DNA from: Nitrospira sp.
Lineage (GTDB): Bacteria > Nitrospirota > Nitrospiria > Nitrospirales > Nitrospiraceae
DNA length: 64,000 nucleotides
Direction of reading: 5' to 3'
Assembly: GCA_005116835.1 (NCBI GenBank)
Contig: SWDM01000019.1
Location: forward strand, 1-64,000
The notes beneath the pieces are model-generated. The model saw only the letters and a program-made list of their open reading frames with translations. It was not told the origin of the DNA and ran no database searches. The position numbers and the translations under genes were made by a program. This document shows positions 1 through 64,000 of the stretch, one piece after another (the stretch's first letter is position 1; the number at the start of each line of letters is the position of its first letter).

Positions 1-39
1 TGCGACAACGGCTACCAAGACGTTCTTCTTGAGATTCAT
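1..39 (-). CDS. 5' end of a gene running out of the window, probably exported
   Basis: Only 13 codons are inside the window. On the minus strand an ATG at 39 is preceded at normal spacing by a good AAGGAGAG ribosome site (near 44-51). The start reads MNLKKNVLVAVVA, that is, two lysines followed by a hydrophobic run, which is the start of a signal peptide. Nothing can be said of its function. Confidence 0.6.
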   Translation of the reverse strand, partial: MNLKKNVLVAVVA

Positions 40-642
40 TATGTCTCTCCTTGATCAATTAGAGGTTCTCTACGGCACTCTGCCTCCTGCTGGTGGCCTC
101 ACGGACAGGTATGACCGAAGCTCCTTCCTTTATATTTCATGTTCTTTATGAGGATGATGGCTTTGGAATAAATAAAGATGCGCAACGCTTATCCTAGCAT
201 GCGCAGGATCTAACAGCTCTTGGAAGACTGAATCCTCTGTGAGCAGCCGATCTTGGCGCATGAACTCAAGGGCACGATATGGGATCGTTCTTCGTTGTCA
301 CGCAGTCACCATTTGGCGGTGATCTCCCGCACCTGATCCAATGACTGATATACCCAGGCAGTGAACCTTTCGGGGATCCGGTCCCCCGTCGTTTGTGATA
401 CGCGCATCAATTGATGACGCTTCGCTTACACCATACCGGTCTGGTTGTGATTGCAGCGTTCAAGCTGATGAAGGGGCTGCTGTAACTCTTTCTCGGGTTG
501 GGCTCCTCAAGTTGGTGTATGCCGAGATTGCCACGTTGTTCTCGCTTCTGATCGACACCGGGCGTGTCCGAGTTCTTCTCTCCCCGTCACATTCCTGTTC
601 TAATTCTTGACGCACTTGGACCCTGAGCGTAGGGTTTCTTTC
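40..642. other. Intergenic stretch without a recognisable gene
   Basis: The stretch separates a leftward gene (start at 39) from a rightward one (start near 643), so it should carry divergent promoters. I see no convincing promoter hexamers, RNA gene or repeat. One open frame of 71 codons from 395 has no ribosome site and no protein-like pattern and was not accepted as a gene. Confidence 0.4.
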
Positions 643-1011
643 ATGAAGAAGGAAATCTGGCTTTATGGAGTTGCCGGTATCTCTGGAATTCTGATGTGGA
701 TTTGTGTTTCCGCTCTTTCAGGCCAAACAGAGGCATGGGACTCAGACCTGTATCTCTTTCTCGGTATTCCTGTGCTCTGTCTCGTTGCTTGCGCATTAGG
801 CTTTCTTGAGCCGAGGCAACCATGGAGATGGGGGATTGTTCAGATTCTTGGGCAAGCGGTCTGGATGTTCGCTTCTCAAGGGATCGGCAACCTGTGGCCT
901 CTTGGGGTGGTTGCGTTTGGTCTCTTCTCAATTCCTTCGATCGTGGCTGCGGGGCTCGGTGCGTTGCTTGCAAAGTTGCACGGAAAGATGTCTGGAACTA
1001 TGTCGGTTTGA
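643..1011 (+). CDS. Small integral membrane protein, unknown function
   Basis: A protein of about 122 residues with four hydrophobic segments: one after MKKEIWLYGV, one around LYLFLGIPVLCLVACALGFL, one near the middle and one in the C-terminal third ending in LAKLHGKMSG. It is likely a four-helix inner-membrane protein. The frame is open from a TTG at 607, but the ATG at 643 is preferred because the membrane segment follows it directly. The ribosome site is weak for either start. I do not recognise the family. The neighbours, a TPR protein on the other strand and an exported protein, give no functional clue. Confidence 0.5.
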   Translation: MKKEIWLYGVAGISGILMWICVSALSGQTEAWDSDLYLFLGIPVLCLVACALGFLEPRQPWRWGIVQILGQAVWMFASQGIGNLWPLGVVAFGLFSIPSIVAAGLGALLAKLHGKMSGTMSV

Positions 1012-1137
1012 ATAGTCGCCCACCTTGTCCGGTTCTTGTCGTGTTTACCCAGTTCAATTTCGGATAGGCGTTACGAGGAACGTGCTTCCGAGCGCATTCA
1101 CGATGAGCCGTCACAAGTTATGCTGACAGCCTGCTGA

Positions 1138-2244
1138 CTAGCTCTTTGTCGCCGCCAGGTCGTTGACGAAGTTACGGAAGGTCTCGTTCTTCATGAAGCG
1201 TTGAAAGGGTGAATCCTGGCGTGGATCCGGCATTGTTTTTTCGCCGGGGTTAAGATTTTTTCGATGGCGAAACGCGGTCGAGAGGGACTGCATCGTACGA
1301 TCGAGGTCGTTCATTTCCGCAAACGTGCAGGCCAAACTGTAGTGGAATATCGGGTAGGTCGGGTCTGCCTGTATGCCCTGTTCAAACGTGGCTCTCGCTT
1401 CTTTGAGACGACCGGTCATGCTATAGGCGGTGCCCAAATTGTCGATCAGCATGCGCCACAGAGTCCTATCGAGCTCTGGGTTTGCTTTTTCAAGATCGAA
1501 GGCTTTCTGATAGGGAAGAACCGCTAGTGCGTATTTGTTTTTTACGTAGAGAGCCTTTCCCAGATTGAATAATTCTCGGCTGTTGGGTGGTTCTGGCGGC
1601 GGGGTTTGGATCTGTGGCTGGGGCTGGGTCTGTGGCTGGGGTTTGGCCTGTATCTGTTTGACTTCGGAGGGGCCTGACTGCAAACGAACGGATTTAAGAA
1701 TCGTTTGAAAGAGCGGTGCGTCAGCCGTGGTGAATTGTACTTTGGAAAGATGGATATCTGCGTAGACGTCTTTTTGTGCAAGGCAGGCATACACATTCTT
1801 TTGATCTACCCTGATTCCTTCGAACTCATGAAGGACGTATTCAAGCGTCGGTATCTTGCCCGCAGTGTCGAGTTTGACATCCTGAGCCCTGGTGGCTAAA
1901 GGGCCTTTCTGTATCAGTTTAAGCTGGTCTATGCAGCCTTGCGTTGAGGCCTGAGTTGGGACTATCTCGAGTGTGACAGACACGTTGAGTCCTGTTGTGG
2001 GATGTGAGGCCATGAGATGGCGGCGGCCGTCCGGTTTGACGTGGTCGAGGTCTTTCTTGAAGCCGGCTAAATCGATCGAAAGTCCCAAGCTTTTCTCGGG
2101 CCATGCCACAAATGTCGGAGGCTCATACTCTTCTGCGCCGACCCGATAAATGCCGATAGGCTCTGGCGGAAGGAAGAACCAGAGGCTCACGGTGCAAACG
2201 ACGAACACCTGTATGGCATTGGCCCGCCTCCCCAGGATCCTCAT
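1138..2244 (-). CDS. Exported TPR-repeat protein
   Basis: About 368 residues. The frame opens at 2265, but the ATG at 2244 (MRILGRRANA) is preferred because GGAGAG lies just upstream of it and the N-terminus then reads as a basic stretch plus a hydrophobic signal or anchor (IQVFVVCTVSLWFFL). A middle domain of about 170 residues has no family I recognise. A Gln/Pro-rich linker (QPQTQPQPQIQTPPPEPP) follows. The C-terminal part has TPR motifs, for example NLGKALYVKNKYALAVLPYQ and GTAYSMTGRLKEARATFEQG. TPRs mediate protein-protein contacts, so it is probably a periplasmic scaffold. The gene stands alone on the minus strand. Confidence 0.75.
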   Translation of the reverse strand: MRILGRRANAIQVFVVCTVSLWFFLPPEPIGIYRVGAEEYEPPTFVAWPEKSLGLSIDLAGFKKDLDHVKPDGRRHLMASHPTTGLNVSVTLEIVPTQASTQGCIDQLKLIQKGPLATRAQDVKLDTAGKIPTLEYVLHEFEGIRVDQKNVYACLAQKDVYADIHLSKVQFTTADAPLFQTILKSVRLQSGPSEVKQIQAKPQPQTQPQPQIQTPPPEPPNSRELFNLGKALYVKNKYALAVLPYQKAFDLEKANPELDRTLWRMLIDNLGTAYSMTGRLKEARATFEQGIQADPTYPIFHYSLACTFAEMNDLDRTMQSLSTAFRHRKNLNPGEKTMPDPRQDSPFQRFMKNETFRNFVNDLAATKS

Positions 2245-2542
2245 AGGCTCTCCGTTCATGCACAATATCGATCTCGACAGTTAGTGTAGGACATGACCTG
2301 GTCCCTCGAAAGAGAATTACTATTTGCGGCAGGGGCTAGCAGGAAGACCTGTGCCCCTTGCCTGCGGATTTGGTTATTGGTCGACACAGGCAGCAGCGGC
2401 AAGAGAGTAACTCCTTGTTTATGTCATGGGGCGGTAGCGATCCGTGATTACCTCTTAAGGGGGGAACGGCAAAACAAGGTTGACAGTCATGGGGACTGCA
2501 AGTAGCCTTAGCTCGGGAACTCACGTCTGGCAGAGGATGAAT

Positions 2543-4036
2543 ATGGATGTGCGGGAAGAGCTAGTCCAATATGCGAAGGCGTTGCCACGAGACAAGCGCC
2601 AGGCCCTGCTCATGGCATTTCCCGAAAACATACTGCACATGCACTTGAAATCCTTGTTCGAAAGCATGGAGCCGGGCTACAGCACCGTGATCACCTATGG
2701 CGCCAACGAACGTGGTAAGGATTTGGTCATTGTTAGGAAAGACAACATCGGCATCGATGTCACGGCAGTGGTTGTCAGGTGTGGGACGATTAAGGAGACA
2801 TCAGCCGCAGCGGTCGATCAGCTCAAGAGAGAAGTCACGGACATTTTGAGAGCCGGAGCGATCAGAAAGTTCCATGACGTGGAGAGCCAAGTCAACGAAG
2901 CGTTGGAACATCCTGCTGAAACGCAAACGATCTTCAGAGATCTTCCGGTGAATAAAGTCATCGTCATTGTCGCGGGCGACTTTCATCGCCAGGCGAAAAA
3001 GCGTCTCGTCACAGACGTTCCACTCAACCAAGCGGATGTGCGCGATATCGACTGGCTGATTGCCAAGTGCACCGATCACTATCCTCAGATTTTCTTTGAG
3101 CAGGAGGTCATTGAGTCTCTGTATACCCAGATCGCTCAGTTGGAAATGAAGCATTGGTTGGGGGACAAGGGGAAGAATCTGTCGGATTATTATGTCGAGA
3201 TCCTTGTGGGAAAGAAAGATGAGGGGAAACCGTCTAAAGCGCGTGAGCGCTCAGCCGACAGCCCGCCCACTCTCGCCAAGCTCATAGAGATCATTGAGCA
3301 TGATCACAGAGTGATTTTGGTCGGTGACCCTACCAGCGGGAAGTCCAGCGCTCTTGTGAGGCTGGCAATTCAGATGTTCCGGGACGCTGCGATTGATGTC
3401 ATACGCGGGGCTGACAAGACGCAGTCGATTGAACTGCCGATCCTGATCCATGCCAGACAACTCGTAGAGTTGGACGATACAGAGTCTCTCTTGGAAACGC
3501 TGGCCCTGTCTTCCGAACTTGAAAATCGAATGGTCGTCAGTGTGCTGATGGTGGATGCCCTTGATGAGGTATCTTTCTCGCAACGGCAACAGGCCTTGGA
3601 GAAGGCCTCGCAATTCGCGGATGAACTAAAGATCAATCTTCTGGTCGCCAGCAGAAAGATGGATCTTTTAAAGACTGCGCCTGAGGGATTTACCAAGTAT
3701 GAACTGTTGCCCTTTGAATTCAATCAAGCGCTGAAATTGCTGGACAAGCTGGCAGGTGGCGATAAGGATAAGTTGAAGGTTCTCAAGTCCGGGTTGGAGA
3801 AGATTCAATTCAAGATGCCGATGGTGCCGCTCTCTCTCATCCTCCTCTTTGAACTGGTCGAGCAGAAAAGGGAAGTTCCCGCATCTGTGAACGAACTCTA
3901 TGATAGCGTTTCGGAAATCGCTCATGGTCGTTGGGAGAAAGACAAGGGGATCGAGATGCTCTTTGAAGTATCCAGTGAAGAAGCGCTTCTCGGGCGGCTT
4001 GGCACCTATAGGATTGCATTCAAAAGGAAGAATTGA
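2543..4036 (+). CDS. Nuclease-NACHT NTPase, C-terminally truncated (probably decayed)
   Basis: Start chosen at the ATG at 2543 because AGAGG lies 6 bases upstream. A short N-terminal region leads to a PD-(D/E)xK-like domain (about residues 40-180) with GANERGKDLVI and a degenerate second half (TAVVVRCGTI where active enzymes have an E/Q-x-K). A NACHT-type P-loop ATPase follows: Walker A VGDPTSGKSSAL (about residue 255) and Walker B VLMVDALDEV. This layout is known from bacterial STAND/NACHT defence proteins, where a long C-terminal sensor follows the ATPase. Here the frame stops soon after the ATPase. The +1 frame from about 4000 continues in a family-like way (LHSKGRIDVSDSGLI) to a stop at 4065-4067, so a frameshift plus loss of the sensor is likely. 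Probably non-functional, or a remnant. Confidence 0.75.
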   Translation: MDVREELVQYAKALPRDKRQALLMAFPENILHMHLKSLFESMEPGYSTVITYGANERGKDLVIVRKDNIGIDVTAVVVRCGTIKETSAAAVDQLKREVTDILRAGAIRKFHDVESQVNEALEHPAETQTIFRDLPVNKVIVIVAGDFHRQAKKRLVTDVPLNQADVRDIDWLIAKCTDHYPQIFFEQEVIESLYTQIAQLEMKHWLGDKGKNLSDYYVEILVGKKDEGKPSKARERSADSPPTLAKLIEIIEHDHRVILVGDPTSGKSSALVRLAIQMFRDAAIDVIRGADKTQSIELPILIHARQLVELDDTESLLETLALSSELENRMVVSVLMVDALDEVSFSQRQQALEKASQFADELKINLLVASRKMDLLKTAPEGFTKYELLPFEFNQALKLLDKLAGGDKDKLKVLKSGLEKIQFKMPMVPLSLILLFELVEQKREVPASVNELYDSVSEIAHGRWEKDKGIEMLFEVSSEEALLGRLGTYRIAFKRKN

Positions 4037-4128
4037 CGTGTCTGACTCTGGGTTGATCACCAGATGATGCCCTTACATCAGTAGCGGTAAGGACTTATTT
4101 CCTCAGCTCAACTAAGGAGAAGACTCTC

Positions 4129-4761
4129 ATGGCAACAAGAATGTGGATGCCGCTCGCAATTGTCGGTGCTTCTCTGCTGCTGGCAGGTACGGCTGCTGCA
4201 GTTGAAGAGAAGCTGAATGTGGAGTATTCCGCAGATCAGGTGATCGAAGCCGAAGAGGTGGCGATGAAGAGTCGTGTATTTCACACTCCCACGAAGGAAC
4301 GTCGCGAGATGAGCCAGGGGGGGCAGAACATGATTATCATCATGCGTCACGATAAGAAGGTCTCGTGGACGGTGATGCCGGAAGAACATATCTATATGGA
4401 GGCGGCCATGAAGCCGTCGGCAGACAAGGACAAGACGGACATGTCTGCGTATAAGATCGAGCAAACCCCAGTCGGCCAGGAGATGTTGAACGGCGTGAAC
4501 ATGAACAAAAGCAAAATCATCATGACCCACAGCAGTGGGAGCAAGATGGGCGGATTCATGTGGACGACGAAGGAAGGCATTATGGCCAAGATCGATGCGA
4601 TTGCCGTCGAGAAGGGCAGCAAGGATCGTTTTAAGATGGAACAGACGAATATCAAGGTTGGGAAGCAGCCCGCCGACTTATTCGAACTTCCGCGTGGTGT
4701 GGAAAAGATGGATATGGGCGGCATGGGCATGGACATGATGAAGGACATGATGGGGCGATAG
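4129..4761 (+). CDS. Secreted protein resembling DUF4412 proteins
   Basis: 210 residues with a clean signal peptide (hydrophobic IVGASLLLAGTAAA, cleavage probably before VEEK). The body resembles DUF4412 or outer-membrane-lipoprotein-sorting-like domains: an N-terminal beta-rich part with a Met-rich segment (VSWTVMPEEHIYMEAAM) and a later part ending in a Met/Gly-rich tail (MDMGGMGMDMMKDMMGR). Methionine-rich tails can bind copper, but that is speculation here. AAGGAGAAG lies upstream of the ATG. The next gene starts 11 bases after the stop, so the two are almost certainly co-transcribed. Function unknown. Confidence 0.75.
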   Translation: MATRMWMPLAIVGASLLLAGTAAAVEEKLNVEYSADQVIEAEEVAMKSRVFHTPTKERREMSQGGQNMIIIMRHDKKVSWTVMPEEHIYMEAAMKPSADKDKTDMSAYKIEQTPVGQEMLNGVNMNKSKIIMTHSSGSKMGGFMWTTKEGIMAKIDAIAVEKGSKDRFKMEQTNIKVGKQPADLFELPRGVEKMDMGGMGMDMMKDMMGR

Positions 4762-4771
4762 GGAGGCGGCG

Positions 4772-5680
4772 GTGAAAGCAACTAAGATCGTAGGCTTCGT
4801 TATTGCGAGTGTTATGGCGATGGGAGGTTCGACCGTCTGGGCAGATTCGCTCTGTCCTGATCTGGCGCAACAAGCAGCTGCGGACGCACAGGTCAAGCAG
4901 GCGGAAGCGCTTGATCGGGCCGGCAAGGCGCGTGAAGCCTATGGTGCGGCGAAGAAAACGAATTTCGACTGTGTCACCGACTCTACGCGGCACGAAGCGC
5001 TGCTGAAGCGTACGGCCAAGGTTGTCGGTTCGGAAGAGGAAAAGAAGGGACAACTTAACGAGGCATTCGACTGGTACGAACGCGCGCAGAGCCAGGCAGA
5101 TGCGAGTCGGATGCAGCGAAAAATGGTCGAATCGAAACCGAATGACATCAATACGGTGTCGCGCGCCATCGACTATTTCAGGCACCACAATGATGCAGCT
5201 CAAGAAAAGGCCATGCGGGCGCATGCTTTGAAAAATGTGGAAAAGGCGCTAGTTGCCGAGGAGAAGAGCTTCGCCTCGGTCGGGAAGAATTCGCTCTCGG
5301 AGCTTGGACTCGCGAAGGACTGGAGCTATTACGCACAGGCCGGCGAAGACCTGGTCCGTGCCAGGGCCGCGAAGCGCGGCGATATCGTGGCTGCAGACGA
5401 TGGACGAACGTTTCTCAGTCTGGCATTGTCGTACTACGATCGTGCGGAGCAGCCGGACAAGGCGCAGAAGGTCCGCGATAAGGCGCGCGCGTTGGCCAAG
5501 CAATATGAGAGCAAGGGCGAGGGCCTGGTTGCAGGGGACTATTACGTGATCGCCGGGGAGAGCGGTAAAGCGACTGCTGTGCAGAAAGAGACCGAGGTAC
5601 GGGAACAAAAGGCCGAGGAATCTAGGAAGAAAGTATTCAAAAAGGATCAAGACGACCTCGAAAAGGCCTTGGGTTTCTGA
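4772..5680 (+). CDS. Exported helical repeat protein, unknown function
   Basis: 302 residues beginning at a GTG preceded by GGGAGG. The signal peptide is IVGFVIASVMAMGGSTVWA with a likely cut before DSLC. The mature part is almost entirely Lys/Glu/Ala-rich helix, with segments of TPR-like periodicity (AREAYGAAKK, LNEAFDWYERAQSQ, FLSLALSYYDRAEQPDKAQK), so it is probably a TPR-like or coiled periplasmic protein. Stop-to-start distance from the preceding secreted protein is only 11 bases, suggesting a two-gene operon with a shared envelope role. I do not recognise a named family. Confidence 0.75.
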   Translation: MKATKIVGFVIASVMAMGGSTVWADSLCPDLAQQAAADAQVKQAEALDRAGKAREAYGAAKKTNFDCVTDSTRHEALLKRTAKVVGSEEEKKGQLNEAFDWYERAQSQADASRMQRKMVESKPNDINTVSRAIDYFRHHNDAAQEKAMRAHALKNVEKALVAEEKSFASVGKNSLSELGLAKDWSYYAQAGEDLVRARAAKRGDIVAADDGRTFLSLALSYYDRAEQPDKAQKVRDKARALAKQYESKGEGLVAGDYYVIAGESGKATAVQKETEVREQKAEESRKKVFKKDQDDLEKALGF

Positions 5681-5910
5681 CAGGCGCTACAAAGTGCTGA
5701 GAATCATGTGAGCTTAGGGTTGTCTTCACGCCAGACAGCAGCCTGTCGATTACTCGTCGTTCGTGGATCGTCATTCGTTTCCGGGTGATGCCGGACACAT
5801 TTCATGCTGCACCTTTCACCTTCCCTGTCTGAATTACGGCTCCCCCCTCCCAATGTAGGATACCGCTCATAGCGCCGGCTCCGGTATAATCCGACGGCAT
5901 GGAGGCTGTG

Positions 5911-6285
5911 ATGGCGTTCCTTCCGTATTCTCGAATCTATCATCGATTTACGCTTTCCTGCCCTGTCGTTTTCGGCGGGGCTCCATTTGTCGGCGAAGGT
6001 TTGCTGACCAACCTGTCGATGATGGGCTGTTCCGTCATGTGCGATCGAGAAGTCCTCTGCGGCAGCACAGTGCGGGTGAGTGTACTGCTTCCTAATCAGC
6101 CCCGGGCGTTATCGATTGATCTGGGCACGATTAAGTGGGTTCAGGGCCATCAGTTCGGGGTAGAGTTTCTTCGCCTGCCGGTAGAGGCGCGGCAGCGCTT
6201 GAACAGCACACTACGCAATGAACTCATCGGGTTCTTAAAAGGCCGTTCAGGTAGACGGGAAGCAGTCGGCCTCGCTCAAGAGTGA
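5911..6285 (+). CDS. PilZ-domain protein (cyclic di-GMP receptor)
   Basis: A single PilZ domain of about 124 residues. Both nucleotide-binding signatures are visible: RxxxR as RIYHR near the N-terminus, and (D/N)xSxxG as NLSMMG about 24 residues later. PilZ domains bind cyclic di-GMP and usually control motility, secretion or polysaccharide output. The start was moved from 5899 to the ATG at 5911 because GGAGG at 5901-5905 then falls at ideal spacing. It stands alone between a rightward operon and a leftward TPR gene. Its partner cannot be told from context, although a large flagellar locus lies in the same window. Confidence 0.85.
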   Translation: MAFLPYSRIYHRFTLSCPVVFGGAPFVGEGLLTNLSMMGCSVMCDREVLCGSTVRVSVLLPNQPRALSIDLGTIKWVQGHQFGVEFLRLPVEARQRLNSTLRNELIGFLKGRSGRREAVGLAQE

Positions 6286-6375
6286 AAGATAGCCTTTATT
6301 GAGTCACGCACCCCGTCCGGGTAGTTCTTGCGAACCTCCAAACCACGTCACCTGTTACGCCTCAGATATCGCGTG

Positions 6376-8115
6376 TTACGAGGATCGGGGTGGCGGAGCG
6401 ATGCGGAACCGTACTTCATCCACCAGAGTATCGGACGACATCCGTTCTCCTGCGAACAGCCCACAGTGGTAGAGCCCGGGTGTCCACCCGGCTTTCGGAG
6501 GGGATAACATAAAATAGCCGGACTGGTCATTCATGGTCGTCATGACGTGGTCTTGCGCGACGGCCGGTCGATTTCCGGTGAGTTCTGATATTTCCAAAGA
6601 GCAGCTCGCAGTCAGTGGCACCGCATCGAACGAGGCCGACACCAGCCCAAAGACCAGGTAGATCTCCGGTTGTGTGGCAGGGAAACTATCCCCTGGGTTC
6701 AGAGGGATGAATTCATGGGCGCCGGTTGGGAAATCGTCCCGCATAACCTTGCTTGCCGGGATGACAAAGCGAAACCAACTGAAGTCGGCATCTCTGCCCA
6801 ACAACGATGCTCGCTGATCTAGTAAATCTTGAGGTTTGAATAGTTCGATGGCTTTTGCGTAGAGGTCTTCTTCTGAAAGGGTTTCGGCTGGAGGCGCATC
6901 GACGGAGTGGGCGTGGTCCGTTGCTTCTTCAGCCTTCAGTTTAGCCAGTTCTGGAACGTGGGGCCGCACCTTATCGAGCCATCGCGCGATTTTCTTTTTA
7001 TCCAACACCCGCATGTCCGGTGGAAGTCGAATGTTCTTGTTCTGCTCCTCGAACTCGACTGCCGCGTCATAGAGAGTTTGGAAATGCACGAATGCGTCCT
7101 CCCACTGCTCCAACTCCACAAAACATTGGCCCATCCGGAACACGGTGTCCGCATAGTCTTCCTCGTTGGGATCGAGGTTGGACATCTTTCCGAACACGGT
7201 CAGCGCGTCTTTGCACCGGCCAAGCTGCATGAGGGTCAGCCCTAATTGATAATGGGCCAGCGCGTCATTGGGATTGAGGATCAACATCCTTTGATAGATC
7301 GGCTCGGCCTCCTGATATCGGCCTGTCGAGAAGAGGCGCCATGCCTCTGCGCGAATGGCGGCCCATTCCTTCCGTTGTGCCCCCGTCATTTCTTTGCTCA
7401 ACACGGGGTCGAATCGCCTGCCTCGATCGATGGAAGTGCCGTTGATCTGTGAAAGCAGATTCTTAGCAGGGAGTACCAGCGGAGAATCAGCGGACACCTT
7501 GTGCAGCAGGTATTGCACATCCTCTTCCGCACCTTGATAGTCCAAAATGTCGAACCGCGCCCGGGCCAAGGCTAGACGCCAGCCGATCAGGTCCGGAGCC
7601 AGCTCGACGGCCCGCTGATAGGATTCGACCGACTCCTCAAGCCGGTCGAACCTTCGGAGTTCTTGCGCCAGCCGTAGATGGATCAAGGGATTTTGAGCAT
7701 CGATTTCCGCGATGCGTATTAACTCAGCGATGGATTCCACTCCCTGTCCCGACCAAGTCAAGACACTCCACTTGGCCCACCGGATGTCCAGCGAGGTTGG
7801 CGCTTTGGCGAGGACGGTGTCGTAGGCCGCCACCGCTTCTTGGGGGCCGCGGGATGCGCTGAGAATGTCGGCGCGTAGTTTCTGGAGCGTGAGCGCATGG
7901 GGATGGTCTTGTATCCCTTGGTCAAGGATCTCCAGCGCAGAGGCTACGGCGGCATTCTCCCACATCGCTTGTGCCCGATCGGCGATTTCTTCCTGTGACT
8001 GGGCAGGTGGAGTCCCTGCGAACGAGATGGGGCTCATGGCCAATGCCAGCGCAAGCGGCACCAAGAGGAGCGGGGCGATGGATCGACTTCTTGGCCGGAG
8101 GACAGTGTGTTGCAT
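6376..8115 (-). CDS. Exported TPR protein
   Basis: About 579 residues from the ATG at 8115 (a TTG four codons upstream is also open). The N-terminus has several arginines then a long hydrophobic core (IAPLLLVPLALALAMSPISF), so it is exported. About 350 residues of TPR units follow, for example VESYQRAVELAPDLIGWRLA, EAEPIYQRMLILNPNDALAHYQLGLTL and VFGKMSNLDPNEEDYADTVF. The C-terminal 150 residues are beta-rich, unrecognised, and end with an Ig-like look (GWTPGLYHCGLF). Probably an envelope scaffold. It diverges from trmL; the 227-base gap between the starts must hold both promoters, though none is clear. Confidence 0.8.
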   Translation of the reverse strand: MQHTVLRPRSRSIAPLLLVPLALALAMSPISFAGTPPAQSQEEIADRAQAMWENAAVASALEILDQGIQDHPHALTLQKLRADILSASRGPQEAVAAYDTVLAKAPTSLDIRWAKWSVLTWSGQGVESIAELIRIAEIDAQNPLIHLRLAQELRRFDRLEESVESYQRAVELAPDLIGWRLALARARFDILDYQGAEEDVQYLLHKVSADSPLVLPAKNLLSQINGTSIDRGRRFDPVLSKEMTGAQRKEWAAIRAEAWRLFSTGRYQEAEPIYQRMLILNPNDALAHYQLGLTLMQLGRCKDALTVFGKMSNLDPNEEDYADTVFRMGQCFVELEQWEDAFVHFQTLYDAAVEFEEQNKNIRLPPDMRVLDKKKIARWLDKVRPHVPELAKLKAEEATDHAHSVDAPPAETLSEEDLYAKAIELFKPQDLLDQRASLLGRDADFSWFRFVIPASKVMRDDFPTGAHEFIPLNPGDSFPATQPEIYLVFGLVSASFDAVPLTASCSLEISELTGNRPAVAQDHVMTTMNDQSGYFMLSPPKAGWTPGLYHCGLFAGERMSSDTLVDEVRFRIAPPPRSS

Positions 8116-8342
8116 AGGAGATGGCAACGAACTATTTATGATACAGAGACATGCGTTGATTGACGTTCACTATACCAAGAAGACATGCGATGGTGAAATG
8201 AGCCGGTATCAAAACCGTAACGGGTGTAAGGCTTATGGCTCGTAGTCCCTGGCATGTACGAAGGGCACTTGGTCCTGGCGAGTAGGACTCTCTGTGTTCG
8301 TGTTATAGTCCATCGGCCATCAGCCAGATGTTAAGTATTGCC

Positions 8343-8807
8343 ATGCTCGACGTCATTCTCTATCAGCCGGAAATCCCTCCGAACACCGGCAACATCATCC
8401 GTCTCTGCGCTAATACAGGCGCAAGGTTGCACCTCGTGAAGCCGCTAGGCTTCTCTCTGGAGGATAAGCAATTGTTGCGAGCGGGGTTGGACTATCATGA
8501 ATTTGCCACGATCACAGTCCACGAAAACTGGGCCGAGTGCGCGGGGCGCTTCAAGGATCGCCGGCTGTTTGCCGTCTCCACCAAGGGGACTCAACAGTAC
8601 GATTTGGTCGACTATACCGTCGGCGATGCTTTTGTGTTTGGTCCGGAAAGCCGTGGGTTGCCGGCTGAGATTCGAGGGAGTGTTGCTGAGGAGCAATGCA
8701 TCCGTGTTCCCATGGTCCCTGGAAATCGGAGTCTCAACCTTTCCAATGCCGTGTCAGTGGTGGTCTACGAAGCCTGGAGACAGCTCGGATTTAGAATGAA
8801 GGTTTGA
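8343..8807 (+). CDS. trmL: tRNA (cytidine/uridine-2'-O-)-methyltransferase TrmL
   Basis: SPOUT-fold methyltransferase that 2'-O-methylates the wobble nucleotide 34 of tRNA-Leu using SAM. It closely matches E. coli TrmL/YibK over its whole length: YQPEIPPNTGNIIRLCANTG at the N-terminus, GLDYHEF, VFGPESRGLP, and the knot motif IRVPMVPGNRSLNLSNAVSV. The ATG at 8343 aligns with the family start; the frame is open from 8328. About 154 residues, normal for the family. It converges with the broken J-domain gene on the other strand. Confidence 0.95.
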   Translation: MLDVILYQPEIPPNTGNIIRLCANTGARLHLVKPLGFSLEDKQLLRAGLDYHEFATITVHENWAECAGRFKDRRLFAVSTKGTQQYDLVDYTVGDAFVFGPESRGLPAEIRGSVAEEQCIRVPMVPGNRSLNLSNAVSVVVYEAWRQLGFRMKV

Positions 8808-8891
8808 GCGTAGTGCTCGGCATCGGCTGTCTTTCAATGAATGCCAGGAACAGTTTACCTTTTACGTTTCACGTTTCACGAAATACTGCTC

Positions 8892-9918
8892 TTACAAGTC
8901 ACCCTCCTTAAGGCAGCGGCCGAGTCCCTGTTGCTCTGCAAAGTAATAGGCATAGTGCATGGTTGCTAGGTTGGCGATGCGTTCTTCGGCTTCGTCGCGC
9001 GTGTCCGCGTAGATAATCTGGATGCCGTATCTGGCTGTGAGGGCGTCCAGAAAATCCATCAGCCCAATCTTGTGATATTGGTTGAGCCGTCCTCCGGCCT
9101 TCCGATGCTGGAGTATGCCTTCGATGACCAGGAAGCGAGAGGGGAAAGCGAGGGTCTGTTCAAGTTCATGGAGGAACGGCGGGCGATTGAAGGAGGGATT
9201 GGAAAAGACTGTGTAGAGTTCTTCGATGCCGATGCGCTTGATGCATAACAGCTCGGGAACTTCAGCAACGGCATAGCCGCTGACGGGCAAGGTTTCTCGC
9301 ATCGTCCCGGCGATGCGGATGAACCCTGGAAAAGACTGTGTAGAGTTCTTCGATGCCGATGCGCTTGATGCATAACAGCTCGGGAACTTCAGCAACGGCA
9401 TAGCCGCTGACGGGCAAGGTTTCTCGCATCGTCCCGGCGATGCGGATGAACCCATGAAAATCGTAGGGTTGATATTCTCGAGGGTCAACGTAGAGATGAA
9501 TGGCCGGCACCATGAGTTTCGGTTGGCCTTGTTGAGAGAGCAACATGATGAGGGATTGGGGCCCACGCGGATCTTGGCGGGATCGACTGGTCTGTTGAGA
9601 GCGTGGCGGAGTGGAGGTGTACGATCCGGAAGAGGGGCTTGCCGCAGGAGTGGGGTGAGCGGATGGCTTGTGAGAGGCCGAGGGTTGATTCTTGGCATCG
9701 TAGTTAGTGCGCGCGATGGGGTTACTGAGCGTTTGATAGGCCTGATTGAGCAGTTGTGTCCTGGCTTCCGCCTTCCGGTGCAAGTTTGGCGCATGGCCAA
9801 AGCGATCCGGATGCCAGACCTGGATTTGTTCAAGCCAGGCCTTTTTGATGTCAGCCTCTGTCGCAGTGGGCAAGAGTTCAAGCAGCGTATAGTAGTTGAT
9901 TATCCGTTCCTCCGGCAT
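8892..9918 (-). pseudogene. J-domain/ERCC4-like protein gene broken by a tandem duplication
   Basis: The minus strand encodes a DnaJ J-domain at the N-terminus (YYTLLELLPTATEADIKKAW, then HPDRF), a Ser/Pro-rich linker and a C-terminal domain resembling an ERCC4-type nuclease (VPELLCIKRIGIEELYTVF, then PSRFLVIEGIL). The reading frame is lost because a 127-bp block is present twice in tandem (9200-9326 and 9327-9453). As 127 is not a multiple of three, the first frame ends early at 9262 and the true C-terminus (to the stop at 8892) lies in another frame. Removing one copy restores a continuous protein of 299 residues. The copies look identical, so the event is recent or is an assembly error. 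The ERCC4 assignment is by motif resemblance only. Confidence 0.85.
9200..9453. repeat. Perfect 127-bp tandem duplication
   Basis: Two adjacent copies, 9200-9326 and 9327-9453. Both begin TGGAAAAGACTGTG and end GCGGATGAACCC. I found no mismatch reading them side by side. The duplication lies inside the J-domain/ERCC4-like gene and shifts its frame by one. Confidence 0.95.
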
Positions 9919-10320
9919 CGGCCTCTCCTTTTTTCGAAGTGTAACGGAGTCTTAGGGGGGAGATCTAGCAGACTGTTCTCACGCCTGTAGGTGCGCGCGT
10001 GTAGCGGAGTGGTACCGTCCCGCTCCATGTCGAAAATAGTGGACGAAGTTTAGCCGTACCGCGATGGTGGTTGTCTTGGAAATCCAGGCCCTGCAGCCAT
10101 TGGCAGGATCATCTCTGCGGCTTGTGGGACGCTCTACTAATTCAAAACACAGGGAACACATAGTCGATTACTGACATGTACACTCGTTTTGACTGGAGCC
10201 CCGAAGGCGAAAGGGCTCCAGTCAGCAGCCTGCGGTTGGCTTGCTCTCTTCAAGAGTAGTCTGGTAGTTTCAGGGCGTATATTGGCACGAGGCTCAACCC
10301 CTGTACGGAGGAGGATTACG
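9919..10320. other. Intergenic region with one strong hairpin
   Basis: About 400 bases between the divergent J-domain pseudogene and the 10321 gene. The only clear structure is the inverted repeat at 10190-10224, listed separately. No RNA gene, small frame or promoter stood out. Confidence 0.4.
10190..10224 (+). promoter_or_regulatory. Perfect 12-bp inverted repeat in the leader of the 10321 gene
   Basis: TGACTGGAGCCC (10190-10201) pairs perfectly with GGGCTCCAGTCA (10213-10224) around an 11-base loop. No T-tract follows, so it is not a standard terminator. It lies about 97 bases upstream of the ATG at 10321 and may be a leader RNA structure or an operator. Confidence 0.5.
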
Positions 10321-10755
10321 ATGGGAGAAATCGATACAGCCCCTGAAGTTGCCGCCAAGGCCATCGAGGATCTCACGGCATTGGAGGTGGATCCAGGCAA
10401 ATGCGAACGCCTCTATAAGGCGGCGCTGGTTCAATCCAGCTCCGGCGTGACCTATCGTATGTTGGCCAAGGTGAGTGGGACCGGACAATTGGACCTTGTC
10501 CACTACGGTTGTGACTTGGATGAGAACGGCAACCCGATAGCGAAGTGGAAGGTTCGGCGTATCCTTGAACAAGCCCTTGAACGGTTTGACAAAGAACTTG
10601 CGACCATCAAGAAGGACATTGTTGACAATGGTGAGATCGTGCAGGGCGCATGGGTACACGATATGACCGGCATGGCGGATGTGGCCACACAGGGCAAGAG
10701 TTTGGATGAGTGGTCGCGGAACACGACCGCAGAGGTTCGGAAGAAGTCGAGCTAG
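10321..10755 (+). CDS. Conserved-looking hypothetical protein, 144 residues
   Basis: The ATG at 10321 is preceded by CGGAGGAGG at ideal spacing; the longer open frame from 10189 is ignored because it crosses the upstream hairpin. The protein is soluble, mixed alpha/beta, rich in charged residues, with no signal peptide or membrane segment. The N-terminal half is helical (AAKAIEDLTALEVDPGKCER), the middle is beta (VTYRMLAKVSGTGQLDLVHY), and a long helix follows (KVRRILEQALERFDKELATI). No catalytic motif or known family is apparent. It converges on the ATP-grasp gene, with 12 bases between the two stops. Confidence 0.7.
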   Translation: MGEIDTAPEVAAKAIEDLTALEVDPGKCERLYKAALVQSSSGVTYRMLAKVSGTGQLDLVHYGCDLDENGNPIAKWKVRRILEQALERFDKELATIKKDIVDNGEIVQGAWVHDMTGMADVATQGKSLDEWSRNTTAEVRKKSS

Positions 10756-10767
10756 GCCTCGTGGCCA

Positions 10768-12036
10768 TCAGAAACTCAGTGCGTGTGATCGCGAGGATGT
10801 TGGAGACGCACTGATAACCACCGTCAATCGGCGGTGGGCATCGCGAAGCGACTGCTCCACCTCTTCCGGTGTCGTGCCCCGCGCCAGGAGAAACCCCAGA
10901 TAGCGTGTTCCCTCAGGCAGCGGGACCAGTTCATCGCCTGGCTCCGCCGTGATCGTGAGTTCTTCAATTCCAGGCATTGCTCTGGCTTCAGTCTGTCCTC
11001 GCACTTCGCGCAGCCTGCCGCCGAATGGAATAGGGAGCATCATGACTCCTGCTGCCTGTTCTTGCCTGGTGAGGGGAGGGAGCGGCATCCGCAGCGCGTG
11101 ACGGAGGATCAGCTCTTCGAGCGACATGCCGGAGGCGAAGTTCAGGGTGCTGGAGCAGTGCCCACCGATCGTTCGTGAGGCCAACTCAATGACCCATACT
11201 CCCTTCTCGTTTACGCGAAACTCGCCATGCACCGGCCCTTCTCGTAGTCCCAGCGCCTTGGCTGTTCGAGCAGCACAGGCAATAATGTCCTGCTGCACAT
11301 CAGCAGGGAGGCGGGATGGGGTGATGTAAATCGTCTCTTCAAAAAATGGGCCGTTGAGCGGATCAGGCTTATCGAACATCGCAAGCGATTGCAGGGCTCC
11401 CTGTGTGAGCAAGCCCTCCAATGCGACTTCGATCCCCGGCACAAAATCCTCAACGAGGATCCAACGGGCCTGCTCGTCCCATTCCACCAGGCCCAAATTG
11501 GTAAGGAGCTCGCCGACCCGACGGAACGCGCGACGAAACTCCTCCTCGTCATTGGCGCGAATGACCCCGCAGCTCGCGGAGAGGATCAGCGGCTTCAGGA
11601 CGCAGGGATAGACGACCTCTGTCGCGAACTCCTGTGGATCACCGTCGAGGGGAAAGACCCTATGGCTCGGTACGAGCAGGCCCTGCCCGGACAGTAACTC
11701 ACGCATCTGGCGTTTATTGCCGGCGGCGGTGACGGACGCGACAGAGTTGTGGGGCAAGCCGATCGCTTGGGCAATGGCGGCAGCCGTGACGGCGGTCACA
11801 TCGTCCACGCCGATCACCGCGTCGAGGGGATGCTGTCGGGCGAATGCCACCGCGATGGGAGCGGCAGCCTGCGGATCTCGAACATCGAGGGGCAAGAGTT
11901 CATCCGGCGAATTCGTCAGCTCTTCGGGGCGCTGCGCACGTCCAATGGTGACAGAGACGTGCAGGCAGCGCGCTGCCGCGAGGAAGGCTTCTGCTCGATA
12001 GGTCCTCGTCGGTAGGAGTAGCAACAGTCTCGGCAT
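10768..12036 (-). CDS. ATP-grasp ligase, last gene of a radical SAM operon
   Basis: 422 residues. The order is typical of ATP-grasp carboxylate-amine ligases: an N-terminal Rossmann-like part (MPRLLLLLPTRTYRAEAF), a central nucleotide-binding part (VVYPCVLKPLILSASCGVI with the ATP-binding Lys, WILVEDFVPGIEVALEGLL), and a metal-binding part (GPVHGEFRVNEKGVWVIELA) with acidic residues before ASRTIGGHCSS. Such enzymes join a carboxylate to an amine or thiol through an acyl-phosphate. The substrate is unknown. It starts 10 bases after the DUF169 gene, which follows the CCAEP radical SAM gene, all on the minus strand, so the three probably make one product. Confidence 0.88.
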   Translation of the reverse strand: MPRLLLLLPTRTYRAEAFLAAARCLHVSVTIGRAQRPEELTNSPDELLPLDVRDPQAAAPIAVAFARQHPLDAVIGVDDVTAVTAAAIAQAIGLPHNSVASVTAAGNKRQMRELLSGQGLLVPSHRVFPLDGDPQEFATEVVYPCVLKPLILSASCGVIRANDEEEFRRAFRRVGELLTNLGLVEWDEQARWILVEDFVPGIEVALEGLLTQGALQSLAMFDKPDPLNGPFFEETIYITPSRLPADVQQDIIACAARTAKALGLREGPVHGEFRVNEKGVWVIELASRTIGGHCSSTLNFASGMSLEELILRHALRMPLPPLTRQEQAAGVMMLPIPFGGRLREVRGQTEARAMPGIEELTITAEPGDELVPLPEGTRYLGFLLARGTTPEEVEQSLRDAHRRLTVVISASPTSSRSHALSF

Positions 12037-12045
12037 TGGCGCTCT

Positions 12046-12762
12046 TTATCGAGCGGTCTGAGCGGCGGCGCGCGCTCGATGAAACTGTTCCAATTGGCGA
12101 TTGGCCTCGACGATGACCGCCAGCTTCTGGACCACGGCTGCCACCTGTGCATCGGGAATGGCGTAATAGCCTTCATCATCTCCGAGCCCGGTATAGACGC
12201 GGTTTCCGATACAGCCGAAACTACTGGCCGTCTGTCCTGATTGCAGTGTTTCCGGTAGTACGGAGCAGGTTGGCCGCCCCATTGTGGCGCTCCCGCCGGC
12301 AATCCCCGCTGCCTGTGCCGCTTCCGCCAGAAGCATCAGTTGCTTGACGGTTCCGCGGACCAGCACCACGTCCGGGGTGAAGGTGGCCTGCGCGAGTGGC
12401 GCATACACGGCTACGTGAAAGGTTCCCTGGCGACGCGGGATCATGGGAATATCCGCCATCGTGAGATACTGCATCCCCACCATGGTCTGCACCAGACCGT
12501 TCAGCTCAGTCGCAACCTGTGGCGGCAGATCTATACCGTGGGTATGGGCCCCGACTGGACAGGTATAGTGGTCCGATGCCTCCGTATAGAAGACCTGGCC
12601 CTCAGCTGCTAACTTCCAATAGCCGCATCCTGCTGCTGTAGGAGCGGTGATTCGTGGAATACCCGCTGGGGCCTTGTCTCGAAACGCGATCGCCACTGCC
12701 GGTAGTTTCAACCCCAACAGTTCCTGGATCTGAGTGCCTTGTGTCATGAGTTCAGATTTCAC
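12046..12762 (-). CDS. DUF169 family protein
   Basis: About 238 residues from the GTG at 12762, chosen because GGGAGGGG lies about 8 bases upstream; an ATG five codons further in is the alternative. Features of DUF169: an N-terminal KLPAVAIAFRDKAP segment, a cysteine-containing GCGYWKLAAEGQVFYT, DHYTCPVGAHTHG, the middle PDVVLVRGTVKQLMLL, and a C-terminal CSVLPETLQSGQTASSFGC. The conserved cysteines suggest a metal or Fe-S cofactor, but the family has no firm function that I know. It lies between a radical SAM enzyme and an ATP-grasp ligase with very short gaps. Confidence 0.85.
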   Translation of the reverse strand: MKSELMTQGTQIQELLGLKLPAVAIAFRDKAPAGIPRITAPTAAGCGYWKLAAEGQVFYTEASDHYTCPVGAHTHGIDLPPQVATELNGLVQTMVGMQYLTMADIPMIPRRQGTFHVAVYAPLAQATFTPDVVLVRGTVKQLMLLAEAAQAAGIAGGSATMGRPTCSVLPETLQSGQTASSFGCIGNRVYTGLGDDEGYYAIPDAQVAAVVQKLAVIVEANRQLEQFHRARAAAQTAR

Positions 12763-12801
12763 TTCTTGTTCCCCTCCCAACCACATGTAATCTAAGTAAC
12801 T

Positions 12802-14322
12802 CTAAGTTTTCCCATGCTCATTTGTTTGTAGCGGTCTGAACTGCTGGGTCGTCGGCTCCGCACAGCAGAACCATGATTCTGTCAAACGAGGCGGCTTTGG
12901 ACGATCAGACCTGTGCACCCTTGTTCGAGTCAAGGATTCGGTCTGCCTACCGGCTATCTCATCGGCAATCGCTCGAATCCGACCAAAGGTTACCATCGCA
13001 TCTTCCTCTTCCTTGGCGCTTGCTTCGACGATCGCACACACGGACTGATGCAGCCGATCCATCCGCTCATCCGGGTGTGTCCAGGGATACTGGAAGCTGG
13101 CCTGTTCCAGAGGACCGATAAACTGCTGAACGTCAGACTGAGCGAGAAGAGAAGAGCCAGGTGGAATCAAGAGACGAATGCTTAGTTGTACTGGGTCGGT
13201 TGCGTCGATGAGATCATGGTCTTCCACCATATCTAACATGAGCAGATAGTCGTTCAGACTGGTCCAGGGCGTGAAGGCGACGAGCGATGGACGAAGCGCG
13301 ATCCCGGCCTCGCGTAGAATGCCGAGCGCCGTTATGATGTCTGCTCCTGTATGCCCTTTCTGAAGCAGATCGAGAACATGGTCGCTGAACGATTCCACGG
13401 CAGAGATCACGAACAGACACCCCAGAGCACTCAATTCCGGCATCAGTGTGCGGCGTTTCAAGAGGTGTTCGATTTTTGCGGTAAAATCAAAGGTCAAATC
13501 CGAGAATTCCTTGTGCATGGCGCGAACGATGCTCAGAGAGTGCCCTGGGCCATTTAAAAAGTCTGGGTCGCCAAACGTGATATGTGTCGCGCCTGCCTGC
13601 ACCTGATTTCGTATGTCTTCCAGGACGACGGCTTCGGGGACAAGAAAGAAGCGTCCGTCATAGATCGGTACGATTGGGCAATGGAGACAGTGATGGAGGC
13701 ATCCACGACTGGCCTCGACGTATCCGACCAAGCGCTCTGTGCCGTTCTGTTCGAGCCGGGCATAGTGGTCCAACATCGGGAGTTTGCCGCGACTGGGGAT
13801 TGGGTGCGGGGTCGTCGAGGCGGTTGAGGCATAGCCACGCTGCAACCAAGGGCCGACCACCCGATTTCGAGAACTCACTCCTTCGAGAAGGTTGATGCGC
13901 TGCTCATGATCGAGCGCCTCAATGAGTGAAACCAGCGGGGTCTCATACTCGCCGCCCACTACAGAATCGGCCAGCCCTTGGAGTAAATATTCGGCATTGA
14001 TCGAGGCATACAGCCCATAGAAACAGATGTGGCAGGCTGGGTTCATTGTCCGGGTCAGCTCGGCAACTCGCACCCCAAGTCGAAGCGCGGTGTGCATGGG
14101 GACCGAAATGCCGACAAAACGTGCCAGCCTGAAGGCCGCTTCATCGATATCCTCCACCGCGATGTCGAGGCCTACCGGCGCAAATCCCGCTTGTTCAAGA
14201 AATCCAATCGGTTGAGCGATACCAAGAGGTTGGTGACCCAGCTCATAACATGAAACGAACATGATCGCGCCAGGCTGTCTCAGCAACGACTGTTCTTCTA
14301 TAGATTCGGCCACTCGTCCCAT
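12802..14322 (-). CDS. CCAEP-tail B12-binding-type radical SAM enzyme
   Basis: About 506 residues from the ATG at 14322 (GGAG lies upstream; a GTG one codon earlier is equally possible). The N-terminal 200 residues are a cobalamin-binding-like Rossmann domain. The radical SAM cluster motif is RGCLHHCLHC (CxxxCxxC, about residues 208-215), followed by a TIM-barrel-like core (THITFGDPDFLNG, FVISAVESFSDHVL). The C-terminus has WFCCAEPTTQQF, the signature of the family I recall as CUAEP/CCAEP-tail radical SAM (seleno)proteins; here the first tail residue is Cys, not selenocysteine. Function unknown. It is the first gene of an operon with DUF169 and an ATP-grasp ligase. Confidence 0.88.
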   Translation of the reverse strand: MGRVAESIEEQSLLRQPGAIMFVSCYELGHQPLGIAQPIGFLEQAGFAPVGLDIAVEDIDEAAFRLARFVGISVPMHTALRLGVRVAELTRTMNPACHICFYGLYASINAEYLLQGLADSVVGGEYETPLVSLIEALDHEQRINLLEGVSSRNRVVGPWLQRGYASTASTTPHPIPSRGKLPMLDHYARLEQNGTERLVGYVEASRGCLHHCLHCPIVPIYDGRFFLVPEAVVLEDIRNQVQAGATHITFGDPDFLNGPGHSLSIVRAMHKEFSDLTFDFTAKIEHLLKRRTLMPELSALGCLFVISAVESFSDHVLDLLQKGHTGADIITALGILREAGIALRPSLVAFTPWTSLNDYLLMLDMVEDHDLIDATDPVQLSIRLLIPPGSSLLAQSDVQQFIGPLEQASFQYPWTHPDERMDRLHQSVCAIVEASAKEEEDAMVTFGRIRAIADEIAGRQTESLTRTRVHRSDRPKPPRLTESWFCCAEPTTQQFRPLQTNEHGKT

Positions 14323-14605
14323 CACACGGTTCTCCAACTCAGTGAGGTGTCACTGTAACCCACCCCTGAGAGAGGGCGCAATGCAATCTGCGATCTGTTC
14401 TTGAATGAGGAAGGGCCTGGTTGCCATCCATCTGGCCTGGAAGTTATACGAGTCTTCTGCTAAATTCTCGAACAGCGATGCAGACGATGATGTAAATCCC
14501 GCAAGCTGAAACCTTCGATATCACCTGAACAAGAAAGCGCGCGTAACTTCGAGTGGTCGGCACTCGGCGCGGTGTCGCTTTCGGAAAGATCGGTAACGGA
14601 CACAG

Positions 14606-17026
14606 ATGGTTTCTCCAACAGCCCAGACAGTTTCAGATGCAGCACAGCTGAAGATCGTTCCACTCATCGCCAAGGAACTCGGTGTGGGACTCGATCAAGT
14701 TAGGGCCGCGGTCGCCCTGCTCGATGAAGGTTCAACCGTGCCGTTTATCGCGCGGTATCGCAAGGAGGTGACCGGCAACCTGGACGATACCCACTTGCGC
14801 ACGTTGGAAGAGCGCTTGCTGTATCTGCGGGAATTGGAGCTGCGCCGTGCGGCGATTCTGGCTTCGATCGAGGAACAGGGCAAACTCACCGACGTATTGC
14901 GCGGGACCATTGACGCAGCTGCGACCAAGCAAACGTTGGAAGACCTCTACTTGCCCTACAAACCGAAGCGCCGCACACGCGCACAGATTGCGCGCGAAGC
15001 CGGATTGGAACCGTTGGCCGATGCCCTGCTTGCCGATCCAACGCTCGATCCTGAGCAGGAGGCCGTGAAGTATCTGAACGTGAAGGCTGCATCGGAAGGT
15101 ATTGAGGCCATCAACGTGCCGGATGCGCAGTCCGCGCTTGAGGGTGCCCGGGATATTTTGGCTGAACGCTTTGCTGAAACTGCCGATCTGCTTGCCAAGT
15201 TGCGTACTCGTCTGTGGGACCAGGGCGTGGTGACGTCCACCGTGATGAAAGGCAAGGAAACGGCCGAGGAGGAAAAGTTCCGCGATTACTATGCCTATAC
15301 TGAAACCATCCGCACCATCCCGTCGCATCGCGCGCTGGCCTTGTTTCGCGGTCGCGCGCTGGGCGTGTTGAAAATTGAATTGGGTCTGGGGGAGGCGCTG
15401 GAAGCAGCCGTGCCGCATCCTTGCGTTGCGACGATCGCAGCGCATGTCGGCATCGAAGACCGGGGCCGCACAGCGGACAGGTGGCTCATGGGCCTGTGCG
15501 ATTGGGCTTGGCGCGGCAAGATACATCTGCATCTTATGGTGGAACTGCTGGTGCAGTTGCGCGAAGCAGCGGAAGCCGAGGCGATCAAGATTTTCGGCCG
15601 CAATCTGCACGAGCTGCTGCTGGCGGCGCCTGCCGGTCCGAAGGCTGTCCTCGGGCTTGACCCAGGCATTCGCACCGGCTGCAAGGTGGCGGTGGTGGAT
15701 GCGACCGGCAAGCTGCTGGAGACGACGACCGTGTATCCGCTCCAGCCGCGCAATGATTGGCAGGGCTCGTTGGCGACGCTGGCACGATTGGTTGTGCAGC
15801 ATGGTGTCGAACTGATCTCGATCGGCAATGGTACGGGAAGTAGGGAGACCGACAAGCTGGCCGTTGAAGTCATCAAATTCGTCGCGGCTAAGAAGCCGGA
15901 GCAGAAAGTAGCGAAGATTGTGGTTAGCGAGGCCGGCGCGTCGGTTTACTCAGCGTCGGCCTTTGCTGCCGCTGAGTTTCCTGAATTGGATGTGAGCCTG
16001 CGCGGCGCCGTCTCCATCGCCAGGCGTTTGCAAGACCCGCTGGCTGAGCTGGTGAAGATCGATCCCAAGGCCATCGGCGTCGGCCAATATCAGCACGATG
16101 TCAACCAGAAGGCGTTGGCACGGTCGCTCGATGCGACGGTGGAAGATTGCGTCAATGCCGTGGGTGTGGATGTGAATACGGCTTCGGTTCCACTGCTCGA
16201 ACGGGTGTCTGGTCTAAACAAGGCGCTGGCGAAGAATATCGTCGAGTATCGTGATGCCAATGGCGCTTTCGCCAATCGTGCCACGATACGCAAGGTGCCG
16301 CGTATGGGCGATAAAACGTTTGAACAGGCTGCAGGCTTTCTGCGCATCAATGATGGAGAGAATCCGCTGGATCGCTCCTCCGTCCACCCGGAGGCCTACC
16401 CGGTCGTCGAACGCATTCTTGCCCGTATCGGTAAGGGTATTGTGGAGGTCCTGGGTCAACCGGCGGTGCTGAAGGGATTATCTCCCTCCGACTTCACCGA
16501 TGAGAAGTTCGGGGTGCCGACTGTTCGGGATATTTTGACTGAGCTGGAAAAACCGGGCCGCGATCCGCGTCCGGAGTTTAAAACGGCCACGTTCCAAGAG
16601 GGTATCGAGTCTTTGACCGACCTGCATCCGGGGATGACCCTTGAAGGAGTCGTGACAAACGTCGCGGCCTTTGGCGCCTTCGTCGACATCGGGGTGCATC
16701 AGGACGGCCTCGTGCATGTGTCGGCGCTGGCGAATAAATTCGTCAAGGATCCGCATGAGGTCGTCAAGCCTGGTCAGATCGTGAAGGTAAAAGTGCTGGA
16801 CGTCGATGTGAAACGCCAGCGCATCTCTCTCACCATGCGCCTCGATGATGCGCCAAGCAGTGTTCCCGCTTCAAACCGTGCGCCCGCAGAAGTTTCTACG
16901 GGAACAGCGCGTGAGCCACGTAGCCGCCGACCTCCAACCCAGTACCGTGCGCCGGATCGTGAGCCCCAACCTGCTGGTACGATGGCTATGGCCCTGGCTC
17001 TGGCGCGCGCCAAGCAAAAAAAGTAG
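14606..17026 (+). CDS. tex: Tex-family transcription accessory / RNA-binding protein
   Basis: 806 residues with the full Tex layout: an N-terminal helical Tex domain ([40 protein letters not shown]), a YqgF/RNase-H-like domain (about 345-470, starting [18 protein letters not shown]), helix-hairpin-helix repeats ([20 protein letters not shown]) and an S1 RNA-binding domain (about 675-745, [20 protein letters not shown]). Tex proteins bind nucleic acid and the transcription machinery and affect toxin or stress gene expression in several bacteria. A low-complexity basic tail ends in RAKQKK. The start lacks a strong ribosome site but fits the family. It is monocistronic, diverging from the radical SAM operon. 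Confidence 0.95.
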
Positions 17027-17166
17027 CGAGTCGCAGTCCGGTCTTCGGTTAAGTAGGGGGGGCAGCCTAACCCAGCCTGCGCTGTCGCGCGGCATGTCTT
17101 CCGCGTGCAGATGTAACCTGATTGTACGAGACGGAAGGGGCTGGTATTCCGGTTTGAAAGACGCAC

Positions 17167-17192
17167 GTATACTTGTCATTCTGCAAGTATAC
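17167..17192. promoter_or_regulatory. Perfect inverted repeat, probable operator of the molybdate regulator
   Basis: GTATACTTG (17167-17175) and CAAGTATAC (17184-17192) form a perfect 9-bp inverted repeat with an 8-base spacer, 21 bases before the start codon of the XRE-PBP regulator. The position suggests autoregulation. It is not the E. coli ModE consensus, as expected for a different DNA-binding fold. Confidence 0.6.
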
Positions 17193-17212
17193 ATGCTAAT
17201 AATTGCCCCATC

Positions 17213-18391
17213 ATGGGACAGGCACATCGGGCGGAATCTCGCGAACATTTCGACAATCACTTAAAAGACATTCGCGTCTCGCAAGGTCTTTCACAGGGAG
17301 AACTTGCCGGAAAGTCAGGGATCACCAGACAAGCCGTCTCAGCCATCGAATCCCATCTCTATCTACCTACTACGGCGGTTGCGCTTCGACTAGCCTCCGT
17401 GCTGGGCTGTCGAGTTGAAGATCTGTTCAGCCTTGCGCAATCGCACGATGTCATTGTAGGGAAACTGATCGGTCGTCTTCCCCTGCGCGATAAGAAGAGC
17501 TTGGCGACTCGTGTAAAGGTTGCCAGGGTAGGGGCTCGTCTGGTTGTGCGGCCTGTTACGGAATTGGGCGAGATGCTTTCGTATACGGTGCCTGCCGATG
17601 GGTACGCGGCGGAGGCGCATGGCCAGGTATCGGGCGCCATGGTGCGAGTGAACCTGTCGCGCGATCGTCAAGCGATTGAACAACAAATCTCCGTCGCTGG
17701 TTGCGATCCTGCGATTTTTCTTGCAGGCGCGCATTTGCGGCAGCACAAAGATCAGACCTCTGTCGTGGGTTGGACGATGGGGAGTATGGCGGCGCTTCAG
17801 GCTTTGCAACAGGGCGAAGTTCATGTCGCAGGTCTGCATCTCTTCGACCCGGCGACAGGGGAATCCAACTTGCCGTTTCTCCGGCGTACGTTAAAAAATT
17901 CGAACTATGAAATTGTCACCTTTGCGACCTGGGAAGAGGGTTTGCTCGTTCGAGCTGGTAACCCCAAATCTATCCGTGCGGTCAGCGATATAGCGGTTCC
18001 TGACGTCAAATTTGTGAATCGGGAAGAGGGGGCTGGGGCCAGACTATTGCTGGATCAGCGGTTGCACTCAGCGGGAATCAATTCGGATCGGGTGAAGGGC
18101 TATGGCACGGTCGTCGCGTCGCATTTCGATGTTGCGCGGGCGATTGCAGGTCGTCAGGCGGATGTCGGGATTGGAATCAGATCTGCTGCGCAACTCTTCG
18201 GACTCGATTTCATCCCACTCCAAACCGCGCGTTATGACCTTGTCGTACCCAAAACCTATCTGAAATCCCATCCGACATTGGCTCATTTGTTCGAGACCCT
18301 GGTCAGTCGCCCCTTTCGAAATGAGATCGAGGCGCTAGGCGGGTATGACACCAGTGATACAGGAAAACTCCATGCGCTGCATGTTGGCTGA
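17213..18391 (+). CDS. XRE HTH regulator fused to a periplasmic-binding-like domain
   Basis: 392 residues. An N-terminal XRE/Cro-type HTH (about 15-70: LKDIRVSQGLSQGELAGKSG, ITRQAVSAIESHLYLPTTAV) is joined to a C-terminal PBP-like ligand domain (about 165-385) with ATWEEGLLVRAGNPKSI and NREEGAGARLLLDQRL. This second half resembles the substrate-binding domain fused to ModE-like regulators, so molybdate, tungstate or molybdopterin is the likely effector. It heads a cluster with a porin and modABC, with 28 bases to the porin ATG. The palindrome at 17167-17192 is a likely autoregulatory operator. The effector assignment is inference from context. Confidence 0.85.
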   Translation: MGQAHRAESREHFDNHLKDIRVSQGLSQGELAGKSGITRQAVSAIESHLYLPTTAVALRLASVLGCRVEDLFSLAQSHDVIVGKLIGRLPLRDKKSLATRVKVARVGARLVVRPVTELGEMLSYTVPADGYAAEAHGQVSGAMVRVNLSRDRQAIEQQISVAGCDPAIFLAGAHLRQHKDQTSVVGWTMGSMAALQALQQGEVHVAGLHLFDPATGESNLPFLRRTLKNSNYEIVTFATWEEGLLVRAGNPKSIRAVSDIAVPDVKFVNREEGAGARLLLDQRLHSAGINSDRVKGYGTVVASHFDVARAIAGRQADVGIGIRSAAQLFGLDFIPLQTARYDLVVPKTYLKSHPTLAHLFETLVSRPFRNEIEALGGYDTSDTGKLHALHVG

Positions 18392-18419
18392 CCATACCGC
18401 TCAGATATTCGGAGTCACT

Positions 18420-19961
18420 ATGGCCAAGAGTAGATGGTGGTGCATATTCCTGAGCGTACTTCTCCTTCTTGTGGGAGCTGGCTCGGTGAGGGCTGTCGAG
18501 TACGGCGAAATGGTGCAGAAAGACGGAAAGTGGGTCTTCCAGAGCACGGAAGACCCTGTGCTCAAACTCATGCGCACGAAGGAGCTGATCACGGACGAGG
18601 AATACGTCAACGCTTCAGCACAGACCGGGAAAAATTGGAAGGAAACGGCTGATGCGGTGCTCATCCTGGAGAGAGAGACCAAATGGAACCGGTATCTCAA
18701 GACAGCACTGCATTTGCCCGACTGGGTGGATCTGGGCATCGAAAATCGGACGAGGTTCGAAAGCTACGATCATCCCTGGCGATCCACTCAAGTAAGTGGA
18801 GGCGGACAAACTGATGCTCAGGCGCTTGTCCGATCCAGGCTGCGCTTTGGATTGGGCAATGGTCCCTTCCGGTTTCTCTTTGAAGGGCAGGATTCACGGG
18901 CCTACTGGAACAATAGCCCTGGAGATTTCGTGAATACCACGACGGTCAACGAATGGGACATTTTGCAGTTATTCGGGTCAATGACTCTCGACAATGTAGC
19001 AGGGAGCGGATTGCGAACGGACTTGCATTTCGGTCGTATGACCCTGGATTTCGGAATGCGCCGGTATATCGCCAGAAATGATTTCCGAAATACCACGAAT
19101 GCCTTCGATGGGTTCCATTGGCAAATCGGTCAAGGAAATACATGGAGATTCAGGGCATTTTTGGTGGAGCCGGTCATTCGTGACGAGGTGCGACTCGACG
19201 AGCAGAACGCAAAGACTGTCTTCTGGGGAACCTATGTGGAAAGCCAGCACATTCCCTGGTTCAACGTGAATGTGTATTACTTCGGGTTACACGATCAACG
19301 TCTCCCGAATAACAATCTTCATCGTACGTATAGTACATACGGCCTTCGCCTGTTCAAGTCTCCAGCAGTCAACGAATTCGATTATGAGTTTGAGGGGGCC
19401 ATTCAAACGGGACGCTTAGGCAACGTCGATCATTTTGCTTATAACCCAAACGCTGAAGCCGGATATACATTCAATCTGCCTTGGACTCCTCGTTTTTTAG
19501 CGCAGTATACCTATGCCAGCGGCACTCGCACTCCAGGAGGGAGCCAGAATGGAGACTTTGACCCTCTGTTCGGCGCCCGCAATTTTGATTTGATGCCCAC
19601 GGGAAATTTCGGACCATTTACCCGCTCTAACATCAGTTCCCCCGGTTGGAGGCTGATCGTCCGGCCTGCACCCAATTTGACAATACACGTCAAACAACGG
19701 TTCTGGTATTTGGCGGAAACGCCCGCGGTGTATTCCGGTGGTCTCGTACAAGATTCCACAGGAGGGGCAGGAAACTATCTAGGTCATGATTTGCAATTAC
19801 GTCTGCAATGGGCGGTCAGCCGCAATATGGACTTCGATGTCGGGTACGATCATTGGTTCAAGGGATCTTACTTTGATAGCCCCGCCATCATCGCCCAAAT
19901 GCCTGCCGGCGGGAACAAAGATACGGACTATTTCTATTTCCAGATGCGAGTTAGATTGTAG
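18420..19961 (+). CDS. Alginate-export-type outer membrane porin
   Basis: 513 residues from the ATG at 18420, chosen because GGAG lies 5 bases upstream and a signal peptide follows (WWCIFLSVLLLLVGAGSVRA). The frame also opens at 18345, but this would overlap the regulator gene. The mature part has a short helical N-terminus then alternating amphipathic beta strands rich in aromatic residues (LGIENRTRFESYDHPW, GNGPFRFLFEGQDSRAYW, TDYFYFQMRVRL at the C-terminus), as in the Alginate_exp / AlgE beta-barrel family. Many family members are not alginate-specific. Its place between the molybdate regulator and modA suggests an outer-membrane route for the oxyanion, which is inference. Confidence 0.8.
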   Translation: MAKSRWWCIFLSVLLLLVGAGSVRAVEYGEMVQKDGKWVFQSTEDPVLKLMRTKELITDEEYVNASAQTGKNWKETADAVLILERETKWNRYLKTALHLPDWVDLGIENRTRFESYDHPWRSTQVSGGGQTDAQALVRSRLRFGLGNGPFRFLFEGQDSRAYWNNSPGDFVNTTTVNEWDILQLFGSMTLDNVAGSGLRTDLHFGRMTLDFGMRRYIARNDFRNTTNAFDGFHWQIGQGNTWRFRAFLVEPVIRDEVRLDEQNAKTVFWGTYVESQHIPWFNVNVYYFGLHDQRLPNNNLHRTYSTYGLRLFKSPAVNEFDYEFEGAIQTGRLGNVDHFAYNPNAEAGYTFNLPWTPRFLAQYTYASGTRTPGGSQNGDFDPLFGARNFDLMPTGNFGPFTRSNISSPGWRLIVRPAPNLTIHVKQRFWYLAETPAVYSGGLVQDSTGGAGNYLGHDLQLRLQWAVSRNMDFDVGYDHWFKGSYFDSPAIIAQMPAGGNKDTDYFYFQMRVRL

Positions 19962-19973
19962 GGAGGGCAGCCC

Positions 19974-20750
19974 ATGATTCGAGCCATCATTGCCCTGTGC
20001 ATGCTCCTCATGCCAGGCGTGAATGTTGCGATTGCCGAGGTGATTACGATCGCGGCGGCGTCGGATTTGAATTTTGTTTTCAGAGAACTCGTCGCTGAAT
20101 ATGAACAATTGACCGGCGATCGCGTGAGGCTATCACTGGGGTCATCGGGGAATTTCTATGCGCAGATTCAAAACGGCGCGCCGTTCGACCTCTACTTTTC
20201 AGCCGACATCGCCTATCCCAGGAAATTGGAAGAAGCAGGTCTGACCGTTCCTGGCTCGCTCTATTCCTATGCCATCGGGCGGATTGTCTTGTGGGCCGGG
20301 AAGGACTCGCGCTTCGATCTCTCCAAGGGGCTGGAGATCTTGCGTGAATCGACGGTCAAGAAAATTGCCATCGCTAATCCCAAACATGCGCCCTATGGCA
20401 GGGCGGCAGTGGGGGCGATGGAACAGGCGCAGGTCTACGATCGCGTCAAAGACAAACTGGTGTTCGGAGAGAACATTTCTCAAGCCGCCCAGTTCGTCGA
20501 ATCCGGCGCGGCGGACATTGGAATTATTGCGATGTCGCTGGCGCTCGCGCCGCCGATGCAGGCAGCGGGCCGCTATTGGGAGATTCCCGCCGATGTGCAT
20601 CCACCGATCGAACAGGGCGCGGTGATCATTAAGGGCGCGAAGAACCAGGAACGTGCGAAGGCTTTTCTCTCGTTTGTCCAGAGTGCTGAGGGGCAGGCCA
20701 TGATGAAACGCTATGGGTTCATCGTTCCGAGCTCGGAGATTCGACCATGA
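19974..20750 (+). CDS. modA: Molybdate ABC transporter substrate-binding protein ModA
   Basis: 258 residues with a signal peptide (IIALCMLLMPGVNVAIA). The mature protein starts with the ModA signature ITIAAASDLNFVFRELVAEY and continues with LSLGSSGNFYAQIQNGAPFD, FSADIAYPRKLEEAGL, IAIANPKHAPYGRAAVGAME and GAADIGIIAMSLALAP. It captures molybdate (possibly tungstate) in the periplasm and delivers it to ModB. GGGAGG lies upstream of the ATG. It is followed by modB and modC in the same orientation. Confidence 0.95.
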   Translation: MIRAIIALCMLLMPGVNVAIAEVITIAAASDLNFVFRELVAEYEQLTGDRVRLSLGSSGNFYAQIQNGAPFDLYFSADIAYPRKLEEAGLTVPGSLYSYAIGRIVLWAGKDSRFDLSKGLEILRESTVKKIAIANPKHAPYGRAAVGAMEQAQVYDRVKDKLVFGENISQAAQFVESGAADIGIIAMSLALAPPMQAAGRYWEIPADVHPPIEQGAVIIKGAKNQERAKAFLSFVQSAEGQAMMKRYGFIVPSSEIRP

Positions 20751-20814
20751 ACCGCGTCAGAGAAGGTATAGCCATGCGCCTCACCCCTCATCCCTCACCC
20801 CTCACGGTTCTCCG

Positions 20815-21489
20815 ATGAATTGGATCGCGATCGCCGTGACCTTCAAGCTCGCGCTGCTCACGGCGTCCGTGTTGTTCATCGTCGGACTGCCCATCGCCTA
20901 TTGGTTGACCTTTTCACGGTGGCGATGGAAATTTATCGTCGAGTCGGTGGTCGCGTTGCCGCTCGTGCTGCCGCCGACGGTGCTGGGTTTTTATATCCTG
21001 ATCGCCATCGGCCCGCATAGCCCGGTCGGTCGATTCTACAGCGACGTGGTTGGGCATCCGCTCCCCTTTACCTTCGAAGGGCTGCTCCTCGCGTCGATTC
21101 TCTACAGTTTGCCGTTTGCTGTGCAACCGTTTGCCGCGGCATTCGAGCAAGTCGATCGCCGGTTGATCGAAGCCTCTTGGACCCTCGGGGTATCGAGGCT
21201 GAAGACGTTTTTCCGTCTGATCGTTCCGCTGTCGGCGGCAGGCCTCATCACCGGCATTGTGCTGAGTTTCGCCCATACCCTGGGGGAGTTCGGCGTAGTC
21301 TTGATGGTCGGCGGCAATATCGAGGGAGAGACGCGAACGGTCTCGATCGATATTTACGATGAAGTACAGGCACTCAACTATGCCGGGGCCGCCAAGACGG
21401 CGCTGTTGTTGCTCGCGGTCTCCTATGGCGTGCTGTTGCTGGTCTACGCGATGAATCGAAAGGTCTGGGCTGTATGGCCGCAGCGCTGA
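20815..21489 (+). CDS. modB: Molybdate ABC transporter permease ModB
   Basis: 224 residues from the ATG at 20815, which fits the ModB start; no strong ribosome site is visible. Five or six membrane segments are present. The EAA-type coupling loop to the ATPase is visible as EASWTLGVSRLKTFFRLIVP, followed by the AGLITGIVLSFAHTLGEFGV family signature. It forms the inner-membrane channel of ModABC. Its last 16 bases overlap modC. The 64 bases between modA and modB contain a short direct repeat (CCTCACCCCTC-type) rather than a promoter. Confidence 0.95.
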   Translation: MNWIAIAVTFKLALLTASVLFIVGLPIAYWLTFSRWRWKFIVESVVALPLVLPPTVLGFYILIAIGPHSPVGRFYSDVVGHPLPFTFEGLLLASILYSLPFAVQPFAAAFEQVDRRLIEASWTLGVSRLKTFFRLIVPLSAAGLITGIVLSFAHTLGEFGVVLMVGGNIEGETRTVSIDIYDEVQALNYAGAAKTALLLLAVSYGVLLLVYAMNRKVWAVWPQR

Positions 21490-22565
21490 CGGTTGATTGC
21501 CGCAAGACCTTTCCCGGTCGATTTTCTGCTGCGGCTCAGCTCACCTTGCCGCTCGATCCCCCGCGCGTGTTGATTCTCTTCGGTCCATCAGGATCTGGGA
21601 AAACGACTCTGCTACGTTGTCTTGCCGGGTTGGAATGGCCGGAAGAGGGACGGGTTCAGTTCGGCTCGACGATCTGGGTCGATGTGGCGTCCAACATCCG
21701 GCTCTCGCCGCAAGCGCGGCGGATCGGCTATATGGCTCAAGACTATGCGCTCTTTCCCACCCACACAGTATGCGGCAACATCGAATATGGATTGAGCGAT
21801 CTGCCGGCTGCGGCGCGGCAGGAGCGTGTCCGAGAGCTGATTGCCTTGTTGCAACTTCAGGGGCTCGAGCAGGCCAAACCGGCGCAGTTGTCTGGTGGGC
21901 AACAGCAACGTGTGGCGCTGGCTCGTGCGATTGCCAGACGGCCCCAGCTTTTATTGCTCGATGAACCCCTGTCGGCATTGGATGCGCCGACGCGTGCGAA
22001 GCTCTGCGGCGATTTGCGCAGGCTGCTCACGCAGCTGGCCATCCCAGCGGTGGTTGTCACGCACGATTGGGCAGAGGCCCTCACTCTCGGTGACATTATT
22101 GCGGTTATGAGCGCGGGGCAGGTTCTCCAAGTCGGCGCACCGCAGGAAGTGTTCTCTTGCCCCGCTAATGCGGAGGTTGCGAGGATCGTCGGTATTGAGA
22201 CCGTCGTGCAGGGCCAAGTCGTCGCGAACGACAGCGGATTGGCGACTGTGTCGGTGAATGGGATAGCGCTGAAGGGCTTAGGGGCGGATGTGAGCGGTTC
22301 GGCTGTGTATGTCTGCATCCGTGCGGAGGATGTCTTGCTTGAGCGGGCAGGGAGCGGTGTCACCAGCGCCCGTAATCACCTTCCCGGTTTGGTGGTTCAG
22401 ATGCTTCCGCAAGGCCCGGTAGTGACCATCACGGTCGATTGCGGGTTTCCCATTCTGGCGGTGATAACGAGAGGGGCCAGAGAAGAGCTTGGTCTCGAAA
22501 CAGGCTCAGCTGTTGTGGTGGTGATTAAAGCGGGGGCTGTACATCTGGTTCCGAGATCCGGCTAG
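21474..22565 (+). CDS. modC: Molybdate ABC transporter ATP-binding protein ModC
   Basis: 363 residues. Walker A GPSGSGKT (37-44), Q-loop in IGYMAQDYALFP, ABC signature LSGGQQQR (139-146), Walker B LLLLDEP (159-165), switch His in VVTHDWAEAL. A C-terminal TOBE/MopB-like domain (about 290-360) binds oxyanion and is typical of ModC. It energises ModAB. The start overlaps modB by 16 bases, implying translational coupling. Confidence 0.96.
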   Translation: MAAALTVDCRKTFPGRFSAAAQLTLPLDPPRVLILFGPSGSGKTTLLRCLAGLEWPEEGRVQFGSTIWVDVASNIRLSPQARRIGYMAQDYALFPTHTVCGNIEYGLSDLPAAARQERVRELIALLQLQGLEQAKPAQLSGGQQQRVALARAIARRPQLLLLDEPLSALDAPTRAKLCGDLRRLLTQLAIPAVVVTHDWAEALTLGDIIAVMSAGQVLQVGAPQEVFSCPANAEVARIVGIETVVQGQVVANDSGLATVSVNGIALKGLGADVSGSAVYVCIRAEDVLLERAGSGVTSARNHLPGLVVQMLPQGPVVTITVDCGFPILAVITRGAREELGLETGSAVVVVIKAGAVHLVPRSG

Positions 22566-23089
22566 CCGCCGGCGGTTCTCTTCGCCGAACCCTCTGTGCC
22601 TTTCGATCTTGTAGCGAAAGCAATCTATTCACATAGTCGTTTGCGGTGTGGAGGCATGGTCGGTTTCCTCGGAGGGTAGACAAGGCCGCGATAGGTCGAA
22701 AACGTTTATGGAAAGGTCAAGGAAAAAAGTCACAAAACTCTCTCCCCAACTTCTGTGGATAAGGCTGTTAATAAGATCGTCCTGCCAGCAAAATAGCGCG
22801 TGTTTTTCTGCCTCAAATACGTCTTTGCCTAGAATTTAGGCATTGGTTCCAGTATCGATCGCACCACAACATATAGCGGATTTATTGGATAAACCCAACA
22901 GAAACACCAAATACTAGATATTCATTGCTGTTTGAAGCCTTCGTATGCTGGATTGCCTGTTCTGGCGCGGTCTCTCTCACTCGGTTATGCACAGGTTCCA
23001 TGCTAGACAGGGGTTTTAGCGCCATGGTTAGGAGTCCGGAGCTGGGTGCTTGACAGGGGCGCCATCTATATGTAACCATTGGTTACATT
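22566..23089. other. AT-richer intergenic region with two DnaA-box matches
   Basis: About 520 bases between modC and the LexA-like repressor, visibly more AT-rich than the surroundings. It holds TGTGGATAA at 22754-22762 (reverse complement of TTATCCACA) and TTATGCACA at 22985-22993, both exact fits to the TTATNCACA DnaA consensus. No dnaA or dnaN is adjacent, so this is not a proven origin. The operator of the repressor is at the right edge. Confidence 0.4.
23071..23087. promoter_or_regulatory. Palindromic operator of the LexA-like repressor
   Basis: TGTAACCA-T-TGGTTACA is a perfect 8-bp inverted repeat around one base, ending two bases before the start codon at 23090. A TTGACA (23050-23055) lies upstream as a possible -35 element. 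The position suggests that the repressor shuts its own promoter. I found no second copy of this site in the window. Confidence 0.65.
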
Positions 23090-23635
23090 ATGAAGCCGAC
23101 AGACCTCAGGCGAGTACGGGACCAATTAGGGTTGACGCAACAGCAATTGGCTGATGCATTGAGGACCACGCGCGTGTCGGTGGCGCGTTACGAAACGGGT
23201 ATGCGGCGCATTCCTGGAATGGTCAAGGCTATGGTGGATCAATTGGGGCGTTCATCTGAAATTCCCATGGCAGGTATGGTGGCAGCCGGCTTACCGATTG
23301 AACCGGTGCAGCAGGCTGAGTTGACCGACGTACCCCCCAGCATGTTGCGCGGTGGAAATACCTTTGCGCTCCGTGTCAAAGGGGAGTCGATGAAGGATGA
23401 TGGTATCCTCCCCGGCGATCTTGTGGTGGTGCGGAAGCAGGACACGGCCAGGAATGGGCAGATCGTCGTTGCGCTCGTCAATCATGATGCAACAATCAAG
23501 ACCTACTTCAAGAAGGACTCGCATATTGAGCTGCGTCCTGCGAATGCGGCGATGCAGCCGATTATCGTGAGAGCTTCCGATACATTTCATATCGAGGGCA
23601 TTCTTATCGGCGTAATCCGGCATTGTGCGGTGTAA
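23090..23635 (+). CDS. LexA/CI-type self-cleaving repressor (XRE HTH + S24 peptidase)
   Basis: 181 residues. An N-terminal XRE HTH (about 5-55: RVRDQLGLTQQQLADALRTT) is followed by a LexA-like autoprotease. The cleavage site is Ala66-Gly67 (MVAAGLP). The catalytic Ser100 lies in KGESMKDDGI and Lys137 in VNHDATIKTYF. On binding activated RecA it should cut itself and release its targets. The HTH is of the XRE rather than the winged LexA type, so it is either a phage-like CI repressor or a lineage-specific SOS regulator. The ATG sits directly after the palindrome, so the transcript may be nearly leaderless. Confidence 0.88.
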   Translation: MKPTDLRRVRDQLGLTQQQLADALRTTRVSVARYETGMRRIPGMVKAMVDQLGRSSEIPMAGMVAAGLPIEPVQQAELTDVPPSMLRGGNTFALRVKGESMKDDGILPGDLVVVRKQDTARNGQIVVALVNHDATIKTYFKKDSHIELRPANAAMQPIIVRASDTFHIEGILIGVIRHCAV

Positions 23636-23725
23636 TGAAGGAGTTCTGAGTTAGGCATCCGGGTTCTGAGTTATTGGGACCCATTCAAATCACGGCATGG
23701 TATCAATGAAAGAAGGGAGGGCCAG

Positions 23726-23974
23726 ATGCTCACAGTAGGAAAATCCTTTAACCGAAACAGACTGGTTGATCTTGAGCGAACGGTGAATTTCTTGAATGGA
23801 CAATTGCGAGAGATGCAATGGAGTCTGTATCGAGCCAAGGTTGAGCCACTTCCGGCTCGTTTGTGGCGGAGTTTGGTGCGCCTCAAAGGCGATCAGGAGT
23901 TTATGTCAGCCTGCTGCAATCGATCTGTTCGTCCGAACACAAAGAGGGTGTCCTATGCTGACCGAGCTGCGTAG
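23726..23974 (+). CDS. Small basic hypothetical protein
   Basis: 82 residues after a strong GGGAGG site at good spacing to the ATG at 23726. The N-terminal half is helical (LVDLERTVNFLNGQLREMQW) and may form a short coiled coil. The remainder is basic. No family is recognised. The last 20 bases overlap the next small gene, so they are probably co-translated. Confidence 0.5.
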   Translation: MLTVGKSFNRNRLVDLERTVNFLNGQLREMQWSLYRAKVEPLPARLWRSLVRLKGDQEFMSACCNRSVRPNTKRVSYADRAA

Positions 23975-24137
23975 AGCCGACACCCCAGACCTCGGTATCT
24001 GCTCTGACTGTGGAACGCTAGTTCAGCGGCGGATTGCCTGTATCGATGAAATATCCCATTCACTGGTGGACCGCTGCGAGCGGTGCTGGAGTGTCTCCCA
24101 GCAGCGGAAGATATTCGCCGGCGGATGTTGCGGGTAG
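23955..24137 (+). CDS. Small zinc-ribbon-like protein
   Basis: 60 residues from the ATG at 23955 (MLTELRRADTPDLGICSDC). Two CxxC pairs are visible, ICSDCGTLVQRR and DRCERCWSVSQQR, so it should bind one zinc ion; DksA/TraR-like or zinc-ribbon adaptor proteins look similar. A cysteine-rich end (GGCCG) follows. The ribosome site (GAGGG) is modest. It overlaps the preceding gene. Confidence 0.5.
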   Translation: MLTELRRADTPDLGICSDCGTLVQRRIACIDEISHSLVDRCERCWSVSQQRKIFAGGCCG

Positions 24138-24300
24138 TGAAGTTTAGAACAGCCATAGAGAGCGAGTGTTCATGGCAATTGGCTCATGAACCGTAATATT
24201 GTCCGAGTGGAGGGCGTCGTGAGCCAGTAGTGACGATGAGCGGCGACTGAGCTTCTGGTTCTTTTTGCTTCAAGGAGGGCTTAGGCGTATCCTGGCAGGT

Positions 24301-24870
24301 ATGAAACAGTGGTATCTGTATCTGATAGCAGCGCTGGTTGGGTTGGCGATCGTGGGTTATCTCGTTATCAGATGGAAATCCCCGAGTAGCCTTACCGAGA
24401 TTTGGAATAGAGGCAATCATGCCATGAACGCGCAACGCGATGCTGGAAAAGTTCAGGATGGAAATGCAACCCCCAGAGAGGTACAGAGGCTCCGGCACGA
24501 ACAGCAACTTCGGCCGCTTACTGAAAGAGAAAATGGAACAAAAATAGAGAATTTGCCGGATGGAATATATGGTTTTTCAATGTGCAACCTCGATTCGCTT
24601 CGCGCAAATCGAGGCGATACATTCTCGTTGGAGATTCATAAGCATGAAGGAATTGTGTTCTATGTCGGGTATGCCTCTGATGAGCACATAGAGAAGTATC
24701 TGACTCGTCAAAGCAACTTCCATATCCTGACGTCCCCCCATCCAAGGAAAGGAACCGCATCCCTGTTCGAAATACCTGTCGAGTTTGTATCGAAATGCGA
24801 AGAGCGTCCTGTCGAAGATGGGTATCTTTTCGATCTATTCGTGACCGCTATCCCCGAGTTGCAAACTTAA
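24301..24870 (+). CDS. Membrane-anchored hypothetical protein
   Basis: 189 residues from the ATG at 24301. One N-terminal membrane helix (WYLYLIAALVGLAIVGYLVI) is followed by a charged, mostly soluble part. The C-terminal 110 residues look like a mixed alpha/beta domain (GIYGFSMCNLDSLRANRGD, GIVFYVGYASDEHIEKYLT). A TTG at 24265 is open too, but the GGAGG at about 24273 falls after it, which argues against that start. No family is recognised. It stands alone. Confidence 0.55.
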   Translation: MKQWYLYLIAALVGLAIVGYLVIRWKSPSSLTEIWNRGNHAMNAQRDAGKVQDGNATPREVQRLRHEQQLRPLTERENGTKIENLPDGIYGFSMCNLDSLRANRGDTFSLEIHKHEGIVFYVGYASDEHIEKYLTRQSNFHILTSPHPRKGTASLFEIPVEFVSKCEERPVEDGYLFDLFVTAIPELQT

Positions 24871-25118
24871 CCCGTATTATTGAGAACACTTCTGTCGCAA
24901 TCGAGGATCCGCTGTTGCGATGAGCCTTCGGGCGGCGGTCTCGACTCATTTTCTGTCGTTACGGTTGACGACATGTTGAACCAGTCGTTCTGATCTTCTG
25001 CGGCATCCAGGCATCCCTACTTCCGAGGTACTCCCTTCGGGTCTGTCGTTAATCAGACTACGCGCTATCCTTTGTTCATGCGAGATGAGTTTCAGGACTT
25101 ACACCAAGGAGGGCGATG

Positions 25119-25364
25119 ATGACCTGTTTACGTTGCGAGGGCTTAATGGTTGAAGAACATTGCTTGGACATGGGGGGCGCGTATGGAGAGATGTGGACAA
25201 TGAGTTGGCGGTGTATGAATTGTGGTCGCGTTCATGACGCTGTGATCGAACAACATCAGCTGGCTCAACAGGTGAAGGTCTTGACCGTCTCAAGTGGTGC
25301 GCCGGAATACCAGGATGACGAAGTCTATCTTGGCGCCGAGTCCTTCTTGAGACGAGCAGCCTGA
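25119..25364 (+). CDS. Small zinc-ribbon protein
   Basis: 81 residues. Two CxxC knuckles, TCLRCEGLMVEE and WRCMNCGRVHD, make a zinc ribbon in the N-terminal half; the rest is acidic. The start is the second ATG at 25119 because AGGAGG is 6 bases away from it and only 3 from the ATG at 25116. I recall similar short proteins scattered in Nitrospira genomes, but no function is known to me. Confidence 0.6.
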   Translation: MTCLRCEGLMVEEHCLDMGGAYGEMWTMSWRCMNCGRVHDAVIEQHQLAQQVKVLTVSSGAPEYQDDEVYLGAESFLRRAA

Positions 25365-25667
25365 CGAACCTGCATGAGGCACTTATGCAGCAAGGACAAA
25401 TGAACCAGGAAAACGAGGGTATGCAAGGAATCTTCAGGACTGGCGGGGTAGGAATCGCTCGATGAACCCTCTTAGCAATGAGCTGGAGGTGCCGCAAAGA
25501 ACCTGATGCGCCTCCTTGCTGGAGATCTGACCTGGCATGTCCTAAACCGACGAGTCGGGTGGCTCCTCCCATGAAGAGTGGTATGACATAGGTGGATAGA
25601 TTCGAGGTGCTATTCCCTGACGTCAATTAACGCCATAGAGAGTTGGCGGGTCAATCAAAGGTTGGTA
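25365..25667. other. Intergenic region before the tRNA
   Basis: About 300 bases with no convincing gene. A minus-strand frame across 25099-25626 (175 codons) has a Ser/Arg/Pro-rich composition typical of chance frames and runs opposite to the zinc-ribbon gene. Confidence 0.4.
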
Positions 25668-25743
25668 TGGTGGCGGTGTCCCGGATTGAACGGGAGACCC
25701 GCGGCTTATGAGTCCGCTGCTCTACCAACTGAGCTACACCGCC
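25668..25743 (-). tRNA. tRNA with CAU anticodon (Met, or Ile after lysidine modification)
   Basis: On the minus strand GGCGGTG pairs with CACCGCC (acceptor stem), followed by a D arm GCTCAGTTGGTAGAGC, anticodon loop CTCATAA (anticodon CAT) and T arm TCCCG-TTCAATC-CGGGA, then A73 and an encoded CCA (25668-25670). Base 31/39 of the anticodon stem reads A-G, a mismatch. Elongator Met and Ile2 cannot be told apart here. The 5' half is inside the attachment repeat, so the upstream region belongs to the integrated element. Confidence 0.92.
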
Positions 25744-25747
25744 AGAA
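25703..25747. repeat. Attachment-site core, left copy
   Basis: 45 bp identical to 40467-40511 in the same orientation. It covers tRNA bases 1-41 and 4 bases before the tRNA. The intact tRNA is at this end, so the left junction keeps the 3' half of the tRNA from the chromosome. Confidence 0.9.
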
Positions 25748-25753
25748 CCAGTT

Positions 25754-26854
25754 TTATTGCATACTTGCGAAGGCTGCGTCAATTGAAGGGGCCTCATGTG
25801 TGCCCACTGTGCCCGCAATTGTGCCCGCGAGCTTCTGCGCGGCGGCTTTGAGGTCCGCCGGGCTCACGATATGGTAGCGATCGAACACCGCCCGGCTCTT
25901 GTGTCCCGTCATCGACATCGCCACCCCTTCAGAGATCCCTCGGTTCACCATGTTGCGGACGGCAGAGCGCCGCATATCGTGCCGGAGCATCCCGGTGAGT
26001 CCCACCGCCTTGCACGCGGTCGCCCAGCTTTTGCGGAAGTTGCGGATCTGGTTTCCGGCATGCGCCCCCTTCAGGTGTGGGAAGAGATAGGGAATGACGC
26101 GGTTCAGCCGCCGAGACAAGGAACGGACGCGCTCGATCTGTCCGGCGAGGAGGGCGCGAAGTTCCGGTGTCAGGTGGACCTCTCGCCCTTCACCGTTCTT
26201 CGTCGTGCCCGGTTCAAGCCGGAGTGTGCCCGCGTCCAGGTCCAGCTGGCTGAGTCGAAGCGCCAAGACTTCGCTCTGCATGCGCCAGCCGTACACGTAG
26301 GCAATGGTGATCGCGGCTTGCAGGTCCGGGCGCATGCGCCGCCGCACGGCCTCAAACTGTGCGGGCTCGAAAAATCCCGCACGCGGTTTGGCCTCGGTCA
26401 ATTTGTGGATGATCGGCATTTGGAGCAGCTTCTTGTTTTCGCAGGCGAGCCCAAGCATACGAATGAGCGTGGCGAGTTCTCGGTTAATCGTGCCATTGGC
26501 CCGGCCAGCCGCTTGTCGATGTTCCACGTAGCGAGCGGCCTGCGCCCCGTCGAGATCGACCACGCGCCGCCCCGCAAAGAACTTGCCCAACGGCGTCAAG
26601 CGTACCTCGGCTTCTTTGAGATCGCGGTCGCCTGACGTGGCATAATGTCGCGTGAGATCCTCCGCAATCTCCTCATAGCGGATGCGATCGGCCCTCTTGA
26701 TGATGGGCTGCCCCGTGACCGCCTTCCCCTCCCGCTCTTTCAGCATCTTTCCGGCGATGGTGTCCTTGTCTGTGCCGGTGCTCTCTCGGACGGGTCGGCC
26801 ATTCACGTAATACTTGATCCACCACACATTCCCCCGTTTGTACAACATGCCCAT
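25754..26854 (-). CDS. Tyrosine recombinase / site-specific integrase
   Basis: 366 residues. An N-terminal SAM-like core-binding domain (about 55-145) precedes a catalytic domain with all active-site residues in place: Arg191 (YGWRMQSEVL), Lys219 (TTKNGEGR), His292-Arg295 (LRHDMRRSAV), His318 (MTGHKSRAVF) and nucleophile Tyr327 (DRYHIV). It joins the element to the tRNA site. The stop is only 10 bases from the tRNA 5' end. The start overlaps the stop region of the small RHH gene upstream (26858-27010), so the two are one operon. Three TGTGCCC repeats lie in its 3' coding end and may be arm-type binding sites. Confidence 0.95.
   Translation of the reverse strand: MGMLYKRGNVWWIKYYVNGRPVRESTGTDKDTIAGKMLKEREGKAVTGQPIIKRADRIRYEEIAEDLTRHYATSGDRDLKEAEVRLTPLGKFFAGRRVVDLDGAQAARYVEHRQAAGRANGTINRELATLIRMLGLACENKKLLQMPIIHKLTEAKPRAGFFEPAQFEAVRRRMRPDLQAAITIAYVYGWRMQSEVLALRLSQLDLDAGTLRLEPGTTKNGEGREVHLTPELRALLAGQIERVRSLSRRLNRVIPYLFPHLKGAHAGNQIRNFRKSWATACKAVGLTGMLRHDMRRSAVRNMVNRGISEGVAMSMTGHKSRAVFDRYHIVSPADLKAAAQKLAGTIAGTVGTHEAPSIDAAFASMQ
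25799..25826. repeat. Three TGTGCCC direct repeats near the left end
   Basis: TGTGCCC at 25799, 25808 and 25820, inside the 3' end of the integrase gene. The last two, with 12-base spacing, recur near the right end at 40343 and 40355. The extended match is 23 of 26 bases (25807-25832 against 40342-40367). Candidate integrase arm-type sites. Confidence 0.55.
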
Positions 26855-26857
26855 GGT

Positions 26858-27010
26858 TCACCGTCCTTTCTTTGCGATGGTGCGTTGCTGAAATTCCCGC
26901 TCCACCAGACTACGGATAAACCCGCTCGCCGTGGTGCCGTGTTGGCGGAGCGCGTCGAGCTTGGCTTTGAGCGGGAGGGGGAGCTGAATGTTGAGTCGTT
27001 GCATTTGCAT
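26858..27010 (-). CDS. Short ribbon-helix-helix type protein
   Basis: 50 residues from an ATG at 27010: it begins MQMQRLNIQLPLPLKAKLDA and continues with TTASGFIRSLVEREFQQ. The pattern (basic beta strand RLNIQLP, then two amphipathic helices) is that of CopG/MetJ-like RHH repressors. A GGAGA site lies upstream. It overlaps the ribosome site of the integrase gene and is divergent from another RHH gene at 27120 across an operator-like palindrome. It may control integrase expression. Confidence 0.7.
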   Translation of the reverse strand: MQMQRLNIQLPLPLKAKLDALRQHGTTASGFIRSLVEREFQQRTIAKKGR

Positions 27011-27036
27011 GGTGTGAATCTCCTCTTTGGAAGAAT

Positions 27037-27058
27037 GGTCCCATGGTACTATGGGACC
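27037..27058. promoter_or_regulatory. Palindromic operator between divergent RHH genes
   Basis: GGTCCCAT (27037-27044) and ATGGGACC (27051-27058) form a perfect 8-bp inverted repeat with a 6-base spacer. A further half-site ATGGGACC lies at 27091-27098, just after TTGACA (27083-27088), a likely -35 element for the rightward gene. Occupancy could thus couple both directions. Confidence 0.65.
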
Positions 27059-27119
27059 TCAAATGGTGTCAATGGGGGCAAGTTGACATCATGGGACCGT
27101 TTGGCTAGGGTTCGCCGTC

Positions 27120-27296
27120 ATGAAAGATGATGAGTCTCCCGCTTCTAAGCAACAACTTGGAGTCCGGATCAATACGAGTCTCGTGGTTGAGGCCAAAGTG
27201 CTTGCAGTCCGTCAACAGCGCCGTCTCAATGACCTGATTGAAGAAGCCCTCCGCGATCTGCTCAAGAAGTACCGGGAGAAGTCCAAGGGGAAGTAA
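27120..27296 (+). CDS. Short ribbon-helix-helix (antitoxin- or repressor-like) protein
   Basis: 58 residues: MKDDESPASKQQLGVRINTS, then a helix (LVVEAKVLAVRQQRRLNDLI) and a C-terminal basic helix. The strand QLGVRINTS and helix pattern match RHH repressors and antitoxins. No toxin gene follows; the next gene encodes a membrane protein. A half-operator overlaps its promoter, which suggests it or its divergent neighbour represses it. Confidence 0.7.
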   Translation: MKDDESPASKQQLGVRINTSLVVEAKVLAVRQQRRLNDLIEEALRDLLKKYREKSKGK

Positions 27297-27326
27297 AGGC
27301 AAAGCTGGTTGGTTCTTCAAAGCATG

Positions 27327-28157
27327 CTGACCATGTGGCGCATAAGCATTCTGCTCTTGATCTGTCTCATTGCTGTTCCTGCATATTCAAATCCACCATC
27401 CCCAGCTCCATCGGAAACCAAGCAAAAACCACAATCCAGTACCGCCCAACCAAACCAGCGTCCCGATCAAGACCAAGGAGGCACCGTAGAACCGCCGCCT
27501 GTTATAAAAATTGCTCCATCCCTTGATGCTGATGTAAAAGCCACTGAGCCCGGAAAGAATCATAATCAAGAACCTGGGAGCGAATGGCGGAGCAGTCCTG
27601 AAATATGGATTGCTGTATTCACTGGCCTTTTGTGGGTAACCACTATAGCGCTTGCTGCCTATACTGCTCGTCTCTGGTCTGCCACCAATAAAAGCGCAGA
27701 GATGTTGCCGAAACTCGAACGCGCTTATGTGTTCGGTAAAGTGGAAGTTGTCGGATCTATAAAAAGCACCTTTCAAGGAACAACGGCTAACTTGGCCAGA
27801 ACCCTCTTTGTAAATCATGGGAAAACTCCAGCCATTATTATCAATATGAGTGGAGCGCCATATGTGATGAATACGGTCCCACAACAATTGGCTAGAACTC
27901 CCGACGACGATCGACGCCTTCCCGAAGGTTGGGTCATTGCGAGCGGAGAACAATTTCAGCGCCCTATCGCAATAGGATTGACAGATCCAGAGTTGAAGGC
28001 CATTGATGATGGTACGCTTAAGCTTTATTGTGCCGGACTTATTAGATATAAGGATATTCTCGGAGATGAGAGACAAACTGGGTATTGCTGGGAATATCTG
28101 CCGGAATATGATCGGTTTCAATTCTGTAAGGAAAGCCATCTGAACCATTACAATTAA
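27327..28157 (+). CDS. Membrane-anchored protein of mobile-element type
   Basis: About 276 residues from the ATG at 27327 (starts at 27309 and 27336 are also possible). A signal peptide or first helix (ISILLLICLIAVPAYS) is followed by a Pro/Gln-rich linker, a membrane helix (IWIAVFTGLLWVTTIALAAY) and a cytoplasmic-type domain with ERAYVFGKVEVVG, NHGKTPAIIINMSG and YCWEYLPEYDRFQFC. I recall such ERAY / NxGKTPA membrane proteins as common cargo in mobile elements; their role is unknown. Two-segment topology is inferred. Confidence 0.65.
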   Translation: MTMWRISILLLICLIAVPAYSNPPSPAPSETKQKPQSSTAQPNQRPDQDQGGTVEPPPVIKIAPSLDADVKATEPGKNHNQEPGSEWRSSPEIWIAVFTGLLWVTTIALAAYTARLWSATNKSAEMLPKLERAYVFGKVEVVGSIKSTFQGTTANLARTLFVNHGKTPAIIINMSGAPYVMNTVPQQLARTPDDDRRLPEGWVIASGEQFQRPIAIGLTDPELKAIDDGTLKLYCAGLIRYKDILGDERQTGYCWEYLPEYDRFQFCKESHLNHYN

Positions 28158-28301
28158 GGACGTTGCCAGAGCGAGTACGCATAGACAGTTAAAGGATACA
28201 CAGCCCCTTGACTGCCTGTTAAGTTCGGGATAGTCGCCAAAGTAAGACATACTCGCGCTGCTACAATGTTTCCACCATCCTGCTCGCCAAGGAGGTGTCC
28301 C

Positions 28302-28520
28302 ATGAAACCCATCCTTTGGTTCGTCCTCGGTCTGATAGTCGCCACTGGCGGCCAAGCACTGGCCCAATCGATCTACGATAGCTACGGCAACCCCAATCCC
28401 AATCGCGGCTATGCGCCTGCGCCAGGTGAGCCGATGATTCGAGACTCTAGAGGCTATCTCTACTCGGTCCCGCAACCGAGTCCGAATACCCAGTGGGACC
28501 GGCATCGGTCGCCCTGCTAA
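28302..28520 (+). CDS. Small secreted protein
   Basis: 72 residues after a strong AAGGAGG site. A signal peptide (ILWFVLGLIVATGGQALA) should be cut before QSIYDSYG. The mature part is short, Pro/Gly/Tyr-rich (NPNPNRGYAPAPGEPMIRD) and probably unstructured. No family known. Confidence 0.6.
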   Translation: MKPILWFVLGLIVATGGQALAQSIYDSYGNPNPNRGYAPAPGEPMIRDSRGYLYSVPQPSPNTQWDRHRSPC

Positions 28521-28617
28521 CCTCATTTCGCGCCTCCACCGACCAGGCCCGCAGTGCCACTGCCTCCGCTACTGCCACCTCCGCCTACTGGCATCCCCAT
28601 CGCGACGGCTTGCCTCG

Positions 28618-29118
28618 TTACGCAGCCTTATCCGGCCCAGTCGGCCACCCGTGCTCCCGGATACTGCCCTCAATGTAGATCCGCAGCATGTCGAGACGGT
28701 TCACGATGCCTTCGGCATTCAGCAAGCCTTGGCGAATGCCGGAGATCCAGGCGGCGCGGAGATTACGGTCGAGCTGCCCGTTGGGCATCAGGGGCGGGGC
28801 CAGCTTGTCGTAGCCATCGATGGCGTCACGCAGCTGGCGCGGCCCCGTGACACACAGCTCGCTCAATTCCCGAAACCAGCCGGCCACGGGTGCGGGCAGG
28901 GGAACTGCCGTCTTCGCCTGGAGCGACAGGAGCCGGTCCATGAACGGCTGATAAATCTTCTCGACGGCCTGCTCTTGTTTCGTGAGCCACTGCTTCGCCT
29001 GCTCATAGTGCGCCGGGCCGATGTCTTGGCGCATGCTCTCGACAATGTCTCGGTGTAGTGTCCTGCGTCTGTCAGCGTCGGCGGGGAGTCGTTTTTCTGC
29101 TTCATCGAGTGCGTTCAT
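28618..29118 (-). CDS. Packaging-module hypothetical protein
   Basis: 166 residues from the ATG at 29118 (MNALDEAEKRLPADADRR); GGAGG lies upstream. It is helical and charged with no membrane segment. The middle (YEQAKQWLTKQEQAVEKIYQ) may be a coiled coil. The first bases follow the preceding gene's stop with one base between, so it is in the TerS-to-28618 operon, the last gene of it. A virion-associated or scaffold-assembly role is possible but unsupported. Confidence 0.6.
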   Translation of the reverse strand: MNALDEAEKRLPADADRRRTLHRDIVESMRQDIGPAHYEQAKQWLTKQEQAVEKIYQPFMDRLLSLQAKTAVPLPAPVAGWFRELSELCVTGPRQLRDAIDGYDKLAPPLMPNGQLDRNLRAAWISGIRQGLLNAEGIVNRLDMLRIYIEGSIREHGWPTGPDKAA

Positions 29119-29119
29119 A

Positions 29120-29644
29120 TCAGTATCCTCCATGGTTGGTTTTAATGTCGGCGAGCGCGTCGAGAAATCGCAGCGCCGCCGTTTCCCCTGCGGGGCCATA
29201 GTGCTGGCGAATCGTGGCCCCCAAATCCTCGAACACCTCGCCCCAGCCCTCAGCACCGAACAGGGCGCGAGCGGCCAGCCCCGCCCCAGACATGCGGGCG
29301 TCATACGCCGAGCCCCAGTCCTGTCTCAGCGGGGCGAGAATGAGGTCATTGCGTGTGCGATCCGCCGCCTGCTCCTCGGTCTCGCCTGGCTGGGTCGGGA
29401 CCGGCCCCCCGATCGAGACCGATTCGGGCGTGTGCGAGAGAGTCGCCGGATAGGCGTTCTTATAGAGCCCATCAATGTAGGCCTCCGCAGCGGGATCGCG
29501 CCGTTTGAACGGCTCGAACATGGGGTGCGTCGGGTCGCTCATGATCTTGGCATACTCCTCGCGGGCCTGGAGCCCTGCCGAGGAGGGTGCGGCATCGGAA
29601 TCCATCACGGCGCTACTGTCTCCGACTGAAACATCGAAATCCAT
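29120..29644 (-). CDS. Scaffold-like phage protein
   Basis: 174 residues with a strong GGAGGA site. An acidic N-terminus is followed by MSDPTHPMFEPFKRRDPAAE, AYIDGLYKNAYP and a C-terminal LRQDWGSAYDARMSGAGLAA. This Lx-EWG-xxxDxx pattern resembles proteins encoded between terminase and portal genes in tailed phages, which I take to be scaffolding- or head-assembly-associated. It may help redirect helper-phage capsid assembly. This is a motif-level resemblance, not a firm assignment. Confidence 0.5.
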   Translation of the reverse strand: MDFDVSVGDSSAVMDSDAAPSSAGLQAREEYAKIMSDPTHPMFEPFKRRDPAAEAYIDGLYKNAYPATLSHTPESVSIGGPVPTQPGETEEQAADRTRNDLILAPLRQDWGSAYDARMSGAGLAARALFGAEGWGEVFEDLGATIRQHYGPAGETAALRFLDALADIKTNHGGY

Positions 29645-29653
29645 GTCTCCTCC

Positions 29654-29845
29654 TTAATTGACGCTATCGTCTGTGGTTTCAATCCATGCGCCTTCACCCC
29701 GTTGGGTGGGGCTCATGTACCGCTGAAATCGCGCAATGATTGCGCCGGTCGCATTGCGTCCGGCATGGGCCGTGACCCACACCTTCGCCACGATTTGTGC
29801 TTTACAGCGAGCCTCACTGGCTGAGAGTGTCGCAAACGCTGCCAT
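29654..29845 (-). CDS. Small basic hypothetical protein
   Basis: 63 residues (MAAFATLSASEARCKAQIVA), with AAAGGA upstream of the ATG. It sits between the scaffold-like gene and the coiled-coil gene with gaps of 9 and 23 bases, so it belongs to the same operon. No motif recognised. Confidence 0.5.
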   Translation of the reverse strand: MAAFATLSASEARCKAQIVAKVWVTAHAGRNATGAIIARFQRYMSPTQRGEGAWIETTDDSVN

Positions 29846-29868
29846 GGTTCTGTTCCTTTCGTGAGGGG

Positions 29869-30267
29869 TTAGGCGGTCGGTTGATTCGTTTTCAGGTGCC
29901 AGTCTGCCGTAATTTTCGCCAGCTGGGCTTCCGTGTCGCGCTTCAGTTGTTGCGCCGCCGCGACTTCGGCCCGCGTGGTCGTCAGCGTGGCGTCGAGCGC
30001 CTGCTGCTTGGCGCGATGCTCGCGATCGAGCTGCCCGTGCTGCGCTCGCAGGGCCTGATAATCCGCATCGAGCTGAGTGAAGACCCCTCGCAGGGCGGCT
30101 ACGTCGGCTTCAAGCTCAGCTTTCTGCTTCGTCACGGTCTCCAGGGCCGTGTGGGCAGCCATCGCCGATTCCAACACGTCGGCCAGTTTGGCGCGGGCGC
30201 TGCGCCAGTTGCGTTCCTCTTCTTCATCCTTCTTCAACACGGCCAGGGCCTGATTGAAATTCATCAT
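29869..30267 (-). CDS. Coiled-coil protein
   Basis: About 132 residues from the first of two ATGs (30267), with AAGGAGA upstream. The protein is one long helix with heptad repeats (LETVTKQKAELEADVAALRG, LREHLT-free), rich in Ala/Gln/Glu, no membrane segment. It is probably a structural or scaffolding component of the packaging module. Function unknown. Confidence 0.6.
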   Translation of the reverse strand: MMNFNQALAVLKKDEEEERNWRSARAKLADVLESAMAAHTALETVTKQKAELEADVAALRGVFTQLDADYQALRAQHGQLDREHRAKQQALDATLTTTRAEVAAAQQLKRDTEAQLAKITADWHLKTNQPTA

Positions 30268-30282
30268 GTCGTCTCCTTCCAA

Positions 30283-30663
30283 TTATGGGGTGAATGTGGC
30301 GTCATACTGCTGCCGTGATTGCGGATCGCCTAGCACGGCGTAGGCGTCATTGAGCTGTGTCATGGCCGCGTGGCTGTCACTGGCGGACGTGTCGGGATGG
30401 TACTGTTTCGCCAACGTTCGATAGGCCGCCTGGATCTCGTCGGCGGTTGCGGTTCGTGGGATGTTCAGCACGCCGTACCAATCGGGATTGACCCGGTTCC
30501 GCTCGCGCCGCCAGGCCATCGCCTCATGCGCGAGCTGTGTGCCGAGCTGCTCCAGCTCATCCAGGCTCACGTCCGTGACCAGTCGATGGAGACCCACTTG
30601 CACATAGAATCGGGCCGGGGTGCCAGTCCTGGCGAGTTCCATGGTCATTGCGCCCAGTCTCAT
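30283..30663 (-). CDS. J-domain protein in the packaging operon
   Basis: 126 residues. The C-terminal 70 residues are a J-domain (DWYGVLNIPRTATADEIQAA, then the HPD motif in YHPDTSASD) that should stimulate a DnaK ATPase. The N-terminal part is unique. The ATG overlaps the TerL stop by 4 bases (30660-30663), so it is co-translated with the terminase. A satellite-coded J-protein could recruit the host DnaK to phage assembly, which is inference. Confidence 0.85.
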   Translation of the reverse strand: MRLGAMTMELARTGTPARFYVQVGLHRLVTDVSLDELEQLGTQLAHEAMAWRRERNRVNPDWYGVLNIPRTATADEIQAAYRTLAKQYHPDTSASDSHAAMTQLNDAYAVLGDPQSRQQYDATFTP

Positions 30664-32369
30664 CGGGCCTCCTCGTGCGCTCGGGGCAGATAGCCCAGGA
30701 CACGCTCGCCGAAGCCGAAAGCGGATTCCACCGGCGCATGCGGATCGAGTGAAAAGGTGGATTCGACTTTCAGCGGCCCCGGCGTCGGCACCTCCATGAG
30801 ATCGCTCCCGAGGAGCCAGCCGAACAGATACGCCGCCGCGTCGCCCAGATCCGCAAAGGGGCTATTCGGTTTCTTCGGCCCGGTGCGATCGACTTGGCCG
30901 TCTGCGGTGATCGGATAAAACCATCGGCCCTCACAGGCCTGCACCAGCAACGCGGTGTCTGGTCCTGGCGCAATGAGCAACGGGGATTGTCCGCCTTCAT
31001 GGCGAGGGGCGAGGACTTTCAACACCGCTTCTTTTCTCGGCCCCCATCGGACGGCCCCTTTGACAATCCGCCCGCCCAAGCATTTCAGAATCATTTTCTC
31101 CGCGCTCTCGTGAATGGTGGCTTGCCCCGGCGTGGACATGTTCGGATCAATACAATGCACGAGGGACGCGCCGCCATCGAGCAAGGCCCAGGGCGCATGC
31201 TGATCAATCCATGGACGCACCTGCTGCTCAATCAGTTCGAGCGTCCCGATGCCGAGCCCATTGAGCGCCGCAAAGACCTGAATCGGTCCGCCCTGGCGTT
31301 GGCCTAGTACGGCGCTTGGGCTGTGACCGCCATCCCAGCCAATGCCTAAGAGAAATTGCGGATGCGGCGTCAAGGGCCATCGCGACACATGGACCGCCGC
31401 GTTAAATCCTTCCGCCACGGGCTGGCCTCGTTCGGCCATGACCCATTCACCACGCCCCAGCCGCGCGTCCATCGCCGAGTTGCCCGCAAAGGTCTTGCGA
31501 TGGACCGCTTGTTGTTCAGGCGAGAGTCGATCGGTAATGGGAATCTGAACGGCCTTCCGTGTCGGATGTCCCTGTCCTGCCACGTCGAAATGGGCATAGG
31601 GCCATAAGTCTGGGCTGCCGGGATTGGTCGCGGCCATCGCCACACGATGCCGCGTCTCTAAGCGAATCGAGGAGGAAATCGCTAAGCGCCATTGCGGGAG
31701 TTCAATCCCGAGGCCATCGGTCAAACTCGCCACGAGTTCTTCACCGACAACCATGTGACAGTCTTGGCGCAAGCGTTCAGCGGAGCTGGCATCTTTGCAG
31801 CCGACGAAGTTGCCGAGGAGCACTTCGTTGCCGCCGATGGAGAAGATCGCTTTGGTTCGATCATCTTTGATACTCCAGAGTCCGCCCCACATCGGAAGTT
31901 CTAACGCTTCACCGGTTTTCGCACTGGCGGACATCAGCGAATCATGCAACCACATCACTTTGAAGACGCCGGGATACTGCCCACGATGATGGAGCTCGGC
32001 ATTGATGAGCGCCGCCCCGGCGAGCAGGTGCGTCTTGCCGGTTCCGCGTTCCCCATACGCGAGGATTTCTTCCATGTCGCCGTCAATCGCCGCCGCCATC
32101 GCACACGAGGCCTTCAGTGCAAAGAGGACCGGGTGCACCACGTCTGGATAGTGCCCGTCCTTGAGCTGGCCGAGGATATATTCGACCGCCACATCCGCCG
32201 CCGCATCCGTGCCGAGCATGTGCCTTCCCACTAAGAAGATGCTGCGGCCTGCGGCGTCTAGTCCATCGCCGAGCGGGTGCTTCGTCGGCAGATCCAGCAA
32301 TACGGCGCAGCACAGCACCCCAGCCCGATGGCCTAAGCGTTCCACAATTGTTTTCAGGGCGCGACTCAT
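30660..32369 (-). CDS. Phage terminase large subunit (packaging ATPase/nuclease)
   Basis: 569 residues. The ATPase half has a Walker A GERGTGKT (106-113) and a Walker B ending in CHMVVGEELV with the catalytic Glu pair (210-211), plus a coupling-type segment ATNPGSPDLW. The C-terminal nuclease half has an acidic residue in GIGWDGGHSP (Asp346), another in WALLDGGASL and a last one in FADLGDAAAYLF, as in RNase-H-like terminase nucleases. It cuts and pumps DNA into proheads. The ATG overlaps the TerS stop (ATGA, 32366-32369). Present without capsid or portal genes, so it should package the element into a helper's capsid. Confidence 0.88.
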   Translation of the reverse strand: MSRALKTIVERLGHRAGVLCCAVLLDLPTKHPLGDGLDAAGRSIFLVGRHMLGTDAAADVAVEYILGQLKDGHYPDVVHPVLFALKASCAMAAAIDGDMEEILAYGERGTGKTHLLAGAALINAELHHRGQYPGVFKVMWLHDSLMSASAKTGEALELPMWGGLWSIKDDRTKAIFSIGGNEVLLGNFVGCKDASSAERLRQDCHMVVGEELVASLTDGLGIELPQWRLAISSSIRLETRHRVAMAATNPGSPDLWPYAHFDVAGQGHPTRKAVQIPITDRLSPEQQAVHRKTFAGNSAMDARLGRGEWVMAERGQPVAEGFNAAVHVSRWPLTPHPQFLLGIGWDGGHSPSAVLGQRQGGPIQVFAALNGLGIGTLELIEQQVRPWIDQHAPWALLDGGASLVHCIDPNMSTPGQATIHESAEKMILKCLGGRIVKGAVRWGPRKEAVLKVLAPRHEGGQSPLLIAPGPDTALLVQACEGRWFYPITADGQVDRTGPKKPNSPFADLGDAAAYLFGWLLGSDLMEVPTPGPLKVESTFSLDPHAPVESAFGFGERVLGYLPRAHEEAR

Positions 32370-32827
32370 GCCGGTCCTTTCTCCGTCGGTGCCCGCTTCC
32401 CCGGCAACACCCGTAGGGGCGACTCCTTCAACCGCTGTAACGCCGCCAGGCCAGCCCCATGCCCGTCCAGCTGAAGCAAGATTTCATTCTGCCTCTCCTG
32501 CGCCTTCGTCGCATGATCCGCCGAGGCCCCGGACGTGGCCTTTAAGATCATGTCGAGCCTCTTGAAGTCGGGCCGCTTCTCCGTTTTCAAGATCGTCACC
32601 ACTTGTGCCCGCACCCGTAAACAATCGTCCACGGTGGCAAACTCGTTCGTGTCGATGCTGTCGGGGATGCGAAGCTGCCGCTGCGCCTGCACGGCGTTGA
32701 AGTTGATCGCTTTGGCCCGGCTCGGATCGGGGTCGTGATGATGGCAACTCGTGGCCCCGTGCGGGATGCGGAACCGACACGGCTGGCCATCCCTCGACTT
32801 GTGCCCATTCTCGCCACATAACTTCAA
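32366..32827 (-). CDS. Terminase small subunit-like protein with zinc motif
   Basis: 153 residues from a TTG at 32827 with AGGTG upstream. The N-terminus has CGENGHKSRDGQPCRFRIPH and CHHHD, a likely zinc site seen in many mobile-element proteins. The remainder is helical (LRVRAQVVTILKTEKRPDF). The role as TerS is inferred from its direct overlap with the terL gene and its length. TerS recognises the packaging site and recruits TerL. Confidence 0.65.
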   Translation of the reverse strand: MKLCGENGHKSRDGQPCRFRIPHGATSCHHHDPDPSRAKAINFNAVQAQRQLRIPDSIDTNEFATVDDCLRVRAQVVTILKTEKRPDFKRLDMILKATSGASADHATKAQERQNEILLQLDGHGAGLAALQRLKESPLRVLPGKRAPTEKGPA

Positions 32828-32950
32828 GGATCACCTCAGGTTACTTGGGGCTTTTCTCAGGTTGATAAAGCTGCGGAGGCACGTCCCTGTGGAGCCACCC
32901 CCAGACACGAAAAGCCTTTGCCGGGGGGTCGCATTTTTCAGCGCGGCCTT

Positions 32951-33352
32951 TCATCGCCCGTCCTTCCAGGTCTCAATGAGGCGGTCGAGATCCACTCTGT
33001 CAAACAACAACTTCCTCAGTTCCCCTGCATGGGGGAGGGGAATCCTCACCCGTTGTAGGCTGCCAGCGGCTTCGAGATCCCTTACCGTCCAGGGCGAGAG
33101 GCCGAGGTAGCTGGCGGCGGTCGGTAGATCCAAGAGCCTTGGACTGATAGGAACCACGGTTCTTGTAACCTGTGTTCCCTCGCGGTTGCCGCTCCTAGAC
33201 GGCGTTCCCTTCATGCCTGTGCCCAGGCTGTGCCCAGGCTCAGGCTTCCCGAAGATGCCCACATCGCCCTTTCGTGGCCTACCAGGCCTGCCCCTTCGGC
33301 TGGCGGGAACAGGGGAGGGGGCTGGCGCTGTGGCTGTTATGGTCTCGTTCAT
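32951..33352 (-). CDS. AlpA/excisionase-like HTH protein
   Basis: 133 residues. The first 70 are Pro/Arg/Gly-rich and unstructured (SPVPASRRGRPGRPRKGD is AT-hook-like). The C-terminal 60 residues form a MerR/AlpA-type helix-turn-helix (LDLPTAASYLGLSPWTVRDL, then RVDLDRLIETW). Such proteins act as excisionases or activators of integrase and late genes. No good ribosome site is visible at the ATG. It lies between the packaging operon and the iteron array. Confidence 0.65.
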   Translation of the reverse strand: MNETITATAPAPSPVPASRRGRPGRPRKGDVGIFGKPEPGHSLGTGMKGTPSRSGNREGTQVTRTVVPISPRLLDLPTAASYLGLSPWTVRDLEAAGSLQRVRIPLPHAGELRKLLFDRVDLDRLIETWKDGR

Positions 33353-33480
33353 TGCCGACTCAATTACTCAAGAATCCTTGGCGCTCAAAGGCGGCTTCCC
33401 GCGTGTCCCTGGCGAAAGCCCATCTTTCCCGCTTTGCTTCCCAGTGGCTCAGGCAGAGCATGCCCCTCTTTCTCTTCCGA

Positions 33481-33650
33481 GTTGTTGCACTTGTTGCATT
33501 CCCTCCCTAAAGGGAGGGAAATGTTGCAACGATTGATTGTTGCAGCCATTGTTGCAATGCAACAGGTTGAAAAATAATCGAGTTTTGCATACTGCAACGA
33601 TGTTGCAACGATCTGCCATCGATGGCATTTTTTTTGAGGGCTGCAACGAT
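33481..33650. other. Iteron-type candidate replication origin of the element
   Basis: In 170 bases GTTGCA or its reverse complement recurs about nine times: 33484, 33493, 33523, 33539, 33551-33563 (palindrome GTTGCA-A-TGCAAC), 33593, 33602 and 33641, several extended to TGCAACGAT. An AT-rich tract (33566-33592) and a perfect inverted repeat TTCCCTCCCT/AGGGAGGGAA (33499-33520) are included. It directly abuts the 3' end of the primase-helicase gene, the usual place for a satellite origin. GCCATCGATGGC followed by eight Ts (33615-33635) could end a plus-strand transcript. Confidence 0.65.
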
Positions 33651-35647
33651 CATTTAGACCTCAACACCGTCCATTGGGGATCGTGATAATCCTCACCCAC
33701 TTGCTGCCATTTGTGGCCTTTGCCCCGTGACAGCGCCGACTTGACCGTGGAAAGGGGAATATCCAGGTCGTCGCTAATGCCTTTGGCGGTCCTGAGCCTG
33801 CCGTCTTCGAGGAGATTCCTGATTCTGGACGGGGTCGCCAACTTCTTCTGAAGCGCGGGCACGTTGGCGAGGTCTTCAGCGTCCACCCGGACCTGCTCGG
33901 GTGAAAAGGTGAGGCGGAAGCCTAGGGGCGGATGCTTCGAGCTAAAGTTGTGCTTCGTGTGAGACAAGGCCAGGGTGACGGGGTGCTCCTCATCGGCCTT
34001 GCTGAGTTCCCAGACATTGCGAGCTAACTCTCTGAAGAACACGGTCCCAAAGGCCGTGCGCTCTTGCCCTTCCACGACAGATTTTGACGTATGGGCCAGG
34101 ACCAACGACGCGCAGTTGATCTTTCGTAAGGCCCGCTGAAGGGTGATGGCCGCCTCCGGTGAACTGAGTTCAGCTCCGCAGGCCATCGCCGCACTATCGA
34201 CGATCACGAGCTTGACGTGATGCTCCGCCACAAAGGCCGCAATCGTATGGGCTTCTTGATGGAGCGGCAGCTCGCAGCGTCGATAGAAAGGCGTATGCCG
34301 GGAGAACTCCGGGTGTCCGGCTTGGAGGGCCTTGAGTCGCCCGCCCAAGGTCTCAGCATTCAACTCCCAATCCAGATACAAGACTGAGACCTTCAGCCCC
34401 GCAACCCCGGCATGACAGCCCCCATGGCAGGCCACGAGGGCGAAGAAAAGCGCAAGGTAGCTTTTGCAGCTCCCGCCGGGCGCATAGATCAAGGTTTGAT
34501 GCCCTTGGTAGATGATCGGGTTCAGGAGAAATGGCACCGTGGCCGAGGCCGAGGGAATCAAGGTGATGATGGGCTCGCCCTGTCGATGGTGCTTGAGGAC
34601 GAGACTGCACGCCCGCTGAAGCAGGATTTTCCACGGAACGGACACCGCCACGGCTTTCAAGCTACCGGCCAGCTTGCCTTGCCCGCTATCCGATTGCAGA
34701 CCGAGTTTGCATCCGCTCAAAATTTCCGTCGCGCCGATCACGATCGCAACTTCTGCATAGACGCTATCTCGTGCATCGGTCAATCGCTCAAAAGTGATGG
34801 ATACACTATGCTTCGGTGAACGGACGGTATAGTGGCCAGCCACTTCGGTAACGACTAACTCATCGGCACCATTCTGTTTGATTGCCTCATGCGTTGCCTG
34901 TTTTTCTTTCCACTTTTGCCACCAGGCCGCCAGCGTACTGAATCGAGGGTCATCTAAGGTGAGCCGTTCGAGTTTCGGCCAGCTCTGTTCCACGTCATGG
35001 CCGGGCACGAGGAGCCAGTCATCAAGGCCTGCCTTCGCTCCGTGAATATCTGGCAGCATCACGAACTGAACCGACGCCCGGCGCTGTTGTAGGTCTTTGG
35101 CGAGAGCGAAGAACCCGGCGAGGATCTGCATCTCTTTGCCCTCGTGCCAGGCGTCTGAATCAGGGCAGATCAGGACCGAGCGGTTTGGCCACTGAAATTC
35201 GTCCAACATGGGGAGGGTAAGCGTGTCGCCATTGTCGAGCGTCGATCGCCAGCACCAGACCCCGCCAATACCCGCCGTGGTGAGCCCATGCTGACAGGCT
35301 GCCGCCGCTTTCTTTTCGCCTTCTGTGATTACGAGTTCTGTTGTGGAATGTCGCGCGACGTTCTGCCAGCCAAGGAGCGGGGCAAGGTACAGATGAGGCG
35401 ATGAGTCCGGCGGTTGCCAGTACTTCATCTTGCGCCCCTGGGCATCCACGACTTCCGGTACGAACTTGAGACGGGAGAAGCAATTGAGGGTTCCATCGAG
35501 GCGGAAGTAGGGGATGGCATAGGCGGACGTGGCCGACTTGATCGGGATCTCTTTCGGTCGGACGCCTTCGCAGTGCATGCGCGTGATCGTGTCATCCGTG
35601 AGGCCGGATCGGCGAAGGTCAGAAATCTGGTCTGGTGACAATGCCAT
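33650..35647 (-). CDS. Primase-helicase (DUF3854 + RepA-like AAA ATPase)
   Basis: 665 residues from the ATG at 35647 (GTG at 35650 overlaps the upstream stop). The N-terminal half is a DUF3854/Toprim-like primase: LVITEGEKKAAAA (about 107-118) and ICPDSDAWHEG. The C-terminal half is a RecA-fold RepA-type helicase: Walker A YAPGGSCKSYLAL (389-401) and DWE in VLYLDWELNAETL, then LAHTSKSVVEGQ. A cysteine stands where the P-loop normally has glycine before Lys396. A winged-helix tail (TAKGISDDLDIPLSTVKSAL) ends it. It probably starts replication at the adjacent iterons, like the alpha protein of P4 or Rep of PICIs. Confidence 0.85.
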   Translation of the reverse strand: MALSPDQISDLRRSGLTDDTITRMHCEGVRPKEIPIKSATSAYAIPYFRLDGTLNCFSRLKFVPEVVDAQGRKMKYWQPPDSSPHLYLAPLLGWQNVARHSTTELVITEGEKKAAAACQHGLTTAGIGGVWCWRSTLDNGDTLTLPMLDEFQWPNRSVLICPDSDAWHEGKEMQILAGFFALAKDLQQRRASVQFVMLPDIHGAKAGLDDWLLVPGHDVEQSWPKLERLTLDDPRFSTLAAWWQKWKEKQATHEAIKQNGADELVVTEVAGHYTVRSPKHSVSITFERLTDARDSVYAEVAIVIGATEILSGCKLGLQSDSGQGKLAGSLKAVAVSVPWKILLQRACSLVLKHHRQGEPIITLIPSASATVPFLLNPIIYQGHQTLIYAPGGSCKSYLALFFALVACHGGCHAGVAGLKVSVLYLDWELNAETLGGRLKALQAGHPEFSRHTPFYRRCELPLHQEAHTIAAFVAEHHVKLVIVDSAAMACGAELSSPEAAITLQRALRKINCASLVLAHTSKSVVEGQERTAFGTVFFRELARNVWELSKADEEHPVTLALSHTKHNFSSKHPPLGFRLTFSPEQVRVDAEDLANVPALQKKLATPSRIRNLLEDGRLRTAKGISDDLDIPLSTVKSALSRGKGHKWQQVGEDYHDPQWTVLRSK

Positions 35648-35952
35648 CACAACTTTGGCTCCAGGATGCGATGGCCAAGGAGGTGCAATTCATCCCTGAC
35701 GATCGGCCACACCGACAACTCGACGAACCAAACACCGTGTTTCGGAAGCCAACCGCCGACGGTTCGATGCTCTGTCCCAACCTGATACACCGCAAGCAGC
35801 GCTTTGAGCCGAGAGACAAGCGCCGCGTCGTACTCAAAGCGTAACCGGACCACGGTATCGAGGCCGACACGACTCTGAAACGGTTGAAACCGATCGACAT
35901 GAATGGTGAGCGTAGGGGCTTGCGTGCCGGTTTGTGGTTTGCTAGAGTTCAT
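35647..35952 (-). CDS. Hypothetical protein, upstream partner of the primase-helicase
   Basis: 101 residues (MNSSKPQTGTQAPTLTIHVD), mixed alpha/beta with RLRFEYDAALVSRLKALLAV and LPKHGVWFVELSVW. The stop TGA overlaps the start region of the primase-helicase gene, so the two are translationally coupled. GGAG lies upstream. Possibly a primase accessory subunit; no family recognised. Confidence 0.6.
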   Translation of the reverse strand: MNSSKPQTGTQAPTLTIHVDRFQPFQSRVGLDTVVRLRFEYDAALVSRLKALLAVYQVGTEHRTVGGWLPKHGVWFVELSVWPIVRDELHLLGHRILEPKL

Positions 35953-36018
35953 TGCCGTTCACTCCGAGTGTTTACCGCTGTCTGGGATTCGCCTCCCGGT
36001 CAGCGGTTTTTTATTGTG

Positions 36019-36207
36019 TTACAACCGCACAGGCTCGCTTTCGCTCGGCACCCGCCGATACAGTCGGCGTAATTCCTCCACGACCTTGGGCCCGTATACT
36101 CGCCAGCCGTTCCGATCCCGTTCGGCCTTCAAGACTCCCTTCGCCCCCAATCGCCGAATTGTTGACGGATGAATGCCGGTCTGTTCTGCCACCTCTCCGA
36201 TAAGCAT
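36019..36207 (-). CDS. MerR-like helix-turn-helix regulator
   Basis: 62 residues, one short winged-helix: LIGEVAEQTGIHPSTIRRLG followed by AERDRNGWRVYGPKVVEELR, as in MerR N-domains and phage excisionases. A strong GGGAGGG site precedes the ATG at 36207. It diverges from the CGNR-type gene at 36350, so it may be the lysogeny or replication switch of the element. Confidence 0.75.
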   Translation of the reverse strand: MLIGEVAEQTGIHPSTIRRLGAKGVLKAERDRNGWRVYGPKVVEELRRLYRRVPSESEPVRL

Positions 36208-36349
36208 GTGGTGCCCTCCCTTTTTGTTGCCAGCAAGATTGCAATTCCTGCTTAAGCTAGGCTATTGTATAGTTGATGGCGTATTAATCAGTCAATGCGC
36301 AACTGCGCAAAACTGCCAGAGTTGCGACTTATCTGTGGGAGGGTATCCA
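36208..36349. promoter_or_regulatory. Divergent control region with TGCGCAA direct repeats
   Basis: 142 bases between the divergent MerR-like gene and the zinc protein gene. TGCGCAA occurs twice in tandem (at about 36297 and 36305), next to an AT-rich stretch, and could be the operator of the MerR-like protein. No exact promoter was assigned. Confidence 0.45.
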
Positions 36350-37069
36350 ATGGCGGGAAAAGTTTATACTAACTGGTTATCCGCAACTGAGAAGAAGGCG
36401 GCACTCAAGCGTATCGGCTATCATCGGTACAGGGGGAGTAGGGCAGAACTAGAGGTGGATCTGTGGAACGTCTTGAATTGGTTTGTTCAGTTAGGGAACT
36501 CGTGCACACCATTCAGTGACATGCCTATGGCAGAAGTGGAGTTGTTGACGCAAGAGTACCGAGCACTACAGGAAGAAGATCACCCGCCTGGCGTTCCCCA
36601 TGGGCTTGTTCAAAATATCGTGACGATCAGTGACCTTGAGAAATTCCGAGCGACCGTCCGTCTACACACGGAGCAACTAGCCGATACGGGTCAGACGAGG
36701 TTCGGCCCGTTCACGCTCGAAAGAAGTGTCTACATTCTCGACCATGGTGAATCGGAGATCGTTGTAGGAGAGTACGTTGAGCCCTTTCATGGGCAAGGGT
36801 TGCTGCTGCTCCTGTCTAGCTTGGTGCAGCGAGTGGGGCTTGCGATTCGTCGATGTCCGCATTGTCGAGAGGTCTTTCTCAAACCCAGGCGTGACGCCAA
36901 GGCCTGTTCCCGGACCTGCCAAGCTAACGCGTATGCGCGTCATCAGCGGGAAGCTGCACAGAGGAAGAAGGTGCGCATGAGTGAGAAACGGAAGAATCGG
37001 GGACGAAATGTTGGCAAGAGTCAGAAGCGACAACCTGGCGCCACGATTCAGCGGCTGGGGAAAGGCTAG
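36350..37069 (+). CDS. CGNR/zinc-finger-type protein
   Basis: 239 residues from the ATG at 36350 (GGGAGGG upstream; the longer frame from 36173 overlaps the divergent gene). The C-terminal part holds a zinc finger RRCPHCREVFLKPRRDAKAC followed by SRTCQANAYARHQREA, that is, RCxxC...CSxxC plus RxxR, as in CGNR-type fingers. A very basic tail (KRKNRGRNVGKSQKRQ) follows. The N-terminal 150 residues are of unknown type. Likely a DNA- or RNA-binding regulator in the satellite control region. Confidence 0.7.
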   Translation: MAGKVYTNWLSATEKKAALKRIGYHRYRGSRAELEVDLWNVLNWFVQLGNSCTPFSDMPMAEVELLTQEYRALQEEDHPPGVPHGLVQNIVTISDLEKFRATVRLHTEQLADTGQTRFGPFTLERSVYILDHGESEIVVGEYVEPFHGQGLLLLLSSLVQRVGLAIRRCPHCREVFLKPRRDAKACSRTCQANAYARHQREAAQRKKVRMSEKRKNRGRNVGKSQKRQPGATIQRLGKG

Positions 37070-37234
37070 AAAAGTTGGGAGGCGGGGAACACGTGATGTT
37101 GGGTCACTGAACAACTACGTGAACGCCACTCGGGCTAAGAAGTGGCTGCAAGTGGGGTAAGAAATTGAATAACAATGACAAATCATCGTAATTCTGCAAA
37201 GGTGAAATTGACAGATGGCTAGACCAGGGAGCGG

Positions 37235-37264
37235 TTGCAAGACGCTGAAGTGGCACCTTATAAT
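37235..37264 (+). promoter_or_regulatory. Probable sigma70-type promoter for the cargo operon
   Basis: TTGCAA (37235-37240), 18-base spacer, then a perfect TATAAT (37259-37264). It lies about 93 bases upstream of the start codon at 37357. The rest of the 287-base gap to the zinc-protein gene shows no other gene. Confidence 0.6.
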
Positions 37265-37356
37265 GACCGAGACCCAACTAGTTCATCTGCGTGTGCGCAT
37301 TGTTTTTGTGCTAACTATCCTGACATGAACAACTCTTTCTAGGGACGACGGGTGCA

Positions 37357-37998
37357 ATGAACCTAACCGAGTCTCGCCCTCAAAGCCTAAACATTGTTTT
37401 TTTATACGACACTGTCGAGGTCAAGAAACTCCCGCTTGATCCGATAAAGTCCTCCACTAAGTTTGACATGATCTCCCTTCTTCCCAATGACGTTATGGGA
37501 GGAGTTCTTGTCCTCGCAAGCGATCCTCTCAAGGCTAAAATTACCATTCAGCCAAACAGGCTTGAATATGTCGATGAGCAGCACGATATGCCATTTCACG
37601 AGAGAGGCCTAGGTGAGCTGTGGAATGTCCTTCGATGCATGCAGAGTCTTTCGATTCAGTCATTTGGGATCAATTTTTTCCTCCTCAATACATCGACCCA
37701 TGAGAAGGGGGCTGGTGGGTTCATAGCAGAGCACTACATAAAGAATGCAGCGGCATTGGAAGCACAGTTCGCTCAACCGATGCTTTCGGCCTCAGCTCGA
37801 ATTTTGTTCGGCACACAAGATCACTACAGGGATCTCCGAATAACGCCAATTGAGATTGGGAGCAAGGATCTTCAGTTTCAGTACCATCTTCACCAGGATA
37901 TACGTATCGCTGAAACAGAGAAACTTATCCAGACAATCACGCAGTCATTCGAAGCTAGTTGGAAGGAATGTCGAGAGTGGATCGCGAAACTTCCATAG
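37357..37998 (+). CDS. Cargo gene 1: unknown protein
   Basis: 213 residues beginning MNLTESRPQSLNIVFLYDTV. The protein is soluble with a mixed alpha/beta pattern (VLVLASDPLKAKITIQPNRL; GFIAEHYIKNAAALEAQFAQ) and resembles no family I know. Its 3' end overlaps the next gene by about 31 bases. Codon use looks more AT-rich than in the chromosome around, which suggests recent transfer. First gene of a three-gene set ending in a PIN nuclease. Confidence 0.6.
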   Translation: MNLTESRPQSLNIVFLYDTVEVKKLPLDPIKSSTKFDMISLLPNDVMGGVLVLASDPLKAKITIQPNRLEYVDEQHDMPFHERGLGELWNVLRCMQSLSIQSFGINFFLLNTSTHEKGAGGFIAEHYIKNAAALEAQFAQPMLSASARILFGTQDHYRDLRITPIEIGSKDLQFQYHLHQDIRIAETEKLIQTITQSFEASWKECREWIAKLP

Positions 37999-38573
37999 TC
38001 GGGAACCTGGCCTTGGCCGAACAGTGGCCCAAATTCTCCGACACCGAGGCGGAGCCAGCGCTTAATAGCCAGGTCGCCCCGAACCGCACAACAGCTGCGG
38101 CCAGAAGCTTAAGATTGGTTACCCCCGCTGTATCAAGTGCGAACAAGTCACGGGAACCCGGAGAGAAGTTGGAAACTCTCAAGATACGGGTGCGTGAACT
38201 ATACGACGAGTTTATGAAGTGGCCAGGGTCCTATAATCAACTCCTGTTATCAGGCAGTCTGGATTATTGCCGGTCAGTCATTACTCAGTTGAAGCAAAGC
38301 TCTGGCGAATTGCAGGATAAGATGCTGCCTCTCATTAACGACTACTATAGTCAATGTCAGGGAATCTCTCGGCAGTATCAGAAAGAATTGAACCTGCGAG
38401 CCAAGAGTACATCGGCTTCAGTTACGACATTTATTGAAGAACGATCCTCCGTCAGACGGTTGAACCTGCAAGCGTTACAAGACAAGTTTGAATTGCTTCA
38501 AGAACGCTGCGCCGATGTTCACGTGTATCCCCGCTTAGTAGACCTTGATCCTGCCGACATCCCTGCTGAATAG
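37968..38573 (+). CDS. Cargo gene 2: unknown helical protein
   Basis: About 201 residues from the ATG at 37968 (TTG at 37959 and GTG at 37977 are alternatives), overlapping gene 1 by 31 bases, which implies translational coupling. The first 65 residues are low complexity, the rest is helical with coiled-coil periodicity (LKIRVRELYDEFMKWPGSYN, LNLQALQDKFELLQERCADV). No family known. Its stop is 5 bases before the PIN gene. Confidence 0.6.
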   Translation: MSRVDRETSIVGNLALAEQWPKFSDTEAEPALNSQVAPNRTTAAARSLRLVTPAVSSANKSREPGEKLETLKIRVRELYDEFMKWPGSYNQLLLSGSLDYCRSVITQLKQSSGELQDKMLPLINDYYSQCQGISRQYQKELNLRAKSTSASVTTFIEERSSVRRLNLQALQDKFELLQERCADVHVYPRLVDLDPADIPAE

Positions 38574-38578
38574 ATACC

Positions 38579-39196
38579 ATGCAGCGCTTGGAAGGCTTTT
38601 CTCAGATAGCCTATGACACCAACGTACTAGTTTACTATTGCTTCGAAGTGAGCATCCCAGATGCAAATCCTAAACGTATCATTCGCGCCCAGCTGACACC
38701 TCACACTAAGGCTATTACGGAAACTCTCAAGTCCAATGGCCAAAAGATAACCACAATCCTTGACGCCTACAGAGAGCTTGAGGATGTTGTAAACAAAGTA
38801 GTCGTAAAAGAACTGGACACCCCCAGGGCAAAGCAGATGCTAGGAATCGCAGAGAATGCACCCGTGCGACAGCAAACCAAGTTGCATGTACAGACCGCGG
38901 TTGCGAGGCACATTAAGAAGCTCAAAGCTGCAAGTTGGTTTGTCTTGAATCACGAATTCACTCCTTCGCCAACCGCATTTGCCAGCCTAAGGAGGTTCTT
39001 TGATTCTATACCCCTTGCAGACCTCGGGGATTCTGATCCAGCCTCAGCCGTAGATATTAAGTTAGTCAATTTCGGTGCCGTCTCCCAGATCCCTCTGGTA
39101 ACAAATGATGGAGGAATCCACAAATTCGCTGGTCGGTTACAGGCCGCTGGGCTTGCATACCGTATCTATGACCTAAAGGCGCTCAACCCTTCCTAA
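38579..39196 (+). CDS. Cargo gene 3: PIN-domain nuclease
   Basis: 205 residues. The N-terminal PIN signature IAYDTNVLVYYCF (catalytic Asp about residue 13) and the C-terminal acidic SAVDIKLVNFG, then IPLVTNDGGIHKFAG fit the metal-binding acid set. A helical middle includes AYRELEDVVNKVVV with a likely third acid. PIN proteins cut RNA, as toxins or defence effectors. It is closely followed by no further gene and shares the promoter at 37235 with genes 1 and 2. Neither neighbour resembles a classic antitoxin. Confidence 0.75.
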   Translation: MQRLEGFSQIAYDTNVLVYYCFEVSIPDANPKRIIRAQLTPHTKAITETLKSNGQKITTILDAYRELEDVVNKVVVKELDTPRAKQMLGIAENAPVRQQTKLHVQTAVARHIKKLKAASWFVLNHEFTPSPTAFASLRRFFDSIPLADLGDSDPASAVDIKLVNFGAVSQIPLVTNDGGIHKFAGRLQAAGLAYRIYDLKALNPS

Positions 39197-39290
39197 CTTG
39201 AGGTTGGGGAAATCCCTCGGTAACCTCTACCCGCTGTTTCTGCCTACCTCTTCCGCCAGTCCCACGGCGGCACCGGCTGCGGATCTATCA

Positions 39291-39947
39291 TCATTTCTTT
39301 TGAGGGCGACCTAAGCCCAATTTGTCAGCGAGCCCAGAATGGACAATCTCCTCAAGCAGGTGACGTGCCACGATCTTCGCAGTGAGTCCTCCGATGTGTG
39401 TGGCTTGCCCTGTATCTAGTCTGACTGTACCACTAGAACTGTCTTCGACTTCCTCATAGCCTACCGTATAGAGCTTACCCCCATTTAGAATCGTTACCGA
39501 GCCGGTGTGTTTCAGCAAGTCGCGCGGCCTGATGAGTGTGATCTCTTCTTTGTAACGGTCAAAGTGACTGTCGTGCGTTACGAGGGGGATATTTTCTACG
39601 CGTGCAATGCAGGCATAGAGCAAGTCTGCGCCGTGAAGATGGCTGAAAACGTCATACAGCTTGAGGTCGTGCACCTCCTTCAGAAACCGCTTAGTCACAT
39701 GATAGACCTCGGTATTCTCATAAAATAGCGGGGCGCGTCTAAAAACTGAAGGCCCTTGTTGCTTCTCTCGATATCGGCGTGATTGCGTAGCCTGAAACTC
39801 AAAAAATATTAGACCGGGAACAACCCAGCAGGCCTTATCTTCGTCATGCAGATTCATGAAAAACGAGTAGCAACTGAAGTGCTCAACATCATCGGAGTTC
39901 ACGATGGAGGTGAGAACACTGGCGTCGAGTGCGTATCGTTTTCTCAT
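39291..39947 (-). CDS. PIN-domain protein with C-terminal extension
   Basis: 218 residues. PIN motifs: YALDASVLTSIVN (Asp8), GLIFFEFQAT (Glu) and HGADLLYACIARVENIPLVT, then THDSHFD (last acids). The 80 residues after the PIN core (GKLYTVGYEEVEDSSSGTVR and GLADKLGLGRPQKK) are unlike usual VapC toxins. It converges on gene 3 with 94 bases between the stops. No antitoxin gene adjoins it; its promoter must be in 39948-40111. Confidence 0.7.
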   Translation of the reverse strand: MRKRYALDASVLTSIVNSDDVEHFSCYSFFMNLHDEDKACWVVPGLIFFEFQATQSRRYREKQQGPSVFRRAPLFYENTEVYHVTKRFLKEVHDLKLYDVFSHLHGADLLYACIARVENIPLVTHDSHFDRYKEEITLIRPRDLLKHTGSVTILNGGKLYTVGYEEVEDSSSGTVRLDTGQATHIGGLTAKIVARHLLEEIVHSGLADKLGLGRPQKK

Positions 39948-40111
39948 CAGTGCCAGCCTTCAGTCAGTGTGTTGCACGGGAAAGCGACGGGAAGGGCGAA
40001 TCGAGAAGGGCATCGGAAGCCTCGCAGGGAGGCGTATTGTATGAAGGGAGCGATCGAACTGCAAGGCGAGACTTGGGGAGTAGTGGCATGAAGAGGAACA
40101 GCCAGTGAGCC

Positions 40112-40327
40112 CTATTCCCATCTGCCGCGTACCTCTAGATCGGTGCCTTGGAGTTTTATGGATAAGGTAAAGAATCGATCATCGTCGGTTTCAGATACTT
40201 CCAGCGTGGAAGTGGGAGACCAGCAAATCGCAGTTGAGATATCGCCAGGGTTTAACCGTAACGTTCTCCCGTCCAGCAAGCGCATTATGCCATCTGGTTC
40301 GACTTCATGAAGAGATACCTCTTCCAT
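40112..40327 (-). CDS. Small beta-rich protein at the right end
   Basis: 71 residues from the ATG at 40327 (GGAG lies 5 bases upstream). It reads LHEVEPDGIMRLLDGRTLRL, then NPGDISTAICWSPTSTLEVS, a small beta-barrel type sequence. The longer frame to 40444 crosses the right-end integrase repeat and was not accepted. Probably part of the element; function unknown. Confidence 0.6.
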   Translation of the reverse strand: MEEVSLHEVEPDGIMRLLDGRTLRLNPGDISTAICWSPTSTLEVSETDDDRFFTLSIKLQGTDLEVRGRWE

Positions 40328-40341
40328 AACTTCTCCAATCC

Positions 40342-40367
40342 CTGTGCCCAAGATTGTGCCCGCGAGC
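40342..40367. repeat. Right-end copy of the TGTGCCC repeat pair
   Basis: TGTGCCC at 40343 and 40355, in the same orientation and with the same 12-base spacing as the left-end pair at 25808 and 25820; 23 of 26 bases match. It lies about 100 bases from the right attachment core. Candidate integrase arm-type sites. Confidence 0.55.
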
Positions 40368-40466
40368 AGCTTTATACCACCTCCCGCCACCCCCCCGTCA
40401 CCCCATGAGGCAATAAGAAACCCCTTGTAACCATTGAGGATCACAAGGGGTTCTGATTGCTAACTA

Positions 40467-40511
40467 GGCTTATGAGTCCGCTGCTCTACCAACTGAGCTA
40501 CACCGCCAGAA
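40467..40511. repeat. Attachment-site core, right copy (5' tRNA fragment)
   Basis: Identical to 25703-25747. It is a tRNA fragment (bases 1-41) with no 3' half. Beyond it (40512 onward) lies the original chromosomal sequence that once preceded the tRNA. Confidence 0.9.
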
Positions 40512-40572
40512 AGGATGCAAGGTAACCGGGCGAGATGATACAGGAACGGTTTAGAGACTGTCTAGCCCGCAA

Positions 40573-40590
40573 AGCCCGTGAGAACGGGCT
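40573..40590 (+). terminator. Hairpin followed by a T-rich stretch
   Basis: AGCCCGT (40573-40579), GAGA loop, ACGGGCT (40584-40590), then a T-rich run. It may be a rho-independent terminator, or only a repeat: 40591-40670 contain an imperfect inverted repeat (ATCTGGTTT at 40596 and AAACCAGAT at 40658). Confidence 0.35.
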
Positions 40591-40740
40591 GGTTGATCTG
40601 GTTTGTTTTGTTTATTTCGTTTGTTTGGTTGAGTCAGACCAATCAGATTGACCAGAGAAACCAGATGGACCGACAGAACGGATAGACCGGGCTTGTCCAT
40701 GCGTATTGGTTCTGCCCCATCGTTCCGGTAGACTTGGCGC

Positions 40741-41310
40741 ATGATTGATCTGCTTCCTGCCACCTGTGAACGGGCGATCCTGGAACAATTTCTCAAGGCA
40801 GAGGCTATGGCCCTGTGGGCGGTACGGGCTGCGCAGGCGCAGGATGTCCCGCCAGGGGTTCTAGAGTTCTTGCGCCGCCATGAGGAAGAAGAATCGCAGC
40901 ATCTCAAACAGTTTGAGCTGTTGTTGGGGGTGAATTCGCACGGAAAGACATCTCTCCCCCGTATGCCAAGTCAATGGAGAGTCCTCGCAGTGCATCTCTA
41001 TGGATACGAAACACTGGGGTTGGAGTTCGCAAGGCTATTAGTCGGGTTACGTCCTGATCTGACCTCGATTTTAGAGGATGAAGAGGTCCATGTGGGGTTT
41101 TTCGAGCAGGAAGTCCGCGCTATTCTTGTACAGAGAGGGCCTATGGCAGACGGTGCGCGACAGGCAGCCCAGGCCTGGCGGAGGAGGTTGCCGCCCACAG
41201 TGGCCCGTTATCTTCAGGATGAGAGCTTCTCGCCGTATCGTGATGGGCTTCAGCGGCATATCCTCGGCGTGATCGACGAACGATTTCTAGCCGTGGGATT
41301 GTCGGCGTGA
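40741..41310 (+). CDS. Ferritin-like diiron protein
   Basis: 189 residues, helical, with two ExxH-type metal motifs: HEEEESQHLKQFEL (about 42-55) and EDEEVHVGFFEQEV (about 113-126). This is a ferritin/rubrerythrin-like four-helix bundle, though no rubredoxin domain is present. It may act in iron storage, peroxide removal or as a hydroxylase; the exact role is uncertain. It stands alone in the chromosome just beyond the element's right end. Confidence 0.75.
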   Translation: MIDLLPATCERAILEQFLKAEAMALWAVRAAQAQDVPPGVLEFLRRHEEEESQHLKQFELLLGVNSHGKTSLPRMPSQWRVLAVHLYGYETLGLEFARLLVGLRPDLTSILEDEEVHVGFFEQEVRAILVQRGPMADGARQAAQAWRRRLPPTVARYLQDESFSPYRDGLQRHILGVIDERFLAVGLSA

Positions 41311-41320
41311 TCGGAAAACC

Positions 41321-41441
41321 CGTGAAGCGTGAAGCGTCGTTCGTGAAGCGCAATTCATTTCAGGATTCGGATGCCTCTCGATTCACGAGAAACGTTGCAC
41401 ACCCACTCCCAGCGCTTCACGCTTCACGAACGACGCTTCAC
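41321..41441. repeat. REP-like inverted repeat of CGTGAAGCG units
   Basis: The 30-base segments 41321-41350 and 41412-41441 are inverted copies built from CGTGAAGCG and CGTGAAGCGTCGTTCG units. They flank a 61-base spacer in the gap between the ferritin-like gene and sthA. Shorter relatives (ACGTTTCACGTTTCACG) occur at about 8862. Confidence 0.6.
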
Positions 41442-41459
41442 GATTTGTCTCGCTGGTTT

Positions 41460-42872
41460 TTATGCGGCCGATGCCAAACGTTTTTGGCGTTGGCCCACGA
41501 TGTCAAGCGCTGCGACGCGATAGGTTTCAGCCAGCGTCGGAAAGTTGAAGATGTTTTCAACGAATGAGTCGACCGTGGCCCCGTACTGAAGCGCCATTTG
41601 AGCGACGTGAATCAGTTCCGTCGCTCCTTCCCCGACTATCTGGACGCCGAGGAGGTATTCGCCCGTTGGGTCGGCCACCATCTTCAATAAGCCATTGCGA
41701 ATGTCGGAGATTTGCCCGCGGGCGATTTCATTGAACTTCGCCCGGCCAATCATCACGTCTTTATAGCGTTTCCGTCCGGCGGTTTCGTCCAGCCCGATAC
41801 TGGACATCTCAGGGATGGTGTAAATCCCCACAGGAATGGCGCTCGCCGATTGTCCCTCCGGCAGACCGAGGGCGTGGCAAACGGCTCGCCGTCCCTGTTC
41901 CATGGCAGAGGAGGCCAGACCAGGGGGGCCGATCAGATCGCCGACGCCGTAAATGTGAGGAATAGCGGTCTGGCAATGTTCGTTGACAGCCAACGTTCCT
42001 TTTTCAGTGGCGATCAAGCCGGTAGCGCTGAGATTGAGGTCTTCAATATTTGCCTGTCTCCCAACGGCTACGAGCATCTTATCGCTCGTGAACACTTGCC
42101 CATCCTGAAGTGTCGTCACGACCTGAGAAATTCCATCCCACCGAACCTCTCTCATCGCCTGTCCCCCACAATAGCGACCACCTGTTTGCTCAAAACTTTG
42201 AACAAACACGCGCACGAGTTCCGCATCGAAAAACTGAAGGGGGCGATCGGCTCGATCAATGATGGTGACTTGCACGCCGAGTGCGGCAAAAATCGACGCA
42301 TATTCCAAGGCAATGATGCCTCCGCCCAATACGGTCAAGGAGCGTGGCAAGTAGATCATTGAGAGAATTGAATCGCTGTCGAGAATATGTTCATGGTCGA
42401 TGGGGATTTCGACCGGCGCGCGGGGCCTGGATCCTGTGGCGATGACGATCGTATCGGCGGTGAGCGTTTGTCTCATGCCGTCGACTGTGAGCATCTCGAT
42501 CAGACTGTCGGAGCAGAAGTGAGCTCGACCGTGGAACAATACGACTCCATTACGCGTCAGCTGATTCATCATATAGTCGCCATGCGATGCGACGACTTCA
42601 TCCAGGCGACGCATCAGCGAAGAGACTGTGATGTTTGGAGGGATGTGCGTGTCAGGGGTGGTCGAGGACCGTTGTAACCGGTCTGCGCGTAGCGCACTCT
42701 CGCGGAGCGTTTTGCTCGGTATCGTTCCGCGGTAGACACAGCCGCCGCCGACACCCGGCTCACGTTCAATCATGGCGACGCATTTGCCGGCTTTGGCGCC
42801 CTGGATGGCGGCCTTTTGACCGGCTGGCCCGCTCCCGATCACCAAAATGTCAAAGTGTATCGCGGCGCTCAT
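41460..42872 (-). CDS. sthA: Soluble pyridine nucleotide transhydrogenase SthA
   Basis: 470 residues, FAD-dependent. N-terminal Rossmann fold DILVIGSGPAGQKAAIQGAK, the SthA-type single-cysteine motif GGGCVYRGTIPSKTLRE (lacking the second redox cysteine of lipoamide dehydrogenases), NAD-binding LTVLGGGIIALEYASIFAAL, GVGDLIGPPGLASSAMEQGR and a C-terminal dimerisation domain (FPTLAETYRVAALD). It balances NADPH and NADH. The stop codon of the upstream HDOD gene overlaps its start by 4 bases. Confidence 0.93.
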   Translation of the reverse strand: MSAAIHFDILVIGSGPAGQKAAIQGAKAGKCVAMIEREPGVGGGCVYRGTIPSKTLRESALRADRLQRSSTTPDTHIPPNITVSSLMRRLDEVVASHGDYMMNQLTRNGVVLFHGRAHFCSDSLIEMLTVDGMRQTLTADTIVIATGSRPRAPVEIPIDHEHILDSDSILSMIYLPRSLTVLGGGIIALEYASIFAALGVQVTIIDRADRPLQFFDAELVRVFVQSFEQTGGRYCGGQAMREVRWDGISQVVTTLQDGQVFTSDKMLVAVGRQANIEDLNLSATGLIATEKGTLAVNEHCQTAIPHIYGVGDLIGPPGLASSAMEQGRRAVCHALGLPEGQSASAIPVGIYTIPEMSSIGLDETAGRKRYKDVMIGRAKFNEIARGQISDIRNGLLKMVADPTGEYLLGVQIVGEGATELIHVAQMALQYGATVDSFVENIFNFPTLAETYRVAALDIVGQRQKRLASAA

Positions 42873-43738
42873 TGTGCCATGGTATCCACAAGGCTGAGTA
42901 CTTTCTCTTTGAGGCTGAGCAATGCATCAATGTCATTGGGGTAGAGATTGAGATCTGTAAAGACACTGTGGTCGCGCAGCGTGCTGTCGTCGAAGGAATC
43001 CGGCACGAGTATGTAGGTTGCCAAGCGGTCTGCCAGGCATGTCATCATTGCTTCCTGTCGATGAGTGGGGGCCTGCTCATGGATTGAATAGTAGGCGATG
43101 GCTTCAGCCACTTGAGGAGGTAAGGCCCATTCAGTCGCTATCAAATTGCCCACGCGGGGATGATAGCCGTCGAGGAAGGCGGTTACTGCGCCGGGGGTGA
43201 GGGTGAACCGCATTTCTGCGGCAATGGCCGTCACAGTTCTCAATACGACCGGTTTCCCCACCGTATGCAGAAGCCCGCACAGGTAGGCACTTTCTACATT
43301 GTACCGGCGCATGCGAGCGATCTCCTTTGCATAGGCCCCGCTGGCCAGCGCATGCCGCCAAAGCTGGCGGAGTTCCGTTTCGTGTCCAGGAACTTTGACG
43401 GCCCCGCTCTTCAGTGAAACCGTGACCGCAATTTCCGACAATTGGCTGATCCCCAGCATGGCAACGGCATGTTGGAGGGAGGCAATCGGTGTCCGCGGCA
43501 TATAGGCAGGTGAGTTGGATATTCTCAGAACATGTGCTGCCAATGCCTGGTCCTGGTGAATAAGGGCAGAGAGACGGGCCGCATCTGCGTCGGGATCATT
43601 GGCCAGGGCCATGACGCGACCAGCAACTTGGGGGAGCACGGGGAGGTCGATCTTATCCTTGTCGATTCGTTCGACTAAAGCCTGTTCGACCTGCTCCGGC
43701 ATGTCCACGTTGTGAGGGGCACGTGTTGCGGTATCCAT
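42869..43738 (-). CDS. HDOD-domain protein
   Basis: 289 residues. The HDOD domain (about 28-225) shows LPVLPQVAGRVMALANDPDA, HQDQALAAHVLRISNSPAYM and YLCGLLHTVGKPVV, without the metal-binding HD pair of active phosphohydrolases. HDOD proteins act in signalling and stress control, often linked to cyclic di-GMP. It overlaps sthA by 4 bases, an unusual but clear operon link. Confidence 0.85.
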   Translation of the reverse strand: MDTATRAPHNVDMPEQVEQALVERIDKDKIDLPVLPQVAGRVMALANDPDADAARLSALIHQDQALAAHVLRISNSPAYMPRTPIASLQHAVAMLGISQLSEIAVTVSLKSGAVKVPGHETELRQLWRHALASGAYAKEIARMRRYNVESAYLCGLLHTVGKPVVLRTVTAIAAEMRFTLTPGAVTAFLDGYHPRVGNLIATEWALPPQVAEAIAYYSIHEQAPTHRQEAMMTCLADRLATYILVPDSFDDSTLRDHSVFTDLNLYPNDIDALLSLKEKVLSLVDTMAQ

Positions 43739-44216
43739 GGTGCTTGCAATTCCAGTACAAGCACTTATCGGTAGAATGTCTTGGAGTCTTAAGCGGTGCG
43801 TGAATTGTGTGTGAAACGGCGCGATCCGAGGGCAGAAATCTTAACCTGTCAGCCTTCAACCTAAACACATAAGTATTGTGGCTATTCTGTGTAAGGCACC
43901 GGAGGCCAGCATGTATGGAAATACGGCTTCTACACCGATAACGATACATCTGTCAGGACTAGGGCCAACTAGCCGTATTGCGTTGGGAGTCAAATAGGGT
44001 TATGTTTCCTAAATAGTAGCGTACGGAGTTCATCCTGTGGCTGACATGGTGATGATGCCTCTTTCTCTCCTTCATTCTTATCTTCAGGTGCAGTAGCTCC
44101 ATGTATTGCTGCACGATCTACAAAACTTGCACGCAGGTATGCATTTTGTGAAAAGAAAACAGGCGCAGCTGGCCTTGCCGGTGTGCTAGTCGCAACGTTT
44201 ACGAAGGAGGACGCTC
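43739..44216. other. Divergent intergenic region, no gene found
   Basis: About 480 bases between the leftward HDOD gene and the rightward LuxR regulator. AT-rich stretches are present. I see no RNA gene, repeat or convincing promoter; the first 100 bases probably hold the HDOD-sthA promoter. Confidence 0.35.
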
Positions 44217-44921
44217 TTGGTCGCGCTTAGCATCAAAACAGTTCGGGTATTGATCGTAGACGATCATGAAGTGGTGCGAGTGGGATTGCAGACGGTGCTG
44301 AGTCGGCTGAATGGTATTGCTGTGGTCGGCGAAGCGGCTACGGCTTCGGACGCTATCGCTGAATCCTGCCGCCTTCAACCGGATGTGGTCTTGATGGATG
44401 TCCGTTTGCCTGGCGGTAGCGGGGTCGATGCCTGTCGTGCTATCAGGGCTTCCTGTTCCGGAACGCGGGTGCTCTTCCTCTCCTCCTATGAAGACGAGGA
44501 GGGAGTGCTCGCCGCGGTCGTCGGTGGGGCGTCCGGGTATCTGTTGAAACAAGTGAATGCCGAGGGGCTGTCACGAGCCATTCATGCGGTAGCCCAGGGA
44601 CAGTCGATCCTCGATCCGGCCATTACACAGCCTCTTTTGACTCGTATGCGGTTGCAGAAGGAGGAGGCATCCGCGCCGCAGAGGACGAACCTTTCTGTGC
44701 AGCAACAACGTGTTCTCGCGCTTGTGGCTGAGGGAAAAACCAATAAGGAGATCGGCTCATCGATGGAGCTCAGCGACAAGACTGTGAAGAACTATGTCCG
44801 GTTCATTTTCCAGAAGTTGAAAGTGACTCGGCGCGCTCAAGCTGCGGCATTTTTCGTTCGCGATTCCCCCTCAAGGAAGCGCTTAGACCCCTCTCCATCG
44901 TTCGACACTCATAGAAAATAG
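44217..44921 (+). CDS. NarL/LuxR-type response regulator
   Basis: 234 residues from the TTG at 44217, which has GGAGGA at good spacing. Receiver domain with phospho-acceptor Asp61 (VVLMDVRLPGGSG) and acidic pocket VDDHE, then a LuxR-type HTH (LSVQQQRVLALVAEGKTNKE, LSDKTVKNYVRFIFQKLKVT). No sensor kinase adjoins it. Targets unknown. Confidence 0.9.
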   Translation: MVALSIKTVRVLIVDDHEVVRVGLQTVLSRLNGIAVVGEAATASDAIAESCRLQPDVVLMDVRLPGGSGVDACRAIRASCSGTRVLFLSSYEDEEGVLAAVVGGASGYLLKQVNAEGLSRAIHAVAQGQSILDPAITQPLLTRMRLQKEEASAPQRTNLSVQQQRVLALVAEGKTNKEIGSSMELSDKTVKNYVRFIFQKLKVTRRAQAAAFFVRDSPSRKRLDPSPSFDTHRK

Positions 44922-45368
44922 CGCCATCTCCATAACCGTCGGCGGAGCCAGTTCGAGATTCAAAGCTTTGATCAGCTTGAAGGTTGAATCTCGTACTGGC
45001 ATTTCTCTCGCTCCTTCCGCTTGTCGCGCTGCCTTCACGTCTCGCTCCACGTGCGCCACCTAATAGCCAAGTCAGATACTGCCACAATGATGCAGGGCCA
45101 TTCGATGGTAATAGACCGGCCTAATAGTCCTATCATCAGGAGGCGAATAGCTCTTCATGATATACAGCTGAAATTCATCTTCAAAGAGAGCTATTAGGCA
45201 CTTTCCGATATGAGAATTTCTTCTACTCTTAGTGATGATGCGCGGCGTCTATTTTTATACAACAAGAGAAGAAGGGGCTTGTTCATGGAATTCCCACGAT
45301 CGTGGGAGTCTTGTGCTCTCGTCTCGCTTTCTCTCCATGGGTCATCACTTTTCACGAGGAGTATCAGC
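44922..45368. other. Intergenic region with a 16-bp palindrome
   Basis: About 450 bases. TCCCACGATCGTGGGA (45292-45307) is a perfect 16-bp palindrome about 60 bases before the response-regulator start and may be an operator. No other gene or structure was found. Confidence 0.4.
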
Positions 45369-46796
45369 ATGAGTGCGTTGTCTATTCTTGTGGTCGAGGA
45401 CGATGAGAGCTTGCAGGACCTGCTTCGAAGCCTGTTGTCTCAAAAAGGGTGTGAGGTTAGGATTGTCGGGAGCGGGCAGGAGGCTATTCGTGTGGCCCAG
45501 GAGATTCCCGTTCATGTGCTGCTGACAGATCTCAAGCTGCCCGATATCGATGGCTTAACCGTCTTGGAGCGCGTCCTCAAGATCGATTCCAAGGTAATCG
45601 GGATCGTGATGACCGGCTACGGCTCAATCGACTGTGCAGTCAAGGCCATGAAGGCCGGCGCCTTCGATTTCTTGACAAAACCGTTTGAGAACGAGGTGTT
45701 TGCAGCTTCGATCGACAGGGCCCTAGAGGCGTATCGTCGGCGTGAGCGTGGGCTCTCGTCTCGGAAAGCCGTCTCTGGCCAATATCAAGTGGAGCAATTC
45801 ATCGGTACCAGCGAACCAATCAAGCGCGTCCTTGAATTTGTTGCGAAGGTTGCAGACCACGGCAGTACGGTCTTGATTCAGGGAGAGAGTGGAACAGGCA
45901 AGGAATTGGTTGCGCGGATGCTGCATTTTACCAGTACGCGGAAAGACCGCCCACTCATTCCGGTCAACTGTGGCGCCATTCCAGAGAATCTGCTCGAGTC
46001 AGAGTTATTTGGGCACGAAAAGGGAGCCTTTACCGGCGCCGTCCAAACACGAATCGGGCGCTTCGAATCGGCGCATGGCGGAACGATCTTTCTCGATGAA
46101 ATCGGCGAGTTGAGCTTAGGGTTGCAAGTGAAACTGCTTCGTGTGCTTCAAGAGCGTTCGTTTGAGCGGGTGGGGGGCACGAAAACGATTAACGTGGATG
46201 TCCGGGTTGTTGCCGCGACCAATCAAGATCTTGAGGAGGCAGTTCGGCAGAAGCGTTTTCGGGAAGATTTGTATTACCGATTGAATGTGATCCCTGTCAC
46301 CATTCCACCGCTGAGGGACCGCAAAAGCGATATTCCTGAACTGGTGAATCACTTTCTGGCGAAGTTGAGTCGAGGCAAGCAGAAGGCAGCGACAGGCTGC
46401 TCTCCGGATGCGATGGCCCGTTTGCTGGAATATCATTGGCCGGGAAACATTCGAGAATTAGAGAACATGGTTGAACGATTGGCAGTCATGAGCCACTCGG
46501 AGACAATTGAAGCCTCCGATCTTCCAGACCGCCTCCCGCGTCCTGTAACTGCCGTGGAAGAACCGGCAGCGCAGTTCATCAGCTTCAGCGACCAGGGGAT
46601 CAATTTATCGCGAGAGATTGAACAACTGGAGAACCGGTTGATCGTGGGCGCGCTCCGCCAGGCCAATGGGATCACGACGAAGGCGGCTCAGCTGCTCCAG
46701 GTAAACCGGACCACACTTATTGAAAAGATGAAGCGGAAAGGGTTTTCTTTGAAGACACAGGGGGTGCGGGTTCCGGAGCATTTATCTGTAGCATGA
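45369..46796 (+). CDS. Sigma54-dependent response regulator (NtrC type)
   Basis: 475 residues from the ATG at 45369 (GAGGAG upstream; the longer frame from 45210 has no ribosome site). Receiver domain with Asp54 (LLTDLKLPDIDG), AAA+ ATPase with Walker A GESGTGKE and the sigma54-contact loop GAFTGA, and a C-terminal Fis-type HTH (KAAQLLQVNRTTLIEKMKRK). It should activate sigma54 promoters when phosphorylated. No kinase adjoins it; the kinase in the flagellar locus 3 kb away is one candidate. Confidence 0.93.
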   Translation: MSALSILVVEDDESLQDLLRSLLSQKGCEVRIVGSGQEAIRVAQEIPVHVLLTDLKLPDIDGLTVLERVLKIDSKVIGIVMTGYGSIDCAVKAMKAGAFDFLTKPFENEVFAASIDRALEAYRRRERGLSSRKAVSGQYQVEQFIGTSEPIKRVLEFVAKVADHGSTVLIQGESGTGKELVARMLHFTSTRKDRPLIPVNCGAIPENLLESELFGHEKGAFTGAVQTRIGRFESAHGGTIFLDEIGELSLGLQVKLLRVLQERSFERVGGTKTINVDVRVVAATNQDLEEAVRQKRFREDLYYRLNVIPVTIPPLRDRKSDIPELVNHFLAKLSRGKQKAATGCSPDAMARLLEYHWPGNIRELENMVERLAVMSHSETIEASDLPDRLPRPVTAVEEPAAQFISFSDQGINLSREIEQLENRLIVGALRQANGITTKAAQLLQVNRTTLIEKMKRKGFSLKTQGVRVPEHLSVA

Positions 46797-47344
46797 ACTG
46801 AAGTTGCGCGAGTCCACGCTGCTTTGCTCTGTGTGGTTACCTGACAAGCATGGCGCTTCCGAGTTCTCCGAGGGCAAACTCCCGGCAGCAAATCAGGTAT
46901 TCAGACTGTCGGCTACAAAGTATCTCGCTTCTCGGTTTCTACGAGCTTGGGCTCAAGCAGAGAGAAACCCTCGTTGCGCAAGAAGCATATTTGATCCCTA
47001 CCCCGCATGATTCATGAACACTTCTTCTGCCATCGCGAATTCGCCGCTGCGACAAGTCTGGATGCGGTGACTCGGCCTCCAGGCAGACGGGCTCGCCGTT
47101 CGGTCGGTCAATATACTGTGTTGAGTAAGCAGCCCCTCTCACGGCTCCACGCGCCTGTCTGGCTTATCTCGAGTATGAACGAAGCCCGCTCAAGTCGAAT
47201 CCTGTATCCATCTCGGCTCGTCCTCTGTCAAACGACTGACGGGAGCATGGGCAAGACGTCGGAGGTTTGACAGGTTTCACCGAATCACTGCGCGCCGATC
47301 CAATATTTTCCCCATTCTGCTTGCATTTGTTCACACAATACAGA
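46797..47344. other. Intergenic region before the flagellar locus
   Basis: About 550 bases with two short open frames (46804-47010, 47007-47270) that lack ribosome sites and protein-like sequence. No structure apart from the promoter at its right end (next entry). Confidence 0.35.
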
Positions 47345-47360
47345 GGGCACGGAAATTGCT
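47345..47360 (+). promoter_or_regulatory. Sigma54 promoter of the flagellar locus
   Basis: GGGCACG (47345-47351), 4 bases, then TTGCT (47356-47360): against TGGCACG-N4-TTGCW only the first base differs, and the GG/GC pair has the required spacing. Transcription would start about 47371, a few bases from the ATG at 47378. The window encodes two sigma54 activators, one of them in this operon. Confidence 0.75.
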
Positions 47361-47377
47361 GAACACCGAACGTGTCT

Positions 47378-49534
47378 ATGCAAATCACGATATCTTTCAG
47401 GTGCCTGTTAGTTTATCTGCTGTTCCAGTGTCTCTTGCTGGATGCCGCAGTTGCCGTCGGCACAGAATCGTTGCCCTCCGGGATCTCGTCCATCCACGCA
47501 CGTCCGGTTCAGACCAGTTCCCCGGCATCGTCACTACGTCTCACACTGCCCGATGAGGGACCACGGTACGACCATATTGCAGAGGGAGCAGACTCCTTGC
47601 AGTTTCAGGAAATGATTGCGTCGTTCAAGCATGGCCAGTATGCCATCGCTCGCACAGGGTTTACCGCGCTCGTCGAACGCGATTCAGACAGCATGCTGGC
47701 GTCATCGGCGAAGGCATTTTTGGCTGAACTCACGCTTCTTGAGGACCCGACCAATCATGGGCGGTTAGACGCAATCGACCAATATCGCGCCTTGATTCGT
47801 CTGTACCAGAAAGATCCGAATGCCTCACGCGCGCTCTGGCGAATCGGCGACCTCTATACCGAGATGGGATGGCACCAGGAAGCCATTGTCGCATATGAAT
47901 ATGCCGCATCGCATGTGTTGGCCGGCGTTGACCTAGACCGATCCGTGCTCAGTCTTGGCGTCACATTCGAGTTGCGGGAGCGCTGGGCGGAAGCGGAGCG
48001 GGCTTTCGAGATGGTTCGGAAACGCACGTCCGACGATCGTGTCTTCAAGCGGGCAACACTGGGCCTGGCCAATACCCTGTTTGCGCTGCAGCGCAGGCGG
48101 GAGGCACAGCCGTTGTACGATATGCTCTATCAGCGCTGGCCGGATTTTCTCAAGCGCGATCCCCAGGGCTTGCACCAGTATGGCCAAATCCTCGTTGACG
48201 CGAATCAATTGCAGCGTGCTCGCGCCGTCGATATGTTTCTGTACAATCTGTATCCGTCACACCCGTATGCCGTCGCTGCACTCGTTCGTCTCGGAGACAT
48301 ACACCGCCGACTGGAGTTGCGAACGCAGGCTGAGATGTTCTACCGCGCCGCTCAGGCGCAGTACGCTGGCACGCTGGAAGCTGGGATCGCCAGTTTGCAT
48401 CTTGCACGGATGGAACAGGAGGTGGCGGTTTCGGCAGGCGAGTCCTTCTTGAAGAAAAAGGTGGAAGGCATCATCAGAGGGGCCGGCGTCTCCTACCTGG
48501 AGTCATCGGCAGGCGAGACTCTGTATAAGACGATCGCTCAGGAACATGCGCATGATGTTCTCGGCAGCGAAGCGCTCTTCCAGTTAGCTGAGCATTTCGA
48601 ATTACGCAGTGCGCCCACACCTGCCGTCCAGAGCTATCTCGACGTCACTCGACGGATAGGTGTCGTTCCGCATGATCCCTGGCCTCAGGCAGCCAAACGC
48701 CGCCTTGCAATCCTGTTGAAACCCCAGTTGGAGGCCGCACTCAAGGGCAAGAACGATGTCCAGGCGGTCATAATATTCCATAGCCATGGACCGGCGCCGG
48801 AAGAACACTATATAGGCACGCGTCTTTTGCTGGAGATCGCCGAGACCCATCGCCGTCTAGGCTTCTCCGCAGAAGCTGCGCGGATCTATCAAACGTTGGT
48901 GCGGGATCGGAAGGCGTCCGTCCTTCACGAGTCAGCGCTCATCGGCCTTGGGGAGAGTTATTTGGACCAACGACAGCCTGCAGCGGCGCGGAACGTATTC
49001 GAGAGTTTTCGCCTTCAGTATCCGCAGAGTCCGCAGTCGATGCTGGTCGTGAGACAGTTGACCGCGGCTATGCGCGAGCAAGGAGACCGCCACAGCGCGA
49101 TTAGACTGATGCGACAGTGGCTTCGGGCGCATCCACGCGGAGAGGACCGGGGCTGGATGCAACTCACGCTGGCTAAGACGCTCCTGGATGATCGCCAATC
49201 GGGAGAAGCCGTGGCGGCATTCGAAGAGGCGGCACGCCTCAATTCTATGCCGTCGCAGACCGACCGCCTCCTGTTCGCAGATCTATTGACGGCGGTGAAC
49301 AAACATCAGCAGGCCGTGGATCTCTATCAACGGATTCTGGTCTCCAACCCAGCGCCGGATCAGGCGGAATGGGCGCGGTTGCAGATCGTTAGAAACCTGG
49401 CCGAACAGAAATTGCAGAGCCCGGCGCGCGCCATGACGGCGCCCGGCGAAGAAACTGGAGACCCGCTGTTGCCCCGGGCAGCGGCGGCCATACAGGCCGG
49501 TCTTCGCGTCACGGCAGAAAAGGAAGGAGGATGA
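47378..49534 (+). CDS. Exported TPR protein at the head of the flagellar cluster
   Basis: 718 residues from the ATG at 47378 (GTG at 47372 also open). A signal peptide (CLLVYLLFQCLLLDAAVAVG) is followed by about 600 residues of TPR units (IRLYQKDPNASRALWRIGDL, AIVAYEYAASHVLAGVDLDR, FRLQYPQSPQSMLVVRQLTA). It is probably periplasmic or membrane-attached. The next gene starts 5 bases after the stop, so it is in the same operon as the FlrBC-like pair. It may couple flagellar gene expression to envelope assembly, but that is conjecture. Confidence 0.8.
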   Translation: MQITISFRCLLVYLLFQCLLLDAAVAVGTESLPSGISSIHARPVQTSSPASSLRLTLPDEGPRYDHIAEGADSLQFQEMIASFKHGQYAIARTGFTALVERDSDSMLASSAKAFLAELTLLEDPTNHGRLDAIDQYRALIRLYQKDPNASRALWRIGDLYTEMGWHQEAIVAYEYAASHVLAGVDLDRSVLSLGVTFELRERWAEAERAFEMVRKRTSDDRVFKRATLGLANTLFALQRRREAQPLYDMLYQRWPDFLKRDPQGLHQYGQILVDANQLQRARAVDMFLYNLYPSHPYAVAALVRLGDIHRRLELRTQAEMFYRAAQAQYAGTLEAGIASLHLARMEQEVAVSAGESFLKKKVEGIIRGAGVSYLESSAGETLYKTIAQEHAHDVLGSEALFQLAEHFELRSAPTPAVQSYLDVTRRIGVVPHDPWPQAAKRRLAILLKPQLEAALKGKNDVQAVIIFHSHGPAPEEHYIGTRLLLEIAETHRRLGFSAEAARIYQTLVRDRKASVLHESALIGLGESYLDQRQPAAARNVFESFRLQYPQSPQSMLVVRQLTAAMREQGDRHSAIRLMRQWLRAHPRGEDRGWMQLTLAKTLLDDRQSGEAVAAFEEAARLNSMPSQTDRLLFADLLTAVNKHQQAVDLYQRILVSNPAPDQAEWARLQIVRNLAEQKLQSPARAMTAPGEETGDPLLPRAAAAIQAGLRVTAEKEGG

Positions 49535-49538
49535 TGGG

Positions 49539-50846
49539 ATGAATGTACATTCTGCTCCGGCAAGTATAGATGGCGATCTGCTGCACGAAGCCTTTCGGAG
49601 CTTCGACGGAGCCGCAGCGACGTTGCAGCAATCCTATCAGACGTTGACGACGCGGTTGGAGCAGCTCGATGTCGAACTGGCCGATCGCAACGAAGCACTG
49701 AGGATGAACTTGTGTGCGAACGAACAGTTACGCGAGCATTTGACGGCGATTGTAGAATCTCTTTCGACCGGTTTGCTCGTCATGGATGAATCAGGAACCA
49801 TCACCCGCTGCAACCAGGCAGGCGCGCAACTGCTGGGACTGGCGCACGATCGCATTATTGGACGGTCTTTAGCCGCGTGCCTCAAGGAGGCGCGGTTGGA
49901 TAGCGACGTGTATCCCCTCACCACGCATCAGGGCGCGGCTGTCTCACTCTCTCAGCGCGCCTTGCAGACAAGTGACGGACGCCATGCCGGGAGCTTGGCG
50001 CTGATTCAGGATGTGACGGCGGTGAGAGAACTGGAAGACCGGCTACAACGCCGCAATCGTTTAGCCGCCATGGGTGAGATGGTCGGGCGTATTGCTCACG
50101 AAATTCGGAATCCCCTCGGTAGCATCGAACTGTTTGCGTCGATGCTGCATCGCGATTTGCACGACGCGCCGGGCCTGCGAAAATATGCCGAGCATATCTC
50201 ATCGTCGGTTCACATGATGAATCGTCTATTGACGAACCTGCTGCTCTATACCAAGCCCGATTGTTCACATGGAGCGCGGCATGAGACGGAAGCCCTCATA
50301 CTTGACGCCTTGACCCTAGCCGCCCATGCCGTGGCCGGCGCCAGAGTCGACATTCGTATTGGGGTCGATCCTTTGGCCTCTCATCTCTGGTGCGATGCGG
50401 GCCAGATGAAGCAAGTGCTCCTCAACTTGATTCTGAACAGCATCCACGCCATGCCGAAAGGTGGAACGTTGACTCTGACGGCGAAATTGACCGCTGAGTC
50501 GGCTCCCGGTGGACCGGGCGTCTGTCTTTCGGTCTCGGATACCGGTGTCGGCATCCCGGCGGCAGAACGTTCGAGGGTTTTCGACCCATTTTTTACGACA
50601 AGGGACGAAGGAACCGGGTTAGGACTTGCCATCGTCCACGCGATTGTCGAAGGGCATCGGGGCAGGATCGACGTGGAGAGCGCTGAAGGACAAGGTGCCA
50701 CGTTCACGATCGTCCTCCCGAATCATCATGGGCTCGACCGCAGGCTGATAAACAGTTCATCTTCCTCGATCTTGTCCGGGGAGGGGCGTAACACGGCTGA
50801 GATCCTCAATGAGGAACGGCTTGTTGAAGAGGAGACCTCTGCATGA
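49539..50846 (+). CDS. Sensor histidine kinase, FlrB-like
   Basis: 435 residues. No membrane segment, so it is a soluble kinase as in FlrB/FleS. A PAS domain (about 70-165, MDESGTITRCNQAGAQLLGL) is followed by the phospho-acceptor His187 (GRIAHEIRNPLGSIELFAS), then N- and G-boxes of the HATPase domain (LLNLILNSIHAMPKGGTLTL, GTGLGLAIVHAIVEGHRGRI). The last 4 bases overlap the activator gene. It probably senses flagellar assembly state and phosphorylates FlrC-like protein. Confidence 0.9.
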   Translation: MNVHSAPASIDGDLLHEAFRSFDGAAATLQQSYQTLTTRLEQLDVELADRNEALRMNLCANEQLREHLTAIVESLSTGLLVMDESGTITRCNQAGAQLLGLAHDRIIGRSLAACLKEARLDSDVYPLTTHQGAAVSLSQRALQTSDGRHAGSLALIQDVTAVRELEDRLQRRNRLAAMGEMVGRIAHEIRNPLGSIELFASMLHRDLHDAPGLRKYAEHISSSVHMMNRLLTNLLLYTKPDCSHGARHETEALILDALTLAAHAVAGARVDIRIGVDPLASHLWCDAGQMKQVLLNLILNSIHAMPKGGTLTLTAKLTAESAPGGPGVCLSVSDTGVGIPAAERSRVFDPFFTTRDEGTGLGLAIVHAIVEGHRGRIDVESAEGQGATFTIVLPNHHGLDRRLINSSSSSILSGEGRNTAEILNEERLVEEETSA

Positions 50847-52249
50847 CCGACCACAACACAGAATGTCCTATCACGGCTCTTCCCGCGCAGGCAGAGCGAA
50901 TTTTGATCGTCGACGACGATTCTTCCATGCGGACCGCCTTAATGGAGTCTGTCCGTCGTCTGGGCTTTGATGTGCAGGGTGCGATGGATGGCGCCGATGC
51001 CGTCGCGCAGGTCAGTCGGTACAAACCCTGGTTAGTAGTGACCGATTTGAAGATGCCTCGTCTCGGCGGGCTCGATCTGATCAAGGAGATCAAGAGTCGT
51101 TCGCCGCAGACGTTAATGGTCTTGATGACCGCCTACGGGACGGTCGAGACCGCTGTGGAGGCGATGAAATATGGGGCGAGCGATTATCTTCTCAAGCCCT
51201 TTTCTACCGATTTGCTGGAGCGGGTCATCGCCAATCTGAAAGCGCGTGGCACTGATCCCTCTACGCCATCGCCTGCGCCGATTGATCAGCGGTCCATATT
51301 GACTCAAGATCCTGGGATGGTCCGCCTGCTCAGTACCGTTGAAGGAGTCGCCGCAAGCCAAGCGACCGTCCTCATCAATGGAGAAAGCGGCACGGGGAAA
51401 GAACTGTTGGCTCGCTTTATCCACAGCAGGAGCCCGCGCGCGCATCGCCCGTTTATCGCCGTCAATTGCGCCGCCTTACCGGATGGACTCCTGGAGAGCG
51501 AATTGTTCGGGCATGAGCGTGGAGCGTTTACCGGAGCCATCATGAAGAAAATCGGCAAGTTTGAAATGGCGCATACCGGCACGCTACTGCTCGATGAAAT
51601 CAGCGAAATGAATGTGGGCTTGCAGGCCAAGTTGCTCCGTGTCGTCCAGGAGCGGGAAGTCGATCGAGTCGGAGGCCGGGAACCAGTCTCGGTGAATATC
51701 CGGGTCATTGCGACGACGAACCGATCCCTCTACCACGAAGTAGAACAAGGACGTTTTCGGGAAGACTTGTATTACCGGTTGAATGTGTTTCCCATCACCG
51801 TCCCGCCGTTGCGGGAGCGGCCTGCCGACATTCCGTTGCTGGCGAGACATTTCGTAGCGGTGTCCGCTGCGCGTAATGGCCTTCCTCTGCCGACGGTATC
51901 GGCGGAGGCCTATGCAATGCTCGAGGAAAGACGGTGGAAAGGAAACGTCCGAGAATTGGAGAACGTCATGGAGCGTGCTGTGCTCTTAGCCGGGAATAAG
52001 CCGATCCTCCCGGTCCATATATTGCTGGAATCCGGGGGACAGCCGGTGTCTGTCGCTCCGGTCTCACCCGCAGCCCAGCCTTCCGGAAACGGGTCGTTGT
52101 GGGAAATGGAACGTGATCTGATTTTTCTCACTCTGGCACGTGTGAGGGAGAATCGCACTCATGCGGCGAAAGAACTCGGTATCAGCATTCGCACCTTGCG
52201 GAACAAGCTTCGAGAATATCGGGGAGTAAACGATCAGGTCTCTGCATAA
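50843..52249 (+). CDS. Sigma54-dependent flagellar activator, FlrC-like
   Basis: 468 residues. Receiver with Asp68 (WLVVTDLKMPRLGGLD), AAA+ module with GESGTGKE and GAFTGA, and a C-terminal Fis-type HTH (RTHAAKELGISIRTLRNKLR). It follows its kinase with a 4-base overlap and directly precedes flgBC and fliE-K, so class III flagellar genes are its likely targets. Confidence 0.9.
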   Translation: MTDHNTECPITALPAQAERILIVDDDSSMRTALMESVRRLGFDVQGAMDGADAVAQVSRYKPWLVVTDLKMPRLGGLDLIKEIKSRSPQTLMVLMTAYGTVETAVEAMKYGASDYLLKPFSTDLLERVIANLKARGTDPSTPSPAPIDQRSILTQDPGMVRLLSTVEGVAASQATVLINGESGTGKELLARFIHSRSPRAHRPFIAVNCAALPDGLLESELFGHERGAFTGAIMKKIGKFEMAHTGTLLLDEISEMNVGLQAKLLRVVQEREVDRVGGREPVSVNIRVIATTNRSLYHEVEQGRFREDLYYRLNVFPITVPPLRERPADIPLLARHFVAVSAARNGLPLPTVSAEAYAMLEERRWKGNVRELENVMERAVLLAGNKPILPVHILLESGGQPVSVAPVSPAAQPSGNGSLWEMERDLIFLTLARVRENRTHAAKELGISIRTLRNKLREYRGVNDQVSA

Positions 52250-52327
52250 TCCGGCTGTCACTGTGGTGTGGATAGAAATCAGGCGGCACATTTTGCCGGT
52301 CGGCAAATGCGACTATTGAGGTGGATA

Positions 52328-52396
52328 GGCTGAAGGGGTTCAGCCTGAAGGTCGAAGGTCGAAATTCCGAACACTTCAGCCTGAACCCCTTCAGTC
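52328..52396. repeat. Imperfect 23-bp inverted repeat before flgB
   Basis: 52328-52350 and 52374-52396 are inverted copies with two mismatches (GGCTGAAGGGGTTCAGCCTG-type). They lie in the 191-base gap between the activator and flgB and could be a terminator-like or attenuator structure. Confidence 0.5.
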
Positions 52397-52440
52397 TGAA
52401 TCCCTGAGTTGGTAAGAGACGATAACAGGAGGGATGTATC

Positions 52441-52848
52441 ATGACGCTGATCGATCACACCATGCAATTACTCCATCGCACGCTGGATTTGCGGCAAGCA
52501 AAACATCGGGTGATTGTTTCGAATATAGCAAATGAAGAAACGCCAGGCTATCGAGCCACCGATTTCAGCTTTCTCGACTCGCTGCAGGCTGCTCAGAAAG
52601 GGCAGGGACCGGTCACGCTCGCGGTGACCCAGGGTAGGCATATTGGCCCACAGGGCGAGGGGTTCCAGCGGGTTCTTGGGAAGCTCAGCGACGTGCCTGC
52701 AGACGACCTCCCGTTGGATGCCAATTCGGTAAATATTGAGCTGGAGATGGCCAAGATGTCCGACAACGCCGGTAAATACAACGGTGCCGCAACGATCATG
52801 GCGATGCGCTTCCGTCAGCTGATAGGGGCAATCCGCGACGCGCGATAA
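52441..52848 (+). CDS. flgB: Flagellar proximal rod protein FlgB
   Basis: 135 residues. N-terminal rod motif HRTLDLRQAKHRVIVSNIAN, followed by EETPGYRATDFSFL, and a C-terminal NSVNIELEMAKMSDNAGKYN, typical of FlgB. It is secreted by the flagellar type III system and forms the proximal rod with FlgC and FlgF/G. GGAGGG precedes the ATG. Confidence 0.95.
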   Translation: MTLIDHTMQLLHRTLDLRQAKHRVIVSNIANEETPGYRATDFSFLDSLQAAQKGQGPVTLAVTQGRHIGPQGEGFQRVLGKLSDVPADDLPLDANSVNIELEMAKMSDNAGKYNGAATIMAMRFRQLIGAIRDAR

Positions 52849-52919
52849 TCAATTGCGGTCAGCCGTCAGCAAGAAGCTGATGATTGAGAGCTGATCGCCC
52901 AGAGCAAGGAGGTTTTACT

Positions 52920-53369
52920 ATGGAATTGAGCGATAGCATGGCGGTGTCCGTTTCCGCCCTTGATGCGCAACGTCAGCGCCTCAACGTGATTTCCAGCAAT
53001 CTGGCAAACGCCCAGTCCACCCATACGCCGGGTGGCGGTCCCTATAAACGCCGGGACGTGGTGTTCCAATCCACGCCTGTCGCCAGTCCGTTCCAACGGA
53101 CGTTTCGGCAGGTAGCGGCGGGACCGGGGGCCCATGCGCTCGATGGCGTGAAGGTGCTTCGCGTCAAGGAAGACGTGAAGCCCGGCCAAGTGATCTATGA
53201 TCCCCGCCATCCGGATGCCGATACAAAAGGGTTCGTCAAGATGCCGAACATCAATGTCATGGAAGAAATGGTGAACATGATGGGGGCATCCCGCGCCTAT
53301 GAAGCCAATGTCCAAGCGATTAACGCGACCCGCGCCATGGGGAGTAAGGCGCTGGAGATCGGGAGGTAG
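52920..53369 (+). CDS. flgC: Flagellar proximal rod protein FlgC
   Basis: 149 residues from the ATG at 52920 (AGGAGG upstream). N-terminal LDAQRQRLNVISSNLANAQS with HTPGGGPYKRRDVVFQ and C-terminal MPNINVMEEMVNMMGASRAY, the FlgC pattern. Assembled with FlgB in the rod. Next gene fliE starts 2 bases after the stop. Confidence 0.96.
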   Translation: MELSDSMAVSVSALDAQRQRLNVISSNLANAQSTHTPGGGPYKRRDVVFQSTPVASPFQRTFRQVAAGPGAHALDGVKVLRVKEDVKPGQVIYDPRHPDADTKGFVKMPNINVMEEMVNMMGASRAYEANVQAINATRAMGSKALEIGR

Positions 53370-53371
53370 CC

Positions 53372-53677
53372 ATGGACCAGATCAAAGCGATTTCAATCCC
53401 GACACCCTCGTTTCCAGATGGGGCCGCTGTATCTCACGCCCCCGGTGGCGCGCGGTCGAGCGGATTTATGGATACGCTGCAGCATGCGATCAGTAAGGCC
53501 AACGACATTCAGATGGAAGCCAGCCAAGCGACCGAGGCGTTGATGACCGGCCAGTCGCAGAGCGTCCATCGGACGATGGTGGCGTTAGAGGAAGCGGACG
53601 TATCCTTTCAGCTGATGATGCAGATCAGGAACAAATTGGTGTCGGCGTATGAAGAAATCCAACGGATGCAGATATAG
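53372..53677 (+). CDS. fliE: Flagellar hook-basal body protein FliE
   Basis: 101 residues. FliE motifs FMDTLQHAISKANDIQMEAS, ALMTGQSQSVHRTMVALEEA and DVSFQLMMQIRNKLVSAYEE, IQRMQI at the end. It links the MS ring to the rod. Co-transcribed with flgBC. Confidence 0.95.
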   Translation: MDQIKAISIPTPSFPDGAAVSHAPGGARSSGFMDTLQHAISKANDIQMEASQATEALMTGQSQSVHRTMVALEEADVSFQLMMQIRNKLVSAYEEIQRMQI

Positions 53678-53802
53678 CAGGATGCTGAAAAAGCCCGCCA
53701 GCTTCGTTCTCGGTTCATCGAAATCCTCAACGTACCCCTGAGGGTACGCCTCCGGTTTCGATTCGCCTGCGGCCTTGCTGGACGGCCTTTTTGAGCATCC
53801 TG
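53678..53802. repeat. Long hairpin repeat between fliE and fliF
   Basis: The left arm (53678-53702, CAGGATGCTGAAAAAGCCCG) and right arm (53777-53802) are largely complementary, with a nested CGTACCC-CTGA-GGGTACG hairpin at 53731-53748. It starts right after the fliE stop. I recall near-identical elements scattered between genes in Nitrospira, like REP or MITE sequences. It may also reduce read-through. Confidence 0.75.
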
Positions 53803-53853
53803 CAGGAGCTGTTCGTATTGTGCCATGTCGGTTACTGAGGAGAAGGGCCACTT

Positions 53854-55425
53854 ATGCTGTCAATGTTTTCAAAGTTCTCCATCAATCAACGCATGATCAT
53901 TCTAATTGCGTTGGCTGGCTCGGTTGCCGGCCTGATCGCCATTACCTTGTGGACGCAACAGCCGGACATGCAGGTGCTGTTTACCAACCTCAATCCGGAG
54001 GACGCGGCAGGGATCGTGGATAAGTTGAAAGAAACGAAGGTGCCGTACGAAACGACAGGCGGGGGCACGACTGTGCTGGTTCCCAGCGCTCAAGTCCATG
54101 AGTTGCGGTTGCAATTGGCCACCCAGGGGCTCCCGCATGGAGGTGGAGTGGGATTCGAAATCTTCGATCGATCGTCGATCGGGATGTCCGACTTCGTCCA
54201 GAAGCTCAATTATCGCCGCGCATTGCAAGGCGAGCTGGCTCGGACCATCGCGCAAATGCCGGAGATCGAGCGGGCCCGCGTGCACCTCGCCACACCGGAA
54301 CGGCGATTGTTCGGGAACGACGAAAATCATGCGCGCGCCTCGATCGTCGTGTCGTTGCGGAACGGACAAGCCCTCGCGAAGACTCAAGTCAACGGGATCG
54401 TCCATCTGGTGGCGAGCAGTGTCGAGGGTCTGCAAACCAAGGATGTCACGGTGGTGGATGGTCATGGACGGCTTCTCTCGTCGGCAGCCGGAGGCGACGA
54501 CGCTGCGGGGCTCACCGGATCGCAGCTGGAACACCAACGGACGGTCGAAAAGGACATCGAAACACGCATCCAGACGATGTTGGAACGAATTGTGGGACAG
54601 AGTAAAGCGGTGGTGCGGGTGTCCAGCGTGCTCGATTTCCGCAAAATTGAAACGACGGAAGAGCGGTACGACCCCAATGGGCAAGTCGTTCGGAGCGAAC
54701 AGCGAGGGCAGGAAAAATCGAATGGCGCCAATGGCCTATCCGGTGGCGTGCCAGGTGTCCAGTCGAATCTGCCGCCGGCGACAGACCAAGAGCCGGCACA
54801 GACGAGTTCGACCAATAATCAAACCAAGAACGAAACGGTGAACTACGAAATCAGCCGGACGGTCTCTCGCATCGTGGAATCCAGCGGCAGCATTAAGCAA
54901 CTCTCTGTGGCGGTGCTTGTGGACGGCATTTATGAAGCGGCCAAGGCGTCTGCAGACGGCAAACCTGCGGTCGATCAAGTCAAGAAGTATGTCGCACGGT
55001 CTGAAGAAGATATGAAACGGATCGAGGAGATCGTCAAGAAAGCGATGGGTTACTCGGCCGAGCGCCAGGATCAAGTCCAGGTCACCAACGTGCAATTCGA
55101 CATCGGGACCGAAGAACCTTCCACTCAGGGCATTGAAGCAGCGGCAGATACAACGAACCCCTTCGCCCCCTATCTGCGCTACGGGGTCGGTGGTTTGTTT
55201 TTTCTCCTGATTCTCTTCATGGTCGTGCGTCCACTGATGAGCATGCTGGGGACGACCGGGGGATCATCCGGCCAGGGAGAGCAGCCGACGCTGCCGGCTT
55301 CGGTCAGCCAGGTTGAAGCGGCATTGGGAGGGAAAGAGCACTCGCGCCTTGTCGATATGGCTCGCAGCAATCCAGACTCCACGGCTGTGGTTGTGAAGCA
55401 ATGGTTGAAGACCAATCCACAGTAA
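53854..55425 (+). CDS. fliF: Flagellar MS-ring protein FliF
   Basis: 523 residues. N-terminal membrane helix (MIILIALAGSVAGLIAITLW), ring-building domains with VLFTNLNPEDAAGIVDKLKE and DFVQKLNYRRALQGELARTI, a periplasmic linker, a second membrane helix (YLRYGVGGLFFLLILFMVVR) and a C-terminal FliG-binding tail (ARSNPDSTAVVVKQWL). It builds the membrane ring around the export gate. Confidence 0.96.
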   Translation: MLSMFSKFSINQRMIILIALAGSVAGLIAITLWTQQPDMQVLFTNLNPEDAAGIVDKLKETKVPYETTGGGTTVLVPSAQVHELRLQLATQGLPHGGGVGFEIFDRSSIGMSDFVQKLNYRRALQGELARTIAQMPEIERARVHLATPERRLFGNDENHARASIVVSLRNGQALAKTQVNGIVHLVASSVEGLQTKDVTVVDGHGRLLSSAAGGDDAAGLTGSQLEHQRTVEKDIETRIQTMLERIVGQSKAVVRVSSVLDFRKIETTEERYDPNGQVVRSEQRGQEKSNGANGLSGGVPGVQSNLPPATDQEPAQTSSTNNQTKNETVNYEISRTVSRIVESSGSIKQLSVAVLVDGIYEAAKASADGKPAVDQVKKYVARSEEDMKRIEEIVKKAMGYSAERQDQVQVTNVQFDIGTEEPSTQGIEAAADTTNPFAPYLRYGVGGLFFLLILFMVVRPLMSMLGTTGGSSGQGEQPTLPASVSQVEAALGGKEHSRLVDMARSNPDSTAVVVKQWLKTNPQ

Positions 55426-55437
55426 GGAGTTGGAGCG

Positions 55438-56430
55438 ATGGCCGTACAATTATCCGGTGAACAAAAAGCCGCGATCCTCCTGCGAGCGATCGGGGAAGAC
55501 GCTGCGGCGATGGTCATGAAAAACCTCGACCCCAAAGAGATCCGTAAACTGGGATCCTTCATGAGCGACGCAGCCAATATCTCGAAGGAAGAGGAGGAGA
55601 GTGTGATGGAGGATTTCGAGAGGGCCAGCGCGCTCGGCGAAGTGTCGTTTCACGGGAAAGAATACATCAAGACTATTCTGACGAAGGCCCTTGGGCCTGA
55701 AAAGGCGGCTCGTCTTCTGGAGTCCATGAATAGCAGAGTCTACCCAGGGCTCGATGCGTTGAAGTGGGTGGATGCAAAAAGCGTGACGCAGATGATCAAG
55801 ACCGAGCATCCTCAAACGGTTTCTCTCATCCTGGCGCACATGGAGCCGGAACAAGCCGGCCAGGTTCTGACGGGCTTGCCTGCCGAGATGCGGGCGGATG
55901 TGGCGTTTCGATTGGCGACGATGGAGGAGGTTCAACCGGAGGTGCTCGAGGAACTCAGCAGCTCACTGCAAGACATACTGGTTGCCAGCACTGGCGCTCA
56001 CGCTTTGAGTATCGGTGGATCCCAGGTGATTGCGAACATTCTCACCCGGCTGGATAAGAACACCGAAGGCGGCATCATGGCGAAACTCGGGGAGCGGAAT
56101 CAGAATTTAGCCGATGCCATCCGCGCATTGATGTTCGTGTTCGACGATTTGATCAAGCTCGACGATCGGGCGATGCAAGAGCTGATGAAAGAAGTCAGTA
56201 AGGAAGACCTTCCCGTGGCGCTGCGCGGTGCGAGTCCGGACGTGAAAGAGAAGTTCCTGAAGAATATGTCGAGCCGCGCCGCTGAAATGTTGAAAGAGGA
56301 CATGGAGGTCCGAGGGCCCGTGAAGGTGACGGATGTGGAGAGGGCGCAGCAGAATATTCTCAAGGTATGCCGCAAACTGGAAGAGGAAGGCCGTATTGTC
56401 ATTTCAGGCGCAGGGGAGGCATTGGTGTAA
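55438..56430 (+). CDS. fliG: Flagellar motor switch protein FliG
   Basis: 330 residues. FliG domains in order: N (LSGEQKAAILLRAIGEDAAA), middle (EHPQTVSLILAHMEPEQAGQ) and C with the torque helix (MFVFDDLIKLDDRAMQELMK). Mounted on FliF, it meets the stator and sets rotation direction. 12 bases after the fliF stop; the following gene starts directly after its stop. Confidence 0.97.
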   Translation: MAVQLSGEQKAAILLRAIGEDAAAMVMKNLDPKEIRKLGSFMSDAANISKEEEESVMEDFERASALGEVSFHGKEYIKTILTKALGPEKAARLLESMNSRVYPGLDALKWVDAKSVTQMIKTEHPQTVSLILAHMEPEQAGQVLTGLPAEMRADVAFRLATMEEVQPEVLEELSSSLQDILVASTGAHALSIGGSQVIANILTRLDKNTEGGIMAKLGERNQNLADAIRALMFVFDDLIKLDDRAMQELMKEVSKEDLPVALRGASPDVKEKFLKNMSSRAAEMLKEDMEVRGPVKVTDVERAQQNILKVCRKLEEEGRIVISGAGEALV

Positions 56431-57489
56431 ATGGCCAGTCCCGTAAGTGCGGAAACCACCGTGTCTCGTCTTGCGCCGCATGCGGCGAGGCAGCGGGACG
56501 CGTCTATCTTAGTCGTCGACGACGAGGTAGGGATTCAGGAGTTGCTGGTGACGCTGTTGCAGTCGGAAGGATATCGCGTTCGCGCGGTGGGGTCGGCGCG
56601 GGAGGCGCTTGCCGCGCTGAAGAGCGCTCCCGCTTCGGTCATGATTACCGACGTCAAACTGCCGGACCAAGATGGCATCGGCTTGCTTCAGCAGGCAGGT
56701 GAGCTCGATAGGCGCATGATCAGTGTGGTGATGACCGGCTATGGCAGCGTCGATCTGGCCGTTCAAGCCATGAAGGCCGGCGCGGCAGAGTTTCTGATGA
56801 AACCCTTTCAGTGCGATGTGGTGCTCTTGACAGTCAAGCGGTTGCTCGAACTCTACCGCCTGCGAGTCGAAAATTCCGTCCTCAAACAGGCGGTGGTTCG
56901 TGCGGGAGGCATGCGTCTTCAAGATCTTGCATTGACCGATTTCAGCACAGGCCATCAGTTCAGCGACGCCAGTGGTCCCTCGGAATACGACCAAGGCATT
57001 GCCGAAGGCGAACGACGAGCGTGTGAGCGGGAGGCCGCGGCCCAGAGACAGGATCAGATTTTATTTGCCAATGCAGTCGACCAGTTGGATGAGGCATGGA
57101 GGTCGTTCAGCCAGACGATGGAAGCAGACGTGACGGCATTGGCGTTCAGTTTGGCAAGGCGTATCTTGCAGGACACCATCGCCGAGCGTCAGGATGCCGT
57201 GATCGTGCAGTTGAAAGCCGCGTTGGCCACGATCCGCGAATCGGGTGTCGTGAGGGTGCAAACGCATCCCGCGGATATTGCAATCCTTGAAGCGGCGCGC
57301 CCAGCCTTAATCCGCGATCGAGCACCGGGCATGACGCTGCATATTGAAAGCGACGTGTCCCTTCCCCGGGGAAGTTGTGTCGTAACGACGACGAATCGGC
57401 TGGTCGATGCTTCGCTGGATGCGCAGTTGCTGCGGCTCGGCGAAGCCATACAGAAGCGAGGACGCGATGCAGCTCGTCGATCTGATTGA
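56431..57489 (+). CDS. fliH: Receiver-FliH fusion protein
   Basis: 352 residues. The first 145 residues form a response-regulator receiver with acidic pocket VDDE (30-32) and phospho-acceptor Asp74 (SVMITDVKLPDQDG), Lys in EFLMKPF. After a linker the last 180 residues are FliH-like, a helix of charged repeats (EGERRACEREAAAQRQDQIL) then VTALAFSLARRILQDTIAER and VRVQTHPADIAILEAARPAL. FliH binds and restrains the ATPase FliI. The fliG stop and this ATG adjoin, and the end overlaps fliI by 23 bases. A receiver on FliH is not the usual layout and suggests export or assembly is phosphorylation-controlled. Confidence 0.85.
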   Translation: MASPVSAETTVSRLAPHAARQRDASILVVDDEVGIQELLVTLLQSEGYRVRAVGSAREALAALKSAPASVMITDVKLPDQDGIGLLQQAGELDRRMISVVMTGYGSVDLAVQAMKAGAAEFLMKPFQCDVVLLTVKRLLELYRLRVENSVLKQAVVRAGGMRLQDLALTDFSTGHQFSDASGPSEYDQGIAEGERRACEREAAAQRQDQILFANAVDQLDEAWRSFSQTMEADVTALAFSLARRILQDTIAERQDAVIVQLKAALATIRESGVVRVQTHPADIAILEAARPALIRDRAPGMTLHIESDVSLPRGSCVVTTTNRLVDASLDAQLLRLGEAIQKRGRDAARRSD

Positions 57490-58774
57490 ACAGACGGATC
57501 CTCTCACAGTCTCCGGCCGTGTGGCTCAAGCTGTCGGGATTGTGATCGAGGGATATGGCCCTATGACGTCGGTGGGAGAACTGTGCGAGGTCACGCGCGA
57601 GGACGGGGAGGGGAGCGTGCTGGCCGAGGTCGTCGGGTTTCGGGGAGATCGGGTGCTGCTGATGCCGCTTGGGGAGATGCGGGGGATCGGTCCTGGTAGC
57701 CGGCTGTTGATGAAAGGCCGGTGTGCATCGGTTCCGGTCGGCCCGCAGTTGCTCGGCCGAGTGCTGGATGGGCTCGGCGAACCACTCGATGGGAAAGGTC
57801 CTCTGGTGACCGAGCGTCAATATCCGCTCCATGCAGCGCCGATCAACCCGCTCCAGCGCGCGCGTATTACGAAACCGCTCGACCTCGGCGTCCGGGCGAT
57901 CAATGCCTGTCTCACGTGCGGGTTGGGTCAAAAGATCGGGATCTTTGCCAGCGCAGGCGTGGGAAAGAGCGTGCTCCTCGGCATGATGAGCCGCTATACC
58001 AGAGCCGACGTGAATGTCATTGCGATGATCGGCGAGCGGGGTAGAGAAGTGAACGAGTTCCTAGAGCGGGATCTGACTCCGGCCGCACTCCAGCGGTCGG
58101 TCGTCATCGTTGCGACGTCGGATCAGCCGCCGCTGGTGCGGTTGCGGGGCGCGTTGATCGCGACCGCCATCGCGGAATATTTCCGCGATTGTGGAAAGCA
58201 GGTTCTCCTGATGATGGACTCGCTGACGCGATTGGCCCACAGCCAGCGCGAAGTCGGGCTCGCCATCGGTGAGCCGCCCACGACAAAGGGGTATACCCCG
58301 TCGGTCTTTACGTTTCTTCCAAAGCTCCTGGAGCGAGTCGGGACGGGGCCCGGTTCCGGCACGATCACCGGGCTCTATACAGTGCTCATGGATGGCGATG
58401 AGCTTGCCGATCCTATTGCGGAAACGGTCCGGTCGATCCTCGACGGGCATATCGTGCTCTCGCGGCAATTGGCTTCGCGCAACCACTTTCCTGCGATCGA
58501 TCTGCTCAACAGCACCAGCCGGGTCATGAAAGACGTCGTTGGACATGAGCACTATGCCGCATCCCGGACCATGGTCGAACTCATGGCCCGGTACCAGCAG
58601 TCGGAAGACCTCATTCTTCTGGGCGCCTATAAGGCCGGGACGAACAAGGCGCTCGACAGGGCCGTGTCGGCGCAGGATGGGATCAATACCTTTCTCCGTC
58701 AGGACATCGAGCAATCGGCCGATCTTGGGACATCGGTTCAGGATTTACTTGCCTTAGCAAAGAGCACAGCATGA
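57467..58774 (+). CDS. fliI: Flagellar type III export ATPase FliI
   Basis: 435 residues from the ATG at 57467 (GAGGA upstream), overlapping the fliH fusion. F1-ATPase-like: Walker A ASAGVGKSVLLGMM (about 158-170), Walker B VLLMMDSLTRLAHSQREV, GEPPTTKGYTPSVFTFLPKL and RNHFPAIDLLNSTSRVMKDV. It unfolds and powers export substrates. Next gene fliJ overlaps by 4 bases. Confidence 0.97.
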   Translation: MQLVDLIEQTDPLTVSGRVAQAVGIVIEGYGPMTSVGELCEVTREDGEGSVLAEVVGFRGDRVLLMPLGEMRGIGPGSRLLMKGRCASVPVGPQLLGRVLDGLGEPLDGKGPLVTERQYPLHAAPINPLQRARITKPLDLGVRAINACLTCGLGQKIGIFASAGVGKSVLLGMMSRYTRADVNVIAMIGERGREVNEFLERDLTPAALQRSVVIVATSDQPPLVRLRGALIATAIAEYFRDCGKQVLLMMDSLTRLAHSQREVGLAIGEPPTTKGYTPSVFTFLPKLLERVGTGPGSGTITGLYTVLMDGDELADPIAETVRSILDGHIVLSRQLASRNHFPAIDLLNSTSRVMKDVVGHEHYAASRTMVELMARYQQSEDLILLGAYKAGTNKALDRAVSAQDGINTFLRQDIEQSADLGTSVQDLLALAKSTA

Positions 58775-59214
58775 AACTCGATGCGGTACGACGCTATCGT
58801 GCACAAGTGGAAGACGTCTTGCGTATGGATTTGCTGCGCGCTCGCCAGGATCTCCAGGATGCTGAAACCCTCTGTCATGTGCTCGATACCCAGATGCGGG
58901 CGACGGTCGAGCGCTATTCTGCCAAAGCCAGTGCAGGGATGGCGCCGGATGAATTTTTCGAGTGGCAGGCGGTCTGCGACTCCGAAGCCGCGATGCTCGC
59001 ACAGGCTCAGCAGATTGAAGGCGGATGCCGCGACGAATGGTTTCAGAAGCAGAACGACTTGCGGGACGCGATGCAGGAGCGGCGGACGCTCGATCGGCTC
59101 GCAGATCGAATCCGTCTGCAGCAACGGGTCTTGCAGCATCGAGTCGAACAAATGCAAATGGATGAGGCCGCTCGTCGCACAAGCGCGATGAACGGCTCGC
59201 ACAATCTCCTATGA
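58771..59214 (+). CDS. fliJ: Flagellar export chaperone FliJ
   Basis: 147 residues, entirely helical with coiled-coil character (YRAQVEDVLRMDLLRARQDL, LRDAMQERRTLDRLADRIRL), like FliJ, which acts as the stalk and escort of the FliI hexamer. Sequence similarity in this family is low, so position (between fliI and motE/fliK) is the main support. Overlaps both neighbours by 4 bases. Confidence 0.85.
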   Translation: MKLDAVRRYRAQVEDVLRMDLLRARQDLQDAETLCHVLDTQMRATVERYSAKASAGMAPDEFFEWQAVCDSEAAMLAQAQQIEGGCRDEWFQKQNDLRDAMQERRTLDRLADRIRLQQRVLQHRVEQMQMDEAARRTSAMNGSHNLL

Positions 59215-59978
59215 ATAGGCATATGGCGGATCAACGACGCGATCGAATCACCATCGCACACCCTCGTACGGAACGACCTCGTCGTCCGATCACTGGGTGG
59301 GGAAAGAAGATTGTGTCTGCCGTCGTATGGCTTGGCACGATCATGGCTTTGAGCTGGACGATGGTCCAGCTCAACCACGATTCTGCTGCTCAGACGACGG
59401 CAATTCCCGGTTCTCGGACGGCCCGCCCTGCTGCCGTGACTCCTGAGCCTGTTCCGGCTCGAGCCCTGTCACCCGAAGAGCCTAGGGTGGCGGAGCCTGA
59501 ATCGTCACCGACGCAGCCTGTGCAGGCCCAGGGCCCTGCGCTCACTGTGCCTGAGGAAGTGGTCGCCATGCTGCAACAGCGGCAGAATGATTTGGACGAT
59601 CGTGAGAAGGCGGTTCGAACCTCGGAAGAGCGGCTCTCGAACCTCAGGGCCGAACTTGAGCAGTTATTGACCAAAATCGAAGCGGCAGACCCCGAGCGTC
59701 TCCGTCTTAAGGAACAGCAGCAGAAAGGATCTGCAGGGCAAAGCGCGGCAGAGAAGAAACGGGCGCTCGAGTTACACAATCAAAAATACGGACAGCTGAC
59801 GAAGATGTATGAAAGCATGCCTGCCGAGGAAGCGGCGGCACGAATCGAACGGATGCCGGATCGGAAAGCGTTGGAAATTCTCCGGCTCGTGAAAGGTAAA
59901 ACTGCCGGATTGATCCTTGCGCAAGTGAAGGTCGATCGCGCGGCGAAACTCACCGAACAGCTTCTCTCCAACCCCTGA
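59211..59978 (+). CDS. MotE-like protein (MgtE-N domain)
   Basis: 255 residues. N-terminal membrane helix (IVSAVVWLGTIMALSWTMVQ), Pro/Ala-rich periplasmic linker, coiled coil (LDDREKAVRTSEERLSNLRA) and a C-terminal MgtE-N/FliG-like domain (KMYESMPAEEAAARIERMPD, RKALEILRLVKGKTAGLILA). This is the layout of MotE/FlbB-type proteins that guide stator or motor assembly. It overlaps fliJ by 4 bases. Confidence 0.75.
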   Translation: MNRHMADQRRDRITIAHPRTERPRRPITGWGKKIVSAVVWLGTIMALSWTMVQLNHDSAAQTTAIPGSRTARPAAVTPEPVPARALSPEEPRVAEPESSPTQPVQAQGPALTVPEEVVAMLQQRQNDLDDREKAVRTSEERLSNLRAELEQLLTKIEAADPERLRLKEQQQKGSAGQSAAEKKRALELHNQKYGQLTKMYESMPAEEAAARIERMPDRKALEILRLVKGKTAGLILAQVKVDRAAKLTEQLLSNP

Positions 59979-60109
59979 CCCATTCGTTTCTTCCTATTGT
60001 TCTCGGCAGTTGTTGCCCCGCCGACCGGCATCTTTTTCCTCTGTCATGTATGTCTCCCGGCGATAGCGCGAAAGTCCGCGCCAATCGATGCCTGTCAAGC
60101 CCTTCCATC

Positions 60110-60125
60110 TGGCATGAGCCTTGAA
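60110..60125 (+). promoter_or_regulatory. Weak sigma54-like site before fliK
   Basis: TGGCATG (60110-60116), 4 bases, TTGAA (60121-60125). The spacing is right, but the usual GC of the -12 element is GA, so strength is doubtful. fliK starts 54 bases downstream. Confidence 0.35.
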
Positions 60126-60178
60126 ATGCTTCTCGTTCGAAGCTGTGCATTCACGACCCACTAGAACGACGAGGATAT

Positions 60179-61996
60179 ATGGATCTTCACCAACTCAGTC
60201 CACCGATCGGCGCAATGCCAGCGAGCGGAGAGCTGCACTCATTGGGCGCTGGAGCATTCTCTCAGGAGAGGGGATTTTCCTCTGTCCTGCAGGCCGCATC
60301 GCAGCGGGTCGATGCCAGGAGGGAAGCAAGGTCGCGCGCCTTTCAAGCAGAGCGCGAGCATCGGCCATCCGACACGACGCAGCCGATTCGCCGGGATCGA
60401 TCATCCAAGACCGAGGACGGTCGGGGGGCGAAGCGACCCGCCGCTCAAGCAGAGCCTGAGAATCGATCCTCCGGCACGACCCAGGCGGTTCCCCGCAACC
60501 TGTTGCACAAGGCCGCGGGCGCGACGGAGACCGAGTCTCGTTATCCTCACACAGAGACCGACGACGAGCCCTCCACGACTGAGTCAGATGTTCCGACGGC
60601 CCCGCTGCACGAAACTTCTTCCAGTAGGGACACAGAGGTTCACTCCTCGCAGACTGACCGCGGTGATGATCAATCTTCATCCACGGTAGGCGCTGGTCCC
60701 TTGCCGACCTTGCTCGCCGGGGCCACGATGGTATTGCCGGCCGTTACAGTCGATCCCACGCAGAATGTGATTGGCTCGGACATACCCACGAGCGAGGTCG
60801 AGGGGCGCGTCGTGTTATCCGAATCGCCGATGAGCCAGCCGGCCGTTCAATCGGCTGAGGATGGCGCGAGCCTTCTGTCTTCGGAGAACAGACGTGGCGA
60901 TCATGTCGAACAGCAGAGGGCATCAGCCATGGGCAATACGGTTGCCATTGCGTCTCCACCGGTGTCTGAGGAGAAGCCTATCCTTGGACGAACCGATACG
61001 GATATGCCGGTTGTGGCGCAATCCGACAAGAGCCTTCCGCTCATAGTGAAGCAGGGTGTGACGGCTGAGAGCATGTTGCCCGAGCAGGGGGTTCCAATTA
61101 AGGGGCAGCATGAGAGAGAGAGTGGACAAGCTCCGATTCCATCCTGGCAGGACATTGCACAAGGACAGGAGTCGGTTCAGTCGATCGTTCCGGCGCCTGC
61201 TCGACTGACCGGCCTGAATGGGGAAGAGAGTAAAGCATTGCCTGAGAATTCACCGATGCAACCGATCCTGAGCGAGGCCGAGCCGTCGCTTCGTCAAAAA
61301 AATACGCCGGTGGAATCATCTGAATCCCATACAGCGAAAGCCCTGTCCGGTCCTACGATAGTTGAAGGGCAGGGTCTCAACACAGCATTGGACGGCCAGA
61401 GAAAAGAAGAGGGGCTGAAGTGGTTCTCGCATGCCGATCTTCAATCGGTAGACATCTCATCGCGTAGATCACAGGAGCCGGCGTCCGAATCCCTCGATTC
61501 AGGCGCTCAAAATCTGCCGTATCAACTGGTCCAAGGTGGCGCGCCGTCCAACATCAAATCCGCTTCCGCGCCGGCGGTTCCTCCGACGTCTCAGACGAAT
61601 CCGCTCAGCCAGGATACTGAGACCGCACCGGCTCCGCTTACCCATACTGTTCAGTTCGATTTGGCGCCGACGGATTTCGGCCAGCTACGGGTACGTCTCG
61701 TCCTGTCCGAGCAAACGGTTCATACGCATCTCACGACCGACCGAGCTGAACTCGGCCAGATGCTCACGAGCCGGCAGGAGCAGTTGAGCACGCAGTTGTC
61801 GACAGCCGGATTAGACTTAGGGCGCTTTCAAGTGCAGGTCAATCAGGAACGAGCCGGCCAGTCAGGCCAGGAGTGGCCATCGCAGGCCCATGGCGGCACG
61901 TCCCACCAACAGCGCGATGCTCGTCAGCAGGAGCACTCGCCTGAAGCGCCGGTTCCTTCGCAGAAACGAATCGGTGCGCTCAGTTTATTTGCCTAA
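60179..61996 (+). CDS. fliK: Flagellar hook-length control protein FliK
   Basis: 605 residues. The first 450 residues are Ser/Glu/Pro-rich, typical of the FliK ruler part (long, disordered). The C-terminal Flg_hook domain is clear: FDLAPTDFGQLRVRLVLSEQ, LTTDRAELGQMLTSRQEQL and STAGLDLGRFQVQVNQ. FliK measures the hook and switches export from hook to filament proteins. The start at 60179 has GAGGA upstream. Next gene flgD is 23 bases on. Confidence 0.9.
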   Translation: MDLHQLSPPIGAMPASGELHSLGAGAFSQERGFSSVLQAASQRVDARREARSRAFQAEREHRPSDTTQPIRRDRSSKTEDGRGAKRPAAQAEPENRSSGTTQAVPRNLLHKAAGATETESRYPHTETDDEPSTTESDVPTAPLHETSSSRDTEVHSSQTDRGDDQSSSTVGAGPLPTLLAGATMVLPAVTVDPTQNVIGSDIPTSEVEGRVVLSESPMSQPAVQSAEDGASLLSSENRRGDHVEQQRASAMGNTVAIASPPVSEEKPILGRTDTDMPVVAQSDKSLPLIVKQGVTAESMLPEQGVPIKGQHERESGQAPIPSWQDIAQGQESVQSIVPAPARLTGLNGEESKALPENSPMQPILSEAEPSLRQKNTPVESSESHTAKALSGPTIVEGQGLNTALDGQRKEEGLKWFSHADLQSVDISSRRSQEPASESLDSGAQNLPYQLVQGGAPSNIKSASAPAVPPTSQTNPLSQDTETAPAPLTHTVQFDLAPTDFGQLRVRLVLSEQTVHTHLTTDRAELGQMLTSRQEQLSTQLSTAGLDLGRFQVQVNQERAGQSGQEWPSQAHGGTSHQQRDARQQEHSPEAPVPSQKRIGALSLFA

Positions 61997-62019
61997 CTCA
62001 CTATCGAAGGAGACGCCTT

Positions 62020-62685
62020 ATGAGCACAGTCAGCGCAGCGACCTCGGCCACGCTCGCATCCGCGGCCGCGCCGTCGACGACGGTTCTGAAACAAAAAGAT
62101 CTCGGGAAGGACGACTTTCTCAACTTGCTCGTGACACAGCTGAAGAACCAGGATCCATTGAAGCCGATGGACAGCTCGTCGTTCATCGCGGAACTGGCTC
62201 AGTTCAGCCAATTGGAACAAAGCGCGAATCAAGTCTCGCTGCTCCAAAAGAGTCTCGATGCGCAGGGCGTGAGCCTGCAATATTCGTTGTTGCCGCTGGT
62301 CGGGCGAGAAGTGCGCGTCGAAGGGTCGATGATTCAATTGGGCGCGACGCCTGCGACGCTCGATTTCAGTCTCACTCAGGATGCAGCGTCGGTCAGCCTC
62401 TCCATTTTGAATGGGTCGAACCAGGTGATCCGCACCGCTAATCTTGGGCCACAGGGCGCCGGTGCGCAACAGGTAGCCTGGGATGGGAGAGACCGGAACG
62501 GCACGATGATGCCTCCTGGAACCTATTCCTATGCCATTACGGCCCGGGATGCTCAGAATCAGGCAGTGCCTGTGACCGCGACATCGCGCCTGACGGTCAC
62601 CGGTATCAGGTTGGAAGATGGGCAGCCCAAACTGGCAGTCGGCGATCTCACGATCGATCCCGGCTCCGTCATCGAATTTCGCTGA
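62020..62685 (+). CDS. flgD: Flagellar hook assembly protein FlgD
   Basis: 221 residues. N-terminal FlgD motif DFLNLLVTQLKNQDPLKPMD, followed by SSFIAELAQFSQLEQSANQV, and a C-terminal Ig/tudor-like part (LNGSNQVIRTANLGPQGAGA, WDGRDRNGTMMPPGTYSYAI). It caps the growing hook and is discarded at the end. Ribosome site GGAGA upstream. Confidence 0.96.
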   Translation: MSTVSAATSATLASAAAPSTTVLKQKDLGKDDFLNLLVTQLKNQDPLKPMDSSSFIAELAQFSQLEQSANQVSLLQKSLDAQGVSLQYSLLPLVGREVRVEGSMIQLGATPATLDFSLTQDAASVSLSILNGSNQVIRTANLGPQGAGAQQVAWDGRDRNGTMMPPGTYSYAITARDAQNQAVPVTATSRLTVTGIRLEDGQPKLAVGDLTIDPGSVIEFR

Positions 62686-62743
62686 GACAGAGAGACACGA
62701 CGACATCATATTATTCTTATAGGATTTAGCAAGGAGGCAGATC

Positions 62744-64000
62744 ATGGGAATTTTATCCGCGTTATTCGCCGGAGTGAGCGGTCTGAACGCCAACGGCACG
62801 GCTTTGTCGGTGATCGGGAACAACATCGCCAATATGCAGACGGTGGGGTTCAAGTCCAGCAAAGCGACTTTTGCCGATTTGATCAGTTCCTCTATTTCAG
62901 GCGGGTCCGGATCCGTGCAGACCGGCATCGGCGTGGCGCTGACTTCTGTGCAGGGCAACTTCTCACAGGGCTCCTTGGCCACCTCGGCGAACGTCCTCGA
63001 TCTGGCGATCGACGGCAACGGATTTTTCGTGGTGAAAGATGCCCAGGGGGGCACCTTCTACAGCCGAGCTGGAGCCTTCCGGCTGGACAAGAACAACAAC
63101 GTTGTCGATCCCAGCGGCTTTCAATTGCAAGGATTTCTCGCCGATACTACCGGGACGATTACCGGATCGATAGGCAATGTCTCCCTTCCCTCCTCCACCG
63201 CCGCGCCAAGGGCCACGGGTCTGGCGTTCCTTGCTGCGAACCTGAACTCGGCGACGGCGGTCACGGGGGTAAAAGGCAATGTGGTCGGCTCCGCGGCGTC
63301 CGCCACGACCTCCGCGGTCGGCAATCTCTCGTTGAACATCAATCTGAACGGCGACGGAGCTCAGACCATCACCGTGGCTGCTGGCTTAACCGGGTCGGCC
63401 CTTGCCACCGCGATTCAGAACGCCGTGCGGGCTCTGACACCTGCAGACCCCTTCCGTGCCGCTGCCTATACGGGCTTCACTGCCACGGTCAACGCCTCAG
63501 GGTTCTATACGTTCGCCTCCGGACTCGCAGGGGCGACAGCGAATAGTACTGCCAGTAACGGAACAGTCGCCGTTACAGCTAATGGCGCCGACACCCTGGC
63601 CGCGAATCTCAATATGCTGGCCGGCACTTCTACGACCGGTACCAACTTCACCCTCGCCGATCCGACTGGGAGCTCGAATTTCTCGACCTCCATGACCGTG
63701 TACGATTCACTTGGAAATAGCCACCTTCTGACGACCTACTTTACCAATGTCGGGAGCAATAGCTGGAACTATAATGTGACCGCCAACAGCAACGATATCG
63801 TGACCGCGAACTATCACGCAGCCAATATCGATGCCACGCTCGGGATCGTACGGGTCGGAGCCGGGACTCTGACGTTCGGCACGAACGGCACGTTGGACCG
63901 GGAGAGTGTGGCCCTTGGCTTCGATACAGGGACGGCTGCCGGCGCAGCCGGGACGGTGCCGGGACAGCTCCTGATCGATTTTAACGGCGCGACAGCCGAT
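62744..64000 (+). CDS. flgE: Flagellar hook protein FlgE, cut by the window end
   Basis: 419 codons lie within the window from the ATG at 62744 (AAGGAGG upstream), still open at the end. N-terminus GILSALFAGVSGLNANGTAL, SVIGNNIANMQTVGFKSSKA, then LAIDGNGFFVVKDAQGGTFY, SRAGAFRLDKNNNVVDPSGF. These are the D0/D1 and the FlgE core motifs. The middle is Ala/Thr/Asn-rich as in hook D2. It polymerises to the hook. The C-terminal D0 helix is outside the window. Confidence 0.96.
   Translation, partial: MGILSALFAGVSGLNANGTALSVIGNNIANMQTVGFKSSKATFADLISSSISGGSGSVQTGIGVALTSVQGNFSQGSLATSANVLDLAIDGNGFFVVKDAQGGTFYSRAGAFRLDKNNNVVDPSGFQLQGFLADTTGTITGSIGNVSLPSSTAAPRATGLAFLAANLNSATAVTGVKGNVVGSAASATTSAVGNLSLNINLNGDGAQTITVAAGLTGSALATAIQNAVRALTPADPFRAAAYTGFTATVNASGFYTFASGLAGATANSTASNGTVAVTANGADTLAANLNMLAGTSTTGTNFTLADPTGSSNFSTSMTVYDSLGNSHLLTTYFTNVGSNSWNYNVTANSNDIVTANYHAANIDATLGIVRVGAGTLTFGTNGTLDRESVALGFDTGTAAGAAGTVPGQLLIDFNGATAD

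Follow-up and report, generated by a model that had tools for sequence, protein, structure and literature searches.

Nitrospira drives nitrite oxidation and comammox, and to our knowledge the phages of this genus are poorly known. A block of 14,764 bp between perfect 45-bp direct repeats in a Nitrospira chromosome (contig SWDM01000019.1) raises the question of what kind of element carries genes for DNA packaging and none for building a virion. It was analysed within a stretch of 64,000 nucleotides, the 64-kb window, to which all coordinates refer. A first-pass annotation had interpreted the block as a helper-dependent phage satellite and knew of no described satellite from Nitrospirota; in agreement with the latter statement, no paper on phage satellites together with Nitrospirota was found among the open-licence papers searched.

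The two repeat copies (25703-25747 and 40467-40511) are identical at 45 of 45 positions and their starts are 14,764 bp apart, and it was thus verified that a tRNA-derived repeat bounds a 14.8-kb block. Copy 1 covers the 5′ half of a tRNA-Met(CAT) gene from the anticodon loop to the 5′ end (25668-25743, minus strand; ARAGORN), which places the element upstream of the tRNA. This tRNA gene is the integration target and is intact on the integrase side. The integrase gene has the same reading direction and stops 10 bp before the tRNA 5′ end. Because the 5′ half is used for integration, the tRNA-Met has been separated from the sequence that originally preceded it and now immediately follows the integrase gene. 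Integration at the 5′ half of a tRNA (here 25668-26854) was likewise observed for the related elements of genomes G214 and G174. Once joined, the flanks of the element gave an alignment that spans the junction in G002 (84% over 609 columns), and likewise in G015 and G003. The ferritin-like gene that borders the element on its far side is located, in other Nitrospira genomes, a few hundred bases from tRNA-Met. Judged from these alignments, the window locus is an occupied site, in contrast to the empty sites of other Nitrospira genomes.

The 64-kb window contains the motif TGTGCCC-N3..5-TGTGCCC at exactly three places, and 100 shuffles contained none. One N5 doublet is found near each repeat (25808-25826, at a position conserved in the relatives, and 40343-40361, by motif scan; both plus strand), and an N4 doublet detected by the same scan lies inside the alpA gene (33218-33235, plus strand). 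The elements of Nitrospira sp. RSF11 and G214 have doublets at the same three places, those of G174 and G005 have two each, and a single doublet was found in about 300 kb of other sequence. The end doublets are candidate integrase arm sites, while the one inside alpA may link the binding of integrase or AlpA to excision control. The internal doublet is conserved across elements and codes for part of a conserved AlpA motif (GHSxGT).

The genes for integration, regulation and replication were assigned by Pfam and PHROGs matches. The tyrosine integrase (366 aa; 25754-26854, minus strand; PF00589, E 2e-14) reads toward the tRNA and matches the integrases of RSF11 (G009), G214 and G174 at 56-58%. 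It is followed by a gene for a small protein of 50 aa (26858-27010, minus strand), which is conserved in all five elements known so far (50-84% identity), and by an Arc-like ribbon-helix-helix (RHH) regulator of 58 aa (27120-27296, plus strand; PHROG Arc-like repressor, E 3e-6; 53% in G214). An AlpA-like HTH regulator or excisionase of 133 aa (32951-33352, minus strand; HTH_17, E 2e-4; PHROG excisionase, E 3e-6) is also conserved in all five. Between alpA and the primase gene an iteron cluster (TTGCAACGAT; 33481-33650) forms a probable replication origin; repeat counting yielded 13 copies of TTGCA/TGCAA in 191 bp (33470-33660), compared with an average of 0.44 per 191 bp over the whole window. 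The primase-helicase (666 aa; 33650-35650, minus strand) combines DUF3854 (PF12965, E 2e-15) with AAA_25 (PF13481, E 4e-13). By gene arrangement, the element thus has the AlpA/Stl-type regulator beside a replication module that is typical of PICIs. An open reading frame for a 101-aa protein (35647-35952, minus strand) and a MerR-family regulator of 62 aa (36019-36207, minus strand; PF00376, E 7e-11) come next.

The element carries several further genes. A probable membrane protein of 282 aa (27309-28157, plus strand) and three variable cargo genes (213, 204 and 205 aa; 37357-39196, plus strand) have no relatives in the other elements, and a PIN-domain protein of 218 aa (39291-39947, minus strand; PF01850, E 9e-9) was also classified as cargo. 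A protein of 298 aa (36173-37069, plus strand) matches an HNH/NinG-like zinc region weakly at its C-terminus (PHROG_1271, E 5e-4), and a 110-aa protein at the distal end (40112-40444, minus strand) has 46% identity to a G174 protein over residues 40-109.

The large subunit of the terminase (TerL, 569 aa; 30660-32369, minus strand) contains a Walker A motif (GxRGTGKTH) and conserved acidic residues in its nuclease half, which are invariant alignment columns. Its match to PHROG_2 is weak (E 6e-6) and a comparison with PDB sequences gave no match, but the assignment is settled by 61-65% identity to phage genes that are situated just ahead of portal, scaffold and MCP; identity to TerL of the other elements is 54-93%. 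The small subunit (TerS, TTG start; 32366-32827, minus strand) was recognised solely via its relatives and has 57% identity to a gene of phage G032 (L003:8887-9396). These full-length relatives belong to podovirus-like phages in IMG/VR, of which the best is IMGVR_UViG_3300021440_000054 (G032) with 42,171 bp; its ends overlap, and it is thus probably a complete circular assembly. It carries TerS, TerL, portal, scaffold, MCP and tail genes, the names of portal, scaffold and tail genes being read from gene order and sequence, and its MCP is related to annotated pelagiphage MCPs, e.g., that of HTVC028P (25%, E 2e-13). Further contigs of the same phage family were recovered from IMG/VR.

Behind terL three small genes were found. 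A J-domain (DnaJ) protein of 126 aa (30283-30663, minus strand; PF00226, E 9e-21) is encoded directly behind it, with 50% identity to an RSF11 protein and a shorter relative in G005; a J-domain is present in only two of the elements. A coiled-coil protein of 137 aa (29869-30282, minus strand; 44% to RSF11) was considered as a lysis protein and not accepted, its one spanin-like match being weak (E 0.01), and no homology to a phage coiled-coil gene was found. The 63-aa protein p63 (29654-29845, minus strand) is a homologue of a phage gene behind the capsid gene (42-53% to three phages, 57% to G214).

Neither Pfam nor PHROGs identified a gene for portal, capsid, tail or lysis in the element, and searches for MCP and portal with the related phage's own proteins were also negative. 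The first-pass annotation had reported the same absence and had named capsid, portal or tail genes recovered by a sensitive HMM search as evidence against its reading; such a search was run and none was found. Integration together with an own integrase, regulator and replication genes, and the lack of virion structural genes, are two of the features that define a phage satellite, next to packaging and transfer that depend on a helper phage. The integrase, excisionase-like gene, iterons, primase-helicase and terminase genes that had been listed were all recovered, and the frames described as intact are open, with dN/dS values of 0.12 for terL and 0.13 for the integrase gene indicating purifying selection. 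The gene list was nevertheless incomplete, as the J-domain gene behind terL and a scaffold domain had been missed.

This domain, whose presence in satellites is new here, is part of a 174-aa protein (29120-29644, minus strand). Residues 26-63 match the C-terminal end of the capsid scaffold of the related phages (53% over 38 aa, E 5e-12). A profile of the scaffold C-terminal domain was built from the phages, and in each of the five elements it recognised one protein only (E 6e-21, 4e-16, 4e-15, 3e-11 and 6e-7, the first being the window protein), while the best match outside these five among 1,426 ORFs had an E-value of 0.67. No confident match among the satellite proteins resulted from a profile that covered scaffold residues 1-225, and none of the proteins of the five satellites matched the phage MCP or portal. 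The domain is at the end of the phage scaffold versus near the start of the satellite protein. For the remainder of the satellite protein a weak similarity to the central scaffold was obtained (hhalign E 1e-4, probability 56%), which is regarded as a lead. AlphaFold predicted a helix-turn-helix for residues 21-65 (pLDDT about 87-94) and gave poor confidence elsewhere, and a comparison of the model with the PDB returned nothing at E below 1. The idea that the C-terminal domain is the most conserved part of the scaffold was dropped, because among the phages it is no better conserved than the rest. The neighbouring gene, p171 (28618-29133, minus strand), accompanies the scaffold-domain gene in all five elements (28-42% identity). 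Its AF2 model is a confident helical bundle (mean pLDDT 89.8), which matches generic helical folds only and was discarded as a clue to function. A p171 fragment was seen in G016.

Searches with TerL, covering one genome per species, revealed four relatives of the element in other Nitrospiraceae genomes, i.e., in RSF11, G005, G214 and G174, and three of them are complete (15.3-15.6 kb). RSF11 belongs to the same GTDB genus as the window's host, which supports the assignment of the host to Nitrospira. The RSF11 element occupies the same tRNA-Met (15,573 bp, 44-bp repeat), the G214 element a tRNA-Arg (15,394 bp, 44-bp repeat), and the G174 element a tRNA-Thr (15,328 bp, 41-bp repeat), while the G005 contig ends inside the element. 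All four elements with both ends are therefore 14.8-15.6 kb long, with perfect att repeats of 41-45 bp at tRNA-Met (two), tRNA-Arg and tRNA-Thr. Common to all five are alpA, terS, terL, the scaffold-domain gene, p171 and the 50-aa gene, and an integrase gene is present in all four in which that end is available. The packaging block is constant, the primase region varies, and the cargo is different in each; the cargo zones of RSF11 (an OLD/GajA-like gene) and G005 (a PDC-S50 relative) match defence-related models. The G174 element has a transposase-like gene inserted between primase region and alpA (L025 12291-13376). Four relatives with the same backbone indicate a family of intact elements and not one decayed prophage. 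No member was found in IMG/VR with TerL, p171 and AlpA as markers, using short peptide patterns that can miss relatives. In one IMG/VR contig (L085 1702-4548) a relative of AlpA adjoins a TerS-like gene and a different terminase that looks lambda-type; this contig is possibly another satellite class or a phage.

Taken together, the element is very probably an integrated phage satellite of a family so far found in Nitrospiraceae, with its own TerS-TerL pair, a scaffold mimic that would redirect the helper capsid, and a presumed podovirus-like helper. The helper-dependent reading of the first-pass annotation was thus supported at the sequence level. Upon helper infection or induction, AlpA would switch the element on, which would then excise and replicate. 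Its TerS would recognise the element's own packaging site and its TerL would dock on the helper portal, while the helper would supply tails, portal, capsid and lysis. In SaPI1, the protein CpmB has a C-terminal motif in common with the 80alpha scaffold; it occupies the capsid site to which that scaffold binds, and it changes capsid architecture from T=7 to T=4 (PMC6893505). By analogy, the scaffold-domain protein is likely to compete with the helper scaffold for the helper capsid protein. The outcome would probably be smaller heads, which could accommodate about 15 kb but not the about 42 kb of the helper. At 35-37% of the length of the 42-kb phage contig, the satellites have a size that would be compatible with a smaller head.

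Alternatively, the satellite might be packaged into helper heads of normal size, and the scaffold-domain protein might poison helper assembly without setting head size. Without size redirection, SaPIs are known to end up in large heads (PMC6893505), and the pairing with p171 in every element is what an interference pair might look like. The uniform lengths noted above argue indirectly against this scenario, and it is regarded as rather unlikely.

A very improbable explanation is that the element is a decaying deletion derivative of a related podovirus that has lost its portal, capsid and tail genes. Full-length relatives do exist, and TerS, TerL, p63 and the scaffold C-terminal domain are common to satellites and phages. 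However, the shared genes have a different order, namely terL, p63 and scaffold domain in the element versus terL, portal, scaffold, MCP and p63 in the phage, so the element is not a collinear subset of a phage genome. Gene content also differs, as the integrase, AlpA, RHH regulator, p171 and primase have no counterparts in the phages compared. A plain deletion of a full-length relative, which the first-pass annotation had named as a finding against its own view, was thus not encountered. Decay is also at variance with the finding of five elements that are of near-equal size, share a backbone, occupy different tRNA genes and have open frames under purifying selection. Satellites and phages are intermixed in the TerL tree, in which well-supported branches force at least two changes, and this would fit an exchange between them. 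A domesticated packaging island (gene-transfer-agent-like), or a defence island turning terminase parts against phages, would agree with the defence-like cargo of the relatives, but it is hardly credible in view of the att repeats, empty sites, different tRNA targets and own replication module of a mobile element, and of the absence of the structural genes of a gene transfer agent.

The helper of the satellite probably belongs to the podovirus-like phage family typified by G032. The host genome and the 32 genomes of the genus yielded neither a helper nor a relative of the MCP, and 396 genomes of the phylum yielded only a distant MCP, in G376. A contig of a Nitrospiraceae MAG (G421:C60) shares with G032 a 142-aa gene (77%), a lysozyme-like gene (55%) and a 206-aa gene (67%), which indirectly suggests that Nitrospiraceae are hosts of these phages. 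This phage contig (L107, L108) is circular, has a length of 38.5 kb and includes an integrase-like gene. A CRISPR-like connection of G032 to Nitrospiraceae was rejected, because there were three weak matches of 34-49 bp without a repeat array around them. The satellite family and its candidate helper phage family represent a testable host-phage-satellite system in Nitrospira.

Described satellite families are P4-like elements, PICI, cfPICI, PLE and PICMI, and VEIMEs and tycheposons have been proposed (PMC11389934). The related phages around G032 share TerS, TerL, p63 and the scaffold C-terminal domain with the element, but they are full phages of about 42 kb with portal, scaffold, MCP and tail genes. 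P4-like elements, PLE and PICMI have the helper-dependent logic in common with it, and P4 (Sid) and PLE remodel capsids; family searches recognised no relatives of the remodelling proteins of these three groups in the element. P4 relies on the helper terminase, whereas the element has its own TerS-TerL, and PICMIs lack capsid-remodelling genes. The capsid-forming PICIs (cfPICIs) also encode TerS and TerL, and they carry their own portal, protease, MCP and connectors (PMC10690885), none of which was detected here, which sets the element apart from them. Gram-negative, AlpA-regulated PICIs share the integrase, AlpA-type regulator, primase-helicase and cargo, but the element has its own TerS, TerL and scaffold-domain gene in addition. 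It is quite possible, if tentative, that it represents a distinct satellite class, in which an own TerS-TerL pair would choose the DNA and a rearranged mini-scaffold, with the C-terminal domain in front and a central-scaffold-like segment behind, would reset the helper head size. SaPI1 and the type 1 SaPIs (PICI) are likewise about 15 kb long, with their own integrase, regulator, replication module and TerS. As with SaPI CpmAB, a protein shares the C-terminal segment of a scaffold, here that of the related phages as presumed helpers; this segment is the capsid-binding one in CpmB, and a second gene lies beside it, CpmA there and, by analogy, p171 here. In contrast to SaPI1, the element also encodes TerL, has the scaffold domain near the N-terminus and resides in a Nitrospirota host, and it would thus be an independent case of capsid piracy via a scaffold mimic, here with a satellite-encoded large terminase.
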